From: Apostichopus japonicus
Lineage: Eukaryota > Echinodermata > Holothuroidea > Aspidochirotida > Stichopodidae
Direction: 5' to 3'
DNA length: 64,000 nt
Assembly: GCF_037975245.1 (NCBI RefSeq)
Contig: NC_092576.1
Coordinates: forward strand, 7,270,501 to 7,334,500
Shown one piece after another: positions 1 through 64,000 of the stretch. The translations under genes and the position numbers were made by a program. How positions within the stretch are numbered: the first letter of the stretch is position 1; every line of letters starts with the position of its first letter. Below the pieces are notes generated by a model, which saw only the letters and a list, made by a program, of their open reading frames with translations, had not been told where the DNA came from and ran no database searches.

Positions 1-58
1 AACCACGGGCCTCCAGCTATGTACGCGGACACCCTAACCACTAGGCTATGGACGCTGA
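1..58 (-). repeat. tRNA-derived SINE head, cut by window edge
   Basis: Read on the minus strand, the first bases contain a good Pol III A box (TAGCCTAGTGGTTAGG), a D-arm-like and an anticodon-arm-like segment, and the beginning of a B box (GTGGTT) exactly at the window edge. This is the usual look of a tRNA-derived SINE in marine invertebrates. A true tRNA cannot be excluded because the T arm and acceptor 3' strand lie outside the window, but the loose arm pairing favours a SINE. Confidence 0.55.
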
Positions 59-240
59 TTGTATGTCCAGAGGTTCGAAACTGGTAAGGTAGATCGTAAT
101 TCCACTGTAGGCGTTTGTCACCTGTATCGAACAATACTAGTTCTGTTTTTGGTGACATATTTTGCCTTACTCTAGAGATCAAACATGATGCTAACCAACT
201 CGAAAATCATTTGTGATTCCTAAAGCCGGAGCGGGAGGAA

Positions 241-416
<176 letters not shown>

Positions 417-692
417 TATATAAATGAAAATATATATAATGAATATATATGTATATATAATGAATATATATATATATATATATTGCTGCAGGGAATGAAC
501 TCAATATTGAAATTCGATTGTTGCTTAATACTTAAAACATGATTTATTCTAGCCACGACGACCATTCCATGCTAGTTAGTCTAGTTCTATTCGTGGTGTA
601 GTTTTGGACTGATAGTTTCATTTCAGTAACTATGCACGAGTCATAACGTGAACAATACATATATACGTGCATGGAAATGGTGAAATTATTAC

Positions 693-2891
693 CTTGAGAA
701 TAGATTTCCCACAAGACAACACCAAAACTCCAGACGTCTGACTTTTCCACGTAATGGCCAATGAAAATTGTCTCTGGAGCCAACCATGCTGTCGGTGGAA
801 TTTTCTACAAGACAATAAGTATTTTATGAAGATTAGTGTTAAAAACACAAATAATAAATATGAGAAACTTGATACCTTTGCAAGTTAATGTGGCATTCTT
901 TGTTTACGTTTCGTTAGATTCCTTTCGAGCATGTATGTTCTTCACTTAGTTTGCAGAAGCTATTCTCATTACATTAACAAGTACCGTACTTTAAACTGCA
1001 AGACACCATATTGTACGAGTTATCTTATTTTCACTTACCTTTTGTAATATTTGATTTATTGAATCTACTGCCACGTCAACAGGACAAAAGTCATACAACT
1101 TGCATTTCCCTGCAGGAGTTAGAAGAACTTTCCTTGCAGAGAGTCCCGGATGTCGAAACTGCTTTACCAAGAGAAAAAAGAAAATAATAAATAATAAGTT
1201 AATGATTACGTGCAATGCGGTGATTACACATACGTGGTGTCGTTGTTAGAAGAAGATATATACCAAACCACACGCACTGTATACTGACGTGTGAATAATG
1301 TAATCAAGACAACTTTACAGATTGTGGCTCGATGAAAAGGGATTTCTTATTGAGCCAACAAAATTACCAGTGACTTCAAATAAATAAATAGTGGAGCAAC
1401 TACTTACATTTTGCTGGGCGAGAAAGAACATTCCTTCACAAATATCAACAGCAAATTGAGTCAGCTGTAAGTTTTTCTCCTGGTCTGGTACTTCCAGTTC
1501 AAGAGAATCGTCATTAGTCGTTGTTTTGCATTGTCTTAACATGTAATCTTTAAGTGTTCCACGTTCAATGTACTCTTGGTAAATAAAATAAGGCACTGCA
1601 ATGGGTAAAAAAAGTAGATACAGTAATTACCCAAAAAATGATTTTTGCTTTCACATAATATAATCTTAGACTTAAATTAATATTTGGTCACATTGATTAC
1701 ATTTCCGAACTTCACACTATGCTCATTCAGTTGCAAAATTGATAAACTTTACTATTGATATCTGAAGTAAGGCTATTGGCTGCTGCCTAGCCCCAACAAT
1801 TAAAGATGAAAAAACCAAAAAAAAAAAACACAATTCACACTCACTAGATAAGGTACATTATTGTATCTACTTCAAAGTTTATTGAATGCTTGCTAGCCTA
1901 TTGTCTCTACGAGTCAGTTTCGATCAGCATCAGTCTTTCTCACAGTAGAGTAACAATGTGCCTAAACGTAAGTTAAGTATCACTATGTTAGACGTAAACG
2001 GACAATAACCCTTTGAATTATCAATTAAATGATAACGATTATTGAAACTTAAAACTTACCTAATAAAGATTATTATACAGTTTACAATAACTTAATAAAT
2101 TGAAAGGACAACGACCGAATCTCCACTTACTTTAATTACATCCAAGTACCTAATGTCCTTTAATTTGGTGTGTATCAACGTACTGTGTATATAGTTAATA
2201 GTTGCTTCAGGTAAACACTACCTAAATATGTGTGGCACTTTATGTATCTGTACTCACCATCCTCCAGTGATGTCCCTATTAATTCTACGATGTTGTCATG
2301 TTTTGGTAGTGTCATGATAGCCTTTGCTATTGCTCGAAAATTAAAAAGATCTCTCATGCGAGCGCATTCTGTTCAAAAGAAATTCATGTAAAATGATTCA
2401 CGAAAATTCCAAATCAAGCTTCTTATAAATACTTAAAGTAATGAAAACCAATTAACATTATTTATAAATTGCAAAATGTAACACTTCATTGCAACAACCA
2501 TTGTAAAGTCATCACCATGAAACATTTAGTGACATTGGATAAATACTTCTTTTTCGAATTATACGAGTCGTGCAGCTTGTTCATCATTTAATGAAAACAC
2601 GAAGGAAGGGATACATTAGGTAACACATGGCAGCGATACATAGCATAGTGATTTCTGGCGACAAAGTCTACCTTTAGATTAGGGAATTGACCTATAATTT
2701 CAATAATCTGTCACCTGATACAGACTTCGCGATAACGTCTGTGACGGATAGTTTAGAACAAGTGACAGTAGCCTTCCAGTACGTCATGGGTCCATTACTG
2801 GGAAGCTGGAAATCTAGTTTAACATCACCGGCACTCAAATAGTTGTTTTCTTTTTCGTCACGTTGGTCACTAATCCCCGGAATGTTTTCTT
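693..2891 (-). other. Pseudokinase domain exons of gene 1
   Basis: Five exons cover the N-lobe to the middle of the C-lobe. The glycine loop is degenerate ([10 protein letters not shown]). The beta-3 Lys is kept (DVIAKSV). The alpha-C Glu position is Ala ([11 protein letters not shown], then HDNIVELIG). The hinge reads [17 protein letters not shown]. The catalytic loop reads [13 protein letters not shown], with D to G and N to K. The metal-binding motif is YDFCPVD. The activation segment lacks the usual YY pair. The fold-defining WLAPE and DVWSFG motifs remain. By general kinase knowledge, loss of the HRD Asp together with the DFG Gly and the loop Asn is incompatible with normal catalysis. 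Confidence 0.85.
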
Positions 2892-5800
2892 CTTGTTAGA
2901 CAGGAAAAATGATGGCAAAAGTATCATTAAAATATCAAAGGTGGTTACATGATAATTGTACACTGTGCATACATCATGACGTCACGAGGAAGAACATGCT
3001 ATTCATCATGCAAGTATAACGCTTAAACAGGCGAATAACTGTCATTTCAGTTATAATTGTTTGGTGTTACAGGTATTTTCGCTTTCGCCAGTCTTTTGTA
3101 TGCATTCAAGAATAGACATAGGTCTTTCGCTTGGTGCAACATACAAAGAATTAATCACGCCTGTCGAGTCCTCTTTGTGCCGTGCTGTTGTTAACGAAGT
3201 TAATCATTAACGAATAATTCCGTGGATAATTCAGTTATTCACATAACATCTAAATCTAAACGTATTTGCATCCGTCAAAACCTATTAAATCTTTACAGTT
3301 TCAATCACATGATGAATAATTGAAGCACACAGAATTCAAACTTAAAAAAATTTGTGTCAAACGAACAGAAGACTTCCTCGCTAAATAAACAAAATATGCT
3401 AACTGCGAATATTGCTTCAATTTCGTTATCGCGCCTAACTAAAGACCTTATCTTAACATAAAAATATATGAAATGAAGAATTTATTTGATCTCTCATGCA
3501 TACCTAACATAACTGACTCAATACTGTTTGACTGAAGAGGAGGAAGAGATCTCGTTGCCATCGCTAAGTGTGTTGGATGACTTTCTGTTGATGAGGCTTT
3601 ATATCTAGAAGTAGAAGAAAAATTTACAATATGAAAAATACCTATGTCACATGTAAGCCACGTGATATACGTTTTGATGACACGGTTTATAAACCAAGAA
3701 CGTTATCTAGCTGGTAGTACAAACTTACTAATCCATTAGTTCACTTAAAGAGTGTGAAGACTCGCGCACAAATAAACGTCTCATGTCGGTAATCTGACCT
3801 AGTTTTGACTGAGGTGTAACAGAAGTGTTAAACACCACCATCGATCCCAGCAAATACACACACAGCTTGCTACCATCAGTAATTAGACACTAGTGTACAG
3901 TCACCACAGGCAGCTACGGTCAAAACCCATAACACAGTATATAGAGCAGCTATGGACATCTCAGCAAGGGGTTGTTATGGAACTCCCTGATCTCAGGTCC
4001 AGCTAAAAGATAACAAGGTATCATGTTTCATTATTGTCAGGACAAAAACTTTGGAGCGAGTCTTCAATGCCATTAAGTACTTCGTGTTCAAGCCTACATC
4101 ACCAAAATAAATGAAGGAACTTTCGCTGTTTTGAGGAAGAACACTATGATTATTGTGTAATATTTAGTGTCAGTTCTCTGTATACAAATAAGAGCAAATT
4201 CTAAATTTGTCAATTTAAGATGGACTGACATAAGTGTAGCAATATCAAGAATGAAAATAAACAGAAAGGGTTAAAAGTAACACATATACATATGATAGTA
4301 AACAATAAGTCAAGTAAACAAATATTTTAAATGATACAAATCAAAATCGTGCTTGGAAATGGAGACAACAGAAATACGATACTTATAGAATCGTTTTCAT
4401 CGAATCAGAAATACTGATATGTCAGAATTTTGTCAGAAAATTCATATGGAAAAAAACTGCACGGGTTCTCTCAATTTTAGTATCAAGATTCTTAAACAGT
4501 TGTGATTCCGACGGTTGCCCATTACAAGTGTTCTTATGAGTAGTTCGGATGGGATCAGTCTGGAATGCTAGTACTCCTTTTTAAAATAATTGACAGGCTA
4601 CAACGCATACTAAACACCGCCGAAGGTCTCGTTACTAGAACTCGGAAGTATGATCACACTACCCCTACCATGATCGAACTCCACTGGCTCCCGATACGTA
4701 AATGAATCAACTACAAACTACTTCTGATAGTTTTCAAATGTATGCACAATGTAGGACCAAGCTACCTCACCAACTTGTTTCAGCTTCGCTATAATTCATC
4801 ACTGATGTTACTCATCCCTAGAGTAAAACACAGACTTACGGCTTGAGAACGTTCACATCCAGTGCACCGTGCCTGTGGAACTCACTTCCAGAACATATAA
4901 AAATATGCAATACTGTAAACAGTTTCAAATCAGCACTTAAAACGTATCTCTTCACCAATGCAAATATGTTATAATTGCTATTATTTTGTTAAGCGCTACG
5001 AGAAATATTTCATAGTTTGTTTGGCGCTATATAAAAATTACGTATTATTATTTCAATATTTATGTTTAATTTCATGTTTATCAAATGTGCCAATAAATGC
5101 TTACCTCGTAAAGTTTTTACATCGACGTGCTGCAGGAAAAAAAGCCACTAAGAGAGTAATGGATGAAATAATTTCTGAAATCTTTCTATGGGATGCTTAA
5201 TTTATATATTTGACTTGTTGAAAACTAGAAAAATTAAAATAAACATGTCAATATGAAAGTATTTTAAATTATATCAAAGTTTCGCCTCTAAAAAAAAAAA
5301 TAATGCGATCTGCTGATATTAAAGTTACGACACAATTTAGTGTAATTTTTTTAGGTTGATTTGCATTATTTTATATAAAAAACAGGAATATATTACTTGA
5401 CTAGTACCTGTCAACAGGTCAACTGCATCAACGATGTCTTTATTTGAATACGTGCAATTATAATCAACACGTAGATTATTTCCCCCTCAATTTAAAAGAT
5501 TTACAACGTAAAATGTTATCACAGATTCTTTTTAAGTGACAGGCAAACAATAACTTACTAGCGTTGATCTTCCAAAGTGCTGCTACGCAACAAGATAAAA
5601 TCACAACAACCGCAAGAAGGAGATAGATGTAAGTGATAGACGCATTTGGCTTCTGTTTCGGCTCTGCAAAAATCAGTGCAAAATAGAGTTTGTGAAAGAC
5701 CATCGTCTTAGCAAATCAATTAAAACTGTCGGTTTGTGACATTACGACACAGTGAGCACTTACATCTATTAAGTAAGCATATTTCACATATTACAAGCAG

Positions 5801-8800
5801 CACGTGTAATTGACAACATTGATCTGAATTGTATATATTAATGTCCTAATTAGTTATTCGACGTGCTCTGAAGTACTGCTATCATTATAATATATGTAAT
5901 AAAAATATGAGATCTTGAAAAATATCGTAATCATATTTTCTCGGATTGAGAGCTAAGAAAAACCTTTGATCGACTATTTTAGATGTTCAGGAAAACTTGC
6001 TTCATTTTTGTCGTATTATTTTTATACAAGTAATATTCTCAAAATAAAACAAAACTGTTAGAAAACTTATCCACTAAAGAGCATGTGTAAAAGAATGTGT
6101 AAAAGTAAGTTGGCCTGACGTTTCGATCTTAGCAGGATCTTCTTTAAAGAAATATTTTTGTGTTCACCATGCTCATTAACCTGTCTGTATTCTGTGCGTG
6201 TATTTGTCCCTTTTGTTACTGTTACTTGTCATTCAGCCCCTGAAGAAGATCATACTAGGATCGAAACGCCAGGCCAACCTCCTTTTACACAAGTAATATA
6301 CTTGCGTCCACGCACATTAATAATTCACTTCATATCACTTAAACTACGCTCAAGTGATTGTAGGAGTTTAAAGTTTGGTATAGAAAACATGTCAGATCGA
6401 ATAAACAACAAAAACCGTAAGAGGAAGAAAATAAATTCCATTAGCATTTGTATTAGGTAAGGCAAGAGCAAGTTAACATATTTGGTCTAACCAATGATTT
6501 CCTCTAAATTAAACCTGCCAGATGTTATAAAGCCATAGAAGTAACCTTTAAATTAAACGAGAAAATAAAAGCTCTCTGAAAGCAATTGCTGATTTATTAA
6601 GTAACCACATATGACAAACCAGATCCAAATCAAATTCTGAAACTTACCAACGATTTTTAATATCCTAGAAATGCTTGTTGTCGTTGAAAACAACTTGTCT
6701 TTCACCGCACATACGATATTGTCTTTTCTCCCAACCGGTATATAGCGAGTTGAGTATGTAGTATACATATAATTATTGGTTTGATTCACGTTTAGAGTGG
6801 CACTTGGTTGGTGGACACCACTGATTGACTCAAACCCGGAAGTACTGTTGATTCTCCAAAGAAGTCTATCATAGTCCGTTATTCCCATAATGATTGCAGT
6901 GCAAGTAACACTAACATATCTATTCTTAAGAACAATTACTTCTGCGCCGACATCTGTCCCGTTTACTATTCGAATGGATTGAATAGTTATTCCTGTCAGA
7001 TTATTAAGTAGAAAAAAAGGAAACATGTGCTACATTTCTTGAAACGCGGCTGTCGCTAAAAGTACTCCGTGTGATGGTTATTTAAAGGTTTCAAAATGTC
7101 TAGATTATTTTTAACAAAATAGCTGCAACAGTAGACTATGTTTTAATATATAGTACGTCAGAGACGTTAGTCTTGAATCTGTAATTGTCTATTATAAAAA
7201 GTTTCTATGAAAAACTGAAAGAAATTGGGACACAAATCAATAGTTGAAATCACCAGCGTTTGTTAACGCATAAAGTGAAATTTATCGCTTGTGAAAAAAA
7301 TCCTAGTAGTGTTATTATTTCAAATGTAGAACGATTTATGGTTGCACACTATTTGATAATAAAATATCAAACTGTTTGTATAAGATTGGAATAGTAATTT
7401 AGTATACCCGGAGTGCTTGATCAGTGCACCCTCCGATGTCTTTATGTTATATCTATGATCACGTGTACATAAAGTGTAGCTATTCCTCATCCACTTTTCA
7501 TCAAGATCAGCTGACTTTAAAATTTTGTTATATCCTTCTTTATATACCATTACTCTAACAAAATGGTCATCATTATGGAAGTAATTAATTTCAGTGAAGA
7601 AAAGCAAACTTTTTCTCGTGTAGTTGTAAAGGTTTTCGTATATTTTGTATATTTGATCAATGATTTGTCAGTTGCTATTCATAACATGTGTATGTCTGTT
7701 ACCATACATGTATCTTACTGCGATGTTTCAAGCTCAATTTTAGCAGTAACTTAGGAATAGTATTCTTTCATGAATAGCTCTGTGATTATTTCATTTAGAC
7801 TAGCATTTCAATCATTAAAGATACTGTACAAAAGGACAAGGCAAAAATCTAGAACATTTTGTGACAATAAAGTATCAGAAGCCTTATGGCCACATGCATG
7901 GATATTTGGATTTTAAAAACATAATGAAGTACAAGAAAACCAAAGTTCCATTGACTTAACACAAAGCAATACATATGACTTACCAAAGGTCTTTATGGTC
8001 CTTTGAGTAGTTGTTTTAAATGTTTTGTATCTGAATCTACACAAGATGTTTTCCCTCTCTTTCATCGGAATATGGAGGATTGTGAATGATGCAACAGTTG
8101 GAGAAGAAGAACTATGATTATGGCTAGCATATGACTCATTGAAATCATACTGTGTTGATATATTACGACCTATAATACTGATTATCCACTTAAGTCTGTC
8201 ATAATCAGTAAATCCAATTATGGCTGCTTTGCATGTAACCTTAAGCTGGGTGTTCCTGGCCACATGTATATCACCATTTGCATCAAATCCGTTGATCTTT
8301 ACTTCTATTGGTTGAAGATTTATTTCTGTGTTTGAGTAAAATATAAGGAAATGATTGATGTAACGTAAAATTGTTTGCCCCAGGCAAAGTTATTTTTCTA
8401 TCATCTGCGCATGTTTATTTGAATACATCATATAAACTGTATATACGTTGTATAACTCGTCTTTTGACAGATAATTTAATATCAAGGAGAAGAAAAAATT
8501 AAATTACTGAGCAACTGAAAAGTTAGAAAACGAAATACAACCGCACCTTATCTAGATATTTTGTATGTGTTAAAGTAAACCACCTTCATTCCTACTGATA
8601 CATGACGATACTCTTACCTATTGGATAAAATTCGTTAAAAGTACGACATGCAATTGAGTATTAAAATAGCATGACTGAATAAAAACCTGCAATCTCCAAG
8701 AAATAACTCTTTTTCTCTATTCCAGCTTCATCTGAGCAACTATACTTCCCTCTATGTTGATCATTGGTGGTTGCGATCCAAATAGAATTGTTCTCCCATA

Positions 8801-9005
8801 TCTTAATAGTTTGGTCAAAAGCTGTTTTATTGGATATTGTCTCGCCATCATGCTTCCAAATGAATTTTTTCGATGCCTCGCGCCCACATTGTAATGTCAC
8901 TGAGCTATTAATTATTCTCACTACGGTATCAGCAAGACATCCTTCAAGAAAACAATAAAATACTGTTATCAAAATAACAGTATCCACAGGCGTACTAACC
9001 CTCAT
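693..9005 (-). CDS. Gene 1: Ig-domain receptor tyrosine pseudokinase (3' end outside window)
   Basis: Ten exons read in one frame (minus strand, high to low): 9005-8687, 8325-7984, 6992-6648, 5663-5559, 3596-3504, 2891-2715, 2368-2258, 1595-1408, 1161-1039, 804-693. They encode 638 codons plus one base. The protein starts with a hydrophobic signal peptide (from [20 protein letters not shown]), then three Ig-like domains to about residue 335, a TM helix near 346-364, a juxtamembrane exon to 401, and a kinase-like domain from about 430. Every internal border is GT-AG and the phases agree. Kinase landmarks are beta-3 VIAK, HPG for HRD, ARK for ARN, DFC for DFG, then WLAPE and [19 protein letters not shown] and DFC predict no phosphotransfer. 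The last kinase exons and the C-tail should lie left of base 1. The first-exon donor (GTTTTT) is weak but equivalent donors recur in paralogues. The JM acceptor at 3596 was chosen by phase; an alternative near 3606 breaks the frame. Confidence 0.82.
3745..4076. mobile_element. TTAA-flanked MITE (piggyBac-like target site) in gene 1 intron
   Basis: The element is bounded by TTAA on both sides. Its ends are inverted: GTGTGAAGACTCGC on the left and GCGAGTCTTCAATGCC on the right. A second copy is at 27728-28093. The equivalent intron of gene 2 (near 38010-38045) lacks it, so it inserted after the segmental duplication, or was lost cleanly. TTAA duplications are typical of piggyBac-type elements; there is no transposase, so it is non-autonomous. 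Confidence 0.8.
4583..5057 (+). mobile_element. CR1/L2-like LINE 3' fragment in gene 1 intron
   Basis: Frame-broken translation on the plus strand gives the familiar end of a CR1/L2-type reverse transcriptase ORF: an arginine-rich start, [19 protein letters not shown], then a [19 protein letters not shown] segment and a [11 protein letters not shown] segment. It is followed by the common tail with GCGCTA motifs and ATT repeats. The 5' part is missing, as in most LINE insertions. Gene 2 has the flanking sequences joined without it (near 38355), so it postdates the duplication. Confidence 0.8.
6085..6295. repeat. Dispersed repeat with inverted hammerhead-like ends
   Basis: The left end carries, on the minus strand, a motif AAGA-stem-GAAACGTC (6113-6148). 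The right end carries it on the plus strand as CTGAAGA-stem-GAAACGCC (6240-6270). Outer flanks are also inverted copies around TTTTACACA. Related half copies lie at 21814-21955 and 50590-50735. It lies in the intron upstream of the gene 1 TM exon, inside a segment that gene 2 has lost. Confidence 0.7.
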
Positions 9006-9713
9006 TTCCTCAGTTTATACGAAAAGTTTCAAATAAAATGTTTGTTTAATATTATAGACAAAACTCCCTAGAGCTAGTTTTGGCAGAAATGCCGTTTATT
9101 TTGTGCTACTTCGGTCCTGCTTCAAATCAAAATCGATGAAAATGTTCATATTGCAAATCATTTTTGAAAATCATTGCCACCCTTGATCAGTTGTTCGAAA
9201 ACACGTTCATTCTACCCAAGAGATAACAAAATAATAAGCTAGAATTGGTTATGCCTTATCGATTCCGGATAGCTTTGTGAATTACGATTACTTTCACTTT
9301 TTAAGATGACATACTCCATATAAAGTGTTCCCATATATTAGGAAAACTGCCGAAAAGCAACCGCAGACTACATCACATCTTTTTTTTGATGTGTTATCAA
9401 ATAAAATATATTTGTTCTTAATTGCTTCGATGTCAGAGTACACAAATGGAAATATACGTGGTGCAAAAAAATGAGTCAATTAGACCACTTAAAGCCTCCC
9501 AGGAATAGCGTATGACAACTGTTCACTACTGTGTAAAGTGGTTTGTTAAAGTGACCGAAACTTCAGACTCTCATAGTGAAGAGATCTTCATTGTCATTAT
9601 ACGGAAACTTGAAAGTTCCATGAATGGCCAACGTGTCAGCTATCCAGTGATGGGTAGGTTTAAGCTAGTGAAAATTTTTAGGATATTAAAACCACATAAA
9701 TTTGACGATTTAG
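9006..9713. other. 5' flank of gene 1, no gene seen
   Basis: This stretch should hold the promoter and 5' UTR of gene 1. No convincing TATA box or initiator could be fixed. It is conserved in the right duplication copy (41179-41790) with small indels. Confidence 0.5.
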
Positions 9714-10150
9714 TCTATAAGTCAATGGGGCAATGATACGGAGTATGCTACCCTATGCAGTACAGTACCTTTTATGATTTAGTGTGTTAGTCAATGGCGC
9801 AATTATATGCAGTGTTCCACCCTATATAGAACCTTTGTATGATTTAAAATGGTACTTCATGGCGCAATTATATATAGTATGCTACCCTACACAGTATCTT
9901 TTTTATGATTTAGTGTGTTGGTCAATGGGGCAGTTATATGGAGTATGCTGCCCTATACAATACCTTTTAATGATTTACTGTGTTAGTCAATCGAATAATT
10001 ATATGTAGTATGCTACCCTATACAGAACCTTATTATGATTTAGTGTGGTATTCAATGGGACAGTTATATAGAGTATGATGCCCTATACAACAACTTTTTA
10101 TGATTTAGTGTGTTAGTCAACGGGGTAATTATATGGAATATGCTACATTG
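9714..10150. repeat. 65-bp tandem satellite, about 7 units (left copy)
   Basis: Units of about 65 bp start with a variant of GTCAATGGGGCAATTATATG, continue through a GAGTATGCTACCCTATACA-like stretch and end with TTATGATTTAGTGTGTTA. The same array lies in the right copy of the duplication at 41790-42440. The ORFs here follow the repeat and are not genes. Confidence 0.9.
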
Positions 10151-13100
10151 GACGTTCACATTTCCCAACGTTGTGATCATTATCAATTCATTTCTGTGAT
10201 CATTGTGAGACAATGAAAATATCTGAAGTAAGCACATGATACAGTTAGCACATCTCTCGCAAAAGCAACATTTTGACGGGCGTTTGCTATTTTATGTGGT
10301 GTTATGTGATTTAATAAACTATTAAATAATGCTAACAGTGTGTTTTAAGCGTAACTTGCCAATTTAGGCGTGGTCGTCATGAAGGCTGCTTTCAGAATAT
10401 GTTATTTTAGTTATCAGCAGCATTTAGTTCAACGAACACCGAAAAAAAAAACATCTGCAACGTTCGCTTGTGTGTAGCTGTTGCATATTCATTTGCAATG
10501 CGCCATCGATTAACATAATTTCAGACAGTAGAAACAGTGATCTACGCTGGATCGAACCGGTTCAAACTGAAATTCAGCTTGAAATATTTACTAGTGTTTC
10601 GTTGCACCCACCTTCATGTTAAAGGAGAACTAAACACTAGCCTTTTCTGCGTAGAGAATACCGTTTTGCAGTACGCTCTTTTCGACATAAGCAACACGAA
10701 TGTTTGCAAACTTTCTTTTGACCTTAAAAATCGATTTAATTGATACCAATGGCATTTGCAAGCAAGTTTTGTTTTAATTCCGACTTTTCGTGACGTAAGA
10801 GAGCCACATATCGCATTCCAACAGAAAAAGTGTTGTCAATTTCCAAAAAAAATAATTAGAATTGCACCAAGCAAAATGAAAGTAATATGCATGCGTTAGA
10901 TAAAAAGGTTTGTTTATCATTCCTAAAGGACATGCTAACATTATGTCACGGATGTTTTTGTAGAGAGCAGTCGTTAAGGCCGTAAAGACTAGGACAGAGA
11001 GCGTATATGAGTTTCAATCTGCAATATAATTTTAAACACCAATAAAATTAATAAGAGTTAGATAGAAGCATTTGTCTATATAATCTGTGGAGTGTTTACA
11101 TCTATTTCGTATCTGCTGCATATGGTTTCTTGTTTCATTCATGGCCTCGTCTTCACTCGGTCTCAATATCATTTCTCCTTTTGGCTTGTTCATTGCGATT
11201 ATGTACAAAACATGTTCTCCTTTTTCTTCTAGCATGTCTCTATATGAGCGTTGGCTTTCGGCCTTGGTTTCACGCTCTCTTTCTTTCTCGTTTCAGCTTT
11301 TATTTCCTCTTACCCTCCCTTTCCAACGTCAGAATAGTAGACTCTTTAACCGCCTGTTGAAAATCTCCAAGATTGATATATTTTAGTCATTGAACATAAT
11401 ATGGCAAAAACATAAACAGGAAGTTAAGCATATGTAGTATGTGTTCTTTGTATATTCTGCATTATGAGGCATTTAATACTTAACACAAAAGTTCTTGAGT
11501 GCCTGACCCAGTTTATGAGGAATCCACTAAACCTATGAAATATCACTATAACAAGGGGGTGGGTTTGTAAGTGGGTTACGTATTCTTATTCCACTTCTAA
11601 AGTTCCTACGTCAGCCGATACTCATAGCTAGTACAGTAACTATACTGGTGTCACATGTAACATATTTACCGTGTATAACGAACACAACGTAGTAATGATT
11701 ATCGAGTACCTTCGTCTGTGTATAACATTACGGATAACTACAAACAGTAAATGTATGTGAAATACAGCAGTTCATATCAGATATTGTGTTTTTCGAAACC
11801 TTATCTTTCTCAAAGCAAGACACAAATTAACTATAGTTTTAAGGTTTAAAGGTTCTGTAAAAATGATTTATTCTCCCATTCGTGAATCCTGCAAAAACAT
11901 ATGGTAGATTGTTGATTCTTTGTTATTGCCTTACACAGTTAATTCGTCCTTTTCCAGTGCCGCTAGAGCATAGACAGACGTTTTCAACTGGTATGTCCTA
12001 CCAACCATTTGAAAGCTGGTGGCTTGAGCTATTAAAGCTTATTAGGGGATGATAAAGTATTGATTATTTAATTCTTCTCTGATTTTGTGTTGTCATGACC
12101 ACTCACTGATGTTAAATGCATCGCTAAAGGACATTAAACTGCAGATCATATCAGAAATTGTGTTTTCCGAAACCTTACCTTTCTCGAAGCAAGACACAAA
12201 GTAACTATAATTCTAAGGTTTTAAGGTTCTGTAAAAATGATATATGCTCCCATTTTTGAATCATACAAAAACATATGGTAGATTGAAGAAGGAAAACAAA
12301 AACATAAATAAATACAAAACTCTGCGTTGGCTGAAGGGTAATGCCGTAATTAAAGTAGACCAATCAGATTACATGACATCAGAAAAAAGCTAGCCCTGCT
12401 CTGTGTATATCTCATAGACATTCCTTGAAGAATTTAATACAACTATTGCTCAGAATAACAACCTAACAGTCCCACTAATACTCGCTGATCCTGTTTGAAC
12501 AAAATAAATAGAATAAAAGGTAAACCTTGTCACTATACGTAGAATAATTGGTCAAACGAACAGTCAGTGAAAACATGTTATTTCTTTAAAACTTTATCAA
12601 CGTTCATAACGCTATGGTTTCTTCGAATATTAAAAATAACTCTGTACGTGGCGGTCACTTCTGTAGAAAAACAATACTAATAATCTCGTTTTACATATTT
12701 TTATGTTCAAAACTGAAAGTTTCATACAATAACCGTTATTACATTTGTTGTAGTAGGAAGTAAAGATAGCACGCTATTCCATAATGTCGCTGTTAACCAT
12801 AGTACTCAAAAGTAATCTAGTTATTCATGGTTCTTCCTGTTACTATACACGTATATCATCTCAACTGTGTTGAAAGTACTTAAGTTACAATGACGTTTTC
12901 AATAGCAAAAAGTGCAAACATTTATTCCATTTATTGTTTTCAGTTTCAAAACATTAATAATAATCACTTGTTTTAAATTCAGTTTAATTTTATTTGTGCG
13001 ACATATGGACGAAAGCCATGCAGATAAATATTAGGTGGACTTTCCCATCACGTGTTATCATCACTCAGTCTGCTCGCACAATGTTAATATATATTATTTT

Positions 13101-13757
13101 GCACATAACTATTTAGAATGTAAAGGGAAGTCTTCTGTAAAGCCTATATACTGACTTAACAACACAGAAGACTTCCAAACAGAAAAATAAGAGAAAGGAG
13201 GGAGAAAAAAAGATAATAGTATGTACAAGTGTCAGCTACATTTGAACCATAATTAATAAGGAGTAATAATCTATTAATAAGGCAGGGGAGAATCGAGAGT
13301 TAAGCCATTCAAAATAGGCTCTTATCAATCAACCATATCTTTGAGTAGGAAATATATAGATATTAGGATGTGGTTGTCAACTAACTGAATGGCTTACTCA
13401 GCTATAACATGGGTTGATACGTACTGATTATTTATTCTCAGAATGAATGTTATGGAATATGCAGAAAAGAATTAAATACATTTTACCTCCGTTGGCTTCT
13501 TCTAAGTCATATACTCATTATTCATAGACTTTATGTGGTGGTTTCATGTCACATTTGATGATTGCATAAAACAATTATAAATGTAGTGATGATAGAACCC
13601 ACCCCCTCCCCCCCCCGATTTTTTTAAATAGGTCACTTTAGGCTGATGAAATGTCACTTTACTGTCATGTCGATAAAAGATTTAAAAAAAAAACTTATAT
13701 TACAAAAATAAAAATAGAAACGAAGATAAAGATTGATTTCAAACGGACGACAAGATA
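10151..13757. other. Intergenic spacer between gene 1 and gene 3
   Basis: Non-coding DNA shared with 42441-46010 at high similarity. Within the left copy there is also an internal repeat of about 130 bp (11780-11910 against 12143-12285, with the shared run GCAAGACACAAA). Apart from the small ORF remnant at 11032-11292 I see no gene. Confidence 0.6.
11032..11292 (-). CDS. Small unknown ORF remnant, duplicated
   Basis: On the minus strand a reading frame open from 11292 to the stop near 11032 gives a Lys/Glu-rich, coding-looking peptide containing SQRSYRDMLEEKGEHVLYII and MNETRNHMQQIRNRC. I do not recognise a family. The frame is nearly identical in the right duplication copy (43313-43573), but there a Gln codon is TAG at 43394-43396. 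It could be an old exon of a lost gene or chance. No splice sites were confirmed. Confidence 0.25.
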   Translation of the reverse strand, partial: NEKERERETKAESQRSYRDMLEEKGEHVLYIIAMNKPKGEMILRPSEDEAMNETRNHMQQIRNRCKHSTDYIDKCFYLTLINFIGV

Positions 13758-16700
13758 TTATTGATCAGTTTGGTATGACTTTGCATTATTATCTACAGTG
13801 GAAACATCAATATAATCATTGTTGTTACCATCCTCTGAGGCCAAAACGAAATAATTAGGTTCCTCGGGATCTTCTCCATCGTCCGAGCATCCACTTGCCT
13901 ACAATAGAAAGGGATTACAGAAAGGGTAAGCACATTAAAACTCACAACTTTAAGTAACTGACGGTATAGAATAAGAAAGGTGATAACAGAAAGAAAGCTA
14001 TATGTAGTAGCTATTTGTTAAGTGTTTTGTTTGTTTAACTTTACCTGCTTCATATTCTTAAGAAACGTCACGAAAGTGTTTCGAAGTCTCCCGAAAGACG
14101 GCCTCTCTTCAATGGATGAATTTCAAGTGGAGAGCAATACGCCAAATCTGTGTGTGGAAATTAAGTTGATGAATTAATTCCGTAACATAATATACATCCC
14201 CATCAACTGTGGATTGTTACATATGAGGTAATTGTTGTTACCTACTAACAACATTTGAAAGTAACACGTGTTGTACGAAACTGAACTTTAGGCAAACAGG
14301 TAGGATATCGTATATGCACACTGACATATCTGTGTATTTACTGTTTTCTTGTGCGTCTTCTTAAAAATTATCTATGTGCATGTGTATGTATATGTGTAAG
14401 TGTATTTGTATGTGTTTGCATATGGTTATAGGTATGGGTATGTATATGGGTAAGTGTATTTGTATGTGTATGTATATGGTTATGGGTATGGTTATGGGTA
14501 CATAACTTCATATCTCCTCAGTCAAAATTGAAACCGTCTTCAATCCAAAGTCAAACCAATAAAGTGAAAATAAAGGTAAAAACAAAACCAACAACGTAAC
14601 AGTTTGCTCTCGGCCTGCAATTATAATGTCCGACTTTATTCAAGTTCACCTATGATACAAACAGCACCATTACAATTATCAATATCTTGATAAAGCAATA
14701 TAAAAATTCCTTTGTAAATTTCACCATATTTCTTGGTGTACATCCTTTTTCATTAATCCAAACAATTTGTCCTCTGGAATATCATTTTATGTGCTTTTTG
14801 TCTGTCATTAAATAGCGAACCTGCCTTTTGTATGGTGTGATGTTAGTTTGCACGTTAGTTAGAAAACACTTCATAACATTGATACTCACAATCCTCCTGG
14901 ACACCCTAGTGGATGATCAAGGTTGTCTTTGTGACTCAGTTTCTTTTCAATATCTTGACAAGTCAAACCTCCAAAAGGGGTATCACCTTACCATTGAACA
15001 GGAAAAAGAAATATATACAATTCCTGATAGACAGTTACACATAGTTAAAGATGTAGATAAGGCTTAAACTGTAATTCCTTCCAAAAGTGTGTAATCTATC
15101 ATATAATATAGAGGAATTTATGTAAGAAAGTCTACAGCAGGGCTAGCTGGTACAAAACGAAAGTATACTTATTTTCATAAACTATGTATATCAATAAACA
15201 CTCACCTGGTGACGTTATTACACTGACATGCTGTAGAGAGAAACAACAGGGTGGATGATTAATGGAATTAATTTGTACTTTAGCTGGACTAGAATTATGA
15301 CATTTTTCCATGAGATATGTTAACCTTTATGTAATGCATTTATGTGATGTGTTGAAAAATACAATGTTATTCATATAAAATATCAAATGATAGCTTACCG
15401 GTATTTTGTTCCCAAAGTGCGAATATGAAAACTGCTAGAATGAAAATAGCTGCGAGAATGATATATATGTCATTCCTAGAAGAACCTGTCTCTGGTTTGG
15501 TATCTGCATCAAACCGTTAAAAACAGATGACATTTGTAAGGTATCACCAGGTATGTCCAAATGGTATTTCAAAGTTCCGGTTGTTACTATAACATACCGA
15601 TAATTGAGTTGTTGTTTATGAGCTATTGTCACCTAGCATTTCGTAATATTTGCAGCACAATAGTATGTTATTACATGCTTTTCATTTCATTCTATTTATT
15701 GTTTCTTTTCACAACAACGTACAAGTATACACGATAACATACACATATACACGTTAACAGAACATGAAATGAAAAGGAAAGTAGGCTCAAAACACCTGTT
15801 GGTCTTGGGGAGAGCACAGTGCCCGAAAGAAATACATACCTTACAAAACAAACCAAAACAGCTACGTAATTTAACTAGATCACTCTTTTCATCCATTCCC
15901 CGTCCCCACCCCACCCCTTTTCAACCCTACATTCGTCGTAACGTCGTAAAATATTTCTAAAGAATTCACAGAAGGTTATATTCGTTAAATTATTTGACTG
16001 GATTAGTTATTTCAAACTTTGAAAGTGATAATGATTAGTACAAGGTATATAAAAAAAAAATCACCAATTAGCAGATCAGATCAGGAAAGAAAATAATAAT
16101 AATAGTGAATCGATTGTTCCGACATAATATGAATAAGAGTGTTATAGAAAAATACTGAATAACTTCAATGTAGTTCTAATGAGAGAGAATATTAATAAAG
16201 AGAAGGCGGCTGTCAATAGTACACAAAATCCTAAAGTTGGAAGAATGCGACGAAGTATGCTGATGACAATGCAAAGGCAAACACGAAAAGAATATGAACA
16301 GGTAAAGTTAAGAACAATGTGAAGAACAATCCGAAGAAGTAGCCCAAGATAAAGAAAAATGCAACGAAGAATTCGGAGAAGAATGCAAAGGAGGAAAAAA
16401 TACGTAAAACAAAGGAAAAGAATTAGAACAAGAAAAAACTCGGAAAGGTATATGTAAATCTTTCCATTAATGAAATAAGTGGATAGTACATGCAAGATAT
16501 GAGAAAGAAGAAGAAAGTACAAGAAATCAATAAAGTGAAAATTATTAATAATCTCACCAGAGACTTCAAAAGATATTATTTGGTAGTAAAGTTGGTTGTA
16601 AGGACCTTCTAGGACACACGCGACACTCCCTGTTCCTTTAGTAGGCGAGAATATCAATATTGATGAAGATTCCTCAAAGGTTACCATTGGGAAGGTGGTG

Positions 16701-18945
16701 TGTATAACTTTCCAGGTTATATTTATTGGCACGTTTTGTAACAAGAAACTGCACATTACATAGTACGTTCCCTGTTCTCTGATGATGTATATGGACCTGT
16801 TGTCCTCCATCTCATTAATAGATAGTGTAACGTCGACAAAATCTGAATATGTAATAAAATGGAATAAACAAGTTAAGAATAAGGCTTATTATAAGACTTA
16901 TGGGAGACTTGAAAAACAAAACACGACAGTTTCTAACGAGCATTCTACAAAATAAAGGGATGAAAAATTTAGTTACATTTAAGAACTTACCAAATGTTTC
17001 AAAGCTCCGTCGAATAGCTGTTGTCGTACCAAACATTGTGTCAGTTACTTCACATGCGATATATCCTTTTTCCTCTGATGGGGAATATATCGCAGAGAAA
17101 GATTCCCCAGTAAGTGTAGACGAGAAGATATTATTGGTAGTCAGAGTAACGTTTAAGTTCGTGAAATTTAGGTTTGATGTGATATTTGATGTAGATGACA
17201 TATTTCATGAATATCTTACCAAAGGTTTGGAAGCTCCTCCAAATTGTCGCAGTAGTAGCAAATGTTTTATCTGTAACTGTGCATTCGATGAACTCTCTTA
17301 CTTCTTGTGGTGAGTACGTTACTGAGTACACTGCCACAGAAAATCTGGTAGGGGAACCTAGATGAGCGTCTGTGTCAGTAAAATTGCGCTCTGAATGGAA
17401 GTCGGATGTACTATTAACTCTCCATGCAAGGTTATCATGAAAAGGTAGTTTAGTTATGTTAGCGGCGCACGTAACCATGGCCATAGTCTTCCTAGGTATT
17501 TTATCCATAGCGGCGATTCCGTTGACCTCTACTTCGACCGGTTGGAGTACAAGTTCTAAGAATCAAAGAAGACCAATATATATACATAGGCGTACGGGAC
17601 CATTTCAGTTTGGGGGGGGGCAGAACTTTTTGTGCCCGAAAGTTCCCGTGACACTATCTAAGCGGAGCCCCACCATCGGTTGGCGCGTAGCGTTCAAGAA
17701 AATTTTTGGCAAACAATGCCTCTCAGATTGCCAGAAACGGCACTTCTGATGCCTTGCAAGTTGCATCTAAACATTCTTCATTTTATAATCTCACGTTTTA
17801 GAAATTTACACTTCCTCAAAAATTTGGTAAATTAGAAGAAGAAAAAATGGTAACATCACTTTGAAGGTGAAAAATGGGACAGTATATTTTTTAAGCTCCT
17901 ATTTAGTTACCTTATTTATTATTTTAACACAGTACTCAGCTACCACCAGAAAAACATAATGTCGCTGTGTCGGGTGAGACTGCAATTTGTCTCACAAAAA
18001 AGTATAAAATATAACAAAGAATATGATAAACCTGTACTTTGGTACATTAGTTGCTAATGTAGGAATCTTCCGAATAAGATTTGTTTTCCTGTTAATATCT
18101 TAACAAATTTTTTCTATTTGAAATAGCTTTGAGTTTGACCCACAGAAATTCATTAAAAGTCACGGACTTAGTCAGGATTTGCAAAGTTGTATGCACGACT
18201 ATCTGAGCGGAGCGCCCCTTCAGTTGGCGCGGAGCGTACTAGAAATGTTTTGGTTTTAAAAACCCCTCAGATGGCCGGAAACGGCCCTTCCCGAGTGTTC
18301 ATTCTGGTTCCCTGGCCTCTTGCTAACTTGAGGCACCTCAATTTGTATGTGAAAAAAAGGCATATTTTTATATGCACGACTATCTGAGCGGAGCGCCACC
18401 ATCGGTTGGCGCGGAGCGTACTAGAAAATTTTAGGTTTTACAAACCCCTCAGATGGCCGGAAACGGCCCTTCCCGAGTGTTCATTCTGGTTCACTGGCCT
18501 CTTGCTAACTTGAGGCACCACAATTTGTATGTGAAAAAAAGGCATATTTTTATATGCACGACTATCTGAGCGGAGCGCCACCATCAGTTGGCGCGGAGCG
18601 TACTAGAAAATTGTTGGTTTTACAAACCCCTCAGATGGCCGGAAACGGCCTTCCCGAGTGTTCATTCTGGTTCCCTGGCCTCTTGCTAACTTGAGACACC
18701 TCAATTTGTATGTAAAAAAATGGCATATTTTTAACCTGAGGAAAAGTTGGGGGGGGGGGGCACGTGCCCCCGGTTCCGCCGCCCTTGGTCCAGGTATACA
18801 ATTGACTAGTTAGAAAAAAAATTGATCGTGCAAAAAGCGTAGTAGCCCAGATGAACTGCGCTTACGGTGGTGTTACACGGAAATATTCGGGCATCATGAT
18901 GCTAAATAAAGAAAATCATGGAATTCGGGCAAGCTACTGCATATT

Positions 18946-19010
<65 letters not shown>

Positions 19011-20587
19011 TTCCAGAGGACAAGAAATTCGGGCAAAAGTCCTGAAAAATTCGGGCAGCCTAAGAGGAGAAAAAAAAATATGTATATATATAATTTTTTT
19101 TTCTCCTCTTAGGCTGCCCGAATTTTTCAGGACTTTTGCCCGAATTTCTTGTCCTCTGGAAATTGGGGGGGGCAGTCTGCCCCCTGCCCCCCCCCCCCGC
19201 CTCGTACGCCTATGTATATATATGAATAACAGGTTATACGTTTGTCATCATTTGCAGACATGATATGCATCTAATGACTGAGTTTTGACTCAAACGATTA
19301 TACCTCTATTAGACTAGGAGTTGAAATGAAGAGGTGTATTTTCATCGACAGTGTGGGAACGGAGAACAAAGTCGTTACTGTGTTAGAAAAGCTTACCATA
19401 AGTAGAAATTTTCAGTATGAACTTGCCAACGACTTCGGCTCCAAACCATGCGCAACAGACCAGTGTTTCATCCTGTTCTGGTTGATAATATATTGTCGAG
19501 GTTGAATTGAATCTCTCGTCCAAACTTGTGGTGTCGGTATTACCGTTGTCGTTAACAATGCAGTCTTTCTCTGACGTTTGGTCAGAACTCAAAGCTTGGC
19601 GACTCCAGGTTATATTTGCAGCCGGTATTGAGTTGAGCGCACGGCAGGTGATTGTGAAGTTATTTCCCTTAGCAAGCCAAACTAACTCGGTCTTGTATTC
19701 TTTCCCATTAATTGACAAACTCACGTCAGGTGGCACTAGGTTGGAAAAAAATGTATCATATATCTTTAACCGTGTACCAATAAATATACCAATAGACTTT
19801 GCACATTTAATGGATGTAAATTTAGTCTCCGTCATTGTGTACAGTTTGGAGAAAAAGAACATATTTACCGTTATTAATACCTATGTATAATTATTTGACG
19901 ATAAAATACAATGCCGTCTTTCATCAGTAACGTTTGACGTGATATGTGGTTGCATATTTAATAAATTATATTTAAGTAATTCAGCATTAGGACTCGGTTG
20001 GCTAAAGTCTTGTATGGTTTTGTAGTTCTTATTTTATTTCTGCTGAAAGGTAAACAAGTAACTTTTATTCTACCAATTAGATAAAAACCAAACTATGCAT
20101 ATTGATATATTTATGAGCTTGCAGGATTTTACACGAAGAACTGCAATATCTCCATGAAAAAAATGATATCAAAGAGTATGAAACTTTACAAACCTTTAAT
20201 CTGGAGCAAAACCTTTTCCTTCTTCTTCTCGTCAAGCCAACACGTATATATCCCTGCGTGTCCTGTACTAACAGGATTTATGATCAGAGAATTGTTTTCA
20301 TCTACATGTACGCTGTTGTTCATTAGTTTTTGGAATTCTTCTTCTGCATATATTGTATTGTTCAATTCCTGTGCGAATCGTTCTTGGTTATGGAATATCA
20401 AATGACCCTCGTATTTCCATTCTTTTAGAGCCGCTTCATTAGCTGTACAGTTGAATATCACTTTATCGCCTGGTTTGCTGTCAATACTTATATCAATGCT
20501 ATCTCCTGGTGATATTTTGATCATGAAATAAATCGTTATGGAAACAATAAGAATTATTTTATAATGGCGCAACGAATATGCTGCCAT
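13758..20587 (-). CDS. Gene 3: chimeric Ig receptor with kinase domain deleted
   Basis: Exons (minus): 20587-20194 signal peptide and Ig1, 19735-19397 Ig2, 17555-17220 Ig3, 16842-16558 Ig4, 15503-15399 TM, 14986-14890 alpha-G kinase exon, 14147-14045 last kinase exon, 13898-13758 C-tail. Splicing the TM exon (phase 1) straight to the alpha-G exon stays in frame (..[14 protein letters not shown]..). All kinase sequence from the N-lobe to the APE motif is absent. In the last kinase exon the Trp codon conserved in gene 4 (LLSTW) is TGA at 14123-14125, so the open frame is 526 residues with a cytoplasmic stub of about 40. Downstream codons, including the C-tail with YFVL and DYIDV, would not be translated. 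The result would be a membrane Ig receptor without a kinase, possibly a decoy, or an expressed pseudogene. Confidence 0.7.
14123..14125 (-). other. Premature TGA in gene 3 at a conserved kinase Trp
   Basis: The minus strand reads CTCTCCACTTGAAATTC here. Gene 4 has TGG at the same place (CTCTCCACTTGGAATTC). The Trp belongs to the C-W-...-P-..-RP.F block of tyrosine kinases. A single G to A change makes the stop. Confidence 0.85.
14370..14500. repeat. Imperfect TATG/TGTG microsatellite
   Basis: GTATGTATATGTGTAAGTG-type repeats in the gene 3 intron between the alpha-G and last kinase exons. The equivalent gene 4 intron (46615-46700) has a shorter version. Confidence 0.75.
16991..17201 (-). pseudogene. 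Half Ig exon relic inside gene 3 intron
   Basis: This open segment resembles the C-terminal half of the adjacent Ig3 exon (IACEVTDTMFGTTTAIRRSF against IECTVTDKTFATTATIWRSF) and keeps a good GTAAG donor at its end. It lacks the first Ig Cys half and any acceptor, and it begins only about 20 bp after the Ig3 donor, too short for an intron. It is best read as a tandem Ig exon copy that lost its 5' half and is now intronic. Confidence 0.7.
17655..18732 (+). repeat. About 180-bp tandem repeat, three units plus a distant fragment
   Basis: Units starting near 18190, 18372 and 18555 each carry CTATCTGAGCGGAGCGCC, a GGTTGGCGCGGAGCG-like block and CAGATGGCCGGAAACGGCC. A degenerate first unit lies at 17655-17760. 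They lie inside the hAT-like element. Confidence 0.85.
19011..19162. repeat. Near-perfect 152-bp palindrome
   Basis: Arms of about 68 bp starting with TTCCAGAGGACAAGAAATTC are exact inverted copies around a short TATATATA core. A TA run precedes the left arm (18950-19010). The sequence matches the GGGCA/CCCGAATTT style of the hAT-like element ends, so it may be an inverted duplication of an element end. Confidence 0.9.
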
Positions 20588-21865
20588 TCTTTCTTGATTT
20601 ATCCTAGACAGAAAAAACAAGTGAACTGTCATGAGAGAATATGAAGATTGACATTTTTTTTCGAACGTCATTTGATATAGTTGTCTTGTGGGTTCATTGC
20701 CATTAACGGTGTTTTGTTTAGATCATCAGTGTAAATATTTATAATTAACTGCTACATAAGAACCTTAGCGTTGTAAAATTAGCTTTCATGTCACATGAAA
20801 TGTAACGATGAAGAGCAAATGGATCGTGACTATCGATTGAGACTTTCAATTTCGATTTCGACTGTTAAACAATTATTAATAAACATTCAGGGAGGACATG
20901 ACTAAATTTTCTTCTGTTTCCCCCCCCCTCCTTCTCCCCTTGTCCCTCCCATCACTCCTCTTCTCATAGCTCTCTTCCAGCCGTTTTTTCTCCACACCTT
21001 TCTGTCTTTGTCCTCCTCCAGTTTATTCCCCACCCCTTCCCTTAATCCTCTCTTTGTCCCTCCACTGTTTATCTCCTACCTCTCCTCTTCCCCTGTTGGT
21101 TTCTTTCTTTTTTCTCCCCATCCATTGTCTACTAATTCCCTTACATCTATCTCTTTGTGTTCACCATGCTCATTAACCCGTCTGTATTCTGTGCGTGATA
21201 TTTTGATCATGAAATAAATCGTTATGGAAACAATAAGAATTATTTTATAATGGCGCAACGAATATGCTGCCATTCTTCTCGATATCTCGATTTATATCTT
21301 AGACAGAAAAACAAGTGAACTGTCATGAGAGAATATGAAGATTGGCATTTTTTTCAAACGTCATTTGATATAGTTGTCTTGGGGGTTAAGTGTCATTAAC
21401 GGTGTTTTGTTTAGATCATTAGTGTAAATATTTATAATTAACTGCCATATAAAAACCTCAGCGATGTAAATTTAGCTTTCATGTCACAAAGGGATTGTCA
21501 CTATCGATTGAGACTTTCAATTTCGATACTTTTAACAATTATTAATAAACATTCAGGAAGGACATGACTAACTTTTCTTCTGTTTTCCCCTCCTTCTCCC
21601 CTTGTCCCCACCCCCCTTCACTCCTCTTCTCAAAGCCCTCTTCCACCCTTTTTTCTCCTCACCTTTCTGTCTTTGTCCTCCTCCAGTTTATTCCCTACCC
21701 CCTTTCTTTAATCCTCTCTTTGACCCTTCACTGTTGATCTCCTACCTCTCCTCCTCCCCTGTTGGTTTCTCTTTTTTTTTCTACCCATCCCTTGTCTGCT
21801 AATTCCCTTACATCTATCTCTTTGTGTTCACCATGCTCATTAACCCGTCTGTATTCTGTGCGTGT
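20513..21865. repeat. Tandem duplication of gene 3 5' end and upstream DNA
   Basis: About 680 bp is present twice, near 20513-21192 and 21193-21865. The unit holds the first 26 codons of gene 3 (from MAAYSLRHYKIILIV), the upstream flank, and a C/T-rich tract (20915-21140 and 21580-21785). The distal start copy at 21271-21194 runs from its ATG into repeat sequence, so it is not a working first exon on its own. It does duplicate the likely promoter. Confidence 0.8.
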
Positions 21866-21897
21866 TTTTGTCCATCTGTTACTGTCACTTGTCATTT

Positions 21898-21942
21898 AGC
21901 CTTTGCAGAAGATCCTGCTAGGATCGAAACGTCAAGCCAACT
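21898..21942 (+). repeat. Hammerhead-like motif, degenerate copy
   Basis: A GATCCT...AGGATC stem followed by GAAACGTC is intact. The first core strand reads TTGCAGA instead of CTGAAGA. It is part of the dispersed repeat also seen at 6085-6295 and 50590-50735. Confidence 0.6.
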
Positions 21943-22208
21943 TACTTTTACACAATAATAAATGATATTCGAAAACGAAAGTTTCATCAGAATTTCTTTA
22001 AACATTTTTACATCATTTCCATTTGACATAGTTATGACACTTATATCGCTAGTTGCACACATTATTATATTGGTGGTGTTATCCTGTACTAGTATGTAAG
22101 ATACTGTATTTGACATACGTAAGCTCTTTTGAGTCCCTTAGAGTTACCCTGCTGCAGGTTCTCAAGTTATTATTCAGGTTCTCAAGAAATTATTTTTGAA
22201 GTAATCAC

Positions 22209-22700
22209 CCAATGTACATGGCTCACTCAGTTTGTACATAATAATAAGAGACAACCGTTAATCAGTATCAAATAGAGTGTTTCTAAAACCGAAACACATG
22301 TTAGTATATGCCACTCTGTACCCAATGTACATGGCTTGATCATGTTTGTATACTGTGTATAAGAGACAACCGTTAATCAGTATAAACTGAAGTGTGTTAT
22401 AACACCTTAACGGATGTTATACCTGTCAGCAGATGCTACCTTGCCCAATGTACATGGCTTGCGCAGTTTGTACATAATAATAATAAGAGACAATCGTTAA
22501 TCAGTATAAACTAAAGTGTGTTTTAAAACCGTTACACATGTGAGACCTGTAAGAATATGCTACTCTGTACCCAATGTACATGGCTTGACCAGTTTGTATA
22601 CTGTGAATAAGAGACCAACCGTTAATCAGTATAAACTAAAGTGTGTTTTGAAACCGTAACACAAGTTAGACCTGTCAGCAGTTACACATGTTAAGATATT
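22209..22700. repeat. About 120-bp tandem repeat, four units
   Basis: Units start at about 22209, 22321, 22444 and 22570 with CCCAATGTACATGGCT and each contain AACCGTTAATCAGTAT (or a one-base variant) and an AAAGTGTGTT-like block. Confidence 0.9.
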
Positions 22701-24491
22701 ATAACACACATAAGTTTTAACTCAACGCGTAATCACCGTTACCAGGTTTTCGTTAATAAAGCCATGAGAATCGGATGACGTGGTCTAAATCTACATCTTC
22801 CTGCAAACCAATCATATTTGATTCCTAGACTCTCTACACGCATGTAGGCGGAGCTTACATGAGGACCTCCCATGAGTGATGTAAAAATGCGTAGTAATAG
22901 ATTTTGGAGTGATCTTGATCCAACCAATTACAACACTTCGAAATTTCCATCCCCGGAGACTTATAAATTCTGTATTATTTAATCGTAAGGTCTCATAATG
23001 ATTTATCGTAAGTAGGAGTCTTCTATATTCTAACCTTGTTGAACGTTTTCAGTTTACAGTTTAATTTTAAGTTAAGTTGATAGAAGTAAAGGAGATTATA
23101 CGCCTACGGAAATTATCAGGCACGTTTCCATCGTTTAAGTAAGGTCGCGATTCTGTAATAATGAAAGGGCCTAACTTTTAATCAGATTGTACAACACTTT
23201 TATATTTTGAGGTAATTGTATTGATAAATGACAATTTCATTCATTCTGATATAGTAAATAGTTGCAGTCATAACGTTTAAACAGTGCAGTATTAGATAGA
23301 CGGGTTGGGGATTCTCGAAATAGCCAGTTTGTAACTGAAAAGGTGTGTGCGGGTGTTTCGGGCGGGTGGAGGGGTGAGAGGGTGGGGCATATTCCAAATA
23401 CCCAGATTTATGTAGGTTGGGACTGAAGTTTAACGGAAAGGTGTGAAACGAACGAATGGGTTTTATACAGGAGGGTTGTTGCCCTTGGGTCGTTAAATGT
23501 GATTCCCAAAGAGGGAGGGGGCGGGGGTTAGGAGTCCGCACTCCCCCCAAAATGACAATTTTATTTTAATAATCAGCCAAGGGACGATGGACGTTGGGGG
23601 ATACCACACCACTTTGCGCACGCCATTGAATTGTCGTTTAGTAGGATCTTACTTGCACCGAATAATTGCGTTTTTAATTCGTGCGTAATATAAGACTACT
23701 TTTACAGTATTGTATGTTGTATACTAAACGATGGAATCGTGCTATGGATATCCTCTTCATTGCCTTCGGTTTGATGAGAATATCTTCTGAAATTACGGGA
23801 AGAGCTTTACAGTATCATATCGTTTGTGCTAAAAATAACATTGTAGACCTAATTAATTTAGTGGTCGAATTTTTAATTAGTGGAGTTCTATATGCAGGCG
23901 AATAAACAACGTGACTACCCATAAAGAAAACAGACAAATACAATTAGTATAAATACGGCATTATAGCTGTTTCGGCTTATTTGAAAAATTATTTGAGATA
24001 ATATTTCTCGATCTACTTTAAAATGACATCCTCAATGACAGCGTACAACACCTCATTAAAGTACTTACAAACAAACACATTAAATCTAACCTGAAACGAA
24101 AGAACTCGAGAAGTACTCATTAAAAACGATAACAGTTTTCAATCATTGATACAGTTCATTCAATATCTAACATTTACTCTTACAAAATCAAACTATCTTC
24201 TATCAAAATGAAACAATTTGAAGAGGCATCTGCAATGTCAGCTTTGAGTATATATACAATTTTTCCTTATTACACTTCAAAATTAATAAAGAACAACTTC
24301 TATCTATTCATCTAAATATTAAAATAACACGAAGAGATACCTAGGAGATCTCAACCGGCCTGCTATTAGTTAATTAAATTCCATGTCATTACAGAGGAGA
24401 GAGATAGAGCGAAATACATAACACTTGAAAGTACTCAAGTTAATTTCATATTAATTAACATAATATTAATTGGCCATTCATACTTGCTGAG
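22701..24491. other. Intergenic, no gene seen
   Basis: Short ORFs on both strands lack domain signals, splice sites or repeat support. A G-rich stretch lies at 23330-23540. I see no feature I can defend. Confidence 0.5.
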
Positions 24492-24806
24492 TACACTCTA
24501 AAAACAAAAGAGTGAACTTTTCACTCTTTTCACGGAGTGAAAAAAATTTAACTCCAAAGGAGCGGAAATTCACTCCATTAGACAACAGAAATCTTCGTAT
24601 TTCAAAGCTAAAGTACTTAATATTCACTCTTTACAAAGGAGTGAAGAAATGAGCCAATCAAATGCTAAGAACGCTCACTCTTACTTTGGAGTGAAGGATC
24701 AACCAATCAGTCAGTACGCGTTTCTTCGAATACAGAAATATTTGTAGTTACGCCATGTTTTTACTCGTTTGCCTTCGCTCGTTCTTGTCGTTTTACATCT
24801 TAAAAC

Positions 24807-24870
24807 ATGTCAGTTTCGCAGTGGCTTGAAGAAAGCGGATTTGGACGTGATGGTATTCAGTTGTTTGGAG
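24807..24870 (+). CDS. Possible SAM-like first exon inside the 8-kb element
   Basis: An ATG opens a short frame reading MSVSQWLEESGFGRD and ending before GTAAGG, a good donor. The W-L-E-E-S-G-F spacing resembles the first helix of a SAM domain. No following exon was found, so this may be a stub of a captured or ancestral element gene. Confidence 0.25.
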
Positions 24871-25061
24871 GTAAGGTTAACAAGCAAATGTTGAAAGAAC
24901 GTGAAATTATATAGAATTTAGAAGGTTGCCATGGCCGCAGGTCGTCGTTGCCTACAGTCGATTGGCTAGGCTCTTAAACGTTACGCTTAACAGTGTAGCG
25001 GAAACATTTAACATTAGGCTTGGTACCATACACATTAACACATTGGCTAGTTGTTTGGAGG

Positions 25062-25132
25062 CACAGGCACTCGTAACGTTATGTAGGTGTCTAGTATATA
25101 AACACGCCTACATAACGTTACGAGTGCCTGTG
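25062..25132. repeat. Perfect 26-bp inverted repeat hairpin
   Basis: CACAGGCACTCGTAACGTTA begins the left arm (25062-25087). The exact reverse complement is at 25107-25132, with a 19-bp spacer. Confidence 0.9.
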
Positions 25133-25571
25133 TTCGGAGGTAAGGCCTATGCCTAAGGCTAATGTTAGGCCTATGAGTAATGGGCCAGAAGTTAATGCAG
25201 CTAAGGTCCAGGAATTGTTTTTTCTTAATGAACGTTTTCCTTTATGATTCTTTGTTATTTCACGTATCAAGATGTAACGTCACAAACTGAAACAGAGACA
25301 GCAGAATTACCAGGTTGTTTTTGGATACAATTATTCACAGGTGGAAAATTCGGAATAAGGGGAAATTTCCTGAAAGAAAATTACAAAATAATAGTAGAAA
25401 CAATCAACTTCGGACGACAAACAATTGCAATGTTCAATCATAACTATCATGAATAGCAATAGCTAATAATATATATGTATGTCCCTCTTTACAAAGTTCA
25501 CTAGGTCTATATCAATTTAACCTCAATATACGGGAGAAAAATACTACATGGCATTAAGGTTAAATAGCATT

Positions 25572-26330
25572 TACAGTACAAACAGCAATGAGTAATACTG
25601 TAGAAAACCAGTCAGAGCCTTAAAGGAATACCAATTTTAAACAACATTGCCTTTTACCAGTTAATACAACAAAGTTGAACCACTTTCACTATTTATTTCA
25701 CAAGGGAATGCAAATATGGACAGAAAATACAATTAAACTTGAACTGTGTTGGATTATCCGAATGATTGATTACAATTCAGGTATGTTTATGGTCCTACGC
25801 AGCTGAGAAAGAAACTTATGCCAAAAGATTGCATGACCTTCTAACCCCTTAAAAGCGAATATCCGAAGAGAGTTACAAATGCCTATACACAGTGTATGGA
25901 CATAGCAAATGAAACACCCTCCAAAGCAAACACAAGATTCATCTACTTTAAGATGGGTACTATCTGTGATGTTAAGTAACTTCATTCATAGTACAGACAG
26001 CAATGAGTAATAATGTAGAAAACCAGTCAGGGTCTGAAAGGAATATCAATAATTAACAACGTTGCCCTTTACCAGTTAATTATACGACAAAGATGTATCC
26101 CCTTTCACTATTTAATTCACAAGGGAATACAAAATTAATATGGACAGAAAATAGAATTAATCTATCAACTGTGTTGGAAAATCTGAATGATTGCTTACAA
26201 CAGGGATGTTAATGGTCCTATGCAGCAGAGAGAGAAACTTATGCCAAAAGATTGATTGAACTTCTAACCCCTAAAAGGGAATATCATAAGAGCGTTATAT
26301 ATGACTACACACAGTGTATTGTTCTGTAGT
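25572..26330. repeat. Diverged tandem duplication, unit about 415 bp
   Basis: 25572-25970 and 25987-26330 share long similar stretches beginning ACAGCAATGAGTAATA and including AACTTATGCCAAAAGATTG and a TTCTAACCCC block. No coding potential is conserved between them. Confidence 0.8.
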
Positions 26331-26926
26331 GCAGTACCAAAGGTAAGGACCATTTGTTGTGTTTGGTGTAAAGGTTATTACCCTTCCTGCTTCAACTGTT
26401 GGATAGTTTTTAATAGACAAAATTGATAGTGATGTAAAGACGTTATTTTGTCAACTAAAGTGTACCACAGAATTATAAACTAAAAAAATCTCTCCATTAT
26501 ATCCATAACCACACATTTTTAACTGGGTAATAATGATTTGAAATAACTTTGTCGTTTCAGGTAGGCTGTGTGCACCAACGTTGGCCAATTTGTTAAGGAG
26601 AAGCCCCTGAAGTGTACCCAACCTTTTCTGCTGGGCCAAGGTCCAGACAGGAGGCCAACCCAATTCGTTTTGATTCAACAAGCTCACCAGTTTGGGACTC
26701 CATCACAGTTGCAATTGGCAGGATTTTTAAATTTCATTTGTTTTAATATTCATTTTGCCATTCCATTAACAACATTTTACAATTATATTTTTGAAGGGCT
26801 AATATTTAAGGTGCATAGTAAGACCAGATAAGGTAAGTCCAAAAGTTAGGTCTCTGAATGTTTCTCTGGCAAATGTGTGAGCATTCATAGATTCAAAGAT
26901 TAAAGGTATGTAGACAGGTAGCTATT

Positions 26927-27045
26927 ACTTCAGTTGAAATATCATAACCCCCCCCAAGAAAAAAAAAATAAAAGTAAAGTATATATATATATATATATAT
27001 ATATACTTTTTTTGGGGGGGTGGTTTATGATATTTCAACTGAAGT
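26927..27045. repeat. Palindrome with TA core and C/G runs
   Basis: The arm ACTTCAGTTGAAATATCAT followed by a C run is mirrored on the right by a G run and ATGATATTTCAACTGAAGT. The centre is an A-rich stretch and (TA)n at about 26980-27005. Confidence 0.85.
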
Positions 27046-27167
27046 TATGACATTTTGCTATCAAATTTTGTCAGCTTAAAATTAAAGTGGATATTACTTG
27101 AAAAGTGCAGCTGCTATTTTGACTTTTTCAGAGACCATCTTACTCAGAATTTCATACACTTCTGCAG

Positions 27168-27275
27168 GGTTCGCAGGTTTCTTCCGGGGGTGGAAAAAAC
27201 CGCGGAATAAACCGCGGTTTTTTCCACCCGGAAGAAATAGGTTTCTTCCAGTTTCTTCCGGACAAAATGGAAGAA
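27168..27275. repeat. GGTTTCTTCC/GGAAGAAACC palindromic repeat cluster 1
   Basis: Blocks of GGTTTCTTCC and its complement surround an inner palindrome of AAAAAACCGCGG and CCGCGGTTTTTTCCACCC. A second cluster is at 28525-28655. Confidence 0.8.
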
Positions 27276-27727
27276 ACTCATATTTTGGGGAAAAACTGTT
27301 GATATAGTTTCATAACAACCTGCAATGATTTCTAACTATGTAATAAATGGACAAGAAACACTATAGTGTCATCTAGGTAGTCTATATCTAAGTTTGGAGC
27401 ACATGACCTGCTTCCGGCATATACTGTACACAATATAGTATTAGGCTACTAGCATCGGACAATTCAGGGAACAACTATGGGCAAGCAATATTTTGCAGAC
27501 CAGAATGGTCCTGATTATAGCCCAGTTCTTAGATAAAAACTAGTTTCTGAGTGGAGGGCAAGTGTTCCCTGGAAACTAGTGTAGGCCTACTAAAATGCAC
27601 ACTTATTACTACGATTTCATTGACCACTATGGCCATATTTTGTGGAGATTGAACTCAAGACATGAGGGTTACAGATTCGACTGGAAGTTGTAGTGTGAAA
27701 TGAGGGCTGGCTCGTGGCCAGCTGTGT

Positions 27728-28093
27728 TTAAAGGGTGTGAAGACTCGCCCAAAAAGAAACGTCTAATGCCGGTAATCTGACCTAGTTTTGAATTAGGTGT
27801 AACAGAAGTGTTCAACACTACCATCGATTGCAGAAAATACACACACAGCTTGCTACCATCAGTAATTATACACTAGTATAGTCAGTACATACAGCTGCAG
27901 TCAATACCCACAGCACAGTGTATACAAACAATGCAGCGATGGACAACTCAGGTCCAGCTAAAAATAAATAGGTATCACGTTTCATTACTGTACTGTCTGC
28001 ATTTTGTAGCGACACGAACAAAATGTCACTTGCAAGCAACGGAAAGTTAACTTTTTCAGAGGGCCGTTTGGGGCGAGTCTTCCATGCCTTTAA
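27728..28093. mobile_element. TTAA-flanked MITE, second copy
   Basis: Same family as 3745-4076: TTAA on both sides, left end GGGTGTGAAGACTCGCCC, right end GGGGCGAGTCTTCCATGCC. About 34 bp longer than the first copy because of an insertion before the right end. Nested in the 8-kb element. Confidence 0.8.
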
Positions 28094-28524
28094 TTGTGGA
28101 TGTTTGTTCTTTTTGCTGTTGGGATGACAAGTCCTCCTGTTAACTACAAGTTGTAATTTAGGGAGTTGCAGAAATTAAACTGTTGCCTAAATCTAACAGA
28201 TATTGTTCGGCTATTTTCTTGGTGTTCATTGTATTAAATCCTCAGTTCATGGGCCAATCCAGGTTAATCATTCAGACAGTATGGCCAGTTATGCAATTCT
28301 GGTTGATGGGGGGGGGGGGGGGGTTGCGAGATGATAAGTAGTCCTTCAATATTGTGATTTATAAGCAAACATCTTTTGGTGTAGAAAAACAACCCAATAT
28401 TAAAATCAAAACAAAAATATCATATTTTGATGGTTTCAATGGTATGCATTTCAGTCAGATGATGGTAAACTATTTGTCTCTTTATCATGTATGTGGGTTG
28501 TGCTGCTTAAGAGCCAATTTTCAC

Positions 28525-28655
28525 AGTTTCTTCCGGTTTCTTCCAGTTTCTTCCGGAAGAAACTGGAAGAAACCTGGAAGAAACAGGTTTCTTCCAGTTT
28601 CTTCCACGTCCCCGGAAGAAATAGGTTTCTTCCGGAAGAAACCGAACCCTGCACT
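28525..28655. repeat. GGAAGAAAC palindromic repeat cluster 2
   Basis: Alternating TTTCTTCCGG and CCGGAAGAAA blocks form overlapping hairpins. Same motif as 27168-27275. Confidence 0.8.
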
Positions 28656-28940
28656 TCCGTATGAATGGGAACTTTGACCTTTCTGTTTACCTTTAAATTC
28701 CAACTTTGGTTATTCTTTATTAACAAGTTTGATAGTTTTAAGAAGCATATGAAGGTATGTTTTATTCATTACGTACTGCTATGTTAGTAATTAAATGGTT
28801 TAATTTAACCTTTAATGAATGATACATTCTTTGTAAAGGAATTATTCAATAGCATATTATGAACTCAAAATTTAGACTACTTGACTAACTTTCTATTTTG
28901 ATATATTTTTCATTCATCTTTATTACTTTGCATGGTACCA

Positions 28941-31440
28941 ATTAGAGCGGGAGCCCAGAGGGTTTGGTTAGCTGGGAAGGTAACCAATTGCCTTGTACGT
29001 CACAATGTTCACAGTGCATTCCTGTATATGAAACCAGACGACTGGCAAACCGGCTGTGGTGGGTGTGGCTGGGAGAGCAATTTTAAAGTCACCTAATAGC
29101 TAACCTAGATCAGCTTTCATGGTAACCACATCAAAGTAAGTACAATGTGTCAGGTACAGTATGGCCCCAAGAGCAACAAATGGCCATCGCCAGTAATTAT
29201 TGGTGGTGGGGTACCCCTGCCAGTCATCAATAATTGACCCCTCACGGCTGACCTAGGTCAGCTCACGAGGTAACCAATTGAAACCTACTGGAAAATGATG
29301 GTTAGGACTTCAGATACAAGGGATGGGCATTGCCAGTGATTTTTATTGGTGGGGTACCCCTGCCAGTACACCCCCAAAATGCCCCTCCTCTCATTGACCT
29401 AGGTCAGCTCATGAAGTAACCAGTTGAAAACTACTGGAAAATGATTGGCAGGACTATATATGTAAGGGATGGGCATTTCCAGTAATTTATATTAGTGGGG
29501 TACTCCTGCCAGTAGACCCCCAAAATGCCCATCCCCCTCTCATTGACCTAGGTCAGCTCATGATGTAACCAGTTGAAACCTACTGGAAAATGATAGGTAT
29601 CACTTCATATGTAAGGGATGGGCATTTCCAGTAATGTATATTAGTTGGGTAACCCTGCCAGTAGACCCCCAAAATGCCTATCCCCCTCATTGACCTAGGT
29701 GAGCTCATGATGTAACCAGTTGAAACCTACTGGAAAATGATAGGTAGGACTCCAGATTTAAGGAGAGTCATTTCCAGTAATTTCCACTGGTGGGGTACCC
29801 CTGTCCATTGTCCCAATTGTCAATTGTACTAAAAACAGTGAACAAATTAAAGTTTACCTCTAATAATAGGTCTTCATATAAAGTTATCACACATACTGAC
29901 ATAGGGGAGGGTTATAAAAAGTCATAACTTCTTTCTTTCATGGCATGGAATTTTTTATTCACAGCGGTTATCGAGAGGTCAAAGTCAATGATCAGAGTTT
30001 ATATATAGTCCTCTCAAAGAAACCAAGTTTCAGGTCATAGGTCGTAGATTATTGTTTTATGGTTTTTCACAAAAAATGTCCCCATGCTAAAAGAAATTGG
30101 AATGGCAACAAAAATCACAAACAGTGAATCATTCACCAGATTAATATATTTTTCCTTGACCCCTGGAAACAGGCTGGTGACACTGGCATGGACCACGTGT
30201 TTCAATCAGACAATCACCTTGGCATTAGTAAAGCTACGGTAACTTGAACGGACCACTTCAGAACAGCTGAATGAAATGAACGTAGACTGTCAAGAACATA
30301 CTTCCTGAATAACCACACAGGTTGTATTCAGTCATTTGAGGCCACCTATGAGTGGTTACACTGTATCTGGGGTGTTTCGGGGAGTCTTGGGGTGTGAGCT
30401 AAAATATAATGTGAGACAGTGGTTGGAGATGTTGGGACAATGGATAGGGGTACCCCACCAGTGGAAATTACTGGAAATGACTCTCCTTAAATCTGGAGTA
30501 CTACCTATCATTTTCCAGTAGTTTTCAATTGGTTACACCATAAGCTCACCTAGGTTAATAAGGGGGGGGCGGACTCTGGCAGTGGTGGCCCATCAATATA
30601 AATTACTGGAAATGCCCATCCCTTACATATAGAGTCCTGCCAATCATTTTCCAGTAGGTTTCAACTGGTTACTTCATGACCTCACCTAGGTCAATGAGGG
30701 GATGGGCATTTTGGGGGTCTACTGGCAGGGGTACCCCACCAATATAAATTACTGGAAATGCCCATCCCTTACCTATAGAGTCCTGCCAATCATTTTCCAG
30801 TAGTTTTCAACTGGTTACTTCATGAGCTGACCTAGGTCAATGAGGGAGAGGGGCATTTTGGGGGTCTTCTGGCAGGGGTACCCCACCAATATAAATTACT
30901 GGAAATGCCCATTCCTTACACATAGAGTCCTGCCAATCATTTTCCAGTAGTTTTTTAACTGGTTACTTCATGAGCTGACCTAGGTCAATGAGGGGAGGGG
31001 CATTTTGGGGGTCTACTGGCAGGGGTACCCCACCAATAAAAATCACTGGCAATGCCCATCCCTTGTATCTGAAATCCTAACCATCATTTTCCAGTAGGTT
31101 TCAACTGGGTACCTCGTGAGCTGACCTAGGTCAGCCGTGAGGGGTCAATTATTGATGACTGGCAGGGGTACCCCACCACCAATAATTACTGGCGATGGCC
31201 ATTTGTTGCTCTTGGGGCCATACTGTACCTGACACATTGTACTTACTTTGATGTGGTTACCATGAAAGCTGATCTAGGTTAGCTATTAGGTGACTTTAAA
31301 ATTGCTCTCCCAGCCACACCCACCACAGCCGGTTTGCCAGTCGTCTGGTTTCATATACAGGAATGCACTGTGAACATTGTGACGTACAAGGCAATTGGTT
31401 ACCTTCCCAGCTAACCAAACCCTCTGGGCTCCCGGTCTAA
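28941..31440. repeat. 2.5-kb foldback repeat with about 900-bp arms
   Basis: The left arm (28941 to about 29820) and right arm (about 30450 to 31440) are inverted copies over nearly their full length, including both ends (CGGGAGCCCAGAGGGTTTGG and its complement). Each arm holds about five units of a roughly 145-bp tandem repeat with GGTGGGGTACCCCTGCCAGT, TTGACCTAGGTCAGCTCA and a CTACTGGAAAATGAT block. The loop is about 600 bp of non-coding DNA. Tandem repeats inside long inverted arms resemble foldback/Galileo-type elements; no transposase is present. Confidence 0.88.
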
Positions 31441-32414
31441 ATGCATCTGTTTAAAAATTGGACACTCTTAGACTGTTTTCAGACGCCACCATTATTTTGA
31501 ATTTTGAAACTCTGTTATGAGTACCCTATAACATGAAATTCTTTTAGGTGGGTATTGTTTTCAAAAAGCAAATTGAATTGTTGTGATCCAATTCCCATAG
31601 TTAAAATATTTAGATATTTTTTTTTATTTAAATATATTTACTAGTGCCTTAATATGAATTAATAATACGTGGTATGTGCTGAGTTAATTTCCTTTCAAAT
31701 GTTTGCATAAATTACTATTGTAAACCTAAAAGTGTTGCCACCCAGAGGGTTGACGGGTTTAGATGTACATAGGATGGAGCGTTTAATTACTATCTGTCAG
31801 GAATTAACCATTTTGCTGTAAAATATCGGTTCACCAGTCATAAACAGTAGTATCCCAGTGTGATTGTTGTTCTTCATACATTTTTCACAGATTTATAAAG
31901 ACGCCAAAACGAGTTCGAAAATGATAAATGTTTGCATATTGCAAATTGAAATTGTAAGATTGAGTTATTTGCAAAAACATTTTTGAGGTATTGCCAGCAC
32001 ACTCTGGTACATGTTTCATAGACGTAACTAGAATTATTTTTTAATTATAAGAAAATCACATTTTTATGAGAGGAACATACAAGTGGGGTGAGTGAATCAT
32101 TCATTGCATATTTTTGTGCCTTTGTATGTTTGTAATTTTGCTTCATTCTGTGTTTGTATATGAAACTTGGTATCATTTTCACTATTTAATATATATTTAG
32201 TACCATAAATTGTTGTCTTTGTCCTTTTTTATGTTTGTTAACAGTGTCTAAATCTAGTAAATCGTCTTATCGTCAGCGTAGTAGCCCATTCCATTGTCTT
32301 GATCTTTGGATGCATCCTTGTTTAGCAATATTTCTGTGAATGGATAGGGCCTTTCCATTGAGTCTCAAACTCATTCTATCAATCCCGTCCCTCAAAATCA
32401 GCTGTAAAATATCA

Positions 32415-32646
32415 TTAACTCTTTAAAGAGTGAAATTCACTCTTTTAAAAGAGTGATTGTCACTCTTTCTAGAGTGAAAAAGCCCACTCTTTCAGAGTGA
32501 AAAGCTCACTCTTTGAAGGAGTGAACATTCTCACTCTTTTGAAAGAGTGAATTTCACTCTTCATGGAGTGATCACTCACTACACTCTCAGAAAGAGTGAG
32601 AATTCACTCCAAACGAGTGAAAATTCACTCTTTTGTTTTTAGAGTG
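32415..32646. repeat. Right subterminal GAGTGA repeat array of the 8-kb element
   Basis: More than ten short blocks of AAAGAGTGAA or TTCACTCTTT alternate in orientation and run into the right TIR. The left end has a sparser equivalent at 24494-24720. Confidence 0.85.
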
Positions 32647-32648
32647 TA

Positions 32649-33447
32649 GGCTGCTCTTTATCAGTTCTGTCAAAATATATCTATAAGATATGGTTTCTAT
32701 TCTGATTAGCAAGCATTTTATTTAAAAAATTAGGATTACGCATTATTATTTAACTCTCTTTAATTCCAACCTTCTTGTGAAATCTTATTCAATAAGTATT
32801 GGTGTTTTCAATTAAGTTTTGTTGTTAAGACTGTTTGAAACAGGGATTTCGTCTTTAAATATCCCACGAGAGTAAACCCGATAAGGAAATGGACAAATTT
32901 CCAGCTAAATTAATATAATAAAATCAGTTGGCTAATAATATACCCAACACTGTGTACGTAAGGATCAAACCAAATTATAGGCAGTTTACCCATGTTATTT
33001 GCAAAAAAAAAGAGATAACTTGGTCAAAAATCTCGGCATCTTGTTCTGGGGCTTAAATTGTAGGCAACGTTAGTTGGTTACATGGGTACCAAAGCTTGGG
33101 TAAAATTTCCCAACTTTTCAAGATTGTCATCATATATGTAATACATTTGGTATTGTCGTTCCTTAATTAAGTGCATGAGTGTGGTGATTTGCAATGATGA
33201 AAGCGTACGTAAGTAACAATGAACTACGTTTAACACTTAAAAAATATTAATATTCAGTCATGTTCTGCTATAACTTTGCTTATGTTTAATCGTAGGTAGT
33301 GACGTAGGTAGTATGACGTAGGTCGTACGACGTAAGTTTTATGAAGTCTCGAATATCATCAGTGTCTGACGAAATGGTTTTATTTATAGCTATGGATCAG
33401 GTATAATAAATGATATCGATTAACTTGACAATATTCAGTAATAGTGC
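32649..33447. other. 3' flank of gene 2, no gene seen
   Basis: AT-rich non-coding DNA. At 33290-33340 a short GACGTA(A/G)GT motif is repeated about four times. No polyadenylation signal was assigned with confidence. Confidence 0.5.
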
Positions 33448-35069
33448 TTATATTAGGTGCTCAATGTAGTCACCACCTAACGAATCCTTTTCCAAGCTCG
33501 CATATCTCGGTTCATCTGCAGCAATATCCCCACCATCATTATCATCATCACCATTTGGCTAAAACGTGAACATTATGTGAAAATGTCATCATCAAAATAT
33601 CTAACGTTTCAACAAAGTTTATAAAGATAAGTTAAAATGTATAGTTACATCATCGTTGTCTTAAACAGTAAATGAATTTATTTGAATGTTCAAGTTAATG
33701 ATCCAACCGATTCACAGAGATTACAGTAACTATTTGAATCTTAAACCTTTGTACCTCCGTAAAAACTGGATTGCGCTGACAAATCTGGACCAGCGGTAGC
33801 AAATGCTGTTAGGTTTACACTAAGAACTGCGGATACGCGTATATCCAACAAATCCCAACAATTGATCTTGTTAGAATTACACATATTTTCAGTTCTTACT
33901 CTTATCCTCATAGAACATGCCACCGATTGTCAGCACGATCCAGTTTTTACTTTGGTATAAAGCTTCAAGATTTACAGTAGTAACTGTGTTCTCTGTGTGT
34001 ATTCGGTAAGTGATGACTTGTCATATTCGTTTTCTCCAAATCTAGGAACATATAAAATATAATGAATTAAAATCAGATAAAATGAGTAGACCAGTTTATA
34101 CCTGATGCTTTATTTTATTGACATACGAATGCCGCAATATTTAATAAGACATCATTTGTCAGTTAATTGGTATTACATATCAAATTATAAACATAATTTC
34201 AAACTTGTCTTACCTTGGTCATATCGTTCAGGAAAGCATGCAGGGTAGACCGTAGAGTTCGAAATGAAGGGCGCTCATCTACCAGAGGATTCCATATTGA
34301 TAACATAGTTGCTGTCTATAATGATTCATATTTTCAATAAAAAGTTCATAGCAAGTAACAACCTACGATAATCCCAAAAGCAGATTCATATTTCAGGGAT
34401 TTCTGTTCAGTGTTTTCAGTTACATTACCGACTAGTTAAGCAGTTAAATAAGTTAATAATACTTACATTCCTCCAGGACAAGTCAAGGGTTGTTCACAGT
34501 ACTGTTTTTGTCTCAATTTACTTTCTATTTCTGCACACGTTAGTCCTCCGTATGGAATTTCACCTAATGAGAGAACGTTCAGACATGTTCTTAATTTCCT
34601 TTCTCACCAATTTCCAAATCATATATTTCTTTTCTGTAATAATCACACAAACTAAAAATAAATTAAGATAATATGTTGATATGTAGGACAGCTCTTCAGC
34701 ATGATGCTGTCGTTAATGTTTACTTGCATGTGCTTTATGAACGCTTACTGTCATATACTGCTGCAGGAAATTAACTCAGTACTTAAATTCGATTGTTTCT
34801 TAATACTTAAAACATCACTTATACTAGCCACGACGACCATTCCATGCTAGTTAGTCTAGTTTTATTCGTGGTGTAGTTTTGGACTGATAGTTTCATTTCA
34901 ATAACTACGCACGAGTCATAACGTAAAATATACATATATACGTGCAGGGAAATGTACTTTCATAGGTGAAATTATAACCTTGAGAATAGATTTCCCATAA
35001 GACAACACCAAAACTCCAGACGTCTGACTTTTCCACGTAATGGCCAATGAAAATTGTCTCTGGAGCCAA

Positions 35070-35072
35070 TCA
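35070..35072 (-). other. Nonsense codon in gene 2 APE exon
   Basis: The minus strand reads ACAGCATGATTGGCTCCAG. Gene 1 has TGG for the Trp of WLAPE at this point. Confidence 0.85.
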
Positions 35073-36550
35073 TGCTGTCGGTGGAATTTTCTACAAGACA
35101 ATAAGTATTTTATGAAGATTATTGTTAAAAACACAAATAATAAATACGAGTAACTTGAGACATTTGTAAGTTAATGTGGCATTCTTTGTTTACGTTTCGT
35201 TAGATTCCTTTGGAGTTTCTATGTTCTTTTCTTAGTTTGCAGAAGCTATTCTCAGTACATTAACAAGTACCGTCCTTTAAACTACAAGGCACCATATTGT
35301 ACAAGTTAACTTATTTTCACTTACCTTTTGTAATATTTGATTTATTGAATCTACTGCCACGTCAATAGGACAAAAGTCATACAACTTGCATTTCCCTGCA
35401 GGAGTTAGAAGAACTTTCCTTGCAGCGAGTCCCGGATGTCGAAACTGCTTTACCAAGAGTAAAAAGAAAATAATAAATAATAAATTAATGGTTACGTGCA
35501 ATGCGGTGATTAAACATATGTGGTGTCGTTGTTAGAAGAAGATATATACCAAACCACACGCACTGTATACTGACGTGTGAATCATGTAATCAAGACAAAC
35601 CTTACAGTTTGTGGCTCGATGATGAAGTGATTTCTTATTAAGAAAATAAAATTACCAGTGAATTCAAATAAAGCTAGTGGAACAACTACTTACATTTTGC
35701 TGGGCGAGAAAGAACATTCCTTCACAAATATCAACAGCAAATTGAGTCAGTTGTAAGTTTTTCTCCTGGTCTGGTACTTCCAGTTCAACAGAATTGTCAT
35801 TATTCTTTGTTTTGCAATGCCTTAACATGTAATCTTTTAGTGTTCCACGTTCAATGTACTCTTGGTAAATAAAATAAGGCATTACAATGGGTAAAAAAAG
35901 TAGATACAGTAATTATCCGAAAAATGATTATTGCTTTCACATAATATAATCTTAGACTTAAATTAATATTTAGTCACATCGATTACGTTTCCGAACTTCA
36001 CACTATGCTCATTCAAATTGCAGAATTTGTAAACTTTACTATTGATATCTGAAGTAAGGCTGTTGGCTGCTGCATAGCCACAACAATTAAAGATGACAAT
36101 AAAAAAACACAATTCACACTTTTCTAGATTAGGTACAATTGTATCTACTTCAAAGCTTATTGAATGTTTGCTAGCCTGTTGTCTCTACGAGTCAGTTTCG
36201 ATCAGCATCAGTCTTTCTCACAGTAGAGTAACTATGTGCGTAAACGTAAGTTTAGTATCACTATGTTAGACGTAAACGGACAATAACCCTTTGAATTTTC
36301 AATTAAATGATGACGATTGTTTGACACTTACAACTTACCTAATAAAGAGTATTATACAGTTTACAATAACTACAAAAATTGAAAGGACAACGACCGAATC
36401 TCCACTTACTGTATCTACTTACTTTAATTACATCCAAGTACCTAATGTACTTTAATTTGGTGTGTATCAACATATGTTTATATAGTGAATAGTTGCCTCA
36501 GGTGAACACTACCTAAATATGTGTATGGCACTTTATGTATCTGTACTCAC

Positions 36551-36650
36551 CATGCCCCTATTAATTCTACGATGTTGTCATGTTTTGGTAGTGTCATGAT
36601 CGCCTTTGCTATTGCTCGAAAATTGAAAAGATCTCTCATGCGAGCGCATT
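36551..36650 (-). other. 11-nt frameshifting deletion in gene 2 N-lobe exon
   Basis: The exon is 100 nt against 111 nt in genes 1 and 4. The missing bases encode the end of the exon (SLED in gene 1), next to a still intact GTGAGT donor. The next exon would be read out of frame. Confidence 0.85.
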
Positions 36651-39566
36651 CTGTTCAAAAGACATTCATGTAAAATGATTCACGAACATTCCCAATCAAG
36701 ATTCTTATAGATACTTAAAGTAATGAAAACCAATTAACATTATTTATAAATTGCAAAATGTAACACTTCATTGCAACAACCATTGTAAAGTCATCATCAT
36801 GAAATATTTAGTGACATTGGATAAATACTTATTTCTCGAATTATACGAGTCGTGCAGCTCGTTCATCATTAAATGCAAAATATGAAAGAAGGAATACATT
36901 AGGTAACACATGGAAGCGACACATAGAATAGTGATTTCTGGCGACATAGTCTACCTTTAGATTAGGGAATTGACATATTATTTAAATAATCTGTCACCTG
37001 ATACAGACTTCGCAATAACGTCTGTGACAGATAGTTCAGAACACGTGACAGTAGCCTTCCAGTACGTCATGGGTCCATTACTCGGAAGCTGGAAATCTAG
37101 TTTAACATCACCGGCACTCAAATATTTGTTTTCTTTTTCGTCACATTGGTCACTAACCCCCGGAATGTTTTCTTCTTGTTAGACAGGAAAAATGATGGCA
37201 AAAGTATCATTAAGATATCAGAGGTGGTAACATGATGTTTGTACACTGTGCATATATCATGACGTCATGAGGAAGAGCATGCTTTTCATCATGCAAGTAT
37301 AACGCTTAAACAGGCAAATAACTGTCATTTCAGTTATAATTGTTTGGATATACAGGTATTTTCGCTTTCGCCAGTCTTTTGTATGCATTCAAGAATAGAC
37401 ATAGGTCTTTCGTTTGGTGCAACATACAAAGAATTAATCACGCCTGTCGAGTCTTCTTTATGCTGTGTTGTTGTTAACGAAGTTAACCATTTACGAATAA
37501 TTCCGTGGATAATTCAGTTATTCACAGAACAGCTAACTCTAAACGTATTTGCATCTGTCAAAACCTATTAAATCTTTTCAGTTTCAATCACATGATGAAT
37601 AATTGAAGCACACAGAATTCAAACTTAAACAAATTTGTGTCAAACGAACAGAAGACTTCTTCGCTAAATAAACAAAATATGCTAACTGCGAATATGGCTT
37701 CAATATCGTTATCGCGCGTAACTAAAGACCTTATCTTAACATATGAACATATGAAATGAAGAATTTATTTGATCTCTAAATGGTTACCTAACATAACTGA
37801 CTCAATACTGTTTGACTGAAGAGGAGGAAGACATCTCCTTGCCATCGCTAAGTGTGTTGGATGACTTTCAGTTGAAGAGGTTTTGTATCTAGAAGTAGAA
37901 GAAAAAATTACAATATGAAAAATACCTTTGTCACATGTAAGCCTCGTGATATATGTTTCGAAAAAAAGGTTTGTAATTGTTTTTTATCTAGCTTGTGATG
38001 CTAACTTAATAATCCATTCCTTGACATAAGAAGTTGAAGCCTACATCAGAAAAATAAAGAAACGTAAGGAACTTTTCCTGTTTTGAGAAAGAACACTAAT
38101 TATTGTGTAATTTCTTAGTGTCAGTTCCCTGCATACAAACAAGAGCAAATTTTCAAATTTTTAAATTGAAGACGGACTGACATCAATGTAGCAAAACAAT
38201 TATGGAAATAAACAGAAAGGGTTAACACAGACAACCGCACGTGTTCTCCCTTTTTATTATCAACATTCTTATACAGTTGTGATTCCGACAGTTGCCCATT
38301 ACAAGTGTTCTTATGAGTAGTGCGGATGGGATCAGTCTGGAATGCTAGTACTCTTTTTAATACTTATGTTAAATTTTATGTTTATCAAATGCATGAATAA
38401 ATACTTAATTCGTAAAGTTTTTACATCGACGTGCTGCAGAAAGAAACAACTTACGGAGTAACGGGTACAATCATTTTTGTTATCTTTCTATGGGATATGG
38501 TAAAGTCATCACATGCTTAATTTATATAGTTGACTTTTTGAATAATAGAAATTAAAATAAAATTATATATATCTTTATGAATTAAAAACAATTATATCAA
38601 AGTTTTTTTTGTGTGTGTACAAACCATGTTTATGCATCCTGTTGATATTAAAGTAACTACACATTAAGTGATTTAGGTTGCTTTGTTTTTTACATAAAAT
38701 GCAGATATTACTTGACTAGTTCTGCGTCAACGATGTCGTTATTTGATTAAGTGCAATTTTCATAAAAAAGTCGATTATTTTCCGCCTCATGTCTACATAT
38801 TTACAACGTAACATGATTTTACAGCTTCTTTGTAACCGTCGCACGAACAGTAACTACTAACGTTGGTCTTCCAAAGTGCTGGTACGCAACAAGATAAAAT
38901 CAGAACAACCGCGAGAAGGAAATTGATATAAGTTTTAGACGCCTTTGGCTTCTGTTTCGGCTCCGCATACATTAGTTCAACAAAGGGTTTTTAAAAGACC
39001 ATCGCCTTAGCAAAATTGTCAGTTAAAATTGTCGGGTTGTGATATTTCCAAAAAGGTAACACTATAGTTCACTATCTATCTAGCTATAGCCTCTGATAAG
39101 ATATCTAGTCCAGATACATTTTATTGCATAGTACTTGTTATTTGCTTTGTTTATTTGTTGATGAAAATGTTTATGAGAAAAGATATTAAAGTAAAACTCT
39201 CATCGATCCTTTTTCGGATTTTAACTCAAAAAATGATTGTTCCTTAATATTAAAATTAAAACTAACATAATGAAATCGTTTTTCGTCCATTATATTAAAC
39301 ATACATATATCCATTAGGTAAAAGCATTTTTAACTCATTAAAAGCAGCACGTGCAATTGCCAACATTGATCTGAAATGTACCTGATATATTAATGTCTTC
39401 ATTACTTATTCGACGTGCTATGAAGTACTGCTATCAGTATTAAATATATAATAAAAATACGTGTTCTTGAGAAAAATATCGTAATCATATTGTCTCCGAT
39501 TGAGAGCTATGCAAAACTTTGATCAACTTTATGATATATTCAGGAACACTTGCTTCATTAAGTACC

Positions 39567-39718
39567 ACTGATTCTCCAAAGAGGTATATTACAGTCCGTT
39601 AGTTCCATAATACTTGAAATGCAAGTAACATTTACCTCTTTATTCTTAGAAACCATAACTTCTGCACCGACATCTGTCCCGTTTACCATTGTTAAGATTT
39701 CTACGATTTGACGTGATC
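39567..39718 (-). other. Truncated Ig3 exon of gene 2
   Basis: The frame follows gene 1 Ig3 through the first Cys and the Trp (PLWRIS) and then runs into intron-like sequence and a TAA. Aligning with gene 1 shows about 830 bp lost between the middle of Ig3 and the following intron (equivalent to 6005-6838). The second Ig Cys and the donor are gone. Confidence 0.85.
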
Positions 39719-41789
39719 CTAAACGATTATGTTGTATGTTTGGATACACATGACTCAACTTATGTTGAGGAATTGTTTTAAAGGTAGCATATGTTAAATT
39801 AGACAAATGAAAGTGTTTATTTATCAATTATTTCTCTTTTGCCATTCATAACATATGTATGTCTGTTACCATACATATATATTATTGCGATGTTTCAAGC
39901 TCACCTTTAGTTGTGTCTCAGGAATAGTATTCGTTCATGAATAGCCCTGTGATTATTTCATTTAGACTAGTAATTCAATCATTATAGATATTAAAGGACC
40001 AGGCAACAATCTCGAACTTAATGTGACATTAAAATAGAAGAAACCTAACAGCCACATGCATGCATATTTGGATAATAAAAACATCATAAAGTACAAGAAA
40101 ACCGACGATCCATTGAAATAACACAAAGCAATAAATATGACTTACCAAAGGTCTTTATGGTCCTTTGAGTATTTGTTTGGAATGTTTTGTATCGGACTCT
40201 ACATGAGATGGTTTCCCTCTCTTTCTTCGGAATATGGAGGATTGAGAATGATGCAACAGTTGGAGAAGAAGAACTATTCATAAGGCTAGCACATGAGTCA
40301 GTGAAAGCACACTTTTTTAGTATATTACGATCTGTAATACTTATTATCCAATTAAGTCCGTCATAAGCAGTAAATCCCCTTATTGCTGCTTTGCAAGTAA
40401 CCTCAATACGGGTGTTCCTGGCCACATGTATATCACCATTCGCATCAAGTCCGTTGATCTTTACTTCTATTGGTTGAAGATTTATTTCTGTGTTTGAGTA
40501 AAATATAAGGAAAACATTGATGTAACGTAAAACTGTTTGCCCAAGGTAAACTTATTTTCTATCATCTGCGCATCATTATTTGAATACATCATAGGAACTG
40601 TGTAGTTCCAACGTTTTATAACTCGCTTCTTGACACATAATTTAATATCAAGGAGAAAAAAAAAAGATTCAAATTACTTCGTAACTACAAAGTTAGAAAC
40701 CGATACAAAACCGCACCTTATCTAGATGTTGTCTATGTTTTAAAGTAAACCACCTTCATTCCTATACTGATAAATCAGACGATACTCTTAACTATTGGAT
40801 AAATGCGTTAAGAGTTCGACAAGCAATTGAGTATTAAAATAGCATGACTGAATAAGAACCTGCAATCTCCAAGAAATAACTTCTTTTCTCTTTTCCAGCT
40901 TCATTTGAGCAAGTATACTTTCCTTCATGTTGATCATTGGTGGTGGCGATCCAAATAGAATTGTTCTCCCATATCTTTATAGTTTGGTCAAAAGCTGTTT
41001 TATTGGATATTGTTTCGCCATTATGCTTCCAAATGAATTTTTTCGATGCCTCGCGCGCACACTTTAAAGTCACTGAGCTATTAATTATTCCCACTATAGT
41101 ATCAGCAAGACATCCTTCAAGAAAACAATAAAATACTGTTATCAAAATAACAATATCCACAGGCGAACTAACCCTCATTTTTCAGTTTTTTATGAAAAGT
41201 TTCAAATGAAATGTTTTTTTTCCCGTTCATTTCGTGTTTGCTTCGTTCCTGCTACAAATCAAAATCGATGAAAATATTCATATTGCAAATCATTTTTGAA
41301 AATCATTGTCACACGTTGTTCAGTTGTTCAACACAATTAGTTGTTCGAAAACACGTTCATTCTACTCAAGAGATACAAAATAATAAGCTAGAATTGAGTT
41401 TACCTTGTCTACGCCGGATAGCTTTGTAATTACGATTACTTTCACTTTTTTAAGATTACAATTTACTAAAAGCAACAGGAGATATTTTTAGATATGTTAT
41501 CAAATAAAATATGTTTGTTCTTAATTGCTTCGATGTCAGAATACACAAATGGAAATACACGTGGTGCGAAAATTGAGTCAATTAGACCACTTTAGGCCTC
41601 CCAGGAGTAGCGTACGACAATTGTTTACTACTGTGTAAAGAGGTTTGTTTACAAGTGAAGAAAACTTCAGGCTCTCATAGTGAAGAGATCTTCATTGTCA
41701 TTATACGGAAACTTGAAAGTTCTATGAATGAATGGCTGAAAGGGTTTAGCTAGTGAAAATGTTTTAGGACTTAAAGACCACATTACTTT

Positions 41790-42440
41790 GACGATTTAGT
41801 CTGTTAGTCAATGGGGCAATTATATGGAGTATGCTACCCTATACAGTACAGTACCTTTTTTTATGATTTAATGTGTTAGTTAATGGCGCAATTATACGTA
41901 GTGCGCCACCCTATTAGTACCTTTTTATAGTTTAGTATGGTAATCAATGGGGCAATTATATGGAGTATGCTATCCTATACGATACCTTTTTATGATATAG
42001 TGTGTTTGTCAATGGGGCAATTATATGGCGTATGCTATCCTCTACAATACCTTTTTATGATTTAGTGTGTTAGTCAATGGGGCAAATATATGTAGTATGC
42101 ATAGGCGTAGGAGCCCAATTTGACTTGGCGGGCTGTAACGAAAAATATGCCCAAAATTATATTAGTTTAATCATTGAAAAACACAACATTCCAAATTATT
42201 TTTCTTTCAGTAGGTGACCGAAAAATTCTCAGCATATTGCCCGAATTTTCACAACATTTTTTGGTTGGGGGGGGGCTGCAGCCCCCGCCTCCTACGCCTA
42301 TGGGAGTATGCTATCCAAAACAGTACCTTTTCATGATATAGTTTGTTAGTCAATGAGCAATCATATTGAGTATGCTGCCCTATACAATACCTTTTTATGA
42401 TTAATTGTGTTAGTCAACGGGGTAATTATATGGAGTATAT
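41790..42440. repeat. 65-bp tandem satellite (right copy), interrupted by a MITE
   Basis: Same unit as 9714-10150, about seven units. The array is split by the hAT-like MITE at 42100-42302. Confidence 0.88.
42100..42302. mobile_element. 203-bp hAT-like MITE in satellite
   Basis: Ends CATAGGCGTAGGAG and CTCCTACGCCTATG are inverted copies. The flanks GTAGTATG (42092-42099) and GGAGTATG (42303-42310) form an 8-bp target duplication with one mismatch. It is absent from the left satellite, so it inserted after the segmental duplication. Shares the TIR start with 17585-19214. Confidence 0.85.
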
Positions 42441-45400
42441 GCTACCTTGGACGTTTTCATTTCCTATCGTTGTGATCATCATCAATTCATTTCTGTGAGC
42501 CCTGTGAGACAATGAAAATATCTGAAGTAAGCACCTGATACAGTTGGCATATCTCTCGTTAAAGCAACATTTAGACGGGCTTTTGCTATTTTATGTGTTG
42601 CTATGTAATTAAATATACTATGAAATAATGTTAACAGTGTGTTTAAAGCGTAACTTGCCAATTTAGGCGTGGTCGTCATGAAGGCTGCTTTCAGAATATT
42701 TTATGTTAGCTATCAGCAGCATTTTGTTCAACGAACACCGGAAAAACATCTGTAACGTTCGCTTGTTTGTAGCTGTTGCATATTTATTTGCAATGCGCCA
42801 TCTATTACTTTAATTTCAGGCAGTAGAAAAAGTGATATAGGTTCGAACCGGTTTAAACTGATATTCCGCGTGTAACATGTACTAGTGTTTCGTTGCACCC
42901 ACCTTCATGTTAAAGGAGAAATAACCCCTTCTCTTTTCTGCGTAGAGAATACCGTTTTGCAGTACGCTCTTTTCGACAGAAGCAACACGAATGTTTGCAA
43001 ACAATTCTTTCAACCTTAAAAATCGATTTAATTGTTACCCATTGCATTTGAAAGTTTTGTTTCAATCCCGACTTTTCGTGACGTAAGAGAGCCACATATC
43101 GCATTTCAACAGAAAACGTGTTGTAAATTTCCAACAATAATTAAAATTGAACAAGCAAAGAGAAAGTAATATAAATGTGTTAGATAAAATGGTTTGTTTT
43201 TCATTCCTAAAGGTGCTAACAGTATGTCACGGATGTTTTTGTAGAGAGCAGTCATTAAGGCCGTAAAGACTAGGACAAAGAGCGTATATGAGTTTCAATC
43301 TGCAATATAATTTTAAACACCAATAAAATTAATAAGAGTTAGATAGAAGCATCTTTCTATATAATCCATGGAGTGTTTACGTCTATTTCGTATCTACTGC
43401 ATATGGTTTCTTGTTTCATTCATGGCCTCGTCTTCACTCGGTCTCAATATTATTTCTCCTTTTGGTTTGTTCATTGCGATTATGTACAAAACATGTTCTC
43501 CTTTTTCTTCCAGCATGTCTCTATATGAGCGTTGGCTTTCGGCCTTGGTTTCACGTTCTCTTTCTTTCTCGTTTCAACTTTTATTTCCTCTTACTATCCC
43601 TTTCCAACGTCAGATCAGTAGCCTCTTTAACCGCCTGTTGAAAATCTCCAAGATTGATATACTGTAGTCATTGAACATAATATGGCAAATACGTAAACAG
43701 CAAAAAAGTGCCTGACCCAGTATATGAGGCATCCACCAAAACCATGAAATATCATATATAGAGCAAGGGGGTGTGTTTGTAAGTGGGTTACGTATTCTTA
43801 TTCCACTTCTAAAGTTCCTACGTCAGCCGATACTCATAGCTAGTACAGTAACTATACTGGTGTCACCTGTAACATATTTACCGTGTATAACGAACACAAC
43901 GTAGTAATGATTATCGAGTACCTTCGTCTGTGTATAACATTACGGATAACTACAAACAGTAAATGTAGGTGTAATACAGCAGTTCATATCAGATATTGTG
44001 TTTTTCGAAACCATATCTTTCTCGAAGCAAGACACAAATTAACTATAGTTTTATGGTTTTGAAGATCTATAAAAATTATTTATTCTCTCATTCGTGAATC
44101 CTACAAAAACATACGGTAGATTGTTGATTCTTTGTTATTGCCTTACACAGTAAATTCGTCCTTTTCCAGTGCCGCTAGAGCATAGACAGAAGTTTTCAAC
44201 TGGTATGTCCTACCAACCATATGAAAGCTGGTGGCTTGAGCTATTAAAGCCTATTAGGAGATGAAAAAGTATTGATTATTTAATTCTTCCTTCATTTTGT
44301 GTTGGCAAGAAGACTCATTGATGGTAAATGCATCGCTAAAGGACATTAAACTGCAGATCATATGAGATATTGTGTTTTCCGAAACCTTATCTTTCTCGAA
44401 GCAAGACACAAAGTAACTATAGTTTTAAGGTTCTGTAAAAATGATATATGCTCCCATTTTTGAATCATACAAAAACATATGGTAGATTGAAGAAAGAAAA
44501 CAAAAACATAAATAAATACAAAACTCTGCGTTGGCTGAAGGGTAATGACGTAATTAAAGTAGACCAATCAGATTACATGACATCAGAAAAGAGCTAGCCC
44601 TGCTCTGTGTATATCTCATAAGACATTCCTTGAAAAAAATTCATACAACTATTGCTCAGAATAACAACCTAACAGTCACACTGATACTCGCTGACCCTGT
44701 TTAAATAAAATAAATAGAATAAAAGGTAAACCTTGTCACTTGACGTAGAATAATTTGTCAAACGAACAGTGAAAACATGTTACTTCTTTTAAACTTCATC
44801 AACGTTCAGTACGCTATGGTTTCTTCGAATATTAAAAATAACTCTGTACGTGGCGGTCACATATTAACCTATTACTCATTTGTACATGCTGCTGTAGAAA
44901 AAAAATACTAATAATCTCGTTTTACATGTTTTTATGTTCAAAAATGAAAGTTCCATACTATAACCGTTAATTGATTACACATGTTGTAGTAGGAAGTAGA
45001 GATAGCACGATATTCATAATGTCGCTGTTAATATAATACTCAAAAGTAATCTAGTTGTCCATGGTTCTTCCTGCCAATATACACGTATATATCATTACAA
45101 CTGTGTATGAAAGTACTTAAGTTACAATGAATTTTCAAAAGCATAAAGTGCAAACATTTATCCATTTATTGTTTTCAGTTTCAATACATTAATAATAATC
45201 ACTTGTTTTTTTAATTCAGTTAAATGTTATTTGTGCGACATATGGACGAAAGGCATGCAGATAAATATAAGGTGGACTTTCCCATCACGTGTTATCATCA
45301 CTCAGTCTGCTCGCACAATGTTAATATATATATATATATATATTTTTTTTTTTTCACATAACTATTTACAATGTGAAGGGAAGTCTTCTGTAAAGCCTAT

Positions 45401-46010
45401 ATACTGACTTAACAACACAGAAGACTTCCAAACAGAAAAATAAGAGAAAAGAGGGAGAAAAAATGATAATAATGTGTACAAGTGTCAGCTACAATTGAAC
45501 CATAATTAATAAGGAGTAATAAACTATTAATAAGGCAGGGGAGAATCGAGAGTTTAGCCATTCAAAATAGGCTCTTATCAATCAACCATATCTTTGAGTT
45601 AGGAAATATATAGATATTGGGATGTGCTTGTCAACTAACAGAATGGTTTACTCAGTTATAACATGGGTTGATACGTACTGATTATTTATTCTCAGAATGA
45701 ATGTAATGGAGTATGCAGAAAGAATAAAATACATTTTACCTCCGTTGGCTTCTTCTAAGTCATATACTCATTATTCATAGACTTTATGTGGTGGTTTCAC
45801 GTCACATTTGATGATTGCATAAAACAATTATAAATGTAGTGATGATAGAACCCACCCCCTCCCCCCCCCGATTTTTTTTAAATAGGTCACTTTAGGCTGA
45901 TGAAATGTCACTTTACTGTCATGTCGATAAAAGATTTAAAAAAAAACACATATTACAAAAATAAAAATAGAAACGAAGATAAAGATTGATTCCAAACAGA
46001 CGACAAGATA
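42441..46010. other. Intergenic spacer between gene 2 and gene 4
   Basis: Right-hand copy of 10151-13757. It contains the broken ORF remnant at 43313-43573 and a TA/T run at 45323-45353. No gene seen. Confidence 0.6.
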
Positions 46011-49000
46011 TTATTGATCAGTTTGGTATGACTTTGCATTATTACCTACATTGGAAACATCAATATAATCATTGTTGTCACCATCCTCTGAGGCCAAAAC
46101 GAAATAATTAGGTTCCTCGGGATCTTCTCCATCGTCCGAGCATCCACTTGCCTACAATAGAAGGGATTACAGAAAGGGTAAGCACATTAAAACTCACAAC
46201 TTTAAGTAACTGACGGTATAGAGTAAGAAAGGTGATAACAGAAAGAAAGCTATATGTAGTAGCTATTTGTTAAGTGTTTTGTTTGTTTAACTTTACCTGC
46301 TTCATATTCTTAAGAAACGTCATGAAGGTGTTTCGAAGGCTCCCGAAAGACGGCCTCTCTTCAATGGATGAATTCCAAGTGGAGAGCAATACGCCAAATC
46401 TGTGTGTGGAAATTAAGTTGATGAACCAATTCCGTAACATAATATAGTTCCCCATTGACCGTGGATTAATGCATATTAGGTAATGTTTGTTACCTACTCA
46501 CAACATTTGAACGTGACACGCGTTGGACGAAACTGAACTTGAGGCAAACAGGTACGATATCATATATGCACACTGACATATTTGTGTATTAACTTTTTTT
46601 CTTGTGCGTCTTCTTTACAGTAAGATATGTGTATGTGTTAGTGTGTATGTGTGTGTATGTGTATGTATTTTTATGTATATAGTTATGTGTATGAGTATGG
46701 GAATCGGTACGGAACTTCATATCTCCTCAGTCAAAATTGAAACCTTCTTCAATCCAAAGTCAAACCTATAAAGTGAAGATAAAGAAAGGTAAAACCAAAA
46801 CCAACAACGAAACAGTTTGCTTTCAGCCTGCAATTATAAGTTCACTTATGATACAAACAGCAACATTTCAATTATCAATATCTGGATAAAGCAATATTCA
46901 AATTCCTTTGCAAATTTCACCATATTTCTTAGTGTACTTCCTCGTTTATTATTCCAAACAATTTGTCCTCTGAAATATCATTTTATGTTTTGTTTTACTG
47001 TCATAAGATAGCGAACCTGCCTTTTGTATGATGTGATGTTTGTTTGCACGTTGGTTAGAGAACAGTTCATAAAATTAATACTCACAACCCTCCTGGACAC
47101 GCTAGTGGCTGATCAAGGTTGTCTTTTGCTCTCAGTTTCTTTTCAATCTCTGGACAAGTCAAACCTCCAAAAGGGGTGTCACCTTACCATTGAACAGGAA
47201 AAAGAAATTTATACAATTCCTGATAGACAGTTACACATAGTTAAAGAAGTAGATATAGGGCTTCAACTGTAATTCCTTCCAAATAGTGTGTAATATGTTA
47301 TAAACTATAGAGGAATTTATGTAAGAAAGTATTTTGTTAAGGATTCTGTTTAACGCCCATCATTACACAGAGGAGTCAAAATCCTAGCCATGCCCAAGGA
47401 CAATTATGCCACCGGGCTCCTGTGGCACTTTTCCAACGTTTCCAACAGTATGTTATACATATGAATACATAACCAAATACAACCCCCCCCCCCCCAACCA
47501 CCTTATTCAAAACAAACCCTTCCTTTTATAAGGCCTAACCATACCAAGAGAGTAAATCTCCCAGACAACAACTCCAAAGTTCCAGACATCTGATTTTTCC
47601 TTATAGTGACCCAAGAAGACAGTTTCTGGTGCCAGCCACGCCAGAGGAGGAAATTTCTGGTTATAGGGAGAGAATAAGAAAACCGAATTCCTGTTACCGT
47701 TTTATGCGTGCCACCTTTTGCAAAACAGACAGTCTGTTTTGTTCAGATGAGAGAGACTTAATGGTGTGCCACGGAAGGCTTATGTACTACATACAGATCC
47801 GTCTCAAGAGTAATAACATGTGCCCATTATATTCAAGATATTTCTTACATAGTATTCTACTTATTCGCTTTAAGCTCTGAACTTAGCAAACGTTTACAAT
47901 TACTTAAAACCAGCATGCATTTGCTTTTGTTTATGATGCTTTTGGTTTCGCAGTCAATTATTACCAAGCTACGTGTCACCTTGTGCCATTGTGCGATATA
48001 GTGTACATATAATCATCATGTATGAAACTTTATATGTACATTAACACATTATATTATCATGTAACAAATACGTATTTTTCTAGAACTACTATAACTTTGC
48101 TTGAATAAATTCTGAATAGTACATGCCACTTCAAACACCACATGTCAAATGTACCATATTAAATAATTATTTATCTGTTGAATAAACATAAACCATGAAA
48201 TCAGAAAATGGAGCCTATTTTTTGTTAGACACCGTTTGTCAAAGTTTCAACTTACAAAATCCGATGTAAATCACAATTAAGACCAGAGTGTCTAATCGTT
48301 ATTCCTACATTTCAGCACGCCTTGGTACACAGATTCTCTTAATACTAATATCAATAACAACATAAATCGTCTTTACCGATTGGAGAATGCTGTCCACCCT
48401 CTCCTGTGCTAAATCTACAGGCCAAAAATCATACAGTTTGCATTTCCCACTTGAAGTAAGAAGAACTTTTCTTGCAGCAAGTCCAGGATGGAGAAACTGC
48501 AACGAAACCAAAATCACAAATCGACATCTGTTACTAAATGACTTTTGTTGATTAATGTTTATCTAGTGAAATGAAAGCAAGAGGCGTAACTTTGTTCGAT
48601 CATTATAAGATCCTTTGTGTGCTAATTAATCACATAACAACTAATTCAGAAAGGAATACCCAAGGCATTTTACGGTTTGTTGGTAATAGAAGTAACGTAA
48701 GTTATTCTATAACGATAACGAAGGTCTTGTACAGGTTTCGTTTGTCACGGCTATATTGACAGGAAAATGGACAGTTTCCTGTTTATCAACTGTCATATAC
48801 ATAGACTTATCTAAATATTGTAGATTTATCACTAAACTATTGACATAAATATTAATCGTGCATGTTAGAAAGGATGATGTAAAGTAACTCAATGCTCAAT
48901 TGAAATGGTTCCCAAAGTTGTTCTCAAAATTTAAGGTATATTTGTATTCAGTCTTAACGCGATAGAAAATCCAGAGTGTTTAGGCTGACTTTTTTTGGTA

Positions 49001-52000
49001 ATATAAACAAAGAGAGTAAACATACGCGCCTTTACAAAGTGCTTTCCTTTCTTTAGGCTAGTACCCAATTGTTTCTCAATGGTAAATATTGGTTGTAACA
49101 TGGAGCTATTAGGAAGAAAAGTCCATATGCATCGAGACTAACTCTTACCTTTTGACTTGCCAAGAAGAACATTCCATTACATACGTCTACTGCGTAAACG
49201 GTCAATTGTAGCGTCTTCTCATGCTCGGCCAGTTGTGCAGTCGCGACCTTAGAGGAGTCACTGAAGTGCTGATAATTTCGCAGGAGAACATCCTTGAGCG
49301 TTCCACATTCGATATGTTCTTGGTAGATGAAATGCGGTACTTTGAAAACAAAATGAATGAAAACAATATGGCCGTCATACATCTTTGATGCTGTAGTCTC
49401 TAGAGACATTCGTAACGTTAATATTTACTTTATATAATTTTTAATTTTTCTAAGAGCTCAAATAAGTGAGTAAGGCTAGATGGGAATGCTTGGACTAGTT
49501 CTCAACTATAGAAACAACTATAGGTACAACTATAGAAACAACAGAGTCAGTAGACTATTAAACATATTTGGAAATAGTTTCCAGATTAACTTTAACCAAT
49601 AAAAGATAGCCGTCATATATGCTGCTCTCAAAAATGAGAGTAACATATTATTCGATGCAGCAGTAGCTCAACAAATCCTATTTTTTTGGCATGATTTCAA
49701 ACTTGTTTATGCATATTAGAAGTACAAACAGTCTGGCAAATAGAGAACGTTTTGCATGAATGTGGTATTATTTGTTTGAAAATATGTTTCAAATTTGAAT
49801 AAGTCACAATTACTCGAATTTTGATAACACAAAATAATTCTTTAACTTTATGTTATATCTATTTCATTTATAGGATTAAAATGTATCATAGAGCCGGGGG
49901 TTGGGGGGGGGGCACTTGGGGCACGTTCCCCTATTTTTTTTTCCAAAAGCAAATGTGCCCTACTGGCAAATAAAATGTGCCACTTTGATGAAGTCTTTTG
50001 GATATCTTAAGCCTTTGTTAATTTTAATATTTTATTTTAATTATTAATTTTTAGTCTGTAGATGCTTTTTTTTTAAATGGCATTCTATATCTTTTTGTAA
50101 CACGGTTATAAACAATATCAATAAATATTATTGATAGTATATTAACAAATCATATATATGTAAGTGATATGGCCGATGTGTATCGGTTTATAGCATAACG
50201 AGTGGTGGTTGTGGAATGAGAAAGTGACCCTCTGATGTTGTGCTCCCCACACTTTTGGAAGCATCCTACCCCTAGATCATATCATATACTCACCGTCCTC
50301 TAGAGCGACTCCGAGTATTTCAGCGATATTCTCGTGCTTGCGTAACGTCATCACGTTCTTTGCCAAGGCACGAAAGTTTAACATATCTTTCATTCTTGCG
50401 TCATCTTTATTAAATAAAGAAAGGGTGCAGTATGTTAAAAGAAACTGTTTTCGTTTTGGTTGCCAGTATTCAATCACGATTTCGCAAAAGTTTCACAATA
50501 TGGCAGCATTGAACGGCTATTTAGGGGCATTGGCATAGTGGGCGATCAGGGGGATAAATATCCCTAATTGTATCATCAATTATAAAATGTGTAAAGTAAG
50601 TAGGCCTGACGTTTCGATCCTACCAGGATCTTCTTCAGAGGCTAAATGACAAGTACAGTAACAAAAGGGACAAAAACACGAACAGAAAACAGACAGGTTA
50701 ATGAGCACTGTGAACACAATGAGATAGATGAAAGGGGATTATAAAAATATAAAATGTCAGAGTCATTCCTCCCTTGAAACATATTTATTGTGCCTGAAAA
50801 TCGCCAAGAGAGATATACCTCAATATCAATCAGCTTTCTATTTAACCGCCTCTAAAATCGGTCAACATGAATCAACACTTACCCTTTAAAAGGAATACCT
50901 TTATACAACTTTGTTAACTGCTATAAATAAAAAAAAAGACTGATGTCGACTTGCGGAGACTACCGAGTATTATACAACGTTCAATTCTTTTATGAAGCAT
51001 AAAGAGTAACATATGATACGTTACATAACGTTCCGAAAACGTTATTATGTTGTAAGTGTGTAACATAATGGCGTGCTGCATGTACGAAATTATGACGATA
51101 CGCTAAGAAACCAATGGAAGATTTGTAAACTGTATATAATACTTAAGATTTTCTTCCTCAAACGTCCTTACCGGAGACAGTCTTCGCGATGATTTTGCTT
51201 CCGTTACCATTTATAGTTGTAGTAGTAGCGAGATAGTATTTAATGGTACCTTCACCTGGTAGTTGACATGTTAGCTGTACGTCGCAACACCGCACTACCA
51301 ATGCATCGTCCTCATTGGAAATTATTGTGACTCTGTCTTGAGGATGGTGTACTAAATGTTTCAACGATAGAAAGTCAGCTTATCATAGTGATTTTCCTTT
51401 CAATTCAAGGTCTACTTTGTAGTTTCAAAGTTTAAAAATGTGAGACGAAGGATTTCAAATGCGTCTGAGGTCGTAACAAGTTGTCATGAAAAGTTGCCCA
51501 AAGAAGACGGAAAATTAATTGATTATATTTGTTCCACCAAGTGACACTTTGTTTGTAAATACAGCCCACGTATTATAATTATTTTACTATACAAAATTTC
51601 TATAGCGCCTTAGCCAATCAGAAATTGCTCTAAGGCGCTTTACAGTAATATACATACAAACATGATATACAAATATATAAATCGATAATGTAAGGTATAA
51701 AAAGGGTAGAACATTTGTTATATACAATCTAACAATAAATTGTATAAAAAACTGCAAATAGGAAATCGAAAATTATAAAAAAAATCTAAAAATATTTAAA
51801 ATTTTTAAAGCGCTATACATGCAAAATGGAAAATGCGTTGTACTAATGTGACAATATTAATAGTATAGAAAGCACGGTAATGGAATGCAGATCTAAATAG
51901 AAAGGTTTTGACTAGTTTTTTAATTTCATCTATATTTTTGGCACACTTAGCTTCCTCCGGTGAATATGTAATGATTATACAAAGACGTATAACTGAATGT

Positions 52001-55000
52001 AAACAAATCTCTTGGTTCACTTGTACTAAATATATATTTTATTTTTAAGGCATGCGCTATTTTTCATTCTCATTCATGTCATTGTTTTAATTGTTTAAGT
52101 TGTTTAAGTTTAATTGTCTCAGAATTGACTTATGAATTTGTGAAAAGGTAAATCTATTTTGGAAATATTCACTGGTTGTGGAATTATCTATTACAAACAT
52201 TTCTTAGCAAATAACTTACTTACCCATATCAATTCCTTCGGTTCTCGTAGTATTGGTTGGTAAAACCTCTCGAGAAACCGAGGGCACGGGTATAGTGACC
52301 GATGAAGCTGACAAGCTAAGTATTAATAAACATATACTTACTATTCGTTTTCGTTTTCGTTTATTTATTCAATCTAAAGAGTAGGCCTTCATTCTTTACG
52401 TACAACATGATAACAATGATATGTACTGTGTGATATCAATGTTTTCCTATATCAGTGAATAGTATACTCATAATTAGTTCAGTTCAGTATATAGAGGAAT
52501 ATATCCCGGCATTGGAGGTGCTGCCCCGGGACCGTTTGATTGTTGAGACGATAACTAAACCCGTTATATTTCACGTTCTCCCGTCCACCACAAGAAGTAA
52601 TGCGATATGTTACGATAAAATTAACGATTTTATATGATGAAATATTAACATTTTGTTGGACAAAATACTTTTTTTTTTTTTAGGAATGTTCGAGGATGTT
52701 AACAATTAAGCAAATATATGTCTTCGTGAGGACGATACCAATACGATCAAAAACAAACTCAATCAAAATGTTACATTTATACTAATCTGATGGCATCTTA
52801 ATCGATATTTCAAAGGAGACAAACAGGGTACCTGAAAACTAAACATCTGTTCTATAAAAATCTCACTTTTCAATTCATTGAATTTTAACAGAGACCCAAC
52901 ACCGACCTGTAAAATATTAAAGTCGGTAGAGTCTGACAAATGTCAACCAAATGGTATTAAGTGCATTTAAAGTCTTAAGTCATGTTGAGTGTGAAAATTA
53001 GATGGCTTATAGTTATGAAGAATGGCTAATGATGTTCATGTTCTACCGAGACATTGCTGAAGCAGTCACTGATAATTTGAGCTTACCTTGTGCGAGTCAC
53101 GATACTAGGAGCTATGGAATTAAAACCAGACGAAGTTGAAATTTGCAATGTTGAGATAGACAAAGGACAGAACAACAGCGTGAGATTAATCGTATTTCTG
53201 CTTTTTCCATTGATTTCTTTTGATGTTATAAATTGATTGGAACATAAAACAAGACAATATCGTTTACACAGGAACACATATCTCAAAAAGGAGTTTGTCA
53301 CAGTAATTAAAAAGTAATAATAATTATTGAAATTATGCTAATGATGTCAAGTGACATCGAGTTTCAATGTTCTTTTTGTATATGGCAGAGTACTTCATTT
53401 CCAAGACAAAACCGTAAAAATAAATGTAATTATATGTTATAGATTAAATGTTATTGCATCCAGCCTTATAAAATGTCTTCAAACAGGTTTTTTTGACAAG
53501 ATATTCCGCACCATATTTGGTAAAAATGTAAACCTAAAACTTACTTGAATACTTCTTTCGAAGAAACAGCAAAAGAGGGATGCTTATTACTATGGCAATA
53601 ACCGGCAGTATGGAAATTATTAGTGTCCACGGGGTTGACTTTACTTCTTCTGTAATCTCTTCATATCCCGTTGTGGTAATTACGTCTGAAAGAACTTGTA
53701 AGAAAATGAATGATAATGAATTACATATAGTAGGATATAATTCTCAGTCTAATAGAGATACCTGGGTTTGGTATCAAAACAATTTACATGTTGCCTGTAG
53801 CGATTTGTCAAGTCTTTAATTCATGATACCTTATCCGTGCATTGCGAAGTCAAAAAAAAGTAAAAGTAACTTCTTTTGTAATAGGACACAAACAGAATGT
53901 CACAAACGTAATGCAATTTGCATGTTGCATCAAAGATGTAGATATTTTTTTGTAAATTGCAATAAACTAAACAGAGGATGGGGTGGGCTATTTGCTCCAT
54001 GCATTAGTATGAACATGAAGGCCATATTTAGCAAAATATTAATATAAATGTTTATGCAGTTTGTTGAAATTGATCGATGATGATGACTTTTTACCTCTTA
54101 CTCTAATGGTTTTACTCTGATTTACTGAACAGTACTGCGATTCGCTAGCTATGCATTGGATACTTCCACTGTCACGTCGAGGTAAAAAGTTCATCTGTAT
54201 TTCTCGTCCACTTCCATTTACAAAATCATTACTGCTGATATTGATTTCTTCATTTTTTACTTCCCAATAAAGTTCAGTGTTTATTGCTGGTTTCGTTACA
54301 TTGCAGATAGCAAATGATTCAACCTTGCTATCAACATCAATCAAAGTTTTCATATTTTCTCCGTTGATCCACAATGTCACCTCGGGACAAACTAAATTAA
54401 TAAAAAGTCGAATAAATAAAACAAAAATAAAAAATCTAGCGTAATGTTATATCACCAATAAAACACACGATTGTTTGGATATCACTCTTTCATAAAGTAA
54501 CTTTTGCTGGACATTTCTTGGCAAATTTTCGACACAACAGTGTCGATAGATCATTGGTTCAGGAAATATGAATTTCATATTTCATTGCAATGGCTATTCA
54601 TACTAAGATAGGTTCTAACTTGTGATTCTTCGGTATTTATTGGGTTTTCACCGTCATTATTAGCATTACCCAGAGGTAGCGTTGGAAACATTTTGAATAT
54701 TTTATGTCACTGACATTTATCACAACTATTAAGCAAGAAACATTCAACGGTTCACGTGGTTTGGAAAGAGTGGATGTCGTAATTATACAATTATACAACA
54801 TAATAAAGTTCACTGAATTATCTTACGTACAAATATAGAGATAAGCAAAGTTTAGTTTTATTAAAAAAGCAAGTCAGAATAGCTTTTTTAAACTTTGGAA
54901 TTATTGTTTATGAACGGCGTTAAATGTATTTACCTTGTAAATGATTTCACTTAATCGTTATAACCACTTTCGCTCACATATTGTTATTACAATATTAACA

Positions 55001-56853
55001 AATTTGAAATGATCAGGTTTAAGTTTACTTTAATGATTGGATGAGTCCTTACCGTTTGTTTTGTAATCGACTATAACATTAACCACCTGTGTGTGACCTA
55101 CAATACTTCGATCAATACTGGTACATGTTATCGTTCCTTGGTCAGACTCTAAAATTGTACTGAGCATCGCGGTTTGGTCCACTAATCTGTTTACATCTCC
55201 ACGTGTTGAGTTGAATGAATCGATTGATGAATTTATTGTTTGATTGTTCAGAGTCCATTTCAGCTCTATCGGTGCTCTTGCTCCTATGGCGCAGCAATAT
55301 GCAGTAAAGGTCTCCTCGGCATTAACAAATATCTCATTGGTCTGGCGTGAGCCGTTTTGATTTTCATTGGAAAAATATTTGGATCCATTTATTGTTATGT
55401 AAACCTCTGGAGTCACTATCGACAAAACAATGGAGATGAATTCAATTAACATATTATAGGTATTAGTAAATCATTGATTTCCAGAATTATTTCCAAAGCA
55501 TATACTTGCATTCTACTACGAATAAATGTTAACTTTATGAATGCAAATGATAAATGATTATACAGTCACAATACCATGTACTGTCAACAACAGAAGAATC
55601 GTACCGGTCACGTTAACCATCTTTGAATGAACCATAGAATTTTAAGGATGTGCGAAGCAACTTTGAAGTACTTTAACTTAATATTTCGGAAAACACATCT
55701 TAATAAAATAATATTACTTGAATTGAAATGAAACCAGTTCATTGCTTTTTAGACTAACTGATGCACCCGGCTGGCATATAAGTTAGTGCTATGAGAGAAA
55801 TGAAGCTGTTATATTAAATTTTTAAGTGTTACTGTAGCCACTAGATTCAGCGTGGTGAAATCAGTTCGTGATTCTATGAGTGCAGTTTTCCCATCAATTA
55901 TCAAGTAGTTCTCCCGTGAAGGAATTTACTGATTACATACTGGAGAAAGCAAGTTGTTCACAACGTCGGTGACGATTCATTAGTCTGCAACCAGAATTAC
56001 CTTGATAATTATGATATCTTGTATTAAAAACCTAGTCTTTGAAATCTCGCAAATTATTGAGATCTGTTTAAATGCAATATTTAATACTATATCTAGGGCG
56101 ACACTGGCAGAAGACATATTGTTAGTAGCTTCATAATTTTCAAACAAGAACTCATTTTTTTCTTGGTTCCATTTACAACTAAAGGGCATCCAAACCGGTA
56201 AAATTACCCATTGCATTAGTGCAGAAGATAACTCTTTATATTACGGTATAGGACAAGATTACACTGACATGTTTTTCATTCAAAAATTCTCTATAGTGTC
56301 TATAAAGTAACAAGAACTTTTGTTTAACAGTACTGTAACAGTATCAGTTACATTATTATAATTGCATTTTAAATTTATTACATAACTATATACATCGTTA
56401 TCGGTATAGGCTAACTATCTAATAATTTTAAGTGCCAGTCATGTCGTTACATTCTATTTATATTTTGCATTTGCTTAAAAATGTGAAAAATTAAGTTAAA
56501 CACAAACCTTTAATTTTCAAGGTGTAGTTTATTATTATTGACTTGTTGTCACTATATGAACAATCATAATTCCCTTCGTGGTTGACAGAGATTTCTTCAA
56601 TCCAAAGTGAGTTGTTCGTCAGTACTGATAAATTCGTCTGTTTAAAGTTACTCGCTTCTGTTATCAATATCTGTCCATTATAAGTTAGCACCGTTTGCTC
56701 ATATCTCCATTGTGTCAAATACGAATCCACTCTCTGACAATCAAACGTCACATAACTGCCGATGCTTTTAACAATCAAGATGGCTACCGTAGACGGCGGT
56801 AAAATAATGAAAATTAATTTCAAAAGTGCTGGAACTCTTAACGTTACTTCCAT
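46011..56853 (-). CDS. Gene 4: complete Ig-domain receptor tyrosine pseudokinase
   Basis: Thirteen exons (minus): 56853-56508, 55415-55053, 54391-54095, 53685-53545, 52307-52224, 51351-51172, 50404-50294, 49339-49149, 48496-48377, 47656-47545, 47182-47086, 46399-46297, 46151-46011. Lengths sum to 2286 nt, 761 residues plus TAA, and every phase agrees. Order: signal peptide and Ig1 (to 115), Ig2 (to 236), Ig3 (to 335), TM helix near 353-375 ([17 protein letters not shown]) followed by RKK, juxtamembrane Ser/Thr-rich exon, kinase-like domain about 435-712, C-tail with NYFVL and NDYIDV. Kinase motifs: IIAK beta-3 Lys kept; alpha-C Glu is Ala; HPG for HRD; ARK for ARN; DFW for [23 protein letters not shown] and a final W..S.EERPSF kept. 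Catalysis is therefore not expected. The tail tyrosines could recruit SH2 proteins or act as YxxPhi sorting signals (inference). Ectodomain has many N-x-S/T sites. Confidence 0.87.
49890..50010. repeat. G-run repeat fragment
   Basis: A G run followed by GCACTTGGGGCACGTTCCCC and AAATGTGCC blocks resembles the GC-rich stretch at 18749-18790 in the hAT-like element. Probably a degraded element end in the gene 4 intron. Confidence 0.4.
50590..50735 (-). repeat. Dispersed repeat with best hammerhead-like motif
   Basis: On the minus strand (about 50645-50600) the sequence reads GCCT, CTGAAGA, A, GATCCT-GGT-AGGATC, GAAAC, GTC, AGGC. This matches hammerhead core strands CUGANGA and GAAA, with helix II of 6 bp, helix I of GCCT/AGGC, and a minimal self-complementary ACGT helix III. 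The rest of the unit matches 6149-6240 and 21814-21900. It lies in a gene 4 intron. Confidence 0.65.
51575..52005 (-). mobile_element. CR1/L2-like LINE 3' end in gene 4 intron
   Basis: Read on the minus strand, a [18 protein letters not shown] segment is the usual end of a CR1/L2 reverse transcriptase ORF. It is followed by a tail containing GCGCTTTAAAAATTTTA and a hairpin TAAAGCGCCTTAGAGCAA..GGCTAAGGCGCTATAG. Only the last few hundred bases are present. Confidence 0.65.
55985..56235 (-). pseudogene. Degenerate Ig exon between Ig1 and Ig2 of gene 4
   Basis: A frame on the minus strand keeps Ig spacing: SCKWNQEKN, then [15 protein letters not shown], then IIIIK before a GTAATT donor-like sequence. 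The expected start of an Ig exon and a pyrimidine tract with AG are not visible. It is either a dead Ig exon or a strongly diverged one. Skipping it leaves the gene 4 frame intact. Confidence 0.4.
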
Positions 56854-58560
56854 CCTTAAAGTTTCCCTGTACTATGTTTTTGAAACAGAACAGTTATCCA
56901 TCAATTTTATTCGTTGAACCGATTAATTAAAAAAAAAAATCCTAGATGGGAGGTTACATGAAAACAGGTTCCGTGCACGGTATGTTTAGTTCCTCTATTC
57001 AACTAATCTTATTAATCTTCCCATCAAATATTCCTGGGCTTTCACACTGCTGCTTTCCACATTCGTGACGTGTATTCTCGTACACATTCTAATGATAATG
57101 TCACCTTGGCGCAATGAACTTTATATTAATCACTGTAATCTCACTTTTTCGTTTTCGAAACTAATTAACTTGTATGTAGTATGCACATTGTTCTCTCTTA
57201 TTCAGGAAGTTTCGCATTTGATACGCAAAATCAGCCGTTTTTGTTTCTCTTTTAATTTTCCTTTATCGTGTTTATAGAAAGCTTTCTAAGGAAGTTTCAA
57301 ATCGTGCTGCACCAGATAATACGCTATGTATACAACGTTCCACCGTAAACGATCAAGAACTTTCAAAATATGTTATCCATGTTTCTTTAATCTTTGTGCA
57401 TCGCCGCTATTGCGTTTAGATATACTTTTACATTACGGAATCTAATACCACTATTGCGACTATGCCTTTCCAAGATTAACAATTAATACATTATAAAATG
57501 ACCTGTGTTGAGCTTTTATGTTTTTCTAAATAATATATGAAATCACCCGCTGGGTTTACAGAGACATTGTGACGTCATTCATTGCTTTAGATTGAGCCCA
57601 TATCAGCTATGATAGTCTGTGCCAGTGGCTCCTTAAAACCGTTATCAAAAGAATGTAGATTCCTTTTTAATTACCATTCCTTACTTAGTCTATATTATTG
57701 AAGTTTCAATTAGATATAATATATGTAATAATTAATTCATTCATTTAAGTATCTATTTTTAAATTTTATGTTGATTTCTTGATTAATACCTTTCTTTCAA
57801 ACAAGATACTTGTATTATTCAGCGTCACAAAATGAATAAAATGAGTATCAAATCTGTGGGCCCCAACGCGTTGATACAAATTACAACAAATTGTAACAAA
57901 CTGTTACATGTGTATATGATGCATATACAACTTTGTTTGTTTTATACTAGATTTTATAAGTGTTTATGAAAAGAAGATTAACATTGGCACACAGACTCAG
58001 ATAACAGTGATCAAATTTCTTTGTCTATTCTCCTATTAATAAAATAGAAAGTATCTTATTCCTTAGACATGATGAGCATTCAATCGTTCGTTTTGGTTCT
58101 TCTAAAACACTTTTGTTTACAATTGAAAGAGAAAATTGGAAAGGACATTCATTGTCATGGTGCACCGGTATTGTTGATGAGTGTATTGTTAACTAATTGT
58201 TTCATTCATTGAATTCTGAACAATGGGTTTTGAAACTGATTGTAATATTAACCATTTTATTCAACCTTTTGTTAACAACTTGTATAGTTTGTATTCTAAA
58301 AATTGCCTACTATGCTAGCTCAAAAAAAAGTGACAGTTGTTCATCGCCGTAGAAATCTATCCCATTTAATATACAAAAGTATGGATGGAAACTGGTTTGT
58401 TATCCAGTGGCATATGCCTAACCAGTGTTTCATGTTTCTTGCATTCAACTAATATATAGCATTTATCACATCAGATCCATGGTGAAATCCCTATTTACCA
58501 AATAGGTTTTAGCTATTTTTGTACTTTATTGCCCTTAATAGGGTTTACTTTCCACAACAC
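56854..58560. other. 5' flank of gene 4 and intergenic DNA, no gene seen
   Basis: The promoter of gene 4 should lie in the first few hundred bases, but no core element was fixed. Short ORFs lack support. No repeats recognised. Confidence 0.5.
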
Positions 58561-58569
58561 GTAAATATT

Positions 58570-59890
58570 ACTCTTCAACGTAAATTTGTCATCAAAGAGA
58601 AAGGTGAGTGGCAATGTCTGAGTTCATATGTCATGGAATTCCATAAACGAGGGCCAATTCTAGAAGAAGCACGTGTAAGGGGACATGAGATCACACGAAT
58701 ATTGAGGTGTTTGCTCATGAACGGCCTTCCATGTAAGCAAAAGAAGTTTTTAGTTGATATTTTGTTGAATTGTAACCAGTGAAGGTGATATAAAGCTGAG
58801 GAGATATATTCAGATTTTCTCATGTTAGGAATCACTCTAGCTGTACTATTTTGGACAATCTGTTGCTTGTTTATTAAACGTTTTGGGAAGACCAGCTAAG
58901 ACAGTATTAACAAAATCTAGACGAGACGTGACAAAGGCATGAACCAGTGTTTGAGCAGTTCTGGTATCGTATTGACTTCAGTATGCTATTGATGCTGCAC
59001 AAGTGATGGTATTCTGACCTACAGATTGATGACACCTGTTTCACCATGTTTAAGGTGGAGTCAACAATGATACCCAGCTCACGTATTGATGATGAGGACT
59101 CAACAACGTCACTCCCTATTTGAAATTTAAATCCATGCACCCTCTCCTTCATGTGTGGAGTAGTTAAAACAAGTAGATTGAATTTTAGTGCCTTGTACAC
59201 TCTCCTTAATGTGTGAAGGAGCTAAAACAAGAAGATTTAATTTTAGTGCCATGTACCCTCTCCTTAATGTGTGGAGGAGTTAAAACAAGAAGATTTAATT
59301 TTAGTGCCATGTACCCTCTCCTTGATGTGTGGAGGAGTTAAAACAAGTAGATTTAATTTTAGAGCCCTGTACCCTCTCCTTGATGTGTGGAGAAGTTAAA
59401 ACAAGTAGATTTAATTTTAGAGCCCTGCACCCTCTCCTTGATGTGTGGAGAAGTTAAAACAAGTAGCTTTAATTTTAGAGCCATGTACCCTCTCCTTGAT
59501 GTGTGGAGGAGTTACAAAGAAGAAGATTAGTCTTGTCATCATTCAGTTGGAGGTGGTTAACTTTAATCAATGAACGCAGGTCTGCAATACACCCCTCAAT
59601 GCGGTGCTGGTAGACATCATAATTCACCACTGTTGGTATCTAAGTCGAAGAACATCAACAATTGTGTTTTATCCGCATACATCTGAACATTAAGGCTGTT
59701 ATTCCTGCATGTAGCTGTTAAATGTGCAGAGTAATTGTAAACAGCTTTTGTCCCAAAACAGACCCCTGGGCACTCTTGGTTGCGCTGAAACCCCTTGGAT
59801 GTTAACTTGTGGTTTCCAGTTTGTCAGATTGGACTGAATACACCGCAGAGCAACACCTTTCACATCATGATTACTTCTCTCGGTTTGCCA
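58570..59890 (-). mobile_element. Decayed CR1/L2-like LINE reverse transcriptase
   Basis: On the minus strand, segments in several frames follow the order of an RT ORF: ALRCIQSNLTN, a broken VP-G-VLGP-LFT-like block, MYADKTQLLMFFDL, a DKT-LL-like block, SSSSIRELGIIVDSTLNM, then RVIPNMRKSEYISSALYHLHW and SRIGPRLWNSM. The YADD catalytic box reads YADK, and stops and frameshifts are frequent, so it is dead. A 58-bp minisatellite has expanded inside it (59138-59540). Confidence 0.8.
59138..59540. repeat. 58-bp minisatellite inside the LINE, about 7 units
   Basis: Units carry CCCTCTCCTTGATGTGTGGA, a GAGTTAAAACAAG block and a TTTAATTTTAG block, with few differences between units. Confidence 0.92.
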
Positions 59891-60709
59891 GATTGTAATA
59901 AATCACTAATTGTTTTAATTTCTAAAAGTTTATGGCTATCTTCTTAAATAACTTAATTATTAATCTGTCAATTAGAAAATAACAACCAGGAACTTATTAC
60001 TTTATTACAAATATAGCATTGATGGTTTAAACATTGATGGTGAAAAGAATTGTCAATCAGTAAGACGGTTAACGAAACATAATTCGACCACACCACATGA
60101 TACGTAGTACTCTGGGCAGCACTTTTTCTAGTGTTGTTAATTATTATTGTTTGAATTACTAACTAGATTCCATTCAAAGATCAGTAGATCCACAGGGAAC
60201 TACATTCAGGCAGCCCCTTTGGCCACGTAAAACGCACGAGGACTGTCATTTGAAAACAAAACAGCATTCGAATGTTACAATGCATTTACTGGTTTTGAAC
60301 GAGTCGGTTACTATAGCTACGATGTGTACGAAAATGACTTTTACCGCGTATGCTAGTTTGCCCACATCCCTGCTATTTCACATAATTGAAAAAATTATGA
60401 TCCTTGTAAAATAACTTCACCTTCCTCTTTCTTCCCTAAATACGTAAACTTTCCACATTTTTCATTAAAACTCTTGCACATGGAACATATCAATACGATA
60501 GCTTAAGATAACTCTCTGACTTTACTTTTTTTCGTGTTGTTTTTGAAGCGACAGCAAATCTCTCTCGCTTCAGGAAACAAAGCATGGCTAATGATATAGA
60601 TATATTGCTGCTCTTTTAATTGATAATGTTGTAAGCCAGTTATTCGATAACTTGTTTATTCGATAGTTCGTAATTCATACGGGTGTGTTTTCGTCCCAAA
60701 AGGCGTTGT

Positions 60710-61006
60710 TCTTTTCTGCATTGTTTCTTGCCTTGGTATTTGGTGCTTCTGTCCTTAAATTGACTGTAAATGACATTAATAGTTCAGTCACATTCGACTG
60801 TGGGTAATCAGTTACCAAGTGGCGTTATAATGGAAGTATGATCGTCTGGGTGAGGGGGGGTGTAGTTTCGCCCGTTACAAAAGCGGAAACACGTTCAAAG
60901 GATTGAAAAATACTTCATTATTGATTAATGCAATCGATTTGCACCACAAAGGAGATTACTCTTGCTCAACAAGTATGGATTTGATCCATATCACGAATCT
61001 TCAAAG
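60710..61006 (+). pseudogene. Relic first exon (signal peptide and Ig1) of the receptor family, plus strand
   Basis: Plus-strand translation gives a hydrophobic segment (ALFLALVFGASVL), then NSSVTFDCG, TKWRYNGSM and, after a one-base frame change, NTSLLINAIDLHHKGDYSCS. This follows Ig1 of gene 4 ([33 protein letters not shown]). An in-frame TAA follows the first Cys-Gly, there is a frameshift, no ATG is clear, and the family donor AAAG-GTTTGT reads AAAG-ATTTGT. It is the only family member seen on the plus strand. No further exons were found downstream. Confidence 0.75.
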
Positions 61007-62285
61007 ATTTGTCTCTATATTAGTCAGTTAAGAACATACAAACTCTGCTTTACCATGCCGTTTATAAAGAAAGACATTAATGTGTCTCCACCTTTCCTTG
61101 TCGTAGTTTACCCGTAAACCCTATTAGCTAAGTTTTGAAATATAATTAAGAGACTTTAAATCAACAAACTGTGGTAAACTATCAGTTTGCTGGTTGAGAG
61201 AGAAACAGTGTGTTATCAAATTAACGTCGTGTTTACATTCAAAATCGCACGCTAGCTTTAATTCCCTTCTTCAAAACGATGCATGTCCCATGTGCCATTT
61301 GAATATTGGTTTATTCCTGGCATCATACAATAGACAATAGTGTTACGTAATCCTTTGCATATCCATAGAGTTAAGGAATTAAGATTTTATATTAAACTGT
61401 TTAAAACTGTTTTACTGGGAACATAGCCGTTGACCTTTCAGCAGGTCAATTCAATAGAATAAAAAAAACACTGCAGAGTGTTTAACTTAATCTTAAATTT
61501 GTCATATTTCTCTCACCACCTTACCAAAGCTAGTCAGCATTAGAGAATATCTTCCGTTGTTCATAATATCTACTTCAGCTTTAAATTCATCAGTCGTGCA
61601 ATCATCAGAGTCAAGGGAATGAGCTTTTGTCGAAAGTATGAATAGCTTGCCATTGTTAACTTGCTAGCTGCTTGTTTCCGTCAACAGGTCAATGAAACAA
61701 ACACGGACACGTCTTTGCATGCGAGTCTAAAACGAAGTTTGCCATTGTATGAGTTTGAACAATATCTATAGCAATAGAAAGGAACACGTAATCACTCGAA
61801 TGGTCGAGATTACTTTAAACCATCGTTAAGTTTTGAGTTTCCTTTTTAATCTCCTTCTAGACAAAATAAACCACATCAGTTTCGACTGTTAGTTACTGGA
61901 GGATACTTTAAAGAATGAAACTGTGACAAACATTGCACCTTGTTTATCACAGTGCGAGAGCGTTACTTTAATCGACAGGTCTATGATATCCAACATTTAG
62001 AATTACGACTTACTGTCATGACGCATTACAAATTACACATGCCTATCGGGACTTTGGATAAGCTTAACTTATAACATGTACATATATTTCTAACGTGTGA
62101 TCTATACGTCGATCAATAAATACAAACGGTCTTAACTTTGACGTCTGTATAAATACGATTCTTTCTTAGCCTCTGTGTTTTCGAGCTGTTAGCGAAATGA
62201 GGTCTTGAAGAACACAGAAACAGGACCATCCTCTTTAATTATGTATTTACATATATCTTATACTGAGGTACGAAGCAAGCTGGCG
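61007..62285. other. No gene seen
   Basis: AT-rich DNA with a few short low-quality ORFs. I looked for continuing exons of the plus-strand Ig relic and found none. Confidence 0.5.
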
Positions 62286-62390
62286 TTCATGTCGCGGATA
62301 TGGTAACACAATATGTTTGCCCGAGGAAAGAGACTCCTTGTGTACGCGATCATGTCGTGGAAATATCACAATAAGTTGGCATGACGAAGA

Positions 62391-62870
62391 AACACACCTT
62401 GTACAGATGATCATGTCGTGGATGTTATTGTACACAACAGACAAGAAACGAGATGACAAAATGGCCTCCAATATCCAACCCGCTGTCTGTGTTACACGAG
62501 TTGTTGTTATTATCGAATAGGGCAAATTGATGGCGCTATACACAATTGCAATACAGTAATTACAATACTGTGACAGTAAACACGCTAGTACAACAGGTTT
62601 GCATAGGGAAAACACACCTTGTGCAGATGATCATGTCGTGGATGTTATGTACACAGCAGACAAGAAACAAGATGACAGGATGGCCTCCAGTATCCAGTCC
62701 GCAGTCTGTGTTACACGAGTTGTTGTTATTATCAGATAGGGCAAATGGATGGCGCTATACACAATTGCAATACAATACTTACAATAGCGTGACAGTAAAC
62801 ACGCTAGTACAACAGGTTTCCATTAGAAAAACACTCCTTGTGCAAGTGTTCATGTCGTGGACATGCTAAC
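62391..62870. repeat. 220-bp tandem repeat, two units plus a partial third
   Basis: Units begin with AACACACCTTGT at 62391 and 62611 and with a variant near 62830. Each contains TGATCATGTCGTGGATGTTA and TGTTACACGAGTTGTTGTTA. The ORFs across it come from the repeat. Confidence 0.88.
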
Positions 62871-62879
62871 ACAATAGGA

Positions 62880-64000
62880 AAACACTAGGGTTGTGGGTGG
62901 GGATTCTGGAAGTAGAAAGTAAAACGCACCTTCATATATTGCACATCACAGAAACATGTATGGTTGTCCCTTACACTGAACGCTTTGTCGGTGAATGTTT
63001 AATGTGGAAGAGTAAGGAGAGGATTGTTATTACAGAGGAGACCCAATACCGTACTGACTGTGGTGCAAGATGTTTGTTTTTTTGTTGACCTTCGCCTTTG
63101 AGGAGATATGAATATACACATATAACAATATAACAACAAGATTAACAATGTTTTTCGTTCTTGTGGACAAATGGCGACATTACAAATAGGTATCAGTAAT
63201 TGATTGAATTATAATTCCCATGGTTTTAGAGGCCACCGTATTTCTTTGCTTGATTTTTAACGTTTTCACTTTCGCCACACAAAACTAGCAGTAATTTTCC
63301 TTACATTGGGTATTCCCAGTCAATGATCGAAACAATATTGACACAGTTGAAACTATACTCTGACATGAGTGCTGTATTCATCTCTTTATCCATTCTTCTT
63401 TTATTTTCATTCTTTTTCATAAAAGAACGTTATTTTCGCTTTTAGTTTGACGATTTTCACCTTGCTTAAGGTTGTATATTTAAGAGTATTGCGTATATGT
63501 ATTTTTATACATGGTGACTGCATTGAATTAGGTACTATTTCCTGCTTTCTCATAATCAAAGAATGAAAATGTATTGGAACGTTTTTGCTCAAGTATGCGT
63601 CTGCCGGGACTTGGTCTGTTCTGATTGGAAATTCTGAATTATTTCTTTCCTGCATCAAGTCATCGAAACCAAATTACATGTAAAATATGCTTGTCCAAGC
63701 GATACTGGAATTTGCTATTGCTTAGTTTTCTGTAAATACCTATTTTGAGTTGGAAAAATATATTTCTGAAGTTTCATTTGTTCACCAGAAGTATAGAAAA
63801 AAAATATTTGCATGCCAACAAAACATGACCATGAAATTTCCGGGAGTTTCGCGTTATGTAAAGGCAGACTAAACCGTGGTTATAATCAAAGGCAATTACG
63901 AGGAGCTTTATAAACTTAAACGTTCGGACAACCATAACAAAAACGTCGATCACCTCCCTGGTGTAGGAAGGAAACCCCGTGACTTCCTTGGAGGAAATAT
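62880..64000. other. No gene seen at right end
   Basis: Short ORFs on both strands without domains, splice sites or repeat support. Confidence 0.5.

Follow-up and report, generated by a model that had tools for sequence, protein, structure and literature searches.

An expanded family of Ig-domain receptors with a pseudokinase domain in the sea cucumber Apostichopus japonicus

We consider it probable that the receptor genes described here belong to an expanded Ig-receptor family, whose FGFR-like kinase became inactive, on the simplest account a single time and ahead of the expansion, and has since been retained as a folded non-catalytic module that would act as a docking or allosteric partner of another kinase. 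The 64,000 nucleotides analysed (hereafter the window) cover one portion of a large receptor array, which extends past the window and has relatives genome-wide. A genome search with the WLAPE exon yielded, as a tally among its 137 rows, 52 loci with a related exon on seven contigs of the Apostichopus japonicus assembly. No relatives were found in a viral-contig scan, and Rfam and tRNA scans gave no matches.

Two complete gene models, gene A (749 aa) and gene 4 (772 aa), were obtained on the minus strand. They have an identical order and identical phases of 14 exons. In both, a signal peptide and three Ig or Ig-like exons precede a transmembrane (TM) helix, beyond which come a kinase-like domain and a tail in which two tyrosines are conserved. 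The final three exons of gene A fall left of the window; the others are as follows.

8687..9005, minus: exon 1, signal peptide and Ig1; open, phase 1 donor; Ig-like, under Pfam cut-offs
7984..8325, minus: Ig2 exon, 1-1 phase; Cys/Trp/Cys pattern
6648..6992, minus: Ig3 exon; Cys/Trp/Cys pattern
5559..5663, minus: transmembrane exon (gene model)
5105..5129, minus: juxtamembrane micro-exon, 25 nt; required for phase
3504..3604, minus: juxtamembrane exon (gene model)
2715..2891, minus: kinase beta1-beta3 exon, beta-3 Lys retained (gene model)
2258..2368, minus: alpha-C/beta4 exon, Ile in place of Glu (alignment, gene model)
1408..1595, minus: hinge/alpha-D/alpha-E exon (gene model)
1039..1158, minus: catalytic-loop exon, HPGLSARK...DFCP (gene model)
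693..804, minus: WLAPE/DVWSFG exon (gene model)

The reading frame of gene A is open across all 14 exons. The exon 1 donor is weak (GTTTTT). An extra juxtamembrane exon at about 3184-3070 was excluded from the model, its donor being weak. The 25-nt micro-exon has a candidate counterpart in gene 4, whose features are listed below.

56508..56853, minus: exon 1, signal peptide and Ig1 (gene model)
about 55983..56240, minus: Ig2-like stretch, probably skipped
55053..55415, minus: Ig domain exon; weak Pfam Ig matches
54095..54391, minus: Ig-like exon; Cys/Trp/Cys pattern
53545..53685, minus: transmembrane exon (gene model)
53087..53111, minus: micro-exon, 25 nt; only candidate over scan thresholds
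52224..52315, minus: juxtamembrane exon (gene model)
51172..51351, minus: kinase beta1-beta3 exon, Lys retained (gene model)
50294..50404, minus: alpha-C exon, Leu in place of Glu (alignment, gene model)
49149..49339, minus: hinge/alpha-D/alpha-E exon (gene model)
48377..48496, minus: catalytic-loop exon, HPGLAARK...DFWP (gene model)
47545..47656, minus: WLAPE/DVWNFG exon (gene model)
47086..47182, minus: alpha-G exon (gene model)
46297..46399, minus: alpha-H/I exon (gene model)
46011..46151, minus: tail exon, EPNYFVL...DYIDV, TAA stop (gene model)

A first-pass annotation of the window had described the gene 4 kinase part and tail as open over eight exons. This proved correct and extends to all 14 model exons, with GT-AG junctions and agreeing phases. 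The Ig2-like stretch of gene 4 looks vestigial, since no in-phase splice sites were found for it.

The Ig ectodomain is recognizable mainly through its first domain. An Ig1 profile matches contactin-1 (3e-13) and 40 further PDB sequences by whole-sequence E-value, none of these 40 with a single stretch that passes alone. Pfam Ig matches lie under the curated cut-offs, except one in Ig1 of gene 3, and are absent from Ig2 and Ig3 of gene A and from the last Ig exon of gene 4, where the assignment is by the Cys/Trp/Cys pattern. A profile search of PDB sequences with the Ig2-type exons gave nothing significant.

The kinase-like domain is not a chance match, given its E-values against the Pfam tyrosine-kinase profile PF07714 (PK_Tyr_Ser-Thr), which are 8.8e-37 in gene A and 6.8e-48 in gene 4. 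The closest PDB sequences, by sequence ranking, are FGFR1-3. The replacements first noted in the window are seen in all three minus-strand kinase copies (A, gene B and gene 4): HRD has become HPG, the loop Asn has become Lys, and DFG has become DFC or DFW. Retention of the beta-3 Lys was likewise borne out in A and gene 4 (VIAKSVS and IIAKTVS). The WLAPE and DVW.FG blocks, also reported as intact, are present in A and gene 4; in B the WLAPE Trp is TGA. The alpha-C Glu is indeed lost, but the Ala proposed in its place is ruled out by the alignment, which gives Leu in gene 4 and Ile in A. Loss of this Glu together with retention of the beta-3 Lys extends to a further locus, L076. The APE, F-helix and alpha-I blocks are retained in both A and gene 4, the Gly loop is degraded in A, and neither gene has a Tyr between DFx and APE.

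We read 46 catalytic-loop exons across the family. The catalytic Asp of HRD and the Gly of DFG are each missing in 45 of the 45 exons readable at those positions, and the loop Asn is replaced by Lys in all 46; the DFG Asp is retained in 45 of 46, including A, B and gene 4. The resulting signature is HP[GAV]L, Lys for the catalytic-loop Asn and D[FI]x for DFG. A search for close active paralogues returned none among these exons where readable. More distant are a DFG-bearing locus (L075), found among 27 loci picked by a different exon (5 of the 27 unreadable at the catalytic-loop exon), and three HRD/DFG kinases of the same genome (L001-L003), whose aligned portions are 27-32% identical to gene 4. 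Because the losses of Asp, Asn and DFG Gly are common to the copies read, inactivation most simply predates the family expansion, in agreement with the earlier proposal that it preceded the duplications.

The window was first described as a tandem cluster. It does hold an array of Ig-domain pseudokinase copies, but two of the four (B and gene 3) are decayed and the cluster is not confined to the window. The segmental duplication and the two decayed copies are listed here.

478..15131, no strand: segmental duplication unit, copy 1 (self-blastn against 34753-47330)
34753..47330, no strand: segmental duplication unit, copy 2 (self-blastn)
34217..41178, minus: gene B, pseudogene, segmental duplicate of A (self-blastn, disabling changes)
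33451..33558, minus: gene B tail exon, EPRYASL...DYIE (tail motif)
35444-35325, minus: gene B catalytic-loop exon (HPG/Lys/DFx motif)
13758..20548, minus: gene 3 overall, Ig and TM exons, then alpha-G onward
20497-20192, about 19730-19400, 17547-17221, partial 17186-16992 and about 16840-16560, minus: gene 3 Ig exons
about 15511-15398, minus: gene 3 TM exon
14986-14890, minus: gene 3 alpha-G exon
14147-14045, minus: gene 3 alpha-H/I exon, Trp to TGA
13898-13758, minus: gene 3 tail exon

The duplication units share 85-93% identity in most long blocks and 75% in a single block of 729 columns (self-blastn), and both ends of the duplication lie inside a WLAPE to alpha-G intron. Gene B is a pseudogene: besides the TGA, it has an 11-nt deletion where the alpha-C exon ends, a truncated third Ig exon, and alterations of both the AG ahead of the TM exon and the GT behind the micro-exon. 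In B as in gene 3, the stop arose by a change of Trp to TGA; decoding of TGA as Trp was ruled out, as B also carries the out-of-frame deletion and the altered splice sites. Kinase exons upstream of alpha-G (N-lobe to WLAPE) were not found in gene 3, the copy at 13.8-20.5 kb. Decay continues on the left flank, where the catalytic-loop exon of one gene-4-type copy, at -28 kb, is interrupted by a frame break, and the tail exon of another, at -74 kb, is out of frame and has an altered acceptor. Since both are damaged, gene 4 is the sole gene-4-type gene free of visible defect within 264 kb. Alpha-H/I remnants carrying stops lie at -67.8 and -23.0 kb, and the catalytic-loop exon is broken in two further loci (L049 and L061). 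Copy turnover in the family is high.

To compare constraint between the domains, we calculated dN/dS for pairs of copies. The kinase exons gave 0.15-0.31 in five of the six pairs without B: 0.19 for gene 4 and the -73 kb copy (p 2e-5), 0.15 for A and the -44 kb copy (p 7e-4), and 0.24 for the -92 kb and -44 kb copies (p 0.007) are among the values. The other pair, the -92 kb copy and A, gave 0.44, not significant (p 0.17). The A/B comparison, which takes in a dead copy, gave 0.24 (9 nonsynonymous and 10 synonymous changes; Fisher p 0.0025), or 0.30 without the alpha-C exon; kinase pairs involving B span 0.30-0.73. Neither A/B nor the six pairs show a value near 1, which would have counted against the proposed functional lineage. 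By sequence, the family has the hallmarks of pseudokinase receptors, with catalytic residues lost and the domain under selective constraint, and the dead kinase domain seems to be maintained by selection. The functional lineage initially proposed gains support from the range of 0.15-0.44 in pairs without B, together with the lack of close active paralogues among the exons read. Gene A and gene 4 differ by pN 0.27 and pS 0.83; if the shared residue losses are by descent, this divergence would have accumulated after them. The Ig exons had been called fast-changing, which holds for Ig2 (0.52-1.25 in 14 of 15 pairs) and less so for Ig1 (0.31-0.85). Pooled, the A/B Ig exons gave 0.77, not significantly below 1. 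Ig2 values near 1 are compatible with relaxation or diversifying selection alike.

The many damaged copies could mean that the array consists of recently duplicated, decaying receptor genes without function, in which open frames are merely young. The disabled B and gene 3, the frame breaks at -28 kb and -74 kb, the stop-bearing remnants and the broken exons of L049 and L061 fit such a reading. It is hard to reconcile with the open frames of A and gene 4 across 14 exons, the low kinase-exon ratios in five of six pairs, the excess of pS over pN between A and gene 4, and the retention of one residue signature across seven contigs, and we regard it as unlikely. Some 'dead' kinases are active, and an unorthodox catalysis, such as nucleotide binding or another transfer reaction, might be carried out through the DFG Asp, the beta-3 Lys (retained in A, gene 4 and L076) and the invariant Lys that is new to the family, whose presence at the Asn position in all 46 exons suggests a selected role. 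With the catalytic Asp gone from every readable exon, the alpha-C Glu lost in A, gene 4 and L076, and the Gly loop of A degraded, this too appears improbable.

Alternatively, the cytoplasmic part may be of little weight, with the ectodomain capturing ligand as a decoy or dimerising in cis with an active FGFR/VEGFR-type receptor. Such a mode exists in FGFRL1, a kinase-less FGFR, and gene 3 retains its Ig and TM exons but lacks the N-lobe of the kinase. We give it little credence, as the kinase exons are under tighter constraint than the Ig2 exon in the copies compared and the tail tyrosines are conserved across types: the motif EPxYxxL ... DYI[DE] is common to the A type, the gene 4 type and a gene at +68 kb. 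Under the preferred reading, that of a retained non-catalytic module, an FGFR-like tyrosine-kinase domain would have lost catalysis once, ahead of the family expansion, and its fold would have been kept as a docking or allosteric partner, or scaffold, for another kinase. The Ig ectodomain would bind ligand, the partner kinase would phosphorylate the two conserved tail tyrosines, and SH2 proteins would be recruited to the phosphorylated tail on ligand binding.

By analogy, we tentatively raise the possibility, which we hold to be less than even, that this is a sea-cucumber class of more than 50 fast-turnover Ig receptors, in which the once-inactivated kinase is a conserved coupling module joining changing ectodomains to a two-tyrosine tail, and that the whole serves as a recognition-receptor system. 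A family of about 52 loci within one genome that shares its inactivation, carries an invariant substitute at the Asn position and keeps the dead domain under constraint would be a natural experiment on why the kinase fold persists after catalysis is lost, and a candidate variable-receptor system of an echinoderm. Known animal receptor pseudokinases (PTK7, ErbB3, ROR, RYK, EphB6) are few and mostly single-copy. Searches of an open-access library turned up no paper whose title or abstract describes such a family.

Among known systems, the FGFR/PDGFR/VEGFR receptors share the Ig ectodomain, the single TM helix and the kinase part, for which an alignment to FGFR2 runs from strand beta-3 through alpha-I; beside the best matches to FGFR1-3, CSF1R is among the 60 best PDB matches for A. 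The present family differs in having no HRD, loop Asn, alpha-C Glu or DFG Gly, and its placement near them is by PDB sequence ranking. PTK7/CCK4 (Drosophila otk) likewise combines Ig domains with a pseudokinase, and the otk ectodomain is among the Ig1 profile matches by whole-sequence E (5e-11), with none of its stretches passing by itself. However, PTK7 is mostly single-copy, has seven Ig domains and shows another kinase motif pattern, whereas A and gene 4 have three Ig or Ig-like exons each, and the family has 52 counted loci and its own HP[GAV]/K/D[FI]x signature; the 60 best kinase matches listed do not include PTK7. ErbB3/HER3, a dead or weak kinase acting through partner kinases and tail tyrosines, may be similar in its way of working, but its EGFR-type ectodomain is not seen here, and the present family is expanded in arrays. 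ITAM and ITIM paired Ig receptors resemble the family in their Ig ectodomains, tandem arrays and tail pair, here YxxL-x(8,9)-YI[DE]. The ITAM pattern is Yxx[LI]-x(6-12)-Yxx[LI]; the first half of the tail fits, but the second half is YIDV or YIEH, without Leu/Ile at +3 in both types, and we do not apply the label. The vertebrate paired receptors would be analogous in logic to the proposed recognition system, the sea-cucumber genes differing from them in the pseudokinase domain between the TM helix and the tail.

We located the kinase-like genes of the window by motif search for the HPG...DFC / DFW and WLAPE blocks, and exon chains were built from splice-site scoring and paralogue comparison. 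The DNA is of animal type with short exons, and scans of the window found no RNA families or tRNAs. On contig C16 (46,036,110 bases, in an assembly of 671,581,487 bases and 35 contigs), the window occupies 7270501-7334500, and 100 kb was examined on either side. Gene 3 and all three kinase copies (A, B and gene 4) lie on the minus strand. The members of the array are as follows (flank positions relative to the window).

-92 and -44 kb: A-type copies
-73 and about -29 kb: gene-4-type copies
left window edge, minus strand: gene A, 749 residues, 11 stop-free exons inside the window and 3 more to its left
13.8-20.5 kb, minus strand: gene 3, a partial copy
34-41 kb, minus strand: copy B, a duplicate of A
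56853 to 46011, minus strand: gene 4, 14 exons, 772 residues, a single, terminal stop
60766-60974, plus strand (opposite to the family genes): Ig1-like remnant interrupted by a stop and a frame break
+68 to +71 kb: a more divergent gene

Genes A and 4 have exon order and phases in common, including a 25-nt juxtamembrane micro-exon, which in gene 4 is the sole candidate above the scan thresholds. In gene A, one splice-site combination in the scan gives an open frame through to the tail, and the weak point of the model is a poor exon 1 donor.

The kinase-like domain is recognized by Pfam PK_Tyr_Ser-Thr (E 6.8e-48 for gene 4; 8.8e-37 for A without its last exons). Among solved structures FGFR1-3 come closest in sequence, and the 60 best matches of A include CSF1R; the top entry for gene 4 is an EGFR construct, owing to the two kinase copies that it contains. 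In alignment with FGFR2, the beta-3 Lys, WLAPE, DVWxFG, the alpha-G block and ERPSF are retained, HRD is replaced by HPG, the loop Asn by Lys, the alpha-C Glu by Ile in A and Leu in gene 4, and DFG by DFC or DFW, its Asp remaining. The stretch from DFx to APE contains no Tyr, and the Gly loop reads GEGTIK in gene 4 and SNGPMT in A.

These losses extend well beyond the array. With the kinase domain of gene 4 as query, a search of the whole assembly returned at least 137 matches, and among the matches listed 52 span the WLAPE exon (about residues 183-222): 20 on C16, 18 on C12, 6 on C1 and 2 each on C7, C11, C20 and C21. This count excludes eight longer or more distant overlapping matches (two each on C2 and C8, one each on C3, C5, C10 and C13), three of which (L001-L003), at 27-32% identity to gene 4, carry HRD...N...DFG. 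We read 46 catalytic-loop exons: 7 from the array (3 window, 4 flank, excluding a frame-broken exon at about -28 kb), 18 found by catalytic-exon match and 21 by C-lobe exon. The 18 came from 20 stretches, the other two having been selected by different exons and lacking a catalytic-loop exon, and are biased towards gene 4, having been found via the catalytic exon itself; the 21, from 27 loci, are unbiased in that way and concordant. In 5 of these 27 loci no catalytic-loop exon was seen within the 1.3-1.4 kb fetched for each, and the exon read as L040 may belong to one of these five, L072, which lies 3.7 kb away from it. Another of the 27, L075, reads DFGLSR. The loop Asn is Lys in 46 of 46 exons (25 scored by script, 21 by eye). 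At the HRD position, the 45 readable exons have HPG (22), HPA (16), HPV (5), HPE (1) and YPG (1); L074 starts after the motif. At the DFG position Gly occurs in none of 45 (L049 is broken there), the motifs being DFWP (21), DICP (5), DFCP (4), DFVP (3), DIRP, DIWP and DFLP (2 each) and six others once. At L076, on C21, the beta-3 Lys is present and the alpha-C Glu is missing. Judged from these sequences, the simplest account would be a single inactivation preceding the expansion of the family.

Many tandem PF07714 matches of similar score, at profile positions of about 116-187, also occur at C17:13.17-13.61, C18:8.70-8.85, C19:8.83-9.14 and C21:13.30-13.48 Mb. They apparently represent at least one further expanded cluster of kinase exons in this genome.

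Substitution patterns differ between the domains. Of the differences between the kinase exons of A and B, 9 are nonsynonymous and 10 synonymous (dN/dS 0.24, Fisher p 0.0025). In Ig2 and the shared part of Ig3 the corresponding counts are 57 and 15, with an odds ratio of 1.08 (p 0.88); pooling all Ig exons gives 0.77, and the nonsynonymous rates of kinase and Ig2/3 differ at p 6e-14. Aligned non-coding divergence between A and B is 6-8% at 0-3 kb from the kinase exons, about equal to dS, and 11.6% over the whole unit. Including the flank copies, and counting pairs rather than independent events, kinase dN/dS is 0.19, 0.25 and 0.31 (p <0.04) for gene-4-type pairs, omitting exons broken in the copy at about -29 kb, and 0.15 (p 7e-4), 0.24 (p 0.007) and 0.44 (p 0.17) for A-type pairs without B; pairs with B give 0.30, 0.60 and 0.73. 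A versus gene 4 gives pN 0.27 and pS 0.83 (saturated), with a bootstrapped difference of -0.66 to -0.46. Provided that the catalytic losses were inherited from a common ancestor, the domain was already inactive while under this constraint. Constraint is lowest in Ig2, with dN/dS of 0.52-1.25 in 14 of 15 pairs (drawn from 6 exons, three belonging to one gene) and 2.16, on 2 synonymous changes, in the remaining one; Ig1 gives 0.31-0.85 in 6 pairs. The exons at the 3' end shared by genes 3 and 4 give 0.98, as decay of gene 3 would predict.

A profile built from four Ig1 exons (those of A, B, gene 3 and gene 4) matched 41 PDB sequences at E <=0.01; contactin-1 is the sole one of these in which an individual stretch passes by itself. 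Individual Pfam Ig matches are weak and under the cut-off, except for gene 3 Ig1. Neither A Ig2 and Ig3 nor the last Ig exon of gene 4 has a Pfam Ig match, and an Ig2-type profile found no significant match among PDB sequences; we therefore term these exons Ig-like on the basis of a Cys/Trp/Cys pattern and of their 1-1 phase. The second Ig-like stretch of gene 4 seems vestigial.

The array also contains decayed members. Copy B is dead: its WLAPE Trp codon is TGA, the alpha-C exon has an 11-nt deletion, the third Ig exon is truncated, and the AG preceding the TM exon and the GT after the micro-exon are changed. It lies in a segmental duplication (478-15131 and 34753-47330) whose long blocks are mostly 85-93% identical, with one of 729 columns at 75%. 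Both duplication ends fall in the WLAPE-to-alpha-G intron of a family gene, a pattern that unequal crossing-over of paralogues would be expected to leave. Gene 3 has exons for the Ig and TM parts, then an alpha-G exon, an alpha-H/I exon in which a Trp codon has become TGA, and a tail exon; no kinase exons were found between TM and alpha-G. Its TM donor and alpha-G acceptor look phase-compatible (14986-15511, minus strand), so gene 3 might splice in frame into a kinase-less receptor ending at the alpha-H/I TGA. Ig exons of the gene 3 type recur several times in the flanks. The catalytic-loop exon of the gene-4-type copy at about -29 kb has a frame break; the copy at -73 kb has open kinase exons and a tail exon with an altered acceptor and a frame break. 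Tail exons at -55979 and -11728, 44 kb apart in the left flank, have identical translations, which at the sequence level indicates a recent large tandem unit.

Repeats in the window comprise inverted repeats at 28939-31443 (arms of 492 nt that are 98% complementary, and nested within them tandem copies of about 147 nt), a minisatellite of 58-nt units at 59062-59583 and one of 65-nt units in both duplication copies (9765-10208 and 41853-42165). ORF pieces at 58575-59823 (minus strand) resemble, by eye, the end of a putative non-LTR retrotransposon reverse transcriptase.

In the tail, a 21-letter stretch from the end of gene 4 was compared with the end of gene A (DEPRYASLEKDSLGGDYIEHIM) and with EEPNYFSLDKDSSDDDYIE of the +68 kb gene (E 0.01). 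A pair of tyrosines within an acidic stretch is conserved across types that differ at the majority of synonymous sites. Because the kinase of the receptor itself appears dead, these tyrosines would need phosphorylation by another kinase, and on this we base the mechanism that we consider most likely. The ectodomain would bind a ligand and the receptor would then cluster, the pseudokinase would hold a partner kinase or active receptor, and the tail tyrosines, once phosphorylated, would recruit SH2 proteins. Domain order, catalytic losses, constraint and tail conservation are the observed elements of this scheme. Array turnover and Ig change fit a possible immune or recognition role.

Our literature searches found no title or abstract describing such a family in echinoderms. 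A comparison of oyster and sea urchin kinomes (PMC4883820) does not, in the part available, use the word pseudokinase. PMC8662651 defines an FPVR subgroup and classes CCK4 as pseudokinases.
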